This document shows positions 1-64,000 of a stretch of 64,000 nucleotides of DNA, piece by piece. The stretch's first letter is position 1, and every line of letters starts with the position of its first letter. The notes under the pieces are model-generated. The model searched no databases. It saw nothing but the letters and a program-made list of their open reading frames with translations, and was not told the origin of the DNA. Origin of the DNA: Fragilaria crotonensis (taxonomy: Eukaryota > Bacillariophyta > Fragilariophyceae > Fragilariales > Fragilariaceae); NCBI GenBank assembly GCA_022925895.1, contig JAKSYS010000215.1:22149-86148 (forward strand), given 5' to 3'. The position numbers and the translations under genes are program-made.

Positions 1-374
1 GCAGTTGGTGCTGTGGTAGGGGCATCATCACTTTGCAAGGGACCGATACGAAATATGCCAGGCTGTGAAACGACCTCCGCGAGAGTAAAAGGATGTTTTC
101 CGGCGGTGACCGCTTTCGTGTAAAGGGTATCACCCTGTATTCCTCCTACTTGTAAGATCTTTGTACCACCGGGATGATTGAAGTCGGTAAGGTCGTAGAC
201 AATACCCTCAAGCGATGTCCACAATCCAGCAGCATAAGTGGTGTGTGTTGCGAGCTCCGACGTGGTCACTGCACGGTCGGCGAGGTATCTATTACCGCGG
301 TCGATCTCCATGCCTTCCATTTTCGATTTAGCAAGCGCGAGAATAGACAATAGACAGGCGATTTGAAACTTCAT
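1..374 (-). CDS. Secreted cytochrome b5-like heme-binding protein (5' part, runs off the window)
   Basis: The minus-strand frame opens with ATG at 372-374 and stays open for 124 codons to the window edge. The first ~17 residues (MKFQIACLLSILALAKS) are a typical signal peptide. Residues ~65-100 fit a cytochrome b5 fold: LWTSLEGIVYDLTDFNHPGG contains the HPGG heme-ligand motif, and a second candidate axial His (GKHPF) lies 27 residues further on. The frame then enters a Thr/Pro/Ala linker (DDAPTTAPT) like those joining domains in other secreted proteins here. The likely role is extracytoplasmic heme-based electron transfer, perhaps fused to a downstream redox domain that lies outside the window. 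The cytochrome b5 family call is fairly firm; the partner domain and substrate are unknown. Confidence 0.75.
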   Translation of the reverse strand, partial: MKFQIACLLSILALAKSKMEGMEIDRGNRYLADRAVTTSELATHTTYAAGLWTSLEGIVYDLTDFNHPGGTKILQVGGIQGDTLYTKAVTAGKHPFTLAEVVSQPGIFRIGPLQSDDAPTTAPT

Positions 375-2472
375 CGTGGTGATCAGGGTTGATAGTTGTT
401 GACATTCACTTGGAACGATAATGTTCGAAAAATTTCAGAGAGGTCTTGTGCTTTCCAGTCACGGTCTACATAGGAATTTGAGGTTTAGTTTGCATACAAA
501 TCTCTTAATTGACATCCATGATATTCCGTAAGTATTTCTTTTACAACCAATTATAAAATATTCGTATACAAATACATTTATAAGTAGTGCTCACAATACA
601 CGTCTGTAGTGATATGTAATTTCGTCGTAAGAGATAGTTGAAACAATCACGATAGTCCGCGGTCAGCGGACACTTCGACCATTTGGACATAGGAACGGCA
701 CGTCGAACCCTGCTATCCAATGGATATGACATACACTGTACTGCGGTATACGTAGGCGGGTACAGTACTTGGTATGTCTTTTTTTTACTGGTCTTGCAGT
801 ACTGTACGCATATATGTGTACTGTAAGTTATGGACTGCACAATAACGGTATGATTGGTAGTGATGGTACGTACAAAACTAGTATGTCATACTGATTTATT
901 ATGTACTCCCTCCGTCCGAATATAGTAGTCCCAACTAATATTTTAAAGGGGTTCCCATCCGGTGTCTTTCAGTCATTTGGACGTAGGCTCCTGGTATGTT
1001 TCTACGATTTGGCGAGGCATGCGCTCCATCAACCGACACTACTTAGAGAAATTTCCGCATTGTGACATAAAATTCCGCCTAATGACAATCCTTAGGAATG
1101 TATAGAAACACATTCGGGGTATTCAAAGCAATGAGTATAGTCATATAGTTTGAATGAGCTCGAGTCGCAAAGTGTTGCAATGTCGAACGCTTTTCTATTG
1201 TTGTTAACCGCTACTGGTACCTCAAGTGCAGAGAGCAGCAACAGGAAGGAGGTATGCATACAACTAACAGGTAACTCGTTTGCAAACTGGAGGGACAGGG
1301 GGGAACATGTGGTGGAGAATCGAATCTGTGTATCCTATTTGCGAAAGATTTGTGCTCGTCATGATGGCAAGTCGAGACGGCCGGTAGAGCTGGGGCGACG
1401 CAACAATCGTAAAGAATCACTTTCGCTCTTATTTCAGCTTTAATGGTCCTCGAAGTGTTCACGCCACGTCATACCAAATGCTCAATCTGGAGGGTTACCC
1501 TCCGTACTAGTACATCATTTCATTGTCAAGTCACCAAGAGTCGATTGAATGTTCAATGCCATTTTGTCATTGTCCGATAATGCGTGCAACAGGGCGGTTC
1601 ACATTTTTGGCATCTTAAAATGGCGCACGCGGTGGTGAGGGCGAGGTGGCCAAGATGATGATCAGCATGACACCTCTGCCAGGTCCGAATGATCGCAGCC
1701 TTCAGAACAGACCCAACTGGTTCCAGTCCTTTCGGAGATGATTCCTACCCTGCTGCGCATTTGCGGATCCTGTTCGGCCAATGTTGTGGAGATGGCAATG
1801 CCTGACTTGGATGGAATTATGGGGTTGCGCGCGCGCGCAAGTCTGGTTTCTTGGGTGCACCACGCGATGCGACGTGGCATGGTCTCTCACACACATGTAG
1901 TTGGTTTGAGGGCTGATCCCGACATGTTCTACCACCGTTGGCGAAGCTGATCCTGTGGCGACCGGGATCATGGAACAGCCTAGCCTTGACGACCGGATGT
2001 GGAAGCGTGGCCACAGTCAGGTGATAAGTGGAGAGCATATGCTACAGCGCGGGGCCTGTGGCAGTGTACATTCCACCATTATGATTTCGACAAAAGTGGA
2101 ACGTGGACTCCCAAACGAAGTTCCCACAGTTCGTGTGATGGTAGAAGGCGACGCATTCGTCGCAATGTCTCGTCTTCACTGAAAATAGCCGTCGGACTCG
2201 CAACCGTCATGGCTGAAGATGCGGTCAGCCGACAGCGCTTTTAGGCGACGGATGTTCTCGGGTGAGCTATTCAATTATGTCATTGATGCTAGTCCGCATT
2301 AATGTCTGCCACCAAGTGCGTCTCGTCTTATTGATAAAGAGCTCTTGATTGATGCCAAGACTACGAATGCAGCTCACTCGGATGATGTGCTATTTTTAGA
2401 TGCTCGAGTTAGAACGCGCGAAATATGTCATCTGCAGCACAGCATTATCAATGTTAGTTATTGGAACCATAA
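375..2472. other. Intergenic region without a recognisable gene
   Basis: I see no convincing gene. Short frames on both strands (for example at 1738-1950 and 1955-2244) have no family features. Positions ~720-830 are rich in GTAC palindromes (tgtactgcggtatac, gggtacagtac, cagtactgtacgc); this lies 350-450 bp upstream of the cytochrome b5-like gene and may be its distal promoter. A stretch at 904-930 (actccctccgtccgaatat) resembles the end of plant Stowaway-type MITEs, but I found no matching inverted end. Confidence 0.5.
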
Positions 2473-2625
2473 TTGTGCTTGACAAATTGTGAATTCGTTG
2501 CAAGACAATGGACTCCTGATCCGTCCGGCAGGTTTCACAGCCGTACAGAGAATGGCAGGGCCGCAACCAAGTTCCAAAGTGTCACTTGTTCGCAGTTGGA
2601 AGTTTGTGTGAGTTCTACAGAGACA
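2473..2625 (-). repeat. Diverged dispersed repeat, copy 1 (partner at ~61730-61900)
   Basis: About 130 bp here align by eye with ~61730-61900. Shared words include caatggactcc, tccgcc/tccgtccg, ggtttcacagccgta, agagaatg, ggccgcaacca and tcgcagttgg. Read on the minus strand, both copies can encode a similar peptide around GSGVHC(L/I)AT(N/D)SQF. They may therefore be remnants of one coding sequence or of one mobile element. The copies differ by many substitutions and small indels. Confidence 0.55.
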
Positions 2626-2629
2626 CATG

Positions 2630-3779
2630 GCAGACGCGAGTTCCGGCCCCTAGTGCACCAGAAAAGTGCAGTTTCATGTCACCCTCTGCTGTGAGAGAGT
2701 GGATGACTCCAGTTTTCAGTCCTCTACGCCACAATACTTGTTGGTGCCTTGCCATACATCGTCCCTGTCCCTCGGCCGGCGCATTTTCTCCTTTGTGAGT
2801 TTGACGTCGGACAACATGTCTGAAGAAAGAGTTAGATCGCCTGGTTGAAACCGTTTTCTCCTCTGTATGCATGCATAGGACATCTAGGCAACATCAACAG
2901 TCTTGACAACAATCTTGACTTCAGAAGTGTATCTTGTATCTTGTCAAACCATCAAATCTCACTCCTCACGACCAGGGCTGTTATAACAGGCGGCAGGCGG
3001 GCACCTAAATTACGTAAAAATTAGGTTGTTATTTAGGCGCTTTGTCAAGGCTATTCAAGCTCTACTACCGGTAGAGAGACCTTTTTCAGGCCGGTATAAA
3101 TTATAGGGCAAATTACAATATCATGCATTTTTTCCCACTTATAGCAAGCAATAAATACAGATTACACTAGTACAATGTACAATGACATTTTTACTATCTA
3201 CAAATTCGAGACTTTTCATTATTTCAATTTCACCCTTCTTGTGTCACGTGTTACAATATCACGAATTCCTACATGTGTTAAATTTGCTACGGCAAATCGG
3301 ATAATCATAGGAACTTATTTTTCACAATGACCCGGAATATCTGAGAAATGAAATTCCTAAGGGTGCTACATTTCAAGATTGGCGTTGCACTGCATACCGG
3401 ACGTTTGCGAGAATACCAGCATCCTGCAACAAGCACTTCATCAAGAGCTGTTGTATTCATGTAAAACGATTGATGATATCTTGTTAACACTGAAACTAGT
3501 AAGAATATCATTCAACCAGCATCATTGAAGCCATCACTGAGATTCCCCTTGCTGTTGCTGCTGCAGTTTGTCCATGTTCCGGTCGTCATAGACGATATGG
3601 ACCTCGCGTTGCAATAGTGGGTTGGATTCAACAACAATGATATTCGCAACCGTCTTCGCACTGAAGGTTTCAGCAGCACACTTAGCAACCCCAGGTCCAT
3701 GAAAGACAAAGACATCAGGGGGATCTTGCGGAATCTTACGGACGCCGCACGGTGGTTGGCGAGGTACAGTGCATCTTTG
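2630..3779. other. Intergenic, no gene seen
   Basis: AT-rich DNA with no supported frame. A small imperfect hairpin (gcacctaaat ... atttaggcgc) lies at ~3000-3043. From ~3510 onward the sequence may already belong to the 5' part of the decayed copia element, but I could not find its LTR. Confidence 0.4.
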
Positions 3780-4156
3780 GCATGCATGATGTTGTAGCCA
3801 ATACCTTATAGGCATCGTCCACTGGGTGCTGGGTTTTGCCCGTATCAGTGGAGTCCCAAGTCTCGAAGGGTTTGAAGACAACCCCGATGCTTTCCGTATT
3901 GCTCTGGATGTGGCATCTGACGGAGCTCACGTTAGAAAGAAGAGACAGAACAGTCTGCCATGCTGGCTGGTCAGCAATGCAGCCGATCCGGCAAATTCAA
4001 GGACAAGCGCAAGTGACCCGAATGGGGACCTGCATTTGTCAATGATCTCTCCACAATCCCAGAAGTTAGTGGAGTCCCTCTCTCCTGTGTCGTTCGCGAC
4101 CAGGATAAAGCAGGTGCAAACTTGAAGACGCAATTGCTTGCGCTCCGTTCACTTGC

Positions 4157-4610
4157 TTGAGCAGCAGTTCTCATGCTTGCAAGCAGAGCGGGCGGGTCGA
4201 TATGAAAGCCTTATTAGGCCACTATAGTGGTGAAGAAGGGAGCACAAGTCACCTTCAGATTGCTGCAGAATGGACCCGCGACACCCTTTATTATAAGAGC
4301 AAGCGCGCACGTCCTTCCTTGGTGCTGATTGGCTTCAAAGATGTTTAGCATATTCAGAGAGAAGGAGAAGATCAAACATCCTCAATTGCAGGATACGATT
4401 GGAGAGTTGCGTGTCCAAGCTGCTATTGAGGGACTTACATTCACCGTATGTGCCAACCATGTATCGGCACAAGTCTCGGAACTCCCAGACAAGCATTCTA
4501 TTCGCAAGATTGATGCTGAGACAGCTCAGCACATCCGCAGCGGCACTGGAGCCAACGCAAGGGCATCCACATGCCGGATGATCGGCAAACGGTTTAAAGA
4601 CACCCGATAG
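4157..4610 (+). pseudogene. Copia gag (capsid) remnant
   Basis: Two overlapping plus-strand frames together give a gag-like segment: GRVDMKALLGHYSGE (around 4190-4240), TRDTLYYKSKRA (around 4270-4310), then MFSIFREKEK and HPQLQDTIGELRVQAAIEGL in the next frame (4340-4440), followed by ANHVSAQVSELPDKHSIRKI. This order resembles diatom copia gag proteins as I remember them. The frame changes near 4330 and ends in stops, so this is a remnant. Confidence 0.6.
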
Positions 4611-4989
4611 AAAAACAATGCCAGGAGTGGAAAGCAACTCGTGTCTGATGTCTCAAGTGCATCGAAGCACAAGACTATCAAGTCTCAAGTTGCCGACTTG
4701 AAGCACACGCTCGCAGCAATACAGTCTTAGCAACTTGGAAACGATGATGATGACATTCACCAGATGTTCCAGGCAATGCTGGCAACTCCATTGGAGGCTG
4801 CCAGGACAAGAAACAAAAGAAAGTATGACTGCTGACCACTGCAGGGTTTCACCTGCCCACGCTCATTGTCATCACATGGCATTGTTGGTTGACAATGCAC
4901 GCTACGAAAGCCACACAACGGGTCCTCTAGGCTCACCTGTCCTCTATAGAAAGGGTGACTACCCGCACCATCACACCATCAGCCCACAT

Positions 4990-5530
4990 GGAATGATTGA
5001 ACTCTCCATACAAGGTGGAATCTGACTTCTTGCATGTGGATAATGTCGTGTTGGGCAGCAACTGTGTTGTCCTCTTGTTGCACTCCGGAAGAGAACGTGA
5101 CATCTCAGCTAACACGGACTCTATGATCATGCAATCACAGGAGTACCTATTGTTGAACGTACCACTGCTTGGACATAGCAACTCACAGGAGAGATGTTCA
5201 TCCTCATGTTTAATGAGGCACTGCTGTGGATGGGAGAAAGTTCTCCAGCATCCTCTCATCAACCCTAGTCCAAATGAATTACAGCATCAACATCATGGTA
5301 TCAACTTGCAATCTGTTCTCATCAGTACTAACTCAGATGCACATAACAACAGAGCATGATAAATTTATCATACCTCTATCGGCTGAGGGGACAACCATAC
5401 ACTCATTCTCATGGCTGGATGCTGACGGATGAAGAATTGCAAATGTGCCAGCATAGTATGTTGCTGACATCAACTTCTGAATGGAACCCACACGGCATCA
5501 TGTTTCCAGATCCTTCACATTGAGTCGAGG
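4990..5530 (+). pseudogene. Copia aspartic protease-region remnant
   Basis: Across three frames the order is VVLGSNCVVL, HSGRERDIS, VPIVERTTAWT, GEMFILMFNEALLWMG, SLINPSPNELQ, then DKFIIPLSAEGTTI, LTDEELQMC and SEWNPHGIMFPDPSH. This succession matches the protease-containing region of a diatom copia subfamily as I remember it. The catalytic D(T/S)GA triad is not legible, and there are several frameshifts. A database comparison would be needed to confirm the subfamily. Confidence 0.55.
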
Positions 5531-6432
5531 AACAATTGATCAGTCCGTTTTATTCACAAGTATGTGACGTCGGATCGATATTTGACAATGAGAGCCATCA
5601 GATCATTTTGTTGAACCCACAAGCAGCAGTTGTGGATTGAATACTGATCAGCAGCGTCATGATCAGCAATGTTCGGTCCGATGAAGTACTATAGGATGTC
5701 CCATTTCGCAGAAAATATGTGTCGAATGAATGGTATAGTACTACAATCACGGCAGCTGCTGAGTTGAGCAAGCGGTGGTGTGTTGGATTGGCCCAAGACG
5801 CTGCGTTCTTGAACGAGCACTGGTGTACTATTGTATTGGCCCAATCCACAAACACCATCCGCATCACAATGCAACAAGGCAGAAGGTTGGCTATCCTCCC
5901 ATTGAACCAATGACACCAAGCTGATTGTGTCTTTGAAAGGCCACTTTTGCGTTTTCAGTTTCCTAGTACATGCAATACTGTTTATTCCAGGTGCAATTCA
6001 ATGGCAACGGATATGCTCAGATCTTTGAAACAAAAGACTTATTTGTAGCCGCTTATCCTGTGAAAACAAAGTCATCAGCAGGCAAGGGACTCAAAAAAAT
6101 CTAGTAGTATATTGTGCTGACGCAGTACTCGACTCGCACGGGTAGCCACAACTTTGGAGGAAGTTGCAGGTACCGAGAACAATACTAGCCCCTGAAGCAT
6201 ATCATCCCCCGGGTGGATGATCTGAAGGTATTATTGTAAAGTATGAACGTACAGAACGCACATCCCTGATTAAAGACGGGCAAGAATTTCCGGCAGAAGG
6301 TTTGGTTTGTGGCTGGAGCAGGCCATTTGACTGATGTTTCCGGCGCACTCACGTACGCTTCCGTTGTATCTTGTCACTCAGTCTGATTAGTGCTCACCGT
6401 TGCGGCGCTGAAAGACTTAAAGAAAATGGCTT

Positions 6433-6969
6433 GTGATATACGGAATGCTTACTTTACTGCAGACTGCCTACTTTACTGCAGACTGCCGCGAGACAATAAG
6501 GACCCGTGCCGGCCCGGAGTTTGGTTCCGAAGCTGGAACAATATTTTTGGTTAAGATGGCCCTTGACGGGCTGAAGTCTGCCGGAGCGGCATTCTGCCCA
6601 TTGTTGGCAGAAACATTATATGACTTTGGGTACGTGCCAACTAAAGCGGACCCTGATATTTGGCTCCACCTTGCGGTCAAAGCGGATGGGTTCAAGTTGT
6701 ATGAGATTGTGCTATGCTGCATTGATGATGTGTTGTCCGTTTCGGCTGACCCACTTGCAACGTTACAAGGGCTGCAGTCAACCTTCAAATTGAAGGATGC
6801 TGACAAGATTGAGAAGCCAAAGATGTATCTTGGTGCTCAACTGGGAAAGATGCAAGTCAACGGGCATGAACGCTGGACTATGTCTCCTGCAATTTACGTG
6901 GTCGCATCAGTGAAAAATGTCAAAGCAGTGTTAGGAAAGAAAGGATTTTGTCTTCCGACAAAGTGCTAG
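6433..6969 (+). pseudogene. Copia reverse transcriptase remnant (RVT_2)
   Basis: The frame carries AYFTADCRETIRTRAGPEFG, then MALDGLKSAGAAF (normally ALYGLKSSG), ADPDIWL and the catalytic box written CIDDVL where an active enzyme has YVDDVL. These are ordered landmarks of the copia-type RT. The frame ends at 6969 just after LPTKC. Upstream RT landmarks are lost among stops at 6000-6430. At 6455-6486 the sequence tactttactgcagactgcc is repeated directly, a local tandem duplication. Confidence 0.8.
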
Positions 6970-7022
6970 CTACTCCGCTAGCATCGTCCGATTAACGACC
7001 TGCGTTGGACACTTCAGCAGAA

Positions 7023-7803
7023 CTAAGGCCAATGGCATTCAGTACTATCAGGAATTGAAAGGCATACTCTGATGGTAGGCGGTTGAGCTTGGGCGGACGG
7101 GTTGACATTTTGATGGAAGTTGCGCTCATGCTGACATACATGGCACTTTTCAGGAGTGGACATTTGGATCAACTGTACCAAATGTTCGGTTACTTCATGT
7201 TGTAGCCCAAACAGAAGCTGGCCTTCTTTGATGATGTGCACCCAAGGATTAGCAAGCGGATGTTTAACAAGCTAGATTGGTATCATTTTTTTAAGGATGT
7301 GACCGAAGCTAGTCTATCCTGTGCAACATGTCTGCTCTGCGATGGAATGCGATGACAATCACTGTTTTGCTGATGCCAGTGATGGCAACAATCAGGCAAC
7401 ACGTCTTTGCAGACATGTATCTTGATATTCTGCAGCAAGCCTCTGATCATCTGGCACAGTAATCATTGGAATACAGTCAAAGCCAGCACATCTAGTAGAG
7501 AGTTCCAGCAAGCAATGAGGAATGCTGTTGAGTTAGTGGAAGCACTCCAGTACAAATTGCAAATGCTTGGTGTCCCATTTGACCGGCCGACAAAAGTGTT
7601 CTGTAATAATGAGGCAATGTACAAAAATACATCCTTTGTGCTCGATTCCACATTAAGAAGGAAAAAACACTAACCATTGCTTACCATTGGTGTCATGAGA
7701 CAGTTGCAGCAGGAACAGGTAGAGTTGCGAAGAAGAAAGGCACGGAAACAAAGGTCCTACCCAAGTTGCGGCGTGAGGAGCTGCTAGACAAGTTTACCTA
7801 TTG
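7023..7803 (+). pseudogene. Copia RT tail and RNase H remnant
   Basis: Around 7080-7260 the frame gives RVDILMEVALM, GHLDQLYQMFGYF and PKQKLAFFDDVHP, typical of the copia segment after the RT. Around 7320-7400 the Asp-containing RNase H start is degenerate. Around 7420-7670 the frame gives LIIWHSNHWNTV, EFQQAMRNAVELVEALQYKL, DRPTKVFCNNEAMYKNTS and KKH. The final segment ends REELLDKFTY before TGA at 7801-7803. Internal stops show that it is non-functional. Confidence 0.75.
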
Positions 7804-9060
7804 AGGTGTTAAAGTACTCTTGCTTTGTTGCATACCAAGCAACCGCTCGAGGTAATCGAACGAAGTCAAGTGTACAGTCCACCATCCTAATGTGGGAGGC
7901 ATAAATGTAGTTGTTGGCCTATGTGGCCTATACGGGCGTATATGTGACAATAGTAATGAGAAACGAAGCGATTATCAAGCTTTTACCAAGAGCCGGATCA
8001 TGTGGATGAAAGTCACCCATGACAATCATTTGGTTCTTGTAAAATTGAAATGGTGTTAAGTAAATTGATATTTATCTATCTCACTGCTCTAATTCACCCA
8101 TAATGAGAAACTGCTTTGCTTGAAGCACTTGCTTCTTCAAAGAATCCAAAATCTAATTACCCACTAGAAATGCCAGCAGTGGATGGATGAGCCAGACTCA
8201 AAACTGCCCTGTACTAGCAGGTCTTCCAGTAAATAATAATACATTACTGCTGCAATAATTAATCAGCATTGTCAACCAAGAACATTCATGTAAACACCAA
8301 CCATCCTGAAAACTTGATCAAAGGGACAGCAGCAAGTCCATCATATCCTTCAAGACTGATATCAATGTTAGGCATATGCAAAGGCTTTGTGTTTGTTGGT
8401 GATGATGTCCAGCATCTGTGCTATTGGCTGCAGCATAATGCTCCAATCTGGTGATGAGGATGAGCTGTCATATTTTGCAAAGAAAGCCCTTAGCAGCATC
8501 ACGTTTGATAAGCTTGTGTGGTAACAGCACTGGAAGGAGAGAACAGGGATAAGTAGTGCATGGAGGATTTTGCATTGTTGATTGACAAGGTTGCATCATC
8601 AATTTGGTCATTGCAAGCAAGCAGTAGCTAACATAGTACGCATATGGAATACTGTGCTTTGTGTTCTTCTGTGTGCTTTTCAAGCCTTCATTTGTTACTA
8701 CTTCTTCAACCACAGCTTCCAATCCACAGAGGAATACTTGACCACTAAGAAGAACGTAACTGTGTTACAAGAATGAAGAAGCAACACTGAAGACTCGTCA
8801 ATATCTCTGGTAAGGGCTGGTGAGAATATGCAAGTGAGCTTAGGTGCTGGAAGAGCATTGGGTACTACTATAGTCATTGATTGGAGCCACACGCAGAAGA
8901 AAGCAAAGGATGCTGGTGATGTGCTGACAATGCACTATGATGTGACTACAATATTTACCATAACCGACCATATCATCTGTCGGTCAGGACACTTAATCTA
9001 TCTGCAGTATCAATCCTTAATTTAGATTATTGAGGAGGGAACAATCCAGGAGATTGCCTA
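7804..9060. other. Degenerate intergenic DNA
   Basis: No recognisable gene. Short frames at 8269-8454 and 8582-8776 show no known motif. This interval could hold the 3' LTR of the decayed copia element and the 5' part of the decayed hAT element, but I could not define either edge. Confidence 0.4.
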
Positions 9061-9075
9061 AACTTGACAGCCCAG

Positions 9076-9192
9076 CTCATGACTCATGACTCATGACTCA
9101 TGAGATCTGCCTTGAAGTCTGCCAAAACTGCCAAGCAAGAGACAACAAGTCCCTCAAAACCTGCGTTGTTGAGTCATGACGTCATGACGTCC
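9076..9192. promoter_or_regulatory. Cluster of AP-1/CRE-like (bZIP) sites, including a 7-bp tandem repeat
   Basis: At 9076-9104 the heptamer ctcatga is repeated four times, giving overlapping TGACTCA (AP-1-type) sites. About 65 bp further, 9169-9192 reads tgagtcatgacgtcatgac, with one TGAGTCA and a TGACGTCA (CRE-type) core. Such cores are bound by bZIP factors in eukaryotes. Lying between two dead transposons, the cluster may be a relic transposon promoter. No function can be shown from sequence alone. Confidence 0.4.
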
Positions 9193-10140
9193 ATTCGTGA
9201 TAAATTGCTGCGTGCAAAGCCAGACGGTATGGATGCTGGCGTACGGACATGTTACAACATAACGATAGAGTAGAGTACTCTGTATCATTTAGTTTTGAGA
9301 ACTTGTCCTTGCCTTTCTATGGTAGTAAGGAATTGCTCCGTAACGCCCCAATTTGAACGGTTTATCAGACCAACATGCATCGTATCGATGAAGAGAAAGT
9401 GAAAGGATTTTCATTTGAACGTGAATTGGTTGATTCACGGCAAAGATCTGTGAGGAGAATGACCAGAACCATAATATCCCAGATTATATGTATGTTCTGG
9501 TTGGTAACCTTAGGTAGGAAGGGCTGCTTGCTGGCAACTTGCCTGTCGCAATTTGTTTCGGCCACATGGCGAGTGTAGGCGGCTAGCATCGACCCTGTGG
9601 CTGCTCAGGTGTACTTTAACGGTCAAGTGACGACCACCGTGGTACTGTACGCCTGATGAGGCCAAGATTGGTCACCCTGAGTCAACCGGATACGCGGACG
9701 CTCCTTCCTGCCTACAGAACTGGCTTGGCACTGATATCGGATATGGATGCGGAAATGTTGCTGATTGGCACACGCACAACAGATGGACACAGTCCCTGCT
9801 GATGTGCCTGCCACAGTTGTGGGTGAGGACACGCCTAAGAACCACATGCATGGGGTCCTCTTGGTGTGCAGAGTTGGCCTTACATTGAAGGTTTTGGTTC
9901 AATCGAAGACAATGCAATGATTAGTGGTGACACGGATGCAACCGAAATGACCGAGCACCATATGGTGGTGTCCCTGTGGCAGGTAGAGTCATTCTCAGGA
10001 CACTACAGATCAAGCATATTCAGGCATTGGTCTTCTGAGTGGTGGACCACCATAAGTGTGGCCTTGAAGATGACCCAAAAAACACAGAACATTAGATGAC
10101 TGAAATGTTGGTTAGTTAGGAAAACAAGCAAAGACAAACT

Positions 10141-11559
10141 TTGAGAAGATTTGACAAGGACACGGGCATCTACTACATGACTGTGTCACTGACCTTGATT
10201 GACCCATACTGGATCATGTCTGCAGGTACGCTGGGATGCATTGAGTATCCACAGAATGTGGCACTCACCCATTTGAACTTCCTGGCCATGTTCATCCAAA
10301 TACTCCAGAAGTACTGCGCTGATGCAAAAGGTCAGGGCATGACAACAACCAATGGTGCATCCAACAACAATACCTCAGGTGAAGAATATCCTCACATCAC
10401 ATGCATACTATGTCACATCATCTCAACATGCATACAGTACGTCCTGGACAAGCGCACACGCATAATCACTGGCCACCAACCCTCGGCACCCTTCTGCAAG
10501 TTCTATGGTGATGTACCTTCGCACTTTGGCATTGTCGATCTCATGCGCTCGGTTAAGCAGGCCGATTGCGGATCCAAAGCTCAAGAAGGGTAACTTGGAT
10601 GGCCTGCTTCTGACACTTGAAAGCATCTGGGTTGACTACCAGAACAAGAACAAGGTTGAGCAGCTCAGTGCACACAGACCATCAGCCAAGCATTGAATTG
10701 AGGCAGTCAACTTCACCATGATCCTGCTGGTTGAGATTTCCCGCTTGTTCCTGACACCCTTCAAGATAGTGTCCAAGACACTTGAGACGAACAATGAGGC
10801 AACAATACATTTGTCATGTTACAGTTGCCAGAAGCTCCTGCTGAACTGTGTGGCTGTCAATTATGATCAAGAGGTGCCACCAATTGTTGGTGGGGTCTTG
10901 ACCATGACAACAACCCCAGCAGACAGTAATGGTATCAAAGCAATCAAATCCCATATTCACAGCCAGGCCATGGAAACAAGTTCATCCTCCACCCAATCCA
11001 CTTTGCTGGTGCATTTCTTGATCCCCAACAGAAGATCCGACTTGCTGCAATTGGCCTGAGTGATGATGACATAGCTGCCAGCATCACCTTCATCAAGAAG
11101 AAAATGAGGTTCATCGGCCCTGGCACTTCGTTGCAAACCTGCAACTCGGTTGCTGCTGGTGCCATTCGAGCTCCAAAGCGCGCCCGAGTTGTCGTTACAT
11201 CCTCACAGCTGTCACTTGACATGACATGGTTGAGTCTGACGAGCAGGCAGCGCAGCTTGAGCTGCAGATCATCCTGGAGCTACCTGTCTGAGTATCAATC
11301 ACATCGGATTGACCAGATCACTACCGAGTGTATGAATGCGTTGGGTGGCGGCTTGGTGATGCGGTGGAAATTGCAGGCTGCTCGCTGGCCCATTCTGGCT
11401 CCCTCGCGTTACGAGGTCGGTCCTGGCGGTCTCGGCCTCCAGTGCAAAGTTGGAGCACAACTTCTCGGAAGTCGGTAATCACCTCTCAGCAAGAAGCGCA
11501 GTGGACTCAAGCCCAAGATGGTCAACACACTCACAATCATAAGCTCCAATGAGACTTGA
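10141..11559 (+). pseudogene. Decayed hAT-family transposase
   Basis: Plus-strand pieces follow the order of a hAT transposase. At 10170-10250: YYMTVSLTLIDPYW, the strand region after the first catalytic Asp. At ~10350: TTTNGASNNN, the degenerate DN region. At 10390-10450: HITCILCHIISTCIQ. At 10620-10810: VDYQNKNK and FLTPFKIVSKTLE. At 10994-11075: HFAGAFLDPQQKIRL and GLSDDDI. At ~11390-11559 the dimerisation domain reads WPILA, SVLAVSASSAKLEHNFSEVG and ARRSGLKPKMVN. At least five frame changes or stops separate the pieces. Terminal inverted repeats and target duplications were not found. The N-terminal BED zinc finger is not visible upstream. Confidence 0.75.
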
Positions 11560-11936
11560 AGCAGGGAGCCCAGTTTCAAGAAACATGATAAACAGCTTGA
11601 GTATAATGCCTTCTTCACACTGGTACATACTCAAGAAATTTATATGTGTTGTTACAATCATACTCCGAGTACATAGTACCAGTACTGCTAAGTTTCATCC
11701 ATGGATACTACAGTACAAGTACCTGGTACCTATAGCACAGTAGGACAAAATTACTGTGTTGAAATTCAACTAGAAGATTATGACCGTTAATTCGTACTGT
11801 TCATTGTACAGTACATTGAACTCTAGGCAAATAATATATATTGTGGTCCTACTATTCTTCTCAGTTTACTTCGGATTTGGGCGCGGCTCCGACGTCATCA
11901 TGATTCAAAACAGCACCGTAATAATGGAGTACTTAC
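11560..11936. other. Intergenic, rich in GTAC palindromes
   Basis: No gene. 11640-11830 has an unusually dense run of GTAC-type words (gagtacatagtaccagtactg, ctacagtacaagtacctggtacc, ttgtacagtacattg). Similar clusters lie upstream of several genes in this window; here none follows directly, apart from the inverted-repeat element. Confidence 0.5.
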
Positions 11937-12539
11937 AGTACCACATACAAAGTGCCTGGAGCCGTTTCGACCGCTGGAGCCGTTAAACGGGGTTTTTTCG
12001 ACTCCTCCTACAAAGAAGTCACTCAATTTCAAGAATTCAATGGACATAAGCACAGCCGAGTTGATCTCTGATATGCAATACAGCAATGTCATCTAGAGCG
12101 GTTAACGAACCGATTAGTAAACTGGGGTTGTGAATGCAACTGCATGTTGAGGGTCGGCAATTTTTCACCCCTTCGGGTTTTCACCTCATTGATCGCGTAC
12201 CACCAATAGGGAAAAACTCTGTAGCAGTAAAAACCTAGTACGAGAAATCATGGTCGAATGGGGTGAAAAATCTCAACCGATGCCTAAAAAATGTCTTAAG
12301 GTACGTATACATTTAAATGAAGTGCCTGGAGCCGATAAATGCAAAATGAGCTTCGCAAGTTCAGCAACAACTTTGTCAATTCTTGCTTCAGTACAAGAAT
12401 GATTAATGCACTGGATAGTCAAGAACATTGAGCACTATTTGTAAGCAAACAGACTTGAAATCAAAGCATTTTTGAGCGAGATATCTTTAGTCCACAACGG
12501 GGTTAAAATAACGGCTCCAGGCACTTTTTATGTGGTACT
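11937..12539. mobile_element. Non-autonomous inverted-repeat element (MITE-like, 603 bp)
   Basis: The left end (11937-11966, starting AGTACCACATACAAAGTGCC) and the reverse complement of the right end (12510-12539) match at 29 of 30 positions, the one difference being C/A at position 12. The GTGCCTGGAGCCG core of the end recurs inside at 12322-12335 and, partly, at 11973-11982. A nested inverted pair (tttttcacccc at ~12162-12172 and ggggtgaaaaa at ~12259-12269) would make an inner stem. There is no coding capacity. I see no clean target-site duplication, so the superfamily is open. This fits a MITE or fold-back element. Confidence 0.8.
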
Positions 12540-13044
12540 TCTCGAGACCTCATATCATACACATATAAGTATGCACATTGGCTGCACATGGCATTTTCTG
12601 CCGTGAAGCCTTGATACGCCATTTACTGTACTGTACGTCGTATTGGGAATTCGGAGCAGATATACATACAGTATATCGATACACAAGAATATTTTTAAAA
12701 AGTGAGCAGAACGTTTGCTATGGACATGGGTACATCATTACGAAATAAATATTCTAAATAAATCGCAATGTATTAACATGTATTCTTTTCTGTAAACAAA
12801 TAACTTCGCAGTATGCTGAGTGCAGGTGAGAGAAATTCCAGTCATCACACTATGACATATGCATAGTAGAGAAGGCTGATGGATGACGGAGACTGCACGC
12901 TGCAGACTGCAACACTAAAGTAACATCATACCAACACGACGGAGCAGGACCAGTCAGGAGTGGGAGCTTTGAACTCGCTGCATGTATTCAACGAAGAACA
13001 GGATCCTGAATTCCGCGACCATTCGCTCTGAGCGGCAGCTCCGA
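12540..13044. other. 3' flank of the giant secreted gene
   Basis: No gene seen. AT-rich sequence around 12690-12800 probably includes the 3' untranslated region and polyadenylation signals of the minus-strand gene that ends at 13045, but no specific signal is clear. Confidence 0.4.
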
Positions 13045-16000
13045 CTAAGCACACTTCGATGCATACTTCGGAGCTGCGACATTCGTAATCAATGAACACT
13101 GCTCTGCTGGAGTCAGCGCCGCGAATCCGACAAGTTTGTCGGGAACAGCTGTTGGAATGCCTCCGAATTCGGCTCCAGCGTCATTCCACATTCGACCCAG
13201 GAAGCAACTATCGATGCATCCCTTATCATCCATCTTTGCGGCACAATTACGCAATCCATTCATGTGGTTCGCGGAGTACTCTTGAACCCAAATTTTATTG
13301 CCCGCAACAAACATGTCCACACGCATATACACACCAATCCTGTTGCCAAGATCAAGAGCAATTCCGATCATCTCGTTGAAGAGGCATTGATCAATCGCCG
13401 GAACTTCCTTACAGGTGTATAAATCCTTTTTGATCGAGCCCGCCTTGCGCTTCCCGGTTTCAAAGTCGATGGCAGTGCAGCTTGTTGCGTCGTCCACGTG
13501 GCCGACACCACCTGGCTCGAAACATCCAAATGTATCAAGACGGTTCCATTCAGTGTCCACAACAGCGTAGCAGGGACAGTCGCCGTCGCGACCTTCGACA
13601 ATATCGATGGCAGCAATGGAGCCGTTGACCACATGGAACTTGTATTCGGTTGGAAGAGTCTTCCCAACAAATTCTTCAACAATGATCTTGGTTGCTTGCA
13701 TTTGCGACAGCTCTGCCATTGCGTCAGCATATGTCGTGGTCACTTTCTTGATCAAATCGAAGAGTGGATCAGACCGAGCACCAGTACCGGTTTCGTTCAC
13801 TAAGACAAAAACACCTTGATTTGAATGAAAGTTGGTGGCCTTGATAACGATACCATCAAGATCTCTTGTAAAAACCTTGTCCTTTAAACATTGAGACAAC
13901 CCCGCAACATCCGTTACGCAGCAAAAGATTTCAGGTGAAGGAGCTTGTTGGTCCACAGAGAGCAGGTACCCCGCGATCTTGTCTTCGAGATATTGAAACC
14001 AATACCCATTACTTTCCAATGCTGAAGGATTGCTACGAAATTCTGAAGTTCGTTGCTGTATACGAGTCGGAAACGAACTCGCCGGATCACAATAATCTGG
14101 GGCAACAAGTGAGCACACAGAAATAAAAAATGAGAATGAAAACAACAGACTCTTACCGACGGAACGAAACGGAGCACACAGCGAACATCCAGGAAACGAG
14201 AGCTCTTCGCAGTAATCGGAAGCAAAAACATTCACAGTGTCAACAAAATTGTTACCGCTATCAAGTTCGCCAGCAGTAACAGTGACATTGAGGATATTCT
14301 TGGTGACGTCTACCGGATAGCCAACTGGGTTTGTTTCCACAACAGTATAGTCGCCTGGAGGAACATCCTTGAAGGCATATTCTCCTGTTGTGGACGTCAC
14401 AGTCGTCGCAACGACAGTGCCCTTGTCGTCAACGAGGGTGAGCACGACTCCGACAAGAGGAACGTCGTTATTGTTGGTGACGTTTCCAATGATCTGCGCC
14501 AGGAGGCCCCGCTCATCGACGAAGTTATTGTTGAGGGAGTCCGCAGTGGTAACGACGACGCTGATGAGGCTGAGGTTTGCAACTTGATCCGAGTCCCAAA
14601 CATCCGTGAAGCCCTCCAGGTTGGTCTCTGCGACGAAGTATGTGCCGGGTTCCACATCGACAAACTCGTAGTTCCCACTGGAGTCAGTGACGGTGGTCCT
14701 GAGCACGTCTTTGTTTGCGTTGAGAAGAGCGATGAGTACACTGGCAAGGTTAACGTCGCCCGTGTCGTCGTTGTTTGTGTCTTCCTTGACGTTTCCACTG
14801 ATGACGAAGGTTGCGGTATCAACAAACTTGTTGCCGTCATCCAGTTCGCCGGCAGTTACTGTCACGTTGATAACATTCTTGTTGACTGATGGGATCAAGT
14901 CCGTCGGGTCCTTGTCATCAGTGACATCGTATGCACTGACGTCAACTGGGTAGCCAACAGGGTTCGTTTCAACAACAGTATAGTTGCCTGGAGGAACATC
15001 TCTGAAGGCGTATTCTCCTGTTGTGGATGTCGCCGTCGTCGCGACGACAGTGCCCTTGTTGTCTGTGAGGGTGATCACGACTCCGACAAGAGGAACATCG
15101 CTTTTGTTAGTGACAATACCAGTGATCTGCCCCAACTGTCCCCGCTCATCAACGAAGTTATTGTTGAGGGAGTCCGCGGTGGTGATGTCGACGCTGATGA
15201 GGTTGAGGTTTGCACCTTGATCCGAGTCCCAAACATCCGTGAAGCCCTCCAGGTTGGTCTCTGCGACGAAGTATGTGCCGGGTTCCACATCGACAAACAT
15301 GTAGTTCCCACTGGAGTCAGTGACGGTGGTCCTGAACACTTCTTTGTTTGCGTCGAGAAGAGCGATGAGTACACTGGCGAGGTTAACGTCGCCCGTGTCA
15401 TCGTTGTTTGTGTCTTCCTTGACGTTTCCACTGATGACAAAGTTCGCGGTATCAACAAACTTGTTGCCGTCATCCAGTTCGCCGGCAGTTACTGTCACGT
15501 TGATAACATTCTTGTTGACTGATGGGATCAAGTCCGTCGGGTCCTTGTCATCAGTGACATCGTATGCACTGACGTCAACTGGGTAGCCAACAGGGTTCGT
15601 TTCAACAACAGTATAGTTGCCTGGAGGAACATCCCTGAAGGCGTATTCTCCTGTTGTGGATGTCGCCGTCGTCGCGACGACAGTGCCCTTGTTGTCTGTG
15701 AGGGTGATCACGACTCCGACAAGAGGAACATCGCTTTTGTTAGTGACAATACCAGTGATCTGCCCCAACTGACCCTGCTCATCGACGAAGTTATTGTTGA
15801 GGGAGTCCGCGGTGGTGATGACGACGCTGATGAGGTTGAGGTTTGCACCTTGATCCGAGTCCCAAACATCCGTGAAGTCCTCCAGGTTGGTCTCTGCGAC
15901 GAAGTATGTGCCGGGTTCCACATCGACAAACATGTAGTCCCCACTGGAGTCAGTGACGGTGGTCCTGAGCACGTCTTTGTTTGCGTCGAGAAGGGCAATG

Positions 16001-19000
16001 AGTACACCGGCGAGGTTGACGTCTCCCGTGTCGTCGTTGTTTGTGTCTTCCTTGACGTTTCCGCTAATTGCGAGCAGCGTTACTTTAGACGGCGATTCAC
16101 TGGTGTTTGCGCTTGATCCCTTGCTAGGGGTGCGAGATGGCGATGTGCTTGGTTTTGAGGATGGGACTGCCGATGGCTGGTACGATGGAGAATCTGACGG
16201 CCGCTCATCAACAAAGTCGTTTCCTTCAGAGTTGGTCGAGATCAGATTATCCGTGATCTTGTTGAGGTCCCCGCCATCAAGGTCCTTAACATCCGAGAAC
16301 CCATTCAAGTTGGTCTCACTGACAATATACTTTCCAGCTTCAAGATCAACGAACTTGTAGTTCCCACTTGAATCAGTGATGGTGGTTCTTATCACGTTAT
16401 CGTTCGCGTCAAGAAGTGAAATGGGTACGTTGGCAAGGTTGACGTCGCCTGTGTCGTCGTTGTTGGTGTCTTCCTTGACATTACCACTGATGGTTAGATA
16501 CAACGTGTCGACAAAGTTGTTACCATCGTCCACTTCGCCGGGGCTTAGTGTGACTGGAATCGCACTCTTTTTGATGGACGGAACCAAGTCCGTCGGATCC
16601 GTATCGTCAGTGACATCGTATGCACTCACGTCGTCCGGGTAGTCGGTGGGGTTGGTCTCCTCAACAGTGTAGCTTCCGGCGGGAAGATCATCGAACGAAT
16701 ACTGCCCGCTTGCAGTCGTTATGGTTGTGGCCAGATGGCACCTTGTCGTTTTCAGGGTGATCACTGCACCGGCGAGTGGAACCTTGACAATGGCATTGTT
16801 TGTCACGATACCTGTGATCTTCCCGAGACGCTCGTCGACGAAGTTGTTGCCAATGGAGTCGGACGAAACAAGATCGACGGCGACCTTGTTGAGATCTCCG
16901 CTGTCGATGTCCGAAACATCGGTGTAGCCACTGAGGTTTGTCTCTGTGACAACGTACTTGCCCGGGACAAGACTGTCGAACTTGTAGTTGCCGCTCGTGT
17001 CGGTTACGGTGGTTTTGATCACATTGAGGTTTCCGTCGAGAAGGGCAATGACGACGTTGGCAAGACTGATGTCGCCGACGTCGTCGTTATTGGTATCTTC
17101 CTTGACATTTCCGCTAATTGCGAGCAGCTTTACTTTAGACGGCGATTCACTGGGGTTTGCGCTTGATCCCTTGCTAGGGGTGCGAGATGGCGATGTGCTT
17201 GGCTTCGCGGATGGGACTGCCGATGGCTGGTACGATGGAGAATCTGACGGCCGCTCATCAACAAAGTCGTTTCCTTCAGAGTTGGTCGAGATCAGATTAA
17301 CCGTGATCTTGTTGAGGTCCCCGCCATCAAGGTCCTTAACATCCGAGAACCCATGTAAGTTGGTCTCACTGACAGAATACTTTCCAGCTTCAAGATCAAC
17401 GAACTTGTAGTTCCCACTTGAATCAGTGATGGTGGTTCTTATCACGTTATCGTTCGCGTCAAGAAGTGAAATGGGTACGTTGGCAAGGTTGACGTCACCT
17501 GTGTCGTCGTTGTTGGTGTCTTCCTTGACATTACCACTGATGGTTAGATACAACGTGTCGACAAAGTTGTTACCATCGTCCACTTCGCCGGGGCTTAGTG
17601 TGACTGGAATCGCACTCTTTTTGATGGACGGAACCAAGTCCGTCGGATCCGTATCGTCAGTGACATCGTATGCACTCACGTCGTCCGGGTAGTCGGTGGG
17701 GTTGGTCTCCTCAACAGTGTAGCTTCCGGCGGGAAGATCATCGAACGAATACTGCCCGCTTGCAGTCGTTATGGTTGTGGCCAGGATGGCACCCTTGTCG
17801 TTTTTCAGGGTGATCACTGCACCGGCGAGTGGAACCTTGACAATGGCATTGTTTGTCACGATACCTGTGATCTTCCCGAGACGCTCGTCGACGAAGTTGT
17901 TGCCAATGGAGTCGGACGAAACAAGATCGACGGCGACCTTGTTGAGATCTCCGCTGTCGATGTCCGAAACATCGGTGTAGCCACTGAGGTTTGTCTCTGT
18001 GACAACGTACTTGCCCGGGACAAGACTGTCGAACTTGTAGTTGCCGCTCGTGTCGGTTACGGTGGTTTTGATCACATTGAGGTTTCCGTCGAGAAGGGCA
18101 ATGACGACGTTGGCGAGACTGACGTCGCCGACGTCGTCGTTATTGGTATCTTCCTTGACATTTCCGCTGATGATGAGGAGTAATTCATCAACGAAGTCTT
18201 TATTTCTGTGTTCATCTCCTCCGAGGACACCGAACACACTTATCTTGCTGAGGTTGGGTCCTCCGTCCTGGTCTTTTACGTCATAGTAGTACGTAGGGTT
18301 CTGTTCGATGACGAAGTAGTCTCCAGCGTCGACGTTTTGGAACTCATAGAAGCCAGACGAATCTGTGATAGTTGTTCTGATCGTAAGACCATTCTTGTCA
18401 GTCAAGGTGATTGAGACGTTCGATAGAGGCACATCGTTCGAAGTTGAGCGGTCGTTGCCAATATCCTCTGTGACTGTGCCGGAGATTATAGCCACCTTGA
18501 TGTCGATTGGCGCCTTCACTTCAACAGGATCGAAATTGCTTCCGTCTGCTGTTGCGAAGTTCGTGATCGCAAAGACCCCGATCATTGGCAAAGCCATATC
18601 AGTTGCGGTGACTTCATAGGACCCAGTCCAAGTGAACTTCTCCCCAACTTCAAGGATGCCGTTTGTTGTCTTGGATTCAACGGGACCGCTCAAAACACTC
18701 AGGGAACCTCCAACTGAGGTTATCATGGGGTCGCTCACAGTCAATCCTTAGAAGTTACCGAAGCCAACATTACTGACAGATATCTCGTAAACGATGACAT
18801 CACCTGCTTGGTCAACGACAAAGCGAGGATCCTCAGTACCATCTGGATTAAGAACCTTCAGCACTTGCTTGTTCACCCATGGGTTGGGGAGCGGTACAAC
18901 GACAGTTCCCAAGTCCATTTCTCGGCTCTGTGAGGAAGCAATGATTTGCGTAGAAGACGGATTCTGACCCCACGCCACAGCAATGTCGACGGGATTTCCC

Positions 19001-20514
19001 GCAGCGACGCCGACGTTGTATGGATCGTTGTCGGCACCACCATTCCTTGCGGAAAACGCAGCTATCATGGCCCCACTCATGTCAAAGTCAGCGTCGTCTT
19101 GAATGAGCAAGGCTTTTAACATTCCCAACGTGAAACTCCTGTCGAAATTCTTGTCGCCGTCAAAATCCACGAAGATGTATGCGTTGCTGACAGGGGTCAC
19201 CCAGACATAACTTCGGTGCCGATCGCAATCCTTTGGGTTCTTGCAACTATAACCAAGCCCGACGAGAGCTTGAGAAGAAAGGTCGTAGGATGGAATCAAT
19301 GGGAATCCCCAATCCCAGCCCTGCCCATTGACGTAACCATACTCGTAAAATCCATTCCCGACCCAGAGATACTTTTCGTCCGCGTCGACCTGAACCAAAG
19401 CGTAGAATGGTTTCCCTTCGACGCACGTGAACTTTAGTCCTGTGTAGTCAGCTCTGTATGCGGACGTTTGCCAATTATTGTTGAAGCCGGTCCCAGAAAT
19501 GTCAATGGCACCATCCGTATCCGATGATTTACTAACGGTCGAATGAGGTGGAATAGAGAACGTTTGACCATTATTATCAATATTTCCGCCGAAGAATTGG
19601 ATGGTAATCGCTTGGTCATTAGGGTTGCGGAACCAGAATGCAGTGTTTCCAAAGGTTTCGGCGACAGGTGAAATGTATTCGCTAGACCATTTTTCGCGAG
19701 GAATCATGGCATACCAACGCATCTCGTAGGTACTGTCGACATCTCCAGTAATGAGACCAACTTGGACCGGATAATCCGAAGTGACCACATCGCCTTCGTT
19801 CACCTGGAAGATGAGGTTGTCACCTACGTCGATAGTGGTTGTGATTGATGCACCTCCGGGGGTCGAGGGATAGGTAACGGTAGTACCACTTTTACTTGCC
19901 ATTACGTGGAACGAGCTCATCTCAAACGCGGATGTGATACTGACGGTATTCTGGCCAACCGGAGCGACGTAGTTCATCCCCCAAACCTCCACGTTGAAGA
20001 CCTCCACAGCGCCGGCCATGAGGGAGCCTGCATTACCAGGGTACGCCGAGCGCGTAATGGCGATTGGCAAAGTGGCAGACACCCGATCTTTCCCATCGAA
20101 GAAGAGGACTTGACTGTCACGTGGAATTGGAACATTGTTCTGGAGAATGATGGCTTGGCCTCCATGTAATACATCTCCAGCGTTTGACGTGACTCCAGGT
20201 GCTGCACCGTTCGCTAGGTTGCCGTCTCCCCAGATCTGAGTGGTGCTCTGAGTTGGGTTTGCAGGATCAGACTCGTATCCATCTTCCCATTGGTCGTAAA
20301 CGATTTTCGTCCCATCAGCTGCGATCGTGATGGAAATAATCGTGGTCACGGGGCTTCTGGCTCCGAGGGTAGCATTATTGTTGATCAGTTGAAAGGAGTT
20401 GAGGAGATCCGCCTCGGGCAAGGGGACAAAATAGGTCTGAACAAGCGATAGTCGGGAAAGCACGAAAGAGGGTGCGAAAGCGCACAGGAGAATCACTCTC
20501 AAAGAAAGTTTCAT
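13045..20514 (-). CDS. Giant secreted protein: SdrD-B/Cna-B-like repeats plus C-terminal TupA-like ATP-grasp domain (one in-frame stop)
   Basis: The frame starts at ATG 20512-20514 and runs 2470 codons to TAG 13045-13047, with one intron (14097-14156, 60 nt, GTAAGA...CCCCAG) that is itself in frame and stop-free. Removing it gives PFRSVDYCDP, matching PYRSVDYCPV in the paralogue at 54.5 kb. A signal peptide (MKLSLRVILLCAFAPSFVLS) precedes a ~540-residue beta-rich domain (YDQWEDGYESDP, FDGKDRV) of a type seen in bacterial surface proteins. A DUF11-like segment follows (ISVSNVG...LTVSDPM), then ~13 prealbumin-like repeats (ISGNVKEDTNNDDTGDV, TTVTDSSGNYEF, ETNL) with two Pro/Ser linkers. The last ~350 residues resemble ATP-grasp: VIKATNFHSNQG, KIIVEEFVG, EYKFHVVNG, YMRVDMFV, WVQEYSANHMNG. 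One TAA (codon 589) interrupts the frame. The likely location is cell wall or extracellular matrix; the ATP-grasp substrate is unknown. Confidence 0.8.
14097..14156 (-). other. 60-nt in-frame intron in the giant secreted gene
   Basis: Read on the minus strand it begins GTAAGAG, has a pyrimidine-rich middle and ends TTGCCCCAG. It is phase 1, divisible by three and has no stop, so an unspliced reading adds 20 hydrophobic residues. Comparison with the paralogue at 54.4 kb, which lacks these residues at the homologous point, supports splicing. Confidence 0.85.
14270..16070 (-). repeat. Coding tandem repeat, 633-bp unit (about 2.8 copies)
   Basis: The same words recur exactly 633 bp apart, for example gatccgagtcccaaacatccgtgaag at about 14587, 15220 and 15853. 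Each unit encodes a pair of prealbumin-like repeats (one ISGNVKEDTNNDD type, one ITGIVTNKSDVPLVG type). The second and third units are nearly identical; the unit at the low-coordinate end is more diverged. Confidence 0.85.
16056..18170 (-). repeat. Coding tandem duplication, ~1050-bp unit (2 copies)
   Basis: The blocks at ~16.06-17.1 kb and ~17.11-18.16 kb are almost identical. The offset is 1050 bp before position ~16730 and 1053 bp after ~16755, because the first block lacks three single bases (at ~16734, ~16741 and ~16750) relative to the second. Each unit encodes three prealbumin-like repeats and, at one end, a PSxxPS-type linker. Confidence 0.85.
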
Positions 20515-21385
20515 ACTGCCAATCGCTGAGAAAATGTTTGTGCAAACAATCGTAGCAACCGAACGAGGGGTTCCTTTCTCCTTGACGGTTTACACCAACA
20601 AAGTTAATAACCTAGTTATCGATTCTTCACTCTAGGAAAGGCAGAATGGCGGAATTAAGAATCAATAACGCGCGAAGATGGATGAAAGGATCAAACGTAA
20701 GGTATTGTTTATCAACTTTGTTCCCTTACCTTCCAGCTTCGTGTTAACAGTTCGGGAAAGAACACAGGTTTTTGTGAGAGTTTCGACGACTCCTTTCGGC
20801 ACTGAGAAGTGTAGGACGTATGTAGAAAATGGGATTTGATGCAGGCATCTACCGAATGACCTCTGTAATAAGCCAGGGCTGCAGAAATGTCCTTGACTGG
20901 TCCAGCTATGTGTATTTCCGCAAAACGTCAATTTCAGGAACACAGACAGGAACACAGAGACTTCGTTTGCTCCTCGTGTATTGGATTATGGATTTCGTAC
21001 AAGTACAGATATTGCGGGGCACACTATGTTGCGCGGTATATTCATACACAGCAATTCAAAATCCCAAGACTACGGCGTGCGTTTGACGAATTAATCCTCA
21101 CTATATTTACTAAAACGCTGTTCCCCATGGAACAGGAAATGGGATCATATATGAGCCGGTCATCGATCATCGGACATTGGGTCATTCGACATCATGGAAT
21201 TGAGCGCGCCGTCATTTATGGACATCGGAAACCCACTCCGAAATCCGATTCTCCGATCGTTACATACAGTACCTGGTAATCGTGAAAAAAAGTCGGGGCC
21301 ACGACGCACGACGCAAGAGGACAGGAGTCTCGGTAGAGTAGATTGCGTACCAGTAGTACAGTACTGGACTACAGTAAATGGAACA
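20515..21385. other. Upstream region of the giant secreted gene
   Basis: No supported gene; a 130-codon plus frame at 20887-21279 shows no family features. 21255-21385 is rich in GTAC palindromes (catacagtacctgg, gtaccagtagtacagtactgg). The copia element at 21391 inserted immediately beside this cluster. Confidence 0.5.
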
Positions 21386-21390
21386 GGCGA
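21386..21390. repeat. Target-site duplication (left), ggcga
   Basis: The five bases ggcga stand directly before the left LTR (21391) and again directly after the right LTR (29441-29445). A 5-bp duplication is the usual size for Ty1/copia integration. It shows that the element ends are correctly placed and the insertion has not recombined. Confidence 0.9.
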
Positions 21391-21972
21391 AGTCGAAGTA
21401 CACGGCGTGATCAAGGCTGCGTACTAGTTCGTAGAAATCCGGGTTCGGTCAAACGTAGAGTTTTAATTCTAGAGTTGTTTAACTTATGAGCTTATTTTTA
21501 GGTTTCACTTTGAAGGAACCAATTCAATCCAGGTCCGATTGAATCTTGCAGATCTACTTTCGCGAAGTTAGAGGGTTGTGGGAGTGAACATTCAAAGCCT
21601 TCATCCCACTGATAAGGGCATTGAAATGTCAGCTCCAACTCCGCCGTCACGCGAATTGACAGTCGCAACAACTGTTGCAACATGGCCAGACTTAGCCAAC
21701 ATGATGAGGACACATGTTGGAAATTAGTTGGCACATGAAGGAAATTGCAGTTGAATTGCACTGGGTTAATGTGGACAAATTGTTGTTGTAGAAAAGGAGG
21801 TTATGAGGGCGGAAAGCAGTCCGGGACAACTGTAGTTTTGTACTGGCGATTCGCCGTATACAGTTGGCGTGAGAATCTTCGTATCCAAAGCCGGATGGGA
21901 CTCAGCTGGCGGGGACGAAATTTCAACGTCAATAACGGCACAATAACAGCTGTCAGCTGCTGTACCTTGACT
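21391..21972 (-). repeat. 3' LTR of the copia element
   Basis: Identical in layout to 28855-29440, from agtcgaagtacacggcg to gctgtaccttgact. It is four bases shorter than its partner, mostly through shorter G or T runs and the loss of one ag dinucleotide. It is the 3' LTR because the element reads on the minus strand. Confidence 0.92.
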
Positions 21973-21983
21973 CTCCCTCTCAT
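21973..21983 (-). promoter_or_regulatory. Polypurine tract of the copia element
   Basis: On the minus strand the bases just before the 3' LTR read GAGAGGGAG, then the LTR begins AGTCAAGG. A purine run in this position primes plus-strand DNA synthesis in LTR retrotransposons. Confidence 0.7.
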
Positions 21984-22075
21984 TCAATGAAACAAGAAAT
22001 AGATTAGTGATGGTGTGGTGAAAATGTAGGACATGAACAATAAACATATGGGCTTGCAGGATAAGAGGAACACTC

Positions 22076-25000
22076 TTAAATCCACCCAACACAAGTGCGG
22101 CGGTGCCGCGTGTCATAACCTTGAGCAAGCTTTCGAATGCGTTCGAAAACTTCTCGATTGAGGCCCTTGGTAAGGTAGTCAGCCAACTGGTCAGTGGTTG
22201 CAATCTTGAGCACTTCGACATCTCCGTTGCGGACGTGGTGCCAGAAGAAGTGCCACTTGACCAGGAAGTACTTGGTGCGATTAGTAATGCGTTGCTTGGT
22301 AGCAAGAAGCAGAGCACCATTGTTGTCTTCAAGACTCGGCAGCGAATGGTAGACTTGAAGTCAGGTGGCAGAGTCAATTCCTTGCAGATTTCTCCAAGAA
22401 GATCACGAAGTGGCAACAGAGTCCTCATGCTTGCACTGAGAGCAGAGTACTCAGATTCCAATGTAGACAGGGAGATCTCTGTTTGCAGTTGAGACTTCCA
22501 GAGAATTGGACAACCTCCAAGGGTGATGATGTAGCCGGTGCGGGACTTGGCGCTGGTGTCAGAATGATCAGGGTCACGACCATGGAGGCCAGCAAAGTCA
22601 GCATCAACATAACAATCAAGAGAGGTCTCCAGTGGGAGTCACAATAGTTCCTTTGTCAGCAGTGCGGTGCAAGTAGCGGACAATTGTTTTGATTGCCATG
22701 GCATGGCTCTTCTTGGGAGAATGATTGAACCTGGCAACTTGACTTACTGCAAATGTGATGTCTGGCCTTGTGTTTGTTGACAAGTACAAGAGCATTCCAA
22801 CAATAGAGCGGTAGTTCCAGAACTCATCCATGGGTTCTCCATCAGGTCAATCCCAAGGCATGCTTGCATAGCAGGAGTGTGGTTGGGGTTGCAGTCTTGA
22901 AGTCCTGTTGCCTTTATGATCTTCTGAATCAAACCCTTTTGTGTTAGGGTGACAGTGTTGGAGACTTCATCCTTGACAAACTTGATTCCAAGAAAATCAG
23001 TGAATGTGCCTTCACGAGTGAACTCCAAACCCAAATCAGTAAGATCCTGGAACAGTTTGTCAAGATCCTTTTGTTGGAGTAGGCAATCCCAAGATCATCA
23101 ACATAGAGAACAATCATGATGGTCTTGTTGTACAAGAGGCATGAGTCTGTGGCACTCTGCTTCAAACCTTGGAGGAGGAGTGCTTCACGAATGTGTTGAT
23201 ACCAAAGGCGGGGAGCAACCGAGAGGCCGTAGAGGCTCTTAACAAGTCGTAGGCAGGTCCTTTGGTCACTTGGCTGATCAGACTTGAAGCCTCTTGGCAT
23301 GTGGATCCAGACTGGGTCAGTTAGGTTGGCTTGGACAAAGGCACTGCTGAAGTCAATGGAGCAAGTTTGCCATCCCAATGTTAGGGACAAGACAAGGAAC
23401 AATCGAACTGAACTCCAAGCAACAACTGGGGCATAGGTTTCAGGTTCTCCTTCTTCAAGGTCGCCTCGAACACAGTAGCGCTTTGTACTTGGTGACTTCT
23501 CCATCTGGGGATCGCTTGCGCCGAAATACCCAAGTCCCTGGGAGAATCTTGGTCTTGGCTTCAAGGATACTGACTTCCTTCCAAGTCCCATTCTTCTCAA
23601 GGCTTGCCACTTCCTTAGCAGCTGCCTCCATCCACTTGGTCACATGCTCAATGTCAGCCATAGCTTGGTCAAAGCTCAGAGTGTCAGGATCAGATGCAGC
23701 TGCCTTGAAGGCAGTTGGGGAAAGGATGATTCCATTTTCCTCAAAGATCCAAGCACTTGGAGAAGCAAAGTATCCATGGCCTTGAGTGTTATCGTATCCA
23801 AGGCGTTGTGGTGCTGCGCGAATGCGGTTGGACCGGCGCGGAGACGTTGGTGGCGGAGGCGACTTGACTGGTTGCTCGTCACGTGGTGAGTCAAGGGCGA
23901 ATGCATTGTCTGGAACAGGACTCTCCCTCGTTTCAGACATTGGGGTCTGCTCCCGAACTGGGGAGAAGATTGGCTGATGAACTGGGGAGATCGGGTAGCT
24001 GGGACCTTGCGTGGCGTCTCTTCCTTGGCTTGTGAGCTGGAGTGTGGACGGCGTTGCAGAGGTGAAGTTCTGATGTCTGGCGTTGGAGGAGACTGGAGAG
24101 ATCGAGGATCGATAGACTGCTCCCTCGTTTGAGACATCATGGGAGTTGGAGGCCTTGGAGTGAGCAATGGAGAGCTTGGCAATGGCTGTGGAACAGTTGG
24201 TGTCCTGGGTGGAGCCTCAGCCAAGGGAGGAACTGGGAGTTGTTCAATAGCAACAGCTTCATCCATGGAGGCAGCAACTCTTGTTTGGTTCTCATTGTTG
24301 GCTTCTGTAGCTTGGGAGTCCATTCGCGCTTCCTCTGTATCATTGTTGTCGCCGTCATCGAATGGGAACTGATATCTTGAGTCGCCAAACAAACGGGCCC
24401 AACGCGTTGTATTAAAATCCGGGAGGGCATCCACATTGGTAGCCACTGTTGCAAACCAATCATCAAACACAATGTGATATTGGGGAGTGATGTACCCTGT
24501 CTCTGGATTCAAAACCAAGGGGACTGTGCTTGCATGTTTCTTGGAGAGCCCCATGTTGACACAGCGGATGGACCGAGGCTTCCAGCGAGGCAGCTTCTTT
24601 CCATCTGCAATGGTCTTCTCAAGAGCATACACAGGGCATCCCCACACATGCAGATCATGATACTTCCTTTGCTCCCATCTGGACTTGGTGAAGACATCAC
24701 TTGGACAGAGACCTGTTGCCAAATCAGGAACATGGTTGTGAAGGAAGATAGCATGGGAGACTGCCATTGGCCAAAGTGTTGCATCAGCCACATCTGGCCA
24801 ATGTACCGCTGAATGGAGCATCATTGTCCGAGCAATCGACATGATCGTTTGGATTGCCCTCTCAGCATGGCCATTGTGATGGTGAGCTCCAACTCCAGCA
24901 AACTTGACAACTTGCTTCAGAGTTCCAAGGTGCTCAGTGAACTTAGCTGAGGTGAAGCTTCCACCATTGTCAGAGAGATAGGATTGTGGAATGACTCCAC

Positions 25001-27186
25001 TGTCCCTTGCCATCAACTCAAAGTTCTGCTTGGCCTTCAGAGTCTCATGAGTGTTCAGATGCTTCTGAAACTCAACATGCACAAAGTTGGAAGCATGATC
25101 AATGAAGAGGCAGCCACCAGCAAACATGTCTGAGTTCAAGCTCCTTCCAGCTGAAGAGAAGAGCCTTCCCTTTGTTCCACAAATGAAGTGATCAATGGAG
25201 ACTTGTTGTCCAGGGAGCAAGTTGTCTGCCTTGAGAACTCCAGCTCGATCCTTGATAACAGTTGTGATCTTGGCAGGAGCTGGTCGCTGATGTTGCTTCC
25301 CATATTGGCATGCGGCACACTTGGGAGGGTTGACAATTCGGCAAGCAGCAGTATGGAGTGATCGATGCGACTCACTCCGACTCAGGACTCCAGTTCGCAT
25401 GATGAATTGGATCTTGCGAAAGGAAAGGTGTCCAAGGCGGTGGTGCCACCTTAATAACTCCTTCTCAGCTTCAGTCAAGTTGAGGTTGCTCTCATGAACA
25501 GTGTTGAGAGTAATGTTGAGAGCTGCAACTGCCTTGGGAGTATCTGAGCTGCGGTGTGCATCAGAGGTAGGCAAGTTGTTGTCAGGGTTGACTCTTGCAA
25601 TGAGTTGCCCTCTGGCTTCATCAGAGGTGCCACTCAAGGTCAGTTGATGAGCTTCAATGGTGATGGTCTCTCCAGGGTAAGCTTGGAGCAAGCTTGTGGT
25701 GGATAGGAGCCTGACCTTGATGCAAGACACCAAGTAGGCTGGGACCTTGAGCATCCTTAGGTTGCCCAGAGTATCTTGCATTGCCCACAGCACATGACCT
25801 TGACCTTCAATCCTGAGTCCCTTTGCAATGCCCTGCAGTTGAGTGATAGGGCCAGGGGTGTTGATGGGTCCAACAAAGTCCTTGCGGTCAGGAGTGATAG
25901 AGATGCTTGCACCAGAGTCCCAAATGACAGGAAACGTTGAAGCCTTGGGAAGGGATTCGCGGAAGCGGTCGGTTGACTGGAGAGCCATGCGAAGGATTGT
26001 GGAATAGTTGCCATTTGGAAACTTAGCCATGTTCACTTGCATTGCCATCTTGCGAGCAGCTTGAAGTTGCTTGGAGGTCCACTGATGGTTCCCTAGGCCT
26101 TGGAAGCCAATGGGAGAGACGGGGCGATAGACGCCGTTGGACTTGGGAAGCCTGCGAGCGCGGCGTCGCTGCTGGCGAAGCGGAGCGTCGAGGTAGGCGT
26201 CGTTGACATCGCAGTGGTTGATCCTTGGCCCTTCCTCTTGCGTCGACAAATCCGATGGCGAGCGGGATGTGTTACGGAGCTTGGGGCAAGGTTCAGTTGG
26301 CCCATGGACGATTGTATCGTTGCAGTGGCGGCAGGTCCAGTGAGTTGATCGCGGAATGGAGCGCTTGAGCGAGTCAACACGCTGAAGGAGAGTTGCAACC
26401 TTGGAGTGAAGGTCGTTCAACTGCACTTGCTGCTGTTGTTCAACCAACGTTGGTGCATTCCTCCGAATGTAGCGTCCCATGGATCGCAAGTTAATGGGGT
26501 ACCTGCGATGCAGTCCATGGGAGCGAATACTTCCGGCAGGGAACATTCGCGCGTCGTGTGACCTTGCGATTGTGTTGCTTGAGAGCACGACGATGGCGGC
26601 GAGAAGGTAGCTCCTTAGGATCAGGCTCAGGCGATGTTGAGCTGGGCTTAGGAAGCCAGAACAGTACGACCATGGCCAGTAAGGCCCAAAGCAATGGAGC
26701 AATGAGCGCCTCCTGGTGAGCCTCCAAAATTGCGAGACGTGCGGGCGAACGACCATGACATGCGCTCGAAGGATTGCCATGACTTGGCTCCAATCGACGG
26801 CGTTAAAATGCGCCATGGCGAGTTGAATAATTTCCAGCGTGGAGGTCCACAGTTTTTTGCAAACGGGACTGAAAATATTGCCATCACGTAGGTGAGCAGT
26901 AGAACGAGTACGGGAGGATCCGGGTCACCATGGTGCGCAGGATAAAGAGCGTCAGTCACACTTGGGACGACCTCAATTTCCGTGGTCCACACCGATGGAT
27001 CGAAGGCAAGGGAGACATTGTTGATTGCAGAACCAACACCTTGAGGGCCCTCAGAGCTCTTCTTGACGCCAGTGTGCGTTGCCGTTGCGTGGGTAGTGGT
27101 CCAACGCTTGCAGCTTGCGCACCAGTTGAAAGCCTTTCCATTGGCTTGCTTGACTTGAGGTGCTCCAGATGGAGGAGGAGTAGACT
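22076..27186 (-). pseudogene. Copia pol polyprotein (protease, integrase, RT, RNase H), frameshifted
   Basis: The longest open piece (26816-23676) has the protease motif WDSGASISIT, the GAG-pre-integrase zinc region (WHHRLGHLS, CAACQYGKQH) and an integrase core with D (SIDHFICG), D (YLSDNGGSF) and E (HAERAIQ). Downstream pieces in changing frames carry TWVFRRKRSPDGEV, SIDFSSAFVQA, VKSLYGLSVAPRLWY, the RT catalytic box LYVDDLG, FWNYRSIVGMLLYLS, NTRPDITFAVSQVARF, then RNase H (DADFAGLHGRD, LSTLESEYSALS). The natural end is GWI followed by TAA at 22076-22078. Frame changes fall near 23.95, 23.48, 23.08, 22.85, 22.63 and 22.35 kb. All catalytic motifs are intact. Confidence 0.88.
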
Positions 27187-28610
27187 TCAGGACTTGACAT
27201 CCTTTGGTCTTTCATTGCCATTCCCATTCCTGCCCTTGCCCTTGTTGTTCTCTGGGCATTCGCGCGACCAGTGTCCAGGCTTGTTGCACTTGTGACAGAC
27301 TCCTTTCTTGGCAAGTCCAGCACCATTGTTGGAGGCCTTGGACTGGATGAGGTTGAGTACCTCAGCTCTGGTGATTGGAGTCGCCATGTTTCCGAATGCA
27401 GCTGGTGGAGCCTTGAGTCGCGAGTGTGACGTGCAGGTGGCCACTCCTTCCTGTCAAGAGCGTCCTGTAGGCATCCTCTGCGTGAGCGCAGATGTCCTTG
27501 TAGGTCAGCTTGTTGACTTGCATGTGAAGGTTGGCAGCTTCCTTGTCCTTGAATCCAATGTCCAAGAGCTTGCTCCAAGTTCTGCTTGACAGATCTCAGG
27601 GAAGCGGAAGTCCTCATTGCCAGAACCACCAGCCAAAAGAAAGATCTTGAGCATGGCCAGAGTGAGGTTGTGGTCATACTGGCCAGCAGTTGTCAACTCA
27701 TTTGCATCCTTGCGAAAGTGAGCTGCCAATTGTTCAAGGTTCTCTCCAGAGTACTGACTTGGGAGCCTGGCCTTGATGATGGCCTTGAGATCTTCAAACC
27801 TCTCAATGGAGGTGGACTGGATGGACTTGAGGAACTGGAGCCAAACAACTGGGAAGGAGTCAGAATCATCCAACTTCTCAGTCACCTTATTGCTTAGCTC
27901 AGTAGAGAGTGAAGCAAGCAAATAGGTCCTGGCTGCCATATCGTTGGTCCGTCATACTTGTCGTAGCGTTGAACTTGAGCTTCCGCCAACAACTTTGCCG
28001 ACTGGACCGTGTACCTGGCGTGAGCCTTGATAACGTTAGTCATCTTGGCGTCGTCAGTTGGGTCCCTGAGGTAAGCAATGGAGTCCATCCAGTGTCCTTG
28101 AGATGATCCCAGACAACATTCTGGAAGCTGATCAAATCATCACTTGGCTTGAAGGAGATCTTGTGCCCAGTTCTCCTGAAGTTGTAGCCCTTCTGGGCTG
28201 CAGAAACATAGACAGGGCGGAGCTGGTTGGGAGAGGTGTGCTCTAGGAGAGCAATGGAGCCATCCAAACCTGTCCAGGTGTGGTTGGGCTTTCCACCTGT
28301 CCAAGCAGACCATTCATCCTTGGTCACCAAAGTGATTCCCCAATGAGGGGAACAAGAGGCTTGAGCTTGAAGGAGCTGGGAGCTCCACTGGGGCAGTCAT
28401 TGGAGTTGGGAACTCCAAGACAGACTCTTCATCAGTAGCAAGAGTCCTGGCTTGAGCGATTGCCTCGGTGAGGCGAACGTCGACAGGATCGGAGATCTCG
28501 AATCCTTCTGGATTGCCGCGGCCTTCGACAGCAGTCCCGAGGATTCCAACAACAGGTTCGTCTGGAAGATTCGTCGGGGACGTAGAGCCTTCAGATGGTG
28601 GAACCGACAT
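27187..28610 (-). pseudogene. Copia gag protein with CCHC zinc knuckle, frameshifted
   Basis: It begins at ATG 28608-28610 (MSVPPSEGSTS). Pieces in shifted frames follow: WSAWTGGKPNHTW (~28.29 kb), then YLLASLSTELSNKV, RFEDLKAIIKARLPSQYSG, HFRKDANEL, and LTYKDICAHAEDAYR (~27.5 kb). The zinc knuckle CHKCNKPGHWSREC lies at ~27.25-27.3 kb, and the frame closes at 27187. A second Cys/His segment (FNWCASCKRW, THATATH) follows in another frame just downstream. Frame changes near 28.32, 28.05, 27.95, 27.55 and 27.45 kb break the protein. Confidence 0.82.
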
Positions 28611-28854
28611 GATGATTGGAGTCTTGGCTTGGAAAGCAGATCTTCAACCACTCAACAGATTGCTGACTGCGTACTCGAGTTGGCAGAGAGCAATGAATCA
28701 GCCTAGTCTTGGGAAGACGTGGGGCTGTCGCAGGATCACCGGAGGAGACCTGCCTTGACGCGGAGCGTAACTTCCTTGGAAAGGAACTTGAAACGAGCTT
28801 GCCGGAGAGGAAAGTGCGTTAGAGGGTAAGTCTTATTATTGGGCGAAAATAACC

Positions 28855-29440
28855 AGTCGAAGTACACGGCGTGATCAAGGCTGCGTACTAGTTCGTAGAA
28901 ATCCGGGTTCGGTCAAACGTAGAGTTTAATTCTAGTGTTGTTTAACTTATGAGCTTATTTCTAGGTTTCACTTTGAAGGAACCAATTCAATCCAGGTCCG
29001 ATTGAATCTTGCCGATCTACTTTCGCGAAGTTAGAGGGTTGTGGGAGTGAACATTCAAAGCCTTCATCCCACTGATAAGGGCATTGAAATGTCAGCTCCA
29101 ACTCCGCCGTCACGAGCGAATTGACAGTCGCAACAACTGTTGCAACATGGCCAGACTTAGCCAACATGATGAGGGACACATGTTGGAAATTAGTTGGCAC
29201 ATGAAGGGAAATTGCAGTTGAATTGCACTGGGTTAATGTGGACAAATTGGTGTTGTAGAAAAGGAGGTTATGAGGGCGGAAAGCAGTCCGGGACAACTGT
29301 AGTTTTTGTACTGGCGATTCGCCGTATACAGTTGGCGTGAGAATCTTTGTATCCAAAGCCGGATGGGACTCAGCTGGCGGGGACGAAATTTCAACGTCAA
29401 TAACGGCACAATAACAGCTGTCAGCTGCTGTACCTTGACT
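28855..29440 (-). repeat. 5' LTR of the copia element
   Basis: It matches 21391-21972. It is the 5' LTR because gag starts at 28610 and reads away from it. The element interior begins GGTTATTTTCGCCC on the minus strand; I do not recognise a standard initiator-Met tRNA primer site there. Confidence 0.92.
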
Positions 29441-29445
29441 GGCGA
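29441..29445. repeat. Target-site duplication (right), ggcga
   Basis: Same five bases as 21386-21390. The inferred empty site would read aacaggcga then tggactactg. Confidence 0.9.
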
Positions 29446-29617
29446 TGGACTACTGCAGCTGTACCGGTACGGTGTAAAGAAATGCCACTTGCAAAATTTG
29501 GTTGCATCAAACCGCTCTGGTGGCATTTTAACACCGTTTGCAAATATCGGCAGAATGCCGTGAGCGCATGTTCGATCGGCAGGGATCAACTACACACGGT
29601 CATGAGGGACTTGCAGG

Positions 29618-30215
29618 ATTGATGGATATTGATAAGCTTGACATCAAGGAAGAAATCAATGGCGACGAAAATGAATTGTCAGACTGTCATGCTGAAATGA
29701 ATTGACGCTGGTATTCGGTGACAGGCGAGCATGGTCAGATCTATCTGGAAATCACAGGTGATTTGCGAGGTGAAGTGGAGGAACGCAAAACTCTTAAGAA
29801 TGGAGCGTATTTCAGTACAAAGGCATTGCGGCAAGTAGCCCGAAAGAGACGATGGATCTGATGGCGAGTTATGACAATGTCCAGAAGGATGTCGTGAACG
29901 ATGCCTGCAAGATCGCCGCCGCGTATGCTCCAGTGATTGAACGAGTGAATGCATTGGTGGTAGAGTTCAATGTCCTCGCAAAGCTTTACGCATGCTGCCG
30001 CGTACTCTCCGAATGGGTATTTCAAACGTGAACTGACACACGGTAACGACGATGGTTTGGGTATAGTTCTAAACGGCTCGTCACACTTGTGTCGAGTTTC
30101 AAGAGAATGTCGAGTTCATCCCAAACCACACCTCTCTCGTTAAGACGGCGATTCATCCTTCTGTGTGGCAGCTGGGCCTGACATGGGTGGAAAGTAGACA
30201 TGGACTCGTTCATCG
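29618..30215 (+). pseudogene. MSH2-like (MutS homologue) pseudogene fragment
   Basis: Plus-strand pieces follow the order of eukaryotic MSH2 from lever to ATPase domain. YLEITGDLRGEVEERKTLKN and GAYFSTKALRQVARKR lie at ~29730-29850. LMASYDNVQKDVVNDACKIA and APVIERVNALVVEFNVLAKL lie at ~29855-29985. AYSPNGYFKRELT and NDDGLGIVLNGSSH lie at ~30000-30085. The Walker A loop follows as AGPDMGGK then a stop (30171-30195), where an active protein has GPNMGGKST. Several stops and frame changes make it non-functional. Sequence beyond 30215 may hold more of the ATPase domain but I cannot read it. It begins 180 bp from the copia insertion. Confidence 0.7.
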
Positions 30216-30973
30216 GGTCCAATTCCGAGTTCGAAAACATATGAAAGCCTGATGGCAGGACATTATCCACCTTGCAAGAAAGAACAGCGCATCCACAAGA
30301 CATGAAAGGTTTGTAGAATGGTACGATTATACAGCGATTCCAAGGGGGGACAGAGCATGTACGCGATTCTGGGAGTCACTTGTTGGAATACCTATCAAAG
30401 GATGTTCATGAGAGCGACAAACGCGTCCAGAATTGCCCCTCATGCGTCGGACTTCATGACGAGTGGTTAATGTCGACGGCTTCGATCTACCCTTGGGAGA
30501 CTGAGCGATACGCTTCAGATCAGGGTCACCGACGCTGTTTATTTTCATCCTGCAAACCACAACTGAGTCGTCATCTTTCTTGTTAAATCAAATCCACGAT
30601 TCAAACACATTTGTCGAAGCTCAAGTTCAGCAGATGTGAGAGCTGTAGGAAGCGAATTGTGATGAGAGGGTGGTGAGAAATCGACATGTTGCACGCAGCG
30701 TCTGCGATGTCAATGGACCCGACACCGAACCCAACGGCAGCGAGCTTAATCTACTACTCAACGCGAAATCTGTTTTGTCGGGACTCAGTCTGGAGTCTGA
30801 GTTCTTGCACTTGCACTGCTACTATGTATATATTAGTAGAGTCATCAAAGAATTCATGGGAAGGACAGCTCACAGCTGACCAGATTATCCTTACTCTCTC
30901 TCTATCTATCTATATCAATATATATGCAGAGTGCCTCGCAGTATTCTCACTCAGACATGAAGTGTCGCTCCCT
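30216..30973. other. Degenerate DNA and 3' flank of the GlmS-like gene
   Basis: No intact gene. Part may be further MSH2-like remnant. A microsatellite-like run (ctctctctatctatctatat) lies at ~30893-30922, close to the 3' end of the minus-strand gene that ends at 30974. Confidence 0.45.
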
Positions 30974-33900
30974 TCAGTCAAGGTTGACCACGCGCGATGC
31001 CTGATGCTCCAAACCTTTCACTCTGTCGGATTCCTTCGCGGCCTTGTAAGCCAGGTATGCGGTCGAAATGACGTTAATGGAATGGTTGACCTTCTTCAAG
31101 AGCTGTAAATGACGCATGCGCTGTCGAACGTCCGATCCACTGACCGGCGATGCCGTTGTCGCAATTCTCATGATACTGTGCGTTCTATCCATACGGTAGC
31201 CCAGCAAACCAAAAGACAAATTAGCGAAGAAACTTTGAACTCGTTTGCCCATTTGATGGAACATTACCGTCATCGCCACAAATCGCTGAAGCGAAGCAAT
31301 ACGAGTCTCGTAAAGTTCTTGGCTGAAATGTTGACTCCTTGCCAGCATAAAGTCGACTTCCTTCATGGATTTGCCAGCATCATACTTTCTCAGAACTTCC
31401 CCGAAGTACTTTTCTCGGCTGGCCTCAATCTGAATTATGCCACGCTCATCGCGATTGCTTGGAGGCAGCTTTACCCCTTGCAATAGCGTCGATGTCTTCA
31501 ACAGGGTCATGAATTGGTCATAGTCTAGCTGTCCGCTTTCGTCTTGATCAGCACTCATGAAAATAGCTCTCGCTTCTTCTTCCGAAAGTCCATCCTTAAC
31601 CGCGTGGGCACCCCGAATGAAGTCATCCTCACTTAGAAAGCCATTACCGTCCACATCCAAGGCTTGAAATAGCTTGCGTGCCTTGTCCGACCACTTCCGC
31701 TCGCGAATCGCTGATTCCACAACTTCTTCGACAGTGACAGATTCGTCGCCGACTTCATCCGCTGAATGCTCGACTGGAGAACCCTCTTCAAAGTTCATGT
31801 AGGCACCAATGAGCGCTGCGGCGGATCGGCGTTTGTTCACACGAGGTCGAACACTTGAATCATGCTGGCTAACCGACCTGTCCATGGTAGAACTCATGTC
31901 TCTTGAAAGACCACACCATTGTGCCCACGAACTCTTTCGCTCAAGCGCCGCATTCGAATTCGAAGCCCGACCGCTGCTGCTTTCTTCTTTTGCATCATTT
32001 TCGACGAGCATGCGTTCGCATAAGAACAGAGGACGCTTCCTTTTGAGGAATATACCTTTCTCGCTCAAGGCCAGCTTGAACGGGTTATGCCCAATGGTTA
32101 TGCTTTCGCAAGTCCCACCCAAGCTCTGAATACTACTCGCTTGGTTGACCGAGAGACAAACAGCCGCTTCTGCAGTCGACAAAGCCGAAAGTCTGCCGTC
32201 CGGACGTCCACAGATCACCAGCGATCCACGGACGACGCGGTGCGTATGACGATGAACAAAGTGGTCGGCAGGGTTACCACTCAGAACGTTGAGTCCAGCG
32301 ATACTGTAGGAGCAAGCGAAAATCTACAAGGACAAGAAAAGAAGCAATGAGTTTCGAAGCATCAAGATAACATCGATACACTGTTCCGCACTCGCCACGT
32401 CTGCAACTTACCTTGCTAAGAAATGCTTCAGCACTTTGTGCTACCCACGGGATATCTCCAATCACAACGGTTCGGCCAACCATACGATGCAACAGGGGTC
32501 GACGCTGAATCAAGCGCAATATAGTGATATTAATTTGAGGAAGCCAGAAATAGATTGCAGCGTCCAAAACTCTGACTAAATACGTAGTACACGGACATGT
32601 GATCGTGAGTTGTGCTGGCAAAATGCAATTGGTGCGGGGGGACATGTCAAACTTACATAAGTACATCCAATTATTCGATGAATCCAGTCCAGCGCCGTAT
32701 GCTATGGCATGAAAAAGCGGGAACCCAGATACGACCGTCACGAAGATGTAGATGAATGTCATGATGTAGGCTTTGGCATTTTCAAGTATGTGTTCCGCCC
32801 AACGATCACCAGCCTCTCGAAGTTCGAGCTCCGTTCCGCTTGCCTTTTCAGGAATGTCATCAAATCCCCTTCCACCCACGATCTCCGAAAGAGCAATGAT
32901 ATTGAGCTTGTTACATTTCTCAAGCACTTGCAGATCTTGCTCAGATACAACGGAACCAGTCGCTCGACGAAAACGCTGGTCGCTCAAGATGACGACAGCG
33001 ATATATTCAAATAAGTTGGTGAGAAGCTGATGCGTCGCAACCACAGATACCGAGCAGGGTTCAGCGGGGCGCATGCCAACCTCGGTTGAGAAGATGCGAC
33101 TGTTGAAAATATGATCCTCGTGCTCAGAATCCGCATCAATACTGCGAAGTTGCTTGCCAATCTGTGTGTCCCATTCAGAGGTAACAACGAAGACATTCTT
33201 CGTGGCACTCTGTCGTCAAGTGTATCATTCAGCGTTGAAGTGAGAAGAATCGAAAACCATGCAAGATAGAATCAGCAATACCGACGAACACTTACCTGAA
33301 GCAAGTTGGAACAAGATAGTGGAGCGAATGTGCCCCCGCTATGGCTGACAATGATCACGATTGAATCATGAAGATTGTAGGTTTCAGGTGCATATGGAAA
33401 GCCGAGAGTTGGAACAGCGATCTCCTGCCCGTAGAGACCAAGCAGCTTATTGCTACTGACTGCTTTGACGACTAATTTCGGAAAAGACTTCTGCAGGTCG
33501 CTGGCAAACTGCTCCGCGAGCCACAAGGATACTTCGCAGCCGGTCAGCAAGATGTCAATTGATCGGGGATGGACGATTCCCGCAATGTGTCCCTCTATGC
33601 GGTCTCGTAAGCAGCGCGACAGGTTGTACGCTGTCAGCCGATTCAAGCTCGTCGCTGCCTTATCCGAGTGCCAGTCGTCTTGGATGTTTTGACAGATCCT
33701 GGGGATGTCCTGAATGTCGGTGAGAATGAGATCTTTCGACTCGTCCGGAATAGGCTTGATGAATCGGTTGCGAGTCAGTCTTGTAAGGCGATGGTAGAGC
33801 TGCGGGTCCTGTGTTGTGGTCTTGCTTTCCTGATATAGTATCGCGTGAAGATTGCCGTTCATGAGCTCGTGCTGCACGAGATGACTGTTGGGATTGGAAA

Positions 33901-35728
33901 CTGGAGGGCTCTTGTATTTACGTTTTCCCCAGTCGAGGAGTATGATCTCGCCTCCCAAGTCATCCAGATCAAGGCGAAGAGCATCGTGATCGATCTCCCG
34001 TTGCGATGTACCGAGCACGTCGGCGTCGCCAGGGAACTTGGCGCTCATTCCGGCTTTTACAGCCGCTTGCTCCGATCCATAACACACCAGCCCTTTCGTG
34101 GGGTACAACGCCACTGACATCTGGAAATGAAACGGCAAATCGATTAGAAACAAGAACGCAAAACGAATAACCAGAGATCGTCATATGAATCAGCTTACCG
34201 TTTGACCACGAGCCGCAAGGCAAATTTGTCTGTGCGCATCTAACGATGATGTGACACAAAGACCAAACGATCCTTTCGCTTGCTTCAGAAACATCCGAGT
34301 CGTCATGAACAGATCGTTGTCGAAGAAGGCGTCAATCGTCGACAGACAAAATGCCAAAAGACTGGCACCGTTTTCCGAGTCAATGTATCGCGCAATCGGG
34401 CCAACAAATGCATCGAACTGAGCCTCGAGTTTGCTCAACACGCGAAGGGCAAACGAGCGGCGAATCCCTTTGTTATCTCGAATGCTACAGAGCGAGGAAC
34501 CCGAGGCTTTGAGCATCTCATTCATGACATTCTCAAACATCACTCCGATCTTTTCAAAGTGACTATACTGCGGGAAATCGTCGATGGTTTCTTCCATCTT
34601 GCTGGTCGGGAGACCAAAGCATACCGCGTACCGGGCAGATAGACCAAAGCACCCCTGTGTTCGAAGCAAGTCGACAATGCCAGCCACAGCACAGGAGTCT
34701 ACCGAGGCAGGCATCGGACACCCCGTGGTGATTACCAACCACTTTTGAATAATGTCGAGATCATAAGTTTTCCCGTTGACGACATAAAAGTCAAAGTCAC
34801 CATTGTGGGTAATGTAGTTCTCGACCTTTAACAGGCGAGGAGATAATGCATCATGGTTTCCTTGGTCCGCAACTGCCTGAGGCGACGAGAAATCGTATAC
34901 GCGCCTTACAGTCGCCGGCGTCCAGCGATGAGGATGGGTTCCCTCCAACGTAGCTTTGCTCGAGGTGGCAAACCGTGTATGCCCTGACAGCACGGGGACA
35001 AAGTCCTTGGGAAACATCTTGCCTCGTCTAAAGACTTCACGTTTAATGATTTTTCGCACCTCGACGCTCAAATCGGTTCGCTTTTGATTGACGACTCGAC
35101 TGCGAATGCCTTTCAAGATTGATCTGCTTTGGGTGGAACTGGAGCTGCTTGGTCGAAACGTAATGACACCACCAGATTGCGCGCCTCGCATCATTGTTAC
35201 CTTGACCATTTTCTCCAAAACGTCAAGAGCCGACTGACCCTGATCTGTAAGCCACAAATGATGAAGAAGAATAATGCCAAAGTTCCCACAATAGAACAAT
35301 GATGATGACGCATTCTCGCCCAACAATGGTGCAAACGTCATTCCTTGGAAGAGTACGTTCAATTGCAAGAGATCCGTCGAAATGGCCTCGCATGCAGTAA
35401 TCTGAGCCGCCAATCGCGCAGTTTGAAAACGACGAGGGATCTGTAATGCAAGCACCAAGCTGGCAACCCATCCCACATGACGCAAAATCATAAACATTGC
35501 ATTGTCGTCGACACCGCCGCCATTGTCAGTGTGGAAGAAAACTGATTGTCTTCCCAATAGGAGTCGAAGGAGGAAGGGAAGGATACCGTCACGTATGATT
35601 CCGTCGTTCCATGGGACTCCAACTAAGAGTGCCGTCACCACATGCGTGGCTTCGTGCAAGGCTCCGAAGAGTATGTACCATCCAAGCAGGGTTGTGGACG
35701 ACGGTGCTTGCAACGTCGGTGATTTCAT
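30974..35728 (-). CDS. Membrane GlmS-like protein: HExxH segment, class II glutamine amidotransferase fold, SIS domain, EF-hands
   Basis: Five exons on the minus strand: 35728-34199, 34120-33296, 33209-32657, 32575-32412, 32323-30974. All introns (74-88 nt) are GTAAG...AG and the phases join, giving 1473 codons plus TGA. Residues 14-38 are a membrane segment containing HEATH (25-29). Residues ~245-540 follow the GlmS amidotransferase domain: GHTRFATSS, GTHPHRW, YITHNGDF, AKGSFGLCV, LAARGQ. Residues ~680-850 follow the first SIS half: LLTGCEVS, IIVSHSGGTFAPL, TEVGM. The second sugar-isomerase half is replaced by two membrane segments (~930-957, ~972-985). Two EF-hand loops (DVDGNGFLSEDD ~1247, DQDESGQLDYDQ ~1283) follow. 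An N-terminal Cys nucleophile is absent. It may be a calcium-responsive membrane regulator or enzyme. Function is unproven. Confidence 0.85.
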
Positions 35729-36005
35729 GGGTAGGATTGGAATGGAGAGTCGACAAACAAATCAATGTTGGTAGTCACTTTCTTGCGTTTCATTATGAGA
35801 TTGTCAGGTCTCCTTTCGAGTGTATGCATAGTCTATCTGCAAGATATTCACAGAGTTCACACGAGAAGATCCGTCTGGATGGTTTTGCACTTGCATTGTG
35901 ACGTTTGACATCGATACGGAGTGTCAGTTCGAAGACGCTCGCTGGAGAATCTCTCACGATTGAGGAATTGTAATTGTATTATGATGACGACCGAAATGTT
36001 GGTTT

Positions 36006-36159
36006 CGATTAGAATGCAAGGAAATGACGTCAAGGATGACGTCATAGTACTGAACCTTTCACGTGCTTCCTGCGGTGATACAGTACTACAGTACGACAGT
36101 AGCATAGGGAGAGCATGCTGATTGGTACGGCTTGACGTCATTTCCTTGCATTCTAATCG
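36006..36159. repeat. Perfect 29-bp inverted repeat with CRE cores, upstream of the GlmS-like gene
   Basis: 36006-36034 and 36131-36159 are exact reverse complements over 29 bp (cgattagaatgcaaggaaat... on the left arm), with a 96-bp spacer. Each arm holds TGACGTCA-type sequence (aaatgacgtcaag), and a further full TGACGTCA lies at ~36039. The block sits ~280-430 bp upstream of the ATG at 35728. It could be a regulatory cruciform or a small inverted-repeat element. TGACGT cores act in CO2/cAMP-responsive diatom promoters, which is known for carbonic anhydrase in Phaeodactylum. Confidence 0.75.
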
Positions 36160-37439
36160 GATCCCCGTTCTATGGCCATACAAGTGTGCATGCAGAAGAC
36201 CGAAGTGCACTTGACGGTTGTGACTTGCGATTGGAGATTCAGTGAGTCGTGGAGAAAGTTGAAGAAACAGATGGACCGAAGGCCGGGTTGATGACGGTGG
36301 AACTCTTGAGTGAAGATAGCTAAATGGCTAGCTTGAAAGACCTTCCAAGCACTGGCACATGTCCTTCATGTGCAAACATGACGAAGAAATACCTATCACG
36401 TTATACTGCAGTACTCAGTCTGCACATACTGTACATCAAATTACGTGCATTTTCGAGTTCTTGCGTCCCTTCATCATTTACAGTATACTCGGAGTATATA
36501 TTGCATGCAAATGTCTGCTGTTGCATATGCATATGCACTCCATATCTTATGTACAGAACTTGTTTCGTTTTCGCACGTATCATTATTCCGGAGTTTTGCG
36601 CCAGTTTTTGAACGAGTTATTACTGTACGCATATGACAGTATGCCTTCATCCACCGTGCGAATGGACCTCTTCCTGACAAGAGACATGTGAGAGCAACTG
36701 GTACTACCGGTACGCAACTACGCAAACGTATCGGGCAAGGGAAAAGGAACTGAAGACCGCTTTTCCCCATTGGTATCATCCCAATACTATGCATAATAAC
36801 AGAAGCCATAGATTGTTGTTTCGTTCCTTCATCCATTCACCGCATTTGCCATTCCACACATTTCCGCATTCCTGCCTCGCTGTTTGTGCCAACATCATGA
36901 GTTGCAAGAAATCAGAATGTCTCGCCCCCACTTCAGTCCGATCGGAGGTTAAACACGATGATGCCGGAGAGCTCACTACACTTCACGACGACGTGAGAGT
37001 TGCGGGTGTTCGTGGGCGACATGATAGTCATCCCCTGTACACGCAACAAGAGATGCAACAGCAGAGCAGCAACACCATCGCAACGTAATCAACAATCTTG
37101 CTGCCAACCTTGAAATTTGTGATCTCCCAAGAATGAATGGCCTTTCAATGAGCAATTGGATCAGCTTGACTACAACAATATGCCGCAGACCCTAATTCAT
37201 GGGAGAGTTCCCCTTGATCTGTACTGGAACTCAGATTACTTCTGCAAGATTTGGGATGAAGAGTTGGCAAATACCTACATAAATTGCATTGGATGTGAAA
37301 ACTCCCCAGCAGTTGACTTAAATTGATGTGCAGAATGTCACCACGACATGCAATACTGTCAATCACATGGTTGATGGTGAGGTTAACTTCCTCGTCACCT
37401 TATCTTTCTGACTTAATCCGCAGATCTTTACTGTCCGTA
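36160..37439. other. Intergenic, no intact gene
   Basis: No supported gene. GTAC-rich and CGGAGT-rich words occur at 36065-36110 and 36400-36500. From ~37040 onward the DNA may already be the N-terminal part of the G-beta pseudogene (a weak KIWDEELAN match at ~37250), but the frame is broken. Confidence 0.45.
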
Positions 37440-38199
37440 CTCCATTTGAATTTCCAAGAGCAAGTTGGTCTTGTGTGGCGGACTGGATAATCTGTGCACG
37501 GTCTACAAACTTTTTCAACCCCCAGGAATCCACTGAACAAATGGCCTCGCACGATGTTTTTTTACGTAAGCTTCTGCTGTCACTTTTTGAACAAAGCACA
37601 AACCCTTACTGCATCTGGCAATTTCCACAGTCACGTTAGTGTGGGCCATTGCAAAAGCACCGCGCATCTCCACCACTCTGCAAACACAGCAAAATGTCAT
37701 GGTCCTCGCCATTTCTCCTGCATCAACCCAAACAACGTTCTTGGTCACAAGCGTTGATCGCACTGCAGCTTTGGGATGTTCATTCCCCCATGGCGGCGCC
37801 GTTCGAACGTTTACGGTTAGCGAAGGTGACATGAACGGCGTCGACTTGATGAAGAATGGTATGACCTTCGGAACTGGCAGTGACGATGGAACTGCCCGCG
37901 TCTTTTTACATCCGTGCTAACAACAACCAGATTGTTGCCATTTTTTGTCGGAAAAATCAGTGACAGGCCTGAAAGACTTGCGAGCATGTCCTTTTCTAGT
38001 TCTGGTCAAACTTTTGTACTGTAGTTCATGATGACACCAGCCAACCTCCTTGCGTGAGACATGCTCTCAATCAAGGCAAGTCCTACATTTACCCTCATAC
38101 CAAACGCACGAACAACACGTGTATTGTTTAGGTGACAACTCCAAGGGCGATGGCCTCTGCACATTCTCATGGGATACGACACTCAAGATTTTGGCTTGA
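37440..38199 (+). pseudogene. G-protein beta subunit-like WD40 pseudogene
   Basis: Plus-strand pieces follow the blade order of heterotrimeric G-beta. LVLCGGLDNLCTVYKL lies at ~37470-37515. CCHFLNKAQTLTASGNF lies at ~37570-37625. VMVLAISPASTQTTFLVTSV and DRTAAL lie at ~37695-37770. FTVSEGDMNGVDLMKNGMTF and GTGSDDGTARVF lie at ~37815-37910. The last blade YCLGDNSKGDGLCTFSW, then DTTLKILA and TGA, is at ~38120-38199, exactly where G-beta proteins end. Frame changes and stops between blades, and WD losses (SVDRTAALG for SVDRTAALWD), show decay. The call as G-beta, not another WD40 family, rests on this blade order. Confidence 0.7.
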
Positions 38200-38396
38200 A
38201 AACAGATTGAATTGAGGAGAATTGATATTTCTTTTTCAAGACTTATTGTCTGCTGTTAATTGCCCTGTTCTGCCAAGTCATTGTTGTTCAAAAGATACAG
38301 CTCATCCTCAGCATTGTCAAAAAGTCTGTGAAACAAAATGGAATCAAAGCTCTATTTGAGAAGACTTTAAGAATGCTCACGCACATCTAACAGGGG

Positions 38397-38880
38397 ATCA
38401 TGTGACCGTTGGGATCGCCAATCACCTTGACATTGATCAAATGAAATGCAGCTTGCATGCCCTTGGGCACTAACCAGAGTACATCATCTGGGTATTGCCG
38501 TATGACTTCATAGGCATACACAGGATCAAAATGGAAACCCAAATCCGCGGTAGAGTACAAGGCAGGAGAGTTTCAATCGTAGGCATCATGAAACGATTGT
38601 GACGCATCAATGTCTACCGACACTGTTCGAGATGTTTTCTTTGTTTGCCATCGCATGTGACCAAAGTTGTGCACCATGTGGTGGAGGTCCAATACCAAGG
38701 ACACATCTTGAGAAAAAATCAGGGGTGACGTATGTGTGGAAGAAGGGGCTCATTGTATCGGTATTGACGACACCAGAACAAGACAGATGCTGAATATCCT
38801 GTAAAACATCACTCGATATGGCCACGAGCTGGGTAGAGTCCAACTTGTCAACAGACGTCATCCCCGTTCTCCTCGCCATT
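38397..38880 (-). pseudogene. Possible metallo-beta-lactamase-fold (NAPE-PLD-like) pseudogene
   Basis: On the minus strand, FFSRCVLGIGPPPHG (~38690) is followed by a degenerate HNRFMMPTIETL (~38585, where the family has HNHYDHLD). Then come GFHFDPVYAYEVIR, DDVLWLVPKGMQAAFHLINV and KVIGDPNG ending in TAG at 38397. The order resembles N-acyl-phosphatidylethanolamine phospholipase D-type hydrolases, but the metal ligands are lost and frames change. This is a weak family call; it is clearly not an intact gene. Confidence 0.3.
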
Positions 38881-39169
38881 GGAAATATGAGTGCGCAGAT
38901 CTGCTGTGTTCATTTGCAACACCTATATCGGATTTGTTCTATCGCGCCGTATGTTGCGTCAATCCATGAACGCTGTCCCGTTTGTCTGATTTTGGAACGA
39001 TGCTGCCCATCCCATCATTGTTGTGGAGGCAGCAACAGCACCGTCACGAATTCTATCTCACGATTCCGATTGTACCTCCATCAGCAAATATATCAATGAT
39101 GAATTAGATGCAGCAGCCACTGAACACCAGAGAAATCTATGAGATGCAAAAGATCCTCAGCCCAGCTAT

Positions 39170-39520
39170 CGGCATTGTTGCTGGGTTGTGATGGTGTTGC
39201 CTTTAAAGAGAGAAAACATTCTTCTTGAGTCACTTTTTGAATTGGGACTGCAGTCCATGTTATGTTGACAACTACTTTACTAGCTTAAACACTTGTACCT
39301 GCGAAGAAAACACTATGCATTGAGGTACCGACCATACAAGCAGCCACAGCTCTGATCCTTATTCAGAACACTTGCTACCGGTGAACCTGGATGACAAGTA
39401 CCTCGGCACTCTGAGGAACGTGACAATTTCAAAGGTGAACGGTTTGAATCAAAGTAGTACCCTAAATGTACTCCACTTGGATGGATCCAGGAGAATGGAT
39501 CGTTTCAGTCAAGAATTTTA
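39170..39520. repeat. Duplicated block, copy 1 (partner 40208-40515)
   Basis: Shared runs include attgctgggttgtg, gtgttgcc, taaagagagaaa, agtcactttttgaat, gaggtaccgaccatacaagcagccaca, ctctgatcct and tggatccaggagaatggatc. The second copy lacks ~50 bp. The copies lie about 1.03 kb apart, and both lie beside collagen-like remnants. Confidence 0.75.
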
Positions 39521-39539
39521 GATCAGAAGGCGACACTAC

Positions 39540-39900
39540 CAGAGCCATCCTCAGCACCTGCACTTATCCAAATCATCCTCATTGCCAGTACACCAGTTAA
39601 AAACATTATGCCCACTCTCAGCTTTGTCAGCACCGGCAGCACTGCCAGTGCATTGGAGAGTGGTGGCACATGATCTGATGGCCGACAAGGCCGTATGGAA
39701 AGAGGAGGTGTCTTGTGCGTCATTCTCATTGCTTAGTACAACTTCTGCTGTTTCCATTGGCTGGGTCGCAACTGTGGACAGTAAACAAACATTCCGGTTG
39801 AGAACAACTTCTGCTACTGGATGTTCCAACACATCTTCTGTGGGTGGATGTTCTGTCAAATCATGCACAACTCTGACGGCCCCTTCTGATAAACCAGCAA
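39540..39900 (-). pseudogene. Relic related to the sequence beside the collagen-like remnant
   Basis: Read on the minus strand, this block has VVLSNENDAQDTSSFHTALS, which lines up with [20 protein letters not shown] at ~41.2-41.3 kb. The two blocks are duplicated copies of the same region, much diverged. No family is recognised. Confidence 0.4.
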
Positions 39901-40207
39901 GTGCAGTGACAATCGCGCCACATTGGCGGCATGCTCTGGATTTTTGTTCTTGTTGTTACGGTTGCCATGGGCTCCAAGGCAGTTTTCAATGCCAGAAAAC
40001 CAAAAGGCTTTGCCAATAAGGTTTGCTTCTTCTGCAGGAAGGCTCAAAAGCAAGAGTCTCAGTAGACACCTTTGGTCATCATGGATTCCCTCCCACGCAG
40101 CATGGATGCTCATTTTCAACAACGGATTGACAGAGGAGCAACACAAAGCGAGACCCTTGTTGGCATAGTTGGTGTGCTTCTGTAGCCCTGATGAGCATAT
40201 GATGATT

Positions 40208-40515
40208 GTTGCACACTCACCACATTGCTGGGTTGTGGAGGTGTTGCCGTTAAAGAGAGAAATGTTCTGCACAAGTCACTTTTTGAATATGCGACTTCAG
40301 TCAATGTAATTTTGACAACAACTTCATAGCATAAACCTGTATTCCTGTAAAGAAAGTACGAAAGATTGAGGTACTGACCATACAAGCAGCCACAACTCTG
40401 ATCCTAGGCAGTACATTCAAAGGTGTATGGTTTGGATCAAAGTGCCCTCAATCGTACACCAGTTTGATGGATCCAGGAGAATGGATCATTTCTGTCAAGA
40501 ACATGAGATCAGCAG
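40208..40515. repeat. Duplicated block, copy 2 (partner 39170-39520)
   Basis: See the partner block. This copy retains the two ends and is shortened in the middle, between ctctgatcct and cattcaaaggtg. Confidence 0.75.
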
Positions 40516-40804
40516 GCAAGTGGGGTTGGGCCGAATAGCTGGCTACTGTTGATATGTTTGGAATCAAGAAATTTCTACCAAATCTTGCATGTCGCATTCC
40601 TTGGATTCTTCGACATCTTCTTGTCTTGCACAATGTAAAAATTACATCCTAGTTACAATGCATTCATTACAAGCAATTTAAGTCTAAGCGCCATCATTGC
40701 CCAACCCATGACTGATGACAGTTTAGTTCCTTGCCCAAGCCATGCCTGCTGGTGACAGTTTACACCCTCGCTTATCAGATCTATTAGAGAACCCTCAGTA
40801 GAAT

Positions 40805-40863
40805 CACCAAAATCACAGCCATGAAAGCAAGGAACACCAAAATCACAGCCATGAAAGCAAGGG
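40805..40863. repeat. 30-bp tandem repeat (2 copies)
   Basis: caccaaaatcacagccatga...aagg occurs twice back to back with a 30-bp period, in the 3' part of the collagen-like remnant. Confidence 0.85.
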
Positions 40864-40895
40864 AATGCCGTTAATGCCATCCCAGTCATAGCTCC

Positions 40896-41480
40896 TTAAG
40901 CACCAGTAGCACCATCAGCACCATTAGCACCAGTAGTGCCATTAGCACCAGTAGCACCAGTAGCACCAGAAGCACCAGTAGCACCAGAAGCACCAGTAGC
41001 ACCAGAAGCACTATTAATGCCATTTGCGCCATTAGCCCCATGAGCCCCATTAGCGCCATTAGCACTGTTGACACCATTAACACCGTCAGTACCATTCACA
41101 CCGTATACACCGTGAGTGCCAGCCATCATCTGCACCACATGCCCAAATAAAATAACAAACTCAACGACTGTCCGTTGATTCAAGAGTGGACAGAACCGTG
41201 CTGGCCTGTGATATAATGACCAACACGGCCGTATGGAACGAGGATGCATCACACAATTCATTCTTGTTGCCGAGTGAACCTTCTGTTGCCCCATCACCTT
41301 CCATCATCTTGTTCATGACAGGGATGGCATCTGCCAATGAACCAGCACTCTCATTGTCAAGCATAACTGCACTTAAGGGAGCGTCCAACGTATTTTTCAT
41401 GACTCGGATGGCCTTTTCCGATGAACAACTAAACGCAGATACAATTTTGTGGTTCCAAACAACAATGCCAGGTTGCAAAG
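40896..41480 (-). pseudogene. Collagen-like Gly-X-Y repeat gene remnant
   Basis: From ~41130 down to 40896 the minus frame encodes a Gly-X-Y ladder: [18 protein letters not shown], then [50 protein letters not shown] and a stop. X and Y are Ala, Val, Thr, Asn, Asp and Ser, as in diatom collagen-like proteins. Two glycines are lost (VNSAN, NSASG). The upstream piece (41478-41164) is in another frame and ends in a stop. A plausible intron (GTAAGC...GCGTTTAG) lies at ~41422-41559 before it. No signal peptide is visible. It is most likely a broken gene of a secreted triple-helix protein. Confidence 0.6.
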
Positions 41481-41559
41481 ATCAAAGATCGTGACAATTC
41501 AGTCAGAAACGTGGACAAAAAAAGAAACGACCAAAGTCCAACATGAAAACTGCTTACAT

Positions 41560-43082
41560 TGGTTGACGCCGTCAAGTCACGATTGTTGACTCTTACTGTG
41601 CTTGCAGTGAATGAAACGGAAGCTGAGCATGAATTCATGGCAAGGAGCGAAGCAATTGCAATGATGTCTGATTTAAAAGTGATGTCAAGATGAATTGTCA
41701 AATGGAAGAAATGAAGGACCCAAGTGCAATGTGTCGTGGTGAACGTGTTGAACAGAACAGATGACTGGGCTTGTTGCCAGGAAGGACCTCCATGGCTGGG
41801 TACCTACGATCATCGGATGATAGTTGTAAGCATTCAGCTCCGTCGTTTCATCTGGATCGTTCATCTCAGCAACGAAGGCACAGACGACTTTCTGTGTGAA
41901 AAAGAAGTACGGAAAGCTGCGTTCAACTGAGAGTGCCTAATAAGGTGCCAACGACTATTATTTGTGCTCCGAGTACTCTCTAGCGTAGACTCTGGAGTGT
42001 ATACTCGGAGTGATGAGCTAATACAGTGCTAAGGTTCTTGTCACGAAAAACGAAAAAAGAAAGTGTATCTCAGGGCATTTTCGTTTTCGTTTTTGTTCGA
42101 GCAGTCGCCTGGCGGCGAATCACGACATTCAGAATACCGCCGAATTTCGCAGTTGTTCTAAAAGGTTCGAATAGCAGTTGCCATCCAACACCGTTCTTGC
42201 ACTTGTCCTTCAACACTATCAGATTGTGAAGGTATACTTGGCGTACGCAATAAAGCCCCTTCATGTCTTCTGAATTGTGAGCGCTGCTTTGTTACGCCTG
42301 ACTCCCTTTCTTACAAGAAAGTATGTGTTCGTGTGTGCTTGAATAACTTCTGCTGGAACTAGTATCGCGTTCCTCGCGGACAGCCTGAACGTGTGGAAAT
42401 ATGCCATCACAATCCACCTTCTCACCGCACTCCGCTATGAGAAAATCAGCAACCGCAGTATAATAGAGGTAATTCGTGGTACAGTCATGACTCGTAGCAT
42501 TTCCACCGTGCTTGAATGAGTCTTATGAGGGTTGCAGATTGCACACCAGTCTATACTGCTCTGCCACAACCCTACTCTGAATGGTTGGCATCATTACGAA
42601 GTTTTCTCACAAGAATAGGCACACGCGTCAAGTTGTTCTCGTTTACAACTCCTCCACTACAACGATTGCATGACTTTAATGTCATGAAGATTGTCCAAGA
42701 ATCCAAAAAGTCATCACCAGTCGAGATACGTCGGTTAAGTTACTGTGGATTATTCCTGCAGGCGACAACGATATCGGATCCCACACAAAGGTGTTTAGAC
42801 CCAAAAGGAACTCAAAGGAGCATAAAGCCTCATCAGTAGCAGAACTCGAAGTATCTCAAACCATCAAGAACGTTTCGCGGTCTCTAGCCCTAGCTAGGGT
42901 GACTCTTATGCTAGCACCTCGGTCTTTTCCATAAGCTGACCACATCATTTGATTGTTCATTACTCCGTTTCTTTCAGTCTGTAGATTCGTTGCATTTGCC
43001 GCAACTTATCCTTTGTCGTTCGAGCTGGGATGACAGTTTGATCAGAAGAGCAACGCCCCAATGAACCAAAATGATCGAAACG
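41560..43082. other. Intergenic with a possible retroelement fragment at 42516-42839
   Basis: No intact gene. A plus-strand frame at 42516-42839 (107 codons) contains WLASLRSFLTRIG, PPLQRLHDFNVM and IRRLSYCGLFLQATTISD. It resembles a repetitive coding family that I remember from diatom genomes; it may be the end of an unclassified retroelement. 41950-42020 is rich in cgagtactct/cggagtg words. The interval before 43083 is the 3' flank of the glycosyltransferase-like gene. Confidence 0.4.
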
Positions 43083-45893
43083 CTAGAAAGTACTCTGTAG
43101 GGCACTCCTGACCACTCGACCTAAGTATTCCACCCTAACGCGATGATGAACGGCATCCTCTAGTTCTTCAAGACTTAGAGAGTGTCGCACCAACGCAGGG
43201 TTCATGTAGAACACAGCCTCTGTAAGGGCTGACAGACCATGCAACAGATACGTACATTTCGACAACGCCAGGGCATCTGTCAATGCTTCAACATTCGTCC
43301 GATGCGCAGGAACTCCCAGAGCGAAAGCGGCCGACTCATTCCGAGATAAGCCCTGCACAGACGGTTGACGTACGACACGACTGCTTACCCTCTCGGGCCA
43401 ATCTCGCATGATCTCTTCAATGACAAGTGCAGAGTCAGTGGCTAGGTAGATTGTGCCACCGCCATTGTCGACGAACGCCTCACAGAAGGGCAGAAAGTCG
43501 GACACAGGGATGACGTCTCGTTCTATCCACTTGTCCCCATGACGAATATGCATGCCCAGTGAGTTCTCTGGATTGGGATGAGCACATGCCGCCCGTTGCT
43601 CCATATCAGCATTAAATCGGATGTATCTCTTCACTATTGCTGCCCCATGTCTCCTCTGAGGTTCGAACCATGCTTCAAGTGGCACATCAGTCTGTCGCAT
43701 GTATCCCGGCATCCAATATCGCCAGGCGAATGATGCCCAAGGGGACTGACAATGCAAGCCTTGGCTGATTTGCTCAAGACTAAGAGTGACTAGTGGCTTG
43801 TGCATACAAGAGGGATCCCCTGGAGAAAAATCGCTCACAGGCTCAAAGTAATGCTCCCACACTCCAGTACCTTCGAAGAAAAACTCATGAGACATCAAAG
43901 TCATGCCGTCTGGTAACACGGGCTTGCCCGGAAACAGGTATCCGTGAGGATCTCGAGCATCCCTCGCCCATTCGACTTCCATGCCCTTCATCATGGTAAA
44001 GCGAACGCCGGGGCCTTGGGCGTGCACAACCGCATCGAACACTGGAGCTGAAAAGTTATTCAGGTGCACCCAAGGTTTGAAGTTATGCTGGTCAGCCCAG
44101 TACAAGAACCCAACCATGTACTGAAAAAAGATTGTACCACTCGCTCCTCCAAAGTCTCCCTGTTGTATATGGAGAATACCGTCATAGCCATCACAAGCTC
44201 CTTGCGAGGGCGGTCTCTGCCTGGGAGGCGATGAGTCGAGAACCAGAGTTGAACACTTTTCGGGGTCCAAGTTCAATGAGGGTTCCTTAACTGATTGCTC
44301 CTCAATTACGGGAAAATAATCCCAATCAGCCACTGGCGCTGACAAATCCGCATACTCCAAAACTTCATCAGGCTCGTTCGAGACTCGAAGAGAGCCAACG
44401 ACTGTCGCAAAAACATCGACCGGTATGTGAGGATTGTCTTCACCCTCCATTTCTTCAAGATTGATCGCGCTATCCAGCAACGAAGGGTTCGTGTAGAACA
44501 CAGCCTCTGTAAGGGCTGACAGGCCATGCAACAGATACGTACATTTCGATAACGCCAGGGCATCTGTCAATGCTTCAACATTCGTCCGATGCGCAGGAAC
44601 TCCCAGAGCGAAAGCGGCGGACTCATTCCGAGATAAGCCCTTCACAGACGGTTGACGAACAATTTGACTGATTACCCTCTCGGGCCAATCCCGCATGATC
44701 TCTTCAACGACAAGTGCAGAGTCAGTGGCTAGGTAGATTGTGCCACCGCCATTGTCGACAAACGCCTCACAATACGGTAGGAAGGCAGACACAGGAATAA
44801 TGGATCGCTGTATCCACTTGTCCCCATGCCGAATATGCATACCCAGTGAGTTCTCAGGATTGGGATGAGCACATGCCGCCCGTTGCTCGATGTCAGCATT
44901 GAAACGAATATATCTCTTCACTATTGCTGCCCCATGCATCCTCTGAGGCTTGAACCATGTGTTAAGCGGCACATTAGGCTGCAGCAGGTAATCCGGCATC
45001 CAATACCGCCAACCGTGTGATGCCCACGGCGCCTGATAATGCAAGTAGTGACTTATCTGAAGGTAATCAAGACTAACTAGTGGCTTGTGCATACAAGAGG
45101 GATCCCCTGGAGAAAAATCGCTCACAGGCTCAAAGTAGTGCTCCCACACTCCGGTACCTTCGAAGATAAACTCATGAGACGTCAAGGTCATGCCGTCTGG
45201 TAACACGGGCTTGCCGGGAAATAAGTATCCATGAGGATCTCGAGCATCCCTCGCCCATCCAACTTCCATGCCCTTCATCATGGTAAAGCGAACGCCGGGG
45301 CCTTGGGCGTGCACAAACTCATCGAACACTGGCGCCGAAAAGCTATTCAAGTGCACCCAAGGTTTGAAGTGATGCTGGTCAGCCCAGTACAAGAACCCTA
45401 CCATGTACTGAAAAAAGATCGTCCCACTCGCTCCTCCAAAGTCTCCCTGTTGTATATGGAGAATACCGTCATAGCCATCACAAGCTCCTTGCGAGGGCGG
45501 TCTCTGCCTGGGAGGCGATGAGTCGAGAACCAGAGTTGAACACTTTTTGGGGTTCAAGTTCCATGTGGGTTCCTTAACGGATTGCTCTTCAATTACCGGA
45601 AAGTAATCCCAATCAGCCACTGGTGCTGACAAGTCAGTGTACGCTTTGTTGAAGACTTCCTCCGTGGCTTCGTTGTTTTCATTGGTGGATGGCGTTCCAT
45701 TGGGTGTTTGATCTTGAGCGACATCGCCGTGCTGAGGGTGACGAAGTGAAGGCGCATCCTTATACTCTGTAGTTCTCCCAGTATCGAGCTGATCTGCTTT
45801 CGGGGGGTTCGCCAAATGAACACAAAATGCAAGCAAAAAGGCAGCCCACACAAAGTTCTTGAGCCATCTACCTGTTGTGCGCGTTCGTTTCAT
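43083..45893 (-). CDS. Type II membrane protein with two tandem fucosyltransferase-like modules
   Basis: 936 codons without an intron. I choose the ATG at 45891-45893 (MKRTRTTGRWLKNFVWAAFL) because it gives a short basic tail and one membrane helix (~residues 12-29), the classic Golgi type II layout; an upstream extension to 46121 has no such logic. Two modules of ~430 residues (from ~84 and ~516) are very similar, each starting SAPVADWDYFPVIEEQSVKE. Each has GDFGGASGTIFFQYMVG, an IHIRxGDK-type motif (LGMHIRHGDKWI at ~351 and ~780), GGGTIYLATDSALV(V/I)EEI, and a final ALALSKCTYLLHGLSALTEA. These landmarks fit GT23/GT65-68-type fucosyltransferases. It probably acts in the Golgi on glycoproteins or wall glycans. 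Acceptor and activity are inferred only. Confidence 0.8.
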   Translation of the reverse strand: MKRTRTTGRWLKNFVWAAFLLAFCVHLANPPKADQLDTGRTTEYKDAPSLRHPQHGDVAQDQTPNGTPSTNENNEATEEVFNKAYTDLSAPVADWDYFPVIEEQSVKEPTWNLNPKKCSTLVLDSSPPRQRPPSQGACDGYDGILHIQQGDFGGASGTIFFQYMVGFLYWADQHHFKPWVHLNSFSAPVFDEFVHAQGPGVRFTMMKGMEVGWARDARDPHGYLFPGKPVLPDGMTLTSHEFIFEGTGVWEHYFEPVSDFSPGDPSCMHKPLVSLDYLQISHYLHYQAPWASHGWRYWMPDYLLQPNVPLNTWFKPQRMHGAAIVKRYIRFNADIEQRAACAHPNPENSLGMHIRHGDKWIQRSIIPVSAFLPYCEAFVDNGGGTIYLATDSALVVEEIMRDWPERVISQIVRQPSVKGLSRNESAAFALGVPAHRTNVEALTDALALSKCTYLLHGLSALTEAVFYTNPSLLDSAINLEEMEGEDNPHIPVDVFATVVGSLRVSNEPDEVLEYADLSAPVADWDYFPVIEEQSVKEPSLNLDPEKCSTLVLDSSPPRQRPPSQGACDGYDGILHIQQGDFGGASGTIFFQYMVGFLYWADQHNFKPWVHLNNFSAPVFDAVVHAQGPGVRFTMMKGMEVEWARDARDPHGYLFPGKPVLPDGMTLMSHEFFFEGTGVWEHYFEPVSDFSPGDPSCMHKPLVTLSLEQISQGLHCQSPWASFAWRYWMPGYMRQTDVPLEAWFEPQRRHGAAIVKRYIRFNADMEQRAACAHPNPENSLGMHIRHGDKWIERDVIPVSDFLPFCEAFVDNGGGTIYLATDSALVIEEIMRDWPERVSSRVVRQPSVQGLSRNESAAFALGVPAHRTNVEALTDALALSKCTYLLHGLSALTEAVFYMNPALVRHSLSLEELEDAVHHRVRVEYLGRVVRSALQSTF

Positions 45894-47715
45894 GATCGAA
45901 CAAAACGAGTTGTTTGAGGTGTACCCAGACGCGAATTGATGAATCCCTATGCAAGAAGTAGTACAAAGAAAGACCACATTGCTCAGCTTGAGTGCTTGCG
46001 CTTCGCCACAACTAGTGGGATGGTGCGAGTTATGGTGCCAAGGGTTGATGTGCACACTCGTGCAGTCGCCGTGGGGTTGTAGTTGTAATGGCGTAATTGG
46101 AAATGTTGACCACACCAGCAATGCGCCGGTCGCTGAATCATTTCATTTTCCGCCAACTGTGTCGACTGTCGACCTTTCAGTGCATTTATGGCATTCCATG
46201 TATGTACGTGTACCTGGTACTACAGTACGCCAAATGTTTAGTACAGTACCTGGTAGTACTACGAATTCCGGCTATGTCGCTATGTCCTATCACATCGCAC
46301 CTTTTACTGTACCATTGTTGATGCTGTAAGAACTAACGGTACTGTAGTAGTGGGGAACGAAGCAGGTCCTATCAGATACAACACGGTACACAGTGTATCA
46401 ATATGAGCTTTAATGAGAGTTTATAATTAATGAGCATTGTTCGCCGCAAGATCGACTCAGAACTCAGAAATCATTGTAGAGGGTTGATGCTAGCAGACAG
46501 AGAATCTGTGGACACCGGACCTGGTGATCTATCATGGGCAGAAGGGAACACAGCAGGCTGTTTCTCGCGTGGGTGATTCAAGAACCGCTGGAGCACTTTT
46601 TCGTATAAAATGATTGACGGGGTGAGGTTCACTTCCTCTTTGGCTCACTAGCTTCATTTCTGTCCAGTGATGTCGGGTGTATTTGGCTGATGATTGTCAG
46701 GGTTGGGACTTCCAGGCGGTGCCTTTCAGTATGCCATACACTGTGGGTTGGAGGTGGAAGCGAATCTTGTCCATAATTACCTTTGGCCTGGAGACGGTGG
46801 AGCATGCCTCGGCCACAACTCTGACAACGATTGCCAGTCACGTGGATGGCTTCTATCGAGATAGTCCAGATGCATTTTCGTGGGACAAGCTGGATCCCCA
46901 GTTTCCGCCCTAATGTTCACGTCCAGATATATCCATACAAGGCTGACATCTCTTTATTGCGGTAGAACGTATCTTTGTGACTGACGTGACTGCATAATCA
47001 GTTGGGCCCTGGAGAGAAATCCATGGTTGGTTGGTGATGGTGACCGAGATATTGTGACGCGCCATGGAATTCCCGAAGATATACCGACCAGCATGGAGTG
47101 AGGAATGGCATTGTCGCCGTTGGTTCCGACAACAGTTTGAGACCCACGCCAGGCGTCAAGTCGAATGCAGCGGAGGTTTGTCATAATGAGTTTGCTCGTT
47201 TGGGACTGCGACAAGATGTTATTCCTTATGTAACTGATTTGATTTCCGTCGAACGTCATGCAAATCCAATCCACTTATAGTGCGGACGGGCAATGACGAA
47301 TTTCTTTGGGAAGTGCACAATTTGCAATTTGCATGAATCTTCTGGAGAATCGTCGGGAATGTTTTTGTTTGAAGGATGTGGAGTTTCTCCTCCTTCAGAC
47401 AAGACATTGCCAGAAGACGGAGCCTCATGGTTGGGATATATTGAACTGAGCAGTCTTAATACTTGATTTTCTAGCCAATCTCTACCCTGAACACGGCAAA
47501 AATACTTGCGAGGCTATCATGGCTGCCAAGCGTGACGCGGAGAGCCTTGACGGCGAGCAAGCGTTGTACTTGATTGAATTTTCTCAAACTACCAGTTGAG
47601 GATCAGCTGAGGAAATCATATCCTCTGCCTTTGCTTCAATTTTGATTATAAGGTCCGAAAGCTCTTTCTTGAATGAACACAGGCACGTTCCATGACGCAA
47701 ACATTACACAGTACA
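45894..47715. other. Intergenic, with GTAC cluster and unclassified degenerate sequence
   Basis: 46190-46350, about 300-450 bp upstream of the glycosyltransferase-like ATG, is dense in GTAC words (gtacctggtactacagtacg, agtacagtacctggtagtac). Between 46650 and 47640 broken plus-strand frames look like an old coding sequence (IVAVGSDNSLRPTPGVKS, FARLGLRQDVIPYVTDL, EAIMAAKRDAESLDGEQAL), but I do not recognise the family. Confidence 0.45.
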
Positions 47716-49716
47716 TTAGAGGTTTCCTGGTGACATTGTGGACGACCGTTCTACGATTGCACCCAGCAAGGTCTCTGTGTCAGCGCCGTTAAAGTACACC
47801 GACGTAGAGAATGGGTCTACTTCATTCTCGTCCTCGTCGTTATCGTCGAAGTCCCACGCATCGCCATCACCTATTGTAAAGTTGCCATCGGTGTCAGACT
47901 CTCCGGGATTTGTGTCATTTTCGTGATTTGCGGTGTAGCTTCCCCACCTGTCGACGTCTAGGACTACAGCAGTGTCCGTCGAAGTGAGAGCGCATTCAAA
48001 CACGTTCGACCACTCAGTCGGCACACTTTGATCTGGGGTTAAAAATAAATTGTAACGGACTGATCGATCAAGACTTGATGTCTCAACGAAGTCGTCCTTG
48101 GTCACATTAGGCGAAACCAGTGCTATTTCAATGCCACCGGTATCAAATGGATTTTCGCTGGCCGATCCCGACGAGCTTTGTGGAGTGGTTTCAGGACTGT
48201 CTTTCAGCAGAGGTCGTTGCGGTGGCATACTCGCCGCGTTGCGCAAGCGGACGAATATGCTTGACCCTGCTTCGCTTTTCCCGTCTGTCCCACTATGTTC
48301 TCTCAAGTGGTCTCTAATGTGCAAACCTGTATCTTCAAGATCATCATCTGGAAACGCGCGCGCGATGCCTGCCTTCCATACTTGCTGTCGTCTTCCGCGT
48401 CTGCCCAACACAAAAAGCACAGACAACAGACAAACAGCAAGGAAACCACCAACAGCAGTTCCGATCATTACCTGATTCTGTCCTGCGGAAGTCAAATCTG
48501 AAGAAGCCTGGTTTCCGCCTGAAAGCAGTGAGACACCTTCGTCCACTGTAGTCGAGACTGTTGGGTTTTGCGACGTTTGGGCACCTGATGAATTCGACAA
48601 TGACGGTCCTAACGAGGGTGGACTTAAAACGGGATCTTGCGTGTTTGACTGCGACAACGCAGGTTTAATGCTGGACGGTGTATGCGACGGCGGACGTGGT
48701 TGCTGCTCTATTGGCGCGGAAGTGGTTTGCGAGTAGGATGGCGATGAGGTCATTCGTGATGGACTTGGAGACGGCAATTCCGTTGGTACATCCAACGAGG
48801 TCGGCTTTCCAGAAGGGGGATTTGGTTGCTGTTCAATTGGCGTAGGATCGGTGGGTGCGAAGGATGGAGAAGAGGTCACTCGTGATGAACTCGTTGACGG
48901 TGGTTCTGTTGCTACATCCGCAATTGTCGGCCTCCCGGAAGGCAGATTCGGTTGCTGTTCGATTTGCGTAGGATCGGTGGTTGAGAAGGATGGAAATGAG
49001 GTCAATGGTGATGGACTTGGGGACGGGAGCTCAGTTATGATATCAAAAACAGTTGGCTGGGGAGAAGGGCTAAGAGTTTCCGGTTCTCTCGACGGAGTGA
49101 ATGTTGTTGGTGGCTTTGTTGGTGCCGATGAGGGTTGCAGGGTAAAAATAGAAGGCGAAAAAGTCGGAGAATCTGTTTGCACGAAAGAGAACGATGGGTT
49201 CTGGGAAGGGGAGTGGGATTGGATTGAGTCGTAGCCGGATACTTCGACGACACCGAAATCCCCTAGCGAATTCAGCAGATCTGTCAGAGATGGTTCATCA
49301 GAAGAATCAGGATAGAGGGAAGCGAACAGCATCATCTCGATTTCATGCTCGGTTGGAACGACTGTCGAGTTCCCTGAGAACACCACTAACCCGCCTCGGA
49401 CCTTGATGACTGACACTGGGGGAGATCTTGAATCATCCACGAAAAATTCTTCAATTCCAGTAAGTCCGGCATATTCATACACTGTTTGTGCATCCCAATC
49501 GGCCCTCACAAGAAACTCCTCGAACAAGGTTTCTGCAGCATCCCGTATTTTTTCTGCCTCAATTTCTGTCATGTTCAGCAGTGGAGGTGCAAGCGTGACA
49601 ATAAACTCCGACACTCGCACTCGTATCGGAGAACTGAAGCTTGACTGCTGCTGTGTCATAACAACGGGTGGCGATGTCAATAAAAAGCAAAACAGCCAAG
49701 CTTGAAAGGACCTCAT
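47716..49716 (-). CDS. Mucin-like single-pass type I membrane protein
   Basis: 666 codons, no intron. The signal peptide is MRSFQAWLFCFLLTSPPVVM. Residues ~25-165 form a folded acidic domain (RVRVSEFIVTLAPPLLNM, AAETLFEEFLV, FFVDDSR) of no family I recognise. Residues ~170-405 are a Pro/Ser/Thr-rich stalk with a ~47-residue repeat (TSSPSFAPTDPTPIEQQPNP, PSGKPTSLDVPTELPSPSPS) present about three times. A membrane helix (VMIGTAVGGFLAVCLLSVLF, ~418-440) ends in a basic stop-transfer RRGRRQ. The ~220-residue tail is acidic (DFDDNDEDENEVDPF). Such layouts are common in diatoms for surface or silica-compartment proteins. The function is unknown. Confidence 0.8.
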   Translation of the reverse strand: MRSFQAWLFCFLLTSPPVVMTQQQSSFSSPIRVRVSEFIVTLAPPLLNMTEIEAEKIRDAAETLFEEFLVRADWDAQTVYEYAGLTGIEEFFVDDSRSPPVSVIKVRGGLVVFSGNSTVVPTEHEIEMMLFASLYPDSSDEPSLTDLLNSLGDFGVVEVSGYDSIQSHSPSQNPSFSFVQTDSPTFSPSIFTLQPSSAPTKPPTTFTPSREPETLSPSPQPTVFDIITELPSPSPSPLTSFPSFSTTDPTQIEQQPNLPSGRPTIADVATEPPSTSSSRVTSSPSFAPTDPTPIEQQPNPPSGKPTSLDVPTELPSPSPSRMTSSPSYSQTTSAPIEQQPRPPSHTPSSIKPALSQSNTQDPVLSPPSLGPSLSNSSGAQTSQNPTVSTTVDEGVSLLSGGNQASSDLTSAGQNQVMIGTAVGGFLAVCLLSVLFVLGRRGRRQQVWKAGIARAFPDDDLEDTGLHIRDHLREHSGTDGKSEAGSSIFVRLRNAASMPPQRPLLKDSPETTPQSSSGSASENPFDTGGIEIALVSPNVTKDDFVETSSLDRSVRYNLFLTPDQSVPTEWSNVFECALTSTDTAVVLDVDRWGSYTANHENDTNPGESDTDGNFTIGDGDAWDFDDNDEDENEVDPFSTSVYFNGADTETLLGAIVERSSTMSPGNL

Positions 49717-50234
49717 GTTTCGGAAGCCTCACAGAGTATTCGATTCTCTACAAAGTCGTCGCTGCAGGTATGGTATCCATATATTGTATTCTGATCCCTG
49801 TCTGGATTGTGCCGCATCATTCCTTAAACACGACTCTTTGGCATGATTTGTGAGCGCACGAAAACGTAGGCCAGGATTTGTCGCACTGTCGCCCTGGCAT
49901 TGCCGACGATCAGGTACTAGCGTCTAGTATTTGTCGTACGTGGCCCTAGCTATAGGGAGCACTTTGTGATTCCTCAATCACACATGGTTAACATGGAGTC
50001 TTGCGCCTTAAACATTTTAGATTTGCGGCTTACCGACCGTTACAGGATGAACTCAAGAAACCCAAATTTTGCGACGACCAATAGCCCCACATGGAACCCA
50101 GCCCGGCGAAACACCTCGAAGATCCTCAACAAATTTATGTCATCAGGCATACGGCATTTCAAGGGTATGAATGCCAATGCCAACGAACATGTACGAGATT
50201 TCTGCAAATCATGGCTGTCAAGTGCAACTACTGA
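49717..50234. other. Intergenic; 3' flank of the threonine synthase-like gene, duplicated at 52.42-52.63 kb
   Basis: 50045-50234 is copied at ~52440-52634: cacccaaattttg, ccccacatggaacccagcccggcgaaac, gatcctcaacaaatt and aatgccaatgccaacgaacatgta are shared. The segmental duplication therefore covers the 3' flank as well as the gene. No other feature is seen. Confidence 0.7.
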
Positions 50235-51991
50235 TCAGTTACTACTACCAGCAAGTTGATCCACAAGCTGGCGGGCTTGAGCCTCCCAACCGAGTTGGTT
50301 TTCTGACAAGGATTGACCATCCACGAAGGAGTAGACGACTGGGGCGACCTCTTCTTTGGTTGCTAGTTCAGCCGCGCTAGCGGGAAAGAACTTTTCTTTG
50401 TACTCTTCCAACCTTTCTCTCCTAGCGCGACCGTCACTGACTCCTCAAATTTGCATGGTGACGCGGTTGCCAAAACAGCAGTAGGCAGACCCACGTAACC
50501 CCCGTCGATGAAGTATTCTAGTTTCTCAGCGGCCGCCAATGCCACGGATGTATGCGGATCAGCAAAGTAGTTGAACTTGTCAAGCACTTTCCTCATGGTG
50601 TCGCACATTTCATCGTCGGTAACTCGCGCGCTATCGAACCTTAGAAGTAACTTCTCCACCCAAGAGCTGTCAAGATCAAGCTTGGCTGTTTGATCGACAG
50701 TTGTCATCCAGGAATGCACCAGGTGTTGGTCGCCATCTGCAAGGTAGAAAAGCAGGCGTTCGAAATTGTAGGGCTGAAGAAACCCGTAAACGTTAGCAAA
50801 ATGGTCGCTACAAAAAAATATGCTGAGGAGGCGACATCATAACTCACAACTTGAATGTTGATCGCATCCGAGAGCGTCTTGATCATGGCCTCTGATTTGT
50901 GGAATTGTCCTGTTTGCATGACACGATGAGTGATGTCATTTGCATTGACAGCGGCACAATATTTTCGAATGGGTAGTCCCATTTGGCGTGCGATCTCTCC
51001 TCCTGCAATATTTCCCATGGCACCAGTCGGTAAAATAATGTCAATCTCATCGCCAATTTCTTTGCCCGGAACCTGTTCGATGACCCGAAGATACGTCCAA
51101 ACCTGAGATGATGTGTCGAGTGATCGAGTTAGAAGTCACAATCACGCTGCGCTCGATGCTCTGCAACGATTAACGTACATGGTGGACTATCTGAGCCATT
51201 GGCCTTGCAAAGTTGTAGCTATTAACTCCAGTGAGATAACGACCCGCACTCGTATCTTGTTGAGTCAACATATTCTTGATGGGTAAATCCATATCGTCTC
51301 CACCACCCTGAAACGTGGCGACAATCACCATATCTGAATGAATGCACGTCATTTGTTTACGTTGAAAGGCCGAGATTTGGCCTTCGGGATAATGCACCAG
51401 AATCGTCAACAACGGGTTCGCTGTGTCGGCAACGGCCTGAACAGCTGCGGGGCCGGTGTCTCCAGTCGTGGAGACTAAAAGTGTAATCCTACGATTTCTC
51501 TTGGTCGCGAAATACGACAGCAAGCCGATGGTTGCCCTCATGCTAATTTGAGAGTTTGAAAGTGTCAGTTCGGTTCAATCCAGTTCAATGCTGCAGTGTG
51601 GTCCCAAGTTTCAAAGAGAGTAGTAACTTCCAATTGCAACTCACCCCAAATCCTTGAAGCAAAACGTTGGACCATGAAAGAGTTCCGAGATGAACAGTGA
51701 CCCGATCTTCACGACCGGAACCGCGTTAGCAGGATCTTCAAATCCGATAAAGGCAGCGTCACAAATCTCTCTTAGATGCTCATTTGGAATTTCTTCCTCG
51801 TCAATGAAACGTCGGAAGATTTCAAACGCCAAGTCAACGTATCCAAGAACTGCCCAATGCTTTAATTTGTCGGGGGTGAACGCAGGCACCTCCATCGGAA
51901 CATAAAGCCCACCATCTGGAGCGTATCCAGAACAGACAACGTCCTCAAAGGACGCGACAATAGAGGAGCTACGCGTAGATGTATACTTCAT
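50235..51991 (-). CDS. Threonine synthase-like PLP enzyme (THNSL2 type), with one frameshift near the 3' end
   Basis: Four exons: 51991-51645, 51542-51179, 51102-50848, 50773-50235; introns 74-102 nt, GT-AG, phases agree. The ATG at 51989-51991 gives MKYTSTRSSSIVASFEDVV. Family landmarks in order: SGYAPDGGLYVPMEVP, the PLP-lysine region FHGPTFCFKDLG, VSTTGDTGPAAVQAV, YPEGQISAFQRKQM, LTGVNSYNFARPMAQIVHH, LPTGAMGNIAGGEIARQMGL, VNANDITHRVMQTGQF, INIQV-PYNFERLLF. A single missing base near 50405 breaks the frame after EKGW; as read, it stops at 50363 (458 residues). One added base would give 501 residues, the normal family length. Likely role: O-phosphohomoserine (or phosphothreonine) lyase or threonine formation. 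A decayed copy lies next to it. Confidence 0.85.
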
Positions 51992-52419
51992 GGCGAGATT
52001 AAACCGGAAAGAACCTGACACAAAACGTTTCAAGTTCTGAAAAGTACGAATCTACCGGTATTCATTGTCAAGTCTAACACTCAGCACGCCAGATGCCGGA
52101 TGCCGGCCTTGCCGTGTGGATTTAGGGAACGAAACGCCTATTTATTGTCGTCTTCCAGTACTATACCACGACACCATACTACTGTACTTGTACTGTGTAT
52201 CGTGTACTGTATGCATGGTATACACAAGTATGCCGTATACAGACAGAATTGAACCCTACTCATAGTACGCTGCAATGGAGTCTACGCGTGCTACTGTGAG
52301 GTCATCCACGGAAATGAGATCCACGATTCGTTAGAAGTGATACCGCACTGACGAGAATGGAACTAAAAATATGATAAAACTGGACCTTGGTGTGTTTTAA
52401 CTGCGACGACGATGGGTTA
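51992..52419. other. Upstream region of the threonine synthase-like gene
   Basis: No gene. GTAC-type words cluster at 52155-52235 (cagtactataccac, tactgtacttgtactgtgtatc, gtgtactgtatgc), 160-250 bp upstream of the ATG. Confidence 0.5.
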
Positions 52420-53450
52420 CTACTGGACGCATGCAGCATTAACTCAAGACACCCAAATTTTGTGATGGACCAAAAGCCCCACACGGAACCCAGCCCGGCG
52501 AAACAGCTCAAAGATCCTCAACAAATTCATGTCATCAGGCAAACGGCGTTTCAATGGTACGAATTACGAATGCCAATGCCAACGAACATGTACAAGATTT
52601 TCAGCAAATCATGGCTGTCAAGGGCAACTACTGATCACTTACTACTACCAGCAAGTTGATCCACAAGCTGGCGGGCTTGAGTCTCCCGACCGAGTTGGAT
52701 TTCTGACAAGGATTGACCATCCACGAAGGAGCACACGACTGGGGCGACCTCTTCTTTGGTTGCTAGTTCAGCCGCGCTGGCGGGAAAGAACTTTTCTTTG
52801 CAATCTCTCCAACTTCCTCCTAGCGCGACTGTCACTGACTCCTCAAATATGCACGGTGACGCGGTTGCCAAAACAACAGTAGGCAGACCCACGTCAGAGG
52901 CGGCCATGCCACGGATGTGTGCGGATCAGCAAAGTAGTTGAACTTGTCAAGCACTTTCCTCATGGTGTCGCACATTTCATCGTCGGTAACCCGCGCGCTA
53001 TCAAACCTTAGAAGTAGCTTCTCCACCCAAGAGCTGTCGAGATCAAGCTTGGCTGTTTGATCGACAGTTGTCCTCCAGCAATGCACCAGGTGTTGGTAGC
53101 CATCTGCAAGGTTGAAAAGCAGTCGTTCCAAATTTGTAGTGCTGAAGAAACCCATGATTGTAAGTCAAATCGTCACAACCAAAAACGCTGAAGAGAAATG
53201 TTGATGCATCCGAAAGCGTTTTGATCATGGCCTCTGATTTGTGGAATCGCCCCGTTTGCATGACACGATGAGTGATGTCATTTGCATTGACAGCCACACA
53301 ATACTTTCGAATGGTTAAGCCAATTTGACGTGCGATCTCCCATTGTTGTTTACATTGAAAAGCCGAGATTCAGCCTTCGTCGAAATGCATACACCAAAAT
53401 CGTTAACATCGGGTTCGGTGTTCCGGCAATGTCGGTTGGCGTCGTGAATT
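52420..53450 (-). pseudogene. Decayed segmental duplicate of the threonine synthase-like gene
   Basis: The 3' flank (52440-52634), exon 4 (52635-~53150), part of exon 3 (~53200-53335) and a piece of exon 2 (~53340-53440) of the neighbouring gene are copied in the same order and strand. Exon 4 still reads FERLLFNLADGYQHLVH, SSWVEKLLLRFDSARVTDDE, KEKFFPASAAELATKEEVAP and SFVDGQSLSEIQLG, but ~40 bp are deleted after DPHTSV and frames change. Exon 3 keeps VNANDITHRVMQTGRFHKSE. The middle of exons 2-3 and exon 1 are gone. The copy keeps the frame at the point where the active gene has its missing base. Confidence 0.85.
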
Positions 53451-54180
53451 AGAAATGACAGGAGAAGCGGTCACGCAAAACTTTAAGTCCCGATGACTGC
53501 ATGATTTTGGATGTCTCGGAAGTCGTAGTCACATGCCAGCTGATCCAGAACAGCTTCTGCACAATCCCGAGAACCACTAGAGACACGAGATTGTGCCTAT
53601 TCTTATCATATACAGAAATGTTTGAAGTTGTTCTTACACCAGAGTCAACGTTCCGGAACCCCGGATCGATATATGTTCATACTACACATATAATCCTAAA
53701 AACTGGCATTCTCCATATATATCCCATGATTATTTAATGTCCAGTCCCCATTCGATAGTCTGTGTTCTGATTCATACCAGATGCAGTTGCACAGAGTCAT
53801 TCGACACTTCGTGTTTTTTCCCGGATATATGTCAACTCGAACTTCCGGAGGCCAGGAATGAGGAATGAGGCCATGTATGATACTCCGCAGCCAAGAGTCC
53901 TGACTCCGGAGTAATACTGCTGCTACAGAAATCCGAGTACTCGCCACTACTCTGGTATGTCGCAGTAACTCTGACATGTATCATTATGCGGTATCATACG
54001 TGTATATGCATATAGAATACAAAAGAGCGGACGCTCGAACTATACGTGAGCCCTGTACATACAGATATGCACATGAGTTATTGTTGCACTGAGCCAGCGA
54101 CATTTCTGAGGTCATAAAAAATCACGAATACCGATTCTGTTGTGAGAGGGGCGTTGCGTTCAGATAACCTTCGAAGCACC
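53451..54180. other. Upstream region of the second giant secreted gene
   Basis: No gene. Sequence at 53880-54010 contains ctccggagta and atcatacgtgtatatgcat. Promoter elements are not identifiable. Confidence 0.4.
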
Positions 54181-57100
54181 ATGAGATACGTTCTCATTGT
54201 CCTTCTTTTCCGCTGGATGAATGCCGAAGCAAGTGGTTTGCGTAATGACTTCGTTGTAAGTTAACTTGAGATGTTGTACATGATAACCTCGCGCCAAAAT
54301 GACTGTGAACAGTGCCTAATCATGTCTCAGAGTCGCATGCTTGCTGGAGAGCAGACTGCATGTGTTCCTGGAATCACACCCCCTGGGTGCACAGCAGATC
54401 CAAGACCCAAGTGTACCCCTTACAGGAGCGTCGATTATTGCCCTGTCAACGAATCGTTTCAGTCATACATTCAGAAGCGAACGTCCTTTGTGAGGAATAA
54501 CCTCCAGGACCTTATGGATGAAGGGATTTGGTTCCACAACCTTGAGGATAAGCTTGCGGGATACAAGGTGGCCGCGTCTCTTGGTCTTAACCCTCCGAAG
54601 ATTCACTTTTGCACCAATAATGTCTCAGAGTTGCTGGACTTCAACAAGACTGCAGCTGGTATGCAAGGATTTGTCGTTCGTGCTACTGATCTCCATAGCA
54701 ACTACGGCATCTACGCATTGCCAAACGGTTTCAATGGCAAAGAATTCATTCGTGGCGTTGATATGACTGCTCAAGATGTGGTTTTGGATTTGACAGCGCT
54801 GGGTGCAAAGACTGTCATTATCGAAGATTATGTTGGATCGGAAGTCAGCCTTCCCGTCGAAGTGAAGTTTCACATGTTCAACGGCCAAGTGGGATCCATC
54901 AATGTTGTCACCAATCGTGGAACCGAATGTGCATGTACGTTTCGACTGATATAGTCGATTGAAAAACTTGCATTCTGCCCATGATAATCGATGCGACTCA
55001 CATGTGCTGCTCTGTCAATCAACTTTACTTATTAGGCTGGGCTGAGATGGATGAAAAGCAGAACCGACTTGATCAGTTCGGATGTTTCTCTGCAGGTGGC
55101 CGCGCTGAATTCCAAGGTCAGTGCACTGCCATTGACTTCCAAAAGGGTGCAACTATGGCGCATCCCATGAAAGGCCTGGACTTGTGTACCGACCTTGTCA
55201 AGTTCGACGACTGCCTTATGAACGACATGATTGCCATCGCACGACAGGCGAGCGAGATGATCGGCGTTTACATTCGTGTTGACATGTTCGTGGGAAACGA
55301 TGGAAAGATTTACCTCCAAGAATTCACCACCAATCATATGAATGGCTTGAGACATTGTAGTGCCATCATGAATGCCAACGGTTGCGTCGACCCCTGCTTT
55401 CAAGGAGCGATGTGGAAGGCGGCTGGGAATAATAGTACGTTCGGAGGGTCATTGACTGTTGAACCAGAGGCATTAACCACGTGGCTATCTCTTCCGATCG
55501 ATGCCAAGTGCCCCGACATCGAGAAAACCCAGTTGCAACCGGCCCCTCTGTCAACCTGTTCAAGGAACATCCAGGATGGCAACTCTACCGCGTATCCAAT
55601 CACAACGTCGCCGTCGCCTTCATCTTCTCCGTCCGTCGCTACAGTCATATCCTCGTTAAAGCCGACTGCATCCCCCACATCCCTTCCCACGGAACCACCA
55701 CAGCCCCTTCCGACTACTGCACCGACAACCCAGAGCCCTACAGTTGCCGCACAAACCTACTCGTGCTCGCTCTCTAGTGCAGCGTCCGAGTTTTCGGTCA
55801 TTTCTGAAGACAATGCAATCATCAACGCACAAAATTTGAATGGTCTGGGTTTTCTCATCGGTGGAAATTTGGAACGCACAAACTCCAATGTTGGCAACAT
55901 CAATACTAAGTCCTTCGTCGCCGGCACCAGAAGTGGCGCCTGGAACTGGAACCCCAATCCAGTACTTGCAGGCCCTTTTAACACCCTCGTAGACTTCGAG
56001 CAACTTCGGTACATATCGAGAAATGCTGTATCGTCGACGGCTGCTGATGGTTCCAGGGTGATAGTGATCAACAGCGGCGGAACCTTCACTTCCGCGGCTC
56101 AACTGTCAAGCCAGATTGATCACAACACACAAAACGTCTTGGTAGTATTCAACACTGACTTGGACGTCACCCTGGACTTTGGCATGAATACTATTAACTT
56201 CAGTGTTCTCGCACCCCGATCCAAGCTAACAGTCATTGTCGACCAGAGGGACATAAGGGGCTTCCTTGTTGGAAAGGAAGTGAGCGTTTCCTCTACCGCA
56301 AATATATCATCACAGCTGTACACCGGACAACCTGAGTGCTCATCAGACCCTGCCGCCACCGGCCTCCCTATTCCTACTTCGACTCCGACACCAGCTCCCA
56401 CTTTCGCTGGATCAGAACAACCTTCGAATGCCGCATCCGTCACGCCGACGGTCTCAAGTTCGCAAAGTTCTTCGATCCTCAAGTCGAAGTCACCGTCGAG
56501 TTTGAACTCGGAGTTGCCTACGGTGATGCTGTCAGAGAAACCTTCCACCGCTGCATCATTCAAGCCGTCGCAAATGACTTCGCAAGCACCTTCGAGTTTG
56601 AACTCGGAATTGCCTACGGTGACCCTGTCAGAGAAGCCTTCCAACGCTGCATCCTTGATGCCAACAATCACGACTTCCCGATCTCCTTCGGCTCTGACAT
56701 CCGAAGCACCATCACGTTTGACCTCGACCGTTCCAACCGTTGATCAGTCAGAAAAGCCTTCCAACGCAGCATCACTCATGCCAACAGTTGTTTCATCACA
56801 ACGACCTTCCGTTGGCTTAAGGACAGAGTCTCCTTCGCTTCATCCTTCCGAGCTTCCAACTGTTGTGGCGTCAGAGCGACCTTCAAGTTTTGCATCGGTG
56901 CCCGTCACACCTCTTCCGACCCCATCACCAACGGAGGCTCCAACGGCACCTCCAACAGTGGCACTAACAACGGATCCGACGGTGACACAAACAGAATCTC
57001 CAACCGCATCTCCTACAGAAGGTCCAACAGGTGATCCAACTTCGGCACCGACAGAATCTCCAACCGGACCTCCTACAGTGCCTCCGACGGGAGGCCCGAC

Positions 57101-60100
57101 AGCGGATCCTTCAGTTGGTCCTACAGGAGATCCAACTGCGGCACCGACAGAATTTCCAACCGGACCTCCTACAGCGCCTCCGACGGGAGGTCCGACAGCG
57201 GATCCTACTGTGCATCCGACTGAAGCACCGACAACCAGCCCAACAGCCTTTCCCACTGGACCGCCGACTCCGCTTTCGACTTCTGCACCCGCCACGCCCA
57301 GTCCCACAGTTGCAGCCCAAAGTTACTCGTGTATCCTCCCTAGTGTTGTGTCCGAGTTCTCTGTCATCTCTGAAGGAAATGCGATCATCAACGCACAAAA
57401 CTTCAATGGCCTCGGTCTCCTTATTGGCGGAAATTTGGACCGCACAAACAACAATGCTGGCAACATCTATCAAAAGTCGTTCGTCGCCGGAACCAGAAGT
57501 GGAGCCTGGAATTGGAACCCCAATCCAGTACTTGCAGGCCCTTTTAACACCCTCGTAGACTTCGAGCAACTTCGGTACATATCGAGAAATGCTGTATCGT
57601 CGACGGCTGCTGATGGTTCCAGGGTGATAGTGATCAACAGCGGCGGAACCTTCACTTCCGCGGCTCAACTGTCAAGCGATCTAAAACCGTGGATTGACAG
57701 GTACTTGGTCATATTCAACACCGACTTGGACGTCACCCTGGACTTTGGCACGAATGGCATCAACTTTAGTGCTCTCGCGCCCCGATCCAAGCTCTCTGTG
57801 AACGTCAACTCGGGAGACGTACGAGGTTTCCTTGCGGCCAGGGAAGTGGTCGTTTCCTCGACGACGAACATGGTGTGGCAGTCGTACCAATACGCTGGAC
57901 AGCCACTGTGCCCGACCATCACAGGCCCTCCCGTTCCTACTTCGGCTCCTACGCCAGCTCCACATCAGCAGCGCTACCAACAGCACCCACCCTCCAGGCG
58001 TGTGCGCCTGCACATTGCCTGACTACCTCAAACAGAAGAAGTGGACGCTCATCACGAAGGGTGACGCTCTCCATTCGGCCCACAGCGTGTATACCGGCCT
58101 CGCCATTGGCGGGACTTTGTCGGTTTATGAGCCCACGACGAGCAAGACCGTTTCGTACATGAGCTACATGCAAGCCATTTTCCCAGCGACGAGTTACGGG
58201 ATCAATTTCAATGGAGGAATGCAGATAGACCCCTCTCCCTTGACTGCTGCCGGTATCGACTTCTCTGTGCTTGAGTGTGTCGCAAGAAATGCAGTAAGTT
58301 CTGAAGTGACGATTCCAGGTTCCAGCAAGACTTCCAAGGTGGTTGTCTTCACGGTTGGAGGATCGTACAGTATGGACGATGTGCGACCAAACAATGGTTT
58401 TTATCCAGACGAGGACAACGGCAGTACTCTGGTGATTTTCAATACTTCGGACGATGTGCGTTTGATCTTTAGCAATAACCGGAAGTTCGGTCCGTCAGTT
58501 CTTGCACCTTTCTCGAAGGTGACGATCGACGACAACAATGACTTCACCGATGGGTATGTTGTTGCGAGAGAGTTTGTATCCACCAAAACAGCGCAGCAAC
58601 TCCATGGAGATGCTTTCCAAGGAGATGTTGCCTGCGCGACAGGTTCGAGTCCCACCGGAACGACATCTGCGACGCCATTGCCCACCACTGCACTCGTCGC
58701 GCCACCTCCAAGCTCTTATCCAACGGGTGCTCCAACAGGTGCTTCTACAGTGGATCCGACGGGGGCACCTACCCCCAGCCCGACAGCCTTTCCCACAGGT
58801 TCTTCACCCGCCACGCCCAGTCCCACAGTTGCAGCCCAAAGTTACTCGTGTATCCTCCCTAGTGTTGTGTCCGAGTTCTCTGTCATCTCTGAAGGAAATG
58901 CGATCATCAACGCACAAAACTTCAATGGCCTCGGTCTCCTTATTGGCGGAAATTTGGACCGCACAAACAACAATGCTGGCAACATCTATCAAAAGTCGTT
59001 CGTCGCCGGAACCAGAAGTGGAGCCTGGAATTGGAACCCCAATCCAGTACTTGCAGGCCCTTTTAACACCCTCGTAGACTTCGAGCAACTTCGGTACATA
59101 TCGAGAAATGCTGTATCGTCGACGGCTGCTGATGGTTCCAGGGTGATAGTGATCAACAGCGGCGGAACCTTCACTTCCGCGGCTCAACTGTCAAGCGATC
59201 TAAAACCGTGGATTGACAGGTACTTGGTCATATTCAACACCGACTTGGACGTCACCCTGGACTTTGGCACGAATGGCATCAACTTTAGTGCTCTCGCGCC
59301 CCGATCCAAGCTCTCTGTGAACGTCAACTCGGGAGACGTACGAGGTTTCCTTGCGGCCAGGGAAGTGGTCGTTTCCTCGACGACGAACATGGTGTGGCAG
59401 TCGTACCAATACGCTGGACAGCCACTGTGCCCGACCATCACAGGCCCTCCCGTTCCTACTTCGGCTCCTACGCCAGCTCCCACATCAGCAGCGCTACCAA
59501 CAGCACCCACCCCTCCAGGCGTGTGCGCCTGCACATTGCCTGACTACCTCAAACAGAAGAAGTGGACGCTCATCACGAAGGGTGACGCTCTCCATTCGGC
59601 CCACAGCGTGTATACCGGCCTCGCCATTGGCGGGACTTTGTCGGTTTATGAGCCCACGACGAGCAAGACCGTTTCGTACATGAGCTACATGCAAGCCATT
59701 TTCCCAGCGACGAGTTACGGGATCAATTTCAATGGAGGAATGCAGATAGACCCCTCTCCCTTGACTGCTGCCGGTATCGACTTCTCTGTGCTTGAGTGTG
59801 TCGCAAGAAATGCAGTAAGTTCTGAAGTGACGATTCCAGGTTCCAGCAAGACTTCCAAGGTGGTTGTCTTCACGGTTGGAGGATCGTACAGTATGGACGA
59901 TGTGCGACCAAACAATGGTTTTTATCCAGACGAGGACAACGGCAGTACTCTGGTGATTTTCAATACTTCGGACGATGTGCGTTTGATCTTTAGCAATAAC
60001 CGGAAGTTCGGTCCGTCAGTTCTTGCACCTTTCTCGAAGGTGACGATCGACGACAACAATGACTTCACCGATGGGTATGTTGTTGCGAGAGAGTTTGTAT

Positions 60101-60159
60101 CCACCAAAACAGCGCAGCAACTCCATGGAGATGCTTTCCAAGGTACTACGTCTTGCTAG
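54181..60159 (+). CDS. Giant secreted protein: TupA-like ATP-grasp domain plus choice-of-anchor-A-like domains (two 1-nt deletions)
   Basis: Exons 54181-54255, 54331-54934 and 55036-60159; introns begin GTAAGT and GTACGT (the first could also end at 54312). MRYVLIVLLFRWMNAEAS is the signal peptide. The ATP-grasp region (residues ~50-440) has LEDKLAGYKVAASLGL, FVVRATDLHSNYG, VIIEDYVG, VEVKFHMFNG, YIRVDMFVGNDGKIYLQEF and TTNHMNGLRHC, like the paralogue at 13-20 kb. Pro/Thr/Ser linkers (SEKPSNAAS; PTGDPTSAPTESPT) follow, with five domains of choice-of-anchor-A type: SEFSVISE, IGGNL, SVLAPRSKL / SVLAPFSKVTI, GYVVAREFVS. Order: A-linker-A-B-A-B. Single bases are missing at ~57960 and ~57990 relative to the downstream copy; with them the gene has 1934 codons. 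Probably an extracellular matrix or adhesion protein. Confidence 0.8.
54256..54330 (+). other. Intron 1 of the second giant secreted gene
   Basis: It starts GTAAGTTAAC and contains in-frame stops, so it must be spliced to join the signal peptide to the body. I prefer the acceptor tctcag at 54330 because of the pyrimidine stretch and the upstream cctaat branch-like site. gaacag at 54312 would also keep the frame. Confidence 0.7.
54935..55035 (+). other. Intron 2 of the second giant secreted gene
   Basis: GTACGTTTCG...TTACTTATTAG, 101 nt, phase 1. Joining gives ECACWAEMDEKQNRLDQFGC, which aligns with DCPCYAVVDTEWNRLDTFGC of the paralogue, where no intron occurs at this point. Confidence 0.85.
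57287..60145 (+). repeat. Near-perfect coding tandem duplication, ~1.52-kb period
   Basis: 57287-58625 and 58806-60145 are identical wherever I compared them, except for two single-base deletions in the first copy (ctccac for ctcccac at ~57960; caccctcc for cacccctcc at ~57990). The offset changes from 1519 to 1521 at those points. Each copy carries one A-type and one B-type choice-of-anchor-A-like domain. The unit boundaries fall in the Pro/Thr linker. Confidence 0.9.
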
Positions 60160-61689
60160 CTCGAAGATAGTCAGTAACAAGAGTATGTTATTGCTCACAA
60201 ATAGGATCTTAACCAATTCGCCTTGGTATGTTGTGGTTTGCCTTGATCCGATTCTTATATTTATCATGCACGTGGGGCCAGATAAGGACTGCCGTGTCAT
60301 CATACATAATGGAATCGCAGGCTTTCCACTGAGTTGAAAGATTGACAACACAATCAAGATTGAAGTGGGCGCCAATGGCTTCGTGCCCTCGATTCATCGA
60401 TCTTTTCGTGTGTTGAAATACTTGACAAAAATGAACGACCTCATGTATCCACCACTCATGGCGAAGCTCGCGTTTTGATGAATGCGGCTTGTTTTGCTCT
60501 AACACGAATTGGGATCATCCTGCCCTTTGAGGTCGACGTCTTCATGAATGGGTACCGTCGCAACTTTTGTCATCTTTATAGCACCCTTCGATCGCATCAT
60601 CGTGAAGCTGACACTCGTTTATCGCATCACTTAGAAATTGTATTGTTCGACGACGCCCAGCGGCCATAGTATCTTTGATCCCCATGGTGTTGTGCATTAC
60701 CTCGACCCGCAATTGCGTTATTCACACACATAAATTCGTAAATGAAGTAAGGCTGACGCCCTGTCTGTGGCATTGCCCGTCCTTCCACTGACCGATCAAT
60801 GCGCTTCCATCTGGGGCCACAAGAACGTTCCACGTCCAGGTATGATATTTTCAAGCCTTTTCCTTACAGAGTTCGAACCATCTGAAGGAATTACTTCCCA
60901 TTCCCGCGGCAAAAGTTTTATTTGATTTCCCCTTTCGCATCGCGCAATAAAGAGAGTCTCCAGTGAGCCCTTTTCCCCGTTGGTCGACGTGCTCCGTCTT
61001 CATGCTAGACGTTTCAGTGTTGGTCACGCAGCTCGTCTCCATTTTTCCAGCATTCAGTCATCAGGGGTTCACAAGTAATTTGGATACCGGCCAAGTTCTG
61101 CAACAGCATTCATGATCCTTAGCAATGTGACACCTTGCGAGCAGAATGCAGGGGTCCACGAGTTCTGGAAACGACAGAATTCATGGTCACATCACACTGA
61201 CGTCGGACCATGGACTAGAATAGCACAGCCGGCACATGAAGGTGTTCTCGAGTCACGAGCCACGATAACATGATATGAGGATATCAGGACAGGATGGCGA
61301 CTATCAGTCGAAGGCATTGGAACATGCTGCTTTCTAGCGTTTGAGTGGTTGTTTCCACTTGCTTCGGGTCGAAATAATTGCATGTTCACAAAGAGGCATT
61401 TGCTCGGTCACAGGACTTGTTGCACAACAGCAATTTGTCGAATTACTCCAACGGCCCCTGGCGAATGTTGATGTGAATGCCAACAATCACTTTGGTACGA
61501 CCGGAGCGGCAACTTTCACGATAAAGTGGCTCATAAATGAAAATCGTAACTGATCCCAATAGAAAAACCAATTTCGTGAAGGCGAACACTTATCGTCCAG
61601 TGACCATGTCTATGGGCGGGTATAAATAGTTGATGCGCCAGAGGCACCTGCTTCAGCAGTACTCAGCATCAATGCCAGTCAGGGAGACG
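60160..61689. other. Intergenic, no gene seen
   Basis: Short frames on both strands (for example 60209-60505 minus, 60475-60669 plus) have no family features. The start is the 3' flank of the giant gene. Confidence 0.5.
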
Positions 61690-61729
61690 TGATTGATGGC
61701 TGTGTATTGCTGTTTGAACCAACGTTCTG

Positions 61730-61910
61730 CTTGAAATTGTGAATCAGTTGCAATGCAATGGACTCCAGATCCGCCAGGTAACGTAGGTTTCACAGCCGTA
61801 ACGAGAATGACAGAGTGGCCCAGGAACTCCCTGGCCGCAACCAAATTCCAAACATATCATTGGCACTCCCTCTTCTCTCTTTTGTCGCAGTTGGTTCGTG
61901 TTTTCTGTCC
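61730..61910 (-). repeat. Diverged dispersed repeat, copy 2 (partner at 2473-2625)
   Basis: It aligns by eye with 2473-2625 over ~130 bp. On the minus strand an open frame (61844-61653) reads LVAAREFLGHSVILVTAVKP, then GGSGVHCIATDSQFQAE; the left copy keeps GSGVHCLATNSQF in a broken frame. The family is unknown. Confidence 0.55.
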
Positions 61911-62410
61911 ATTCAGAACATCCCAACGGTTCATTATTTCTACGTACGTACTCGACTCATAGATTCTTTCGGATCCTCGACAAGTCCATTTCTCTTTGTA
62001 TGACACTGTATGCACAGTATACAGTATACACTAACCAATACCAGGTGATTTCTCGCAAAAAAGATACTGGAGTACCAGGTACAAGGGATTACAGCAGCGC
62101 GCGTAGAAATATTAGCACTGTGTCAAAAGCCAATCAATTGTGTGATTCATTCGATAAAAAGAGCGGAGAACATGTCACACAACTCAATCGATCGGCTTTC
62201 CATTCCTGCGTACTGTAGATGATACCTGCGCTGCTCGTCCAAAATAATCTATCACACTCGTCGTTTCAAAGGTTGAGCATGCTGCCGAAGTCAAGTGGAA
62301 TAATGAGGGATCCGTTCGATAATAAGGATTGCCCAGTCTTCCAGGAACCCTTGGAAAGATTGAGAACCTCCAATTTCAAGGTCACTCCTTGTCGTGCATC
62401 GACCTCGACT
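61911..62410. other. Promoter region of the glyoxalase-fold gene
   Basis: 61995-62085 holds a cluster of GTAC/GTATAC words (actgtatgcacagtatacag, tatacactaacc, gtaccaggtacaag), 330-410 bp upstream of the ATG at 62411. A further plus-strand ATG at 62219 opens a frame that runs into the gene, but it lacks a targeting signal and I do not prefer it. Confidence 0.45.
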
Positions 62411-63643
62411 ATGAAGTTTCATTTCCTTGCTGTTGCTTCGGCATTACTCGTGAATAGGGCAACTGGATTTGCTGGTCTGCAACCGGCCATGGATCGATCA
62501 CACCAAACTCGTCTATTTCTTCACGACGCCAAAAGATCTCGTCGGTCGTTCCTAGTTGAAACATCCGCCGTGGTGTCGTTCGCGACAGTCGGAGGATTGT
62601 TTCGACCACCTGATGCTGCTCAAGCTGCTGTGGGGACTTTACCTGAATTGCAAGATACCAACGCTGTGTTGCAGGGGCTGACCATCAGGGTAACGGATCC
62701 GTCTCAACAGAAACAAATGATTACGTTTCTGCAGGATGCATTTGACATGGACGTCCTGAGAGGTACTCCAGATGGACTGGATACAGTAAGTTGTGTGGTG
62801 CTTTTTTGTGTGAGAATGTCACTACTGATTGCTAGCCAATCGCATTGAGTCTAATTGAAGATTTTTTCCTACAGTGGCTTGGATATGGTCCTGAACAATT
62901 AAACGTGCCAAGCGATTTCATCGTGCCTGTTTCATCATTCAAGAAGTATGGAGGCCATGCATCAATTCATATGCAGTACGATCCTCAAGCAACCTCCATG
63001 TACTATCGTGGAGAAGGCAATGCTCCTGGCGACAACATTGCTTACCTCCAAGGTAAGTCACAGTAACATCTTCCGTTGACCATGCCTCCCTATAGGTTAC
63101 TAACCCTTTTGTCCTTAACAACATGTTGCAGTCGGAGTCCCACAATACAGAGTAACACAAATGGTGAAAAATGGTGGCAATGTGTTGGACGCTTACGGCT
63201 ATGTCAATGTGGTGTCTCCCTCGGGTTTGCCAATGCGAGGAATTGTTGGCATTTGGCCCGATCCAATGATGTTTTGTGCCATCAACTGCGTCAATGTTAA
63301 GGAGAGCAGGGCCTTTTATGAGCAGCTGGGCTTTGTTGAGCAAAAGTTTCCATACTGTCGACCAGGAAACGGTCTGGGACAGTTTGAACCGCCTCAACCA
63401 AAGGGCTCGGTCTATCTGGCCCCATCTCCAAACTCCATGGGTGTCCTGCTGCTTCCGACAAAGTCTAAAAAGATTACGCCCAATCCAGCAGTACAAGGGC
63501 TCAACATTGTTTATTCTCCATCAGAAGGAAGCGACGACGATGTTAGTCGATTGCAGGATCCCTCAGGAGTGGGAATTAACTTTGATCCAATCACCAAGTT
63601 TGCTGCGGTCGAAAAATCAACAAGAGTGACTACAGAAATTTAA
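62411..63643 (+). CDS. Plastid, probably thylakoid-lumen, glyoxalase-fold (VOC) protein
   Basis: Exons 62411-62785, 62875-63052 and 63132-63643; introns of 89 and 79 nt, both GTAAGT...CAG, phases agree; 354 residues. The N-terminus is a three-part presequence. A signal peptide (MKFHFLAVASALLVNRATG) ends at FAGL, fitting the diatom ASAFAP-type motif with Phe at the cut. A basic Ser-rich transit segment (SRRSF) follows, then a twin-arginine lumenal signal (RRSFLVETSAVVSFATVGG, ending DAAQA|AV). The mature part has two VOC-like modules: LQGLTIRVTDPSQQKQMITF...AFDMDVLRG, and MFCAINCVNVKESRAFYEQL...GSVYLAPSP...MGVLLLP. The metal ligands of true glyoxalase I are not evident. It is probably a lumenal VOC protein of unknown substrate. 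Confidence 0.82.
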
Positions 63644-63903
63644 CGCTAACATAATTAGACTATTATTCTCTGTTGAGCGCGTTGCTTGATTCTATCATAC
63701 TCCGTACTCCGTACTAGTCGAAACGGTGTTGCTCCTACAATGTGAGTAGCAGTACATGGTGACTTTCGTAATCCACTTAGAGAGTCCTCGAACAATTCTC
63801 TCTACTCTCTAGTAGTAGGGGTCTAATGTGATGCACAATTGTACCATCGACCACAGACAAAACTGGAGTTATACTTCGCTATGACTTATGATACCATGTG
63901 ACC
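63644..63903. other. 3' flank of the glyoxalase-fold gene
   Basis: No gene. Short words such as actccgtactccgtactag (63702-63717) and ctctctactctctag recur in a small area. Confidence 0.45.
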
Positions 63904-64000
63904 GGGTGAGCAAGAATATTATGGTCGAGTAGATGCGTAGAAACGTACTCTGAGTAGATGTCAGGGCGAGCAAGAATATTTTGTCGTCAAATACCTCTCT
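63904..64000. repeat. Imperfect direct repeat at the window edge (~60-bp period)
   Basis: gggtgagcaagaatattatgg at ~63904 recurs as gggcgagcaagaatattttg at ~63964, and gagtagatg occurs after the first copy and before the second. The repeat may continue beyond the window. Confidence 0.7.

Follow-up and report, generated by a model that had tools for sequence, protein, structure and literature searches.

A family of predicted secreted diatom proteins combining an ATP-grasp domain close to bacterial TupA with adhesin-type repeats

Introduction

Can a single diatom protein be both a matrix adhesin and an ATP-dependent enzyme? The question is raised by two genes in a 64,000-nucleotide stretch of Fragilaria crotonensis DNA (contig JAKSYS010000215.1; hereafter the window), for which an initial annotation proposed a shared TupA-like ATP-grasp domain, lying behind a signal peptide and joined in one gene to SdrD-B-like repeats and in the other to choice-of-anchor-A-like domains. 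ATP-grasp ligases, which are generally intracellular, use ATP to activate a carboxylate as an acyl phosphate that is then attacked by an amine. Here we ask whether the domain is what it was proposed to be, whether its active site is kept, and what it could do in the secretory path.

Results

Gene A spans 13045..20514 on the minus strand, from an ATG at 20514 to a stop at 13045, and comprises two open reading frames and one short intron, with an in-frame TAA (18748..18750, minus) between the frames. It would encode a secreted multidomain protein that starts with a presumed signal peptide of about 20 hydrophobic residues (20455..20514, minus; judged by hydropathy, the start of the relative P0036 being alike), continues with a region of about 570 residues conserved in the A-type relatives P0036, P0038 and P0032 (18751..20454, minus), then with SdrD_B repeats in 13 stretches and two PSxxPS linkers (14229..18490, minus, ends approximate), and finishes with the C-terminal TupA-like ATP-grasp domain (13048..14217, minus, intron included). 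The SdrD_B assignment was borne out by Pfam (PF17210, E 1.4e-124), and the N-terminal region gave no match in Pfam, in NCBIfam or in a plasmid search. The intron (14097..14156, minus, GTAAGA...CAG) interrupts the shared domain towards its N-terminal end, and its removal restores the match of CAPFRSVDYC to the second gene. P0036, a transcript-derived protein of 1369 aa that is labelled complete and keeps the A-type order, aligns with gene A at 42% over 746 residues, from residue 1 and across the in-frame TAA, so that we regard gene A as one protein carrying a stop allele or an assembly error. At 16728-16760, one SdrD_B copy has lost single bases relative to its twin, giving a short local frame slip that looks like a residual Nanopore error.

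Gene B (54181..60159, plus strand) begins at an ATG at 54181 and ends at 60159; it is NCBI MHU86_12900 (P0040), a model with an identical spliced sequence that agrees on both introns (54256..54330 and 54935..55035, plus). Its signal-like N-terminus is followed by the TupA-like ATP-grasp domain, here N-terminal (54355..55586, plus, intron 2 included), and then by PT/PS-rich linkers and adhesive-type repeat units that are mutually 28-75% identical. The choice-of-anchor-A-like character claimed for these repeats stood for the ORF 57802-60159, which matches pAdhesive_15 / ice-binding-like PF20597 in three stretches (Pfam, E 4e-18); for the ORF 55038-58022 Pfam gave no PF20597 match, and BLASTP related its repeats to the PF20597-matching one (27.9-29.3% identity, E 4e-12 and 6e-16). 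Repeat 1 (55758..56388, plus, ends approximate) is 75% identical to repeat 2 and has no direct Pfam match, and no relevant NCBIfam model matched. Further downstream lies a 1.34-kb duplication, 99.8% identical with one mismatch and two gaps, of which the first copy (57281..58622, plus) holds two adhesive-type repeats and a frameshift near 57958-58000, where the NCBI model ends, and the second (58800..60143, plus) is in frame. It is either a recent duplication or an assembly artefact. Elsewhere in the window, on the minus strand, are a retroelement-like remnant with a gag-pre-integrase domain (ORF at 23679-26924), an EF-hand protein (30977-32323) and a stretch of sub-threshold NodZ similarity (43086-46142; E 2.5e-5, 23.7 bits where the cut-off is 28.3).

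The short motifs by which the two genes had been linked are indeed found in both, and with introns removed domains A and B align over nearly their whole length (148/373 identical, E 9e-88). Chance similarity was ruled out by shuffling: the local score was 664, whereas 300 shuffles averaged 36 and never exceeded 58. The continuity of the match after splicing also supports the gene models.

The two proteins, initially described as a pair, belong to a family. A search of the F. crotonensis genome (62.1 Mb, 881 contigs) with domain A returned 24 matches, which were grouped as 12 nearly full-length copies (two in the window, two on C100, three on C218, one each on C60, C341 and C877, and two on C704) plus fragments on C413, C50 and C179 and a weak one on C246. 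Six loci have SdrD_B next to the domain (window A, C100, three on C218, and C60): the two share one open frame in window A and C218b, they are fused in the NCBI models of C100 (P0032) and of two C218 copies (P0034, P0035), and at C60 only adjacency is seen. Pfam matched none of the tested ORFs of C341, C704 and C877 at 1e-4. In the C100 model (P0032 / L026), two copies of the ATP-grasp domain stand in tandem. Relatives come from metagenomes of unstated organisms, from MMETSP/EukProt transcripts and from F. crotonensis; among those from outside, P0036, P0037 and P0038 bear precomputed SdrD_B labels (P0036 and P0038 were also rescanned), P0021 carries PF20597, and P0031 carries bacterial Ig/cadherin-like domains. 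The family may be diatom-wide or diatom-only. In two B-type relatives, P0028 and P0042, a long insertion rich in cysteine separates the IIEEYI motif of the domain from EYKVH, and in P0030 the ATP-grasp domain is followed by a FWGDPHITTFD motif, which we take to resemble the diatom adhesive GDPH domain.

In the tree, the one step that P0042 entered, A belongs to a clade of 25 rows supported at 100/100, and the window B domain lies outside it on a long branch, which rules out a recent tandem duplication of A and B. Bacterial contamination is ruled out by the introns and the transcript-derived relatives. Scans of bacterial/archaeal and of viral contigs (A5, two short motifs each) gave 7 and 19 pattern matches, none of them a relative, and therefore nothing points to bacteria as present carriers, with the scans excluding only relatives that keep those motifs. 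The fold could stem from bacterial TupA. On a Yokenella plasmid (L038 2554-3453), an annotated ATP-grasp amidoligase gene sits beside type III secretion genes.

The in-frame TAA of A and the frameshift of B, together with stops in one C704 copy and in the pieces on C179, C413 and C50, would fit genes A and B that are unexpressed or decaying, their lesions being real. Against this, intact paralogues are under purifying selection, with dN/dS of 0.114-0.122 for four of 21 pairs, made up of C100 and C218 copies; another four, two of which include window A, gave 0.04-0.10 at a saturated dS of 2.6-3.1, and 13 of the 21 were not computable. Complete, transcript-derived relatives (P0036, P0042) also argue against decay, as does the nature of the assembly: the draft (SAG 28.96; 61.85 Mb, 879 contigs) is described as sequenced with Nanopore R9.4.1 and polished with Pilon (PMC9476933), and the two gene B copies differ by single bases. 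We consider decay very improbable.

The domain belongs to the ATP-grasp fold, as initially proposed: fold prediction supports it, and the structure check, an AlphaFold model from alignment A3 (28 of the 29 proteins, P0028 left out), gave no different fold. Foldseek TM-scores were low (0.33-0.40), which we count against a ligase. The TupA-like type was upheld insofar as TupA is the best-scoring of four profiles, and it gave way as strict membership, the Pfam cut-off being missed and two TupA motifs being absent. The diatom profile aligned to TupA (PF14305) in hhalign at 98.6% (E 9e-16, 157 columns), with 20 shuffles reaching at most 2.6%. Domains A and B scored 18.1 and 21.9 on PF14305, both below the gathering score of 25, the relative P0003 scored 25.4, above it, and 14 of 31 family members matched at E<=0.01. 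The Ddl profile (PF07478) reached 95.4% probability over a colinear ATP-grasp core. The sugar-transfer family PF14397 matched B at 15.3 bits, below its cut-off of 31.4, and gave no match to A at E<=1; as a profile (8 sequences) it reached 0.4%, a poor yardstick that gives TupA itself 0.3%. The verdict on fold and family thus rests on TupA, Ddl and the structure model, and we regard a predicted secreted ATP-grasp family beside TupA as real, new and well supported.

An active domain could instead perform another chemistry, as a RimK/TTL-like amino-acid or peptide ligase or by kinase-like phosphoryl transfer. A TTL profile built from seven ORFs of the same genome matched the diatom domain at just 0.4%, a comparison of low power because that profile gives even TupA only 4.4%; TupA scores best among the profiles compared, and sugar-carboxylate amidation is the only TupA-like activity that we met in print. 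Such other chemistry appears quite unlikely to us.

A genome search with the PF14305 model missed both window domains and hit only a further locus, on C398, and searches of PDB sequences (A3, A5, bacterial TupA) were fruitless, one of them matching only a linker against sigma factors. The C398 locus (L001 1297-3189) encodes a second kind of TupA protein, of 631 aa and 54.8 bits, above the Pfam cut-off, which has a hydrophobic N-terminus and more hydrophobic segments after the domain and is possibly membrane bound; as a single sequence it matched the A subfamily at only 15.7%.

A consistent loss of ATP/Mg ligands, which would have left a non-enzymatic surface domain, was not seen. A qualification is that some of the basic residues that bind phosphate have changed. 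In the 41-row diatom alignment (gaps ignored, several rows being fragments) the counts are D59 31/31, K60 30/31, H111 33/33, G115 32/33, E161 34/34, K173 33/34, R279 40/40, D281 40/40, E293 40/40 and N297 39/40. These rows are partly dependent, P0032a/b, P0034 and P0035 being NCBI models of C100 and C218 and the last two being the genes of rows C218a/C218c; they omit, from the 29 proteins, P0005, P0017, P0023, P0025 and P0028 (truncated or with an insertion), and also P0039, P0041, P0042, the second C704 copy (with stops) and fragments. The counterparts in 85 TupA rows are D74 84/85, K75 85/85, H119 85/85, E169 85/85, K189 84/85, R262 85/85, D264 85/85 and E276 83/85, with none for N297. D281 supplies the acidic residue of the penultimate strand, and E293 and N297 the Glu and Asn of the last strand, that are looked for as Mg ligands, an assignment made through the profile alignment to Ddl, in which the diatom Asn is spaced two residues further; we assume that residue roles (Mg, phosphate) in ATP-grasp enzymes carry over to the diatom positions.

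Departures from TupA are found on the basic side. In 29 of 31 diatom rows, Tyr replaces the second basic residue of DKxxxK (TupA K79, K/R in 85/85 TupA rows). The RExxYK stretch of TupA (155-160) has no counterpart in the diatom alignment. The lysine of VIKAT is kept in 26 of 28 A-side rows; Arg takes its place in 4 of 5 B rows, in C704a and in C877n. The acidic metal-binding set is thus intact and part of the phosphate-binding basic set is altered. All three departures count against the ligase explanation, and the Tyr and the Arg, the latter in most of subfamily B, would suit a non-catalytic ATP-grasp descendant, serving in adhesins as a disulphide-stabilised binding module for nucleotide, phosphate, silica or acidic glycan; the structural nature of the repeats identified as partners and the scarcity of extracellular ATP fit the same alternative. 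However, the E, RxD, E set is invariant in all covering rows across deeply split subfamilies, as expected for Mg-ATP chemistry and not for mere folding, and we consider a pure binding module possible but somewhat unlikely.

The N-terminus is hydrophobic in both genes, over a short stretch only in B, and by eye also in the complete relatives P0036 and P0042; of the claimed signal peptide, a signal-like N-terminus stands for both genes. Seventeen cysteine columns are conserved. A diatom row averages 14.0 Cys and a bacterial TupA row 4.6, which is what one would expect if the domain were lumenal or extracellular and held by disulphide bonds. We infer that the proteins enter the secretory path by predicted signal peptides. 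A literature search, with most subscription journals outside its scope, gave no paper on secreted ATP-grasp domains in diatoms among the matches listed.

Discussion

Starting from what computation establishes, namely a shared domain of ATP-grasp fold with its acidic Mg site and most ATP-site positions, its fusion to adhesin repeats and purifying selection on intact copies, we put at about 0.5 the reading that these are secreted diatom matrix or adhesion proteins carrying a Cys-rich ATP-grasp domain closest to bacterial TupA and acting as a ligase. The domain is probably enzymatically active; its substrate is speculative, and modification of the wall or matrix may be its role. In the ATP-containing lumen of the ER or Golgi, the domain would activate a carboxylate as an acyl phosphate and join it to an amine, by analogy with the coupling by Cj1438C with glucuronic acid of a capsule. 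The acceptor would probably be a uronic-acid glycan or an acidic protein. Repeats of the SdrD_B or adhesive kind could anchor the enzyme to the matrix as a scaffold, or could themselves be coupled to it. Glucuronomannan is a main diatom wall polymer. The TupA-like domain Cj1438C is described as amidating glucuronic acid at its C6 carboxylate in a capsule (PMC11800379), and amidation of diatom wall uronates might be proposed by analogy. Beside the diatom domain, no glycosyltransferase or other enzyme domain was seen that suggests a substrate.

The most specific form of the ligase reading, adhesins that bring their own ligase and amide-link glucuronate polymers or acidic proteins to lysines or polyamines during secretion, we hold to be unlikely as it stands. 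If true, matrix scaffold and ATP-dependent ligase would be one molecule in diatoms. 

In F. crotonensis a relative of an ATP-grasp domain of bacterial surface polymers has become a Cys-rich, signal-bearing module, present in a dozen copies and set on adhesin repeats. It offers a candidate, open to direct testing, for covalent chemistry in the coat of diatoms.

Among known systems, the TupA-like family PF14305, which includes Cj1438C of the Campylobacter jejuni capsule, has the same order of motifs (VK, HxSxG, E, (D/E)YKF..NG, RxD, E). In contrast to TupA, the diatom domain is signal-bearing and Cys-rich, has about 30 extra residues before the last helix, is without the second basic residue of DKxxxK and without RExxYK, and in its window copies falls below the Pfam cut-off; its fusion partners are adhesin repeats, that of Cj1438 a glycosyltransferase. 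D-Ala-D-Ala ligase (PF07478), with many solved structures, shares the colinear core at 17% identity over 200 aligned columns, the last strand being E-x3-N in the diatom domain and E-x-N in Ddl, and Tyr is absent from the second basic position of DKxxxK in the aligned Ddl sequence. Animal C7orf58, which we take to be CPED1, combines a TTL-type ATP-grasp domain with a PC-esterase, whereas the diatom domain has TupA as its best profile and adhesin repeats as partners; no PC-esterase is among the Pfam families listed for the gene A and B pieces (for the A repeat piece, the best 25 of 35). C7orf58 is described as a secreted eukaryotic ATP-grasp protein predicted to modify cell-surface polymers (PMC2824669), and it is the only secreted case from eukaryotes that we met in the literature. 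SdrD_B domains, finally, are reported in the chitinase set of Thalassiosira weissflogii (PMC12028343), where they accompany a glycoside hydrolase part, whereas here they accompany an ATP-dependent ligase-like domain.
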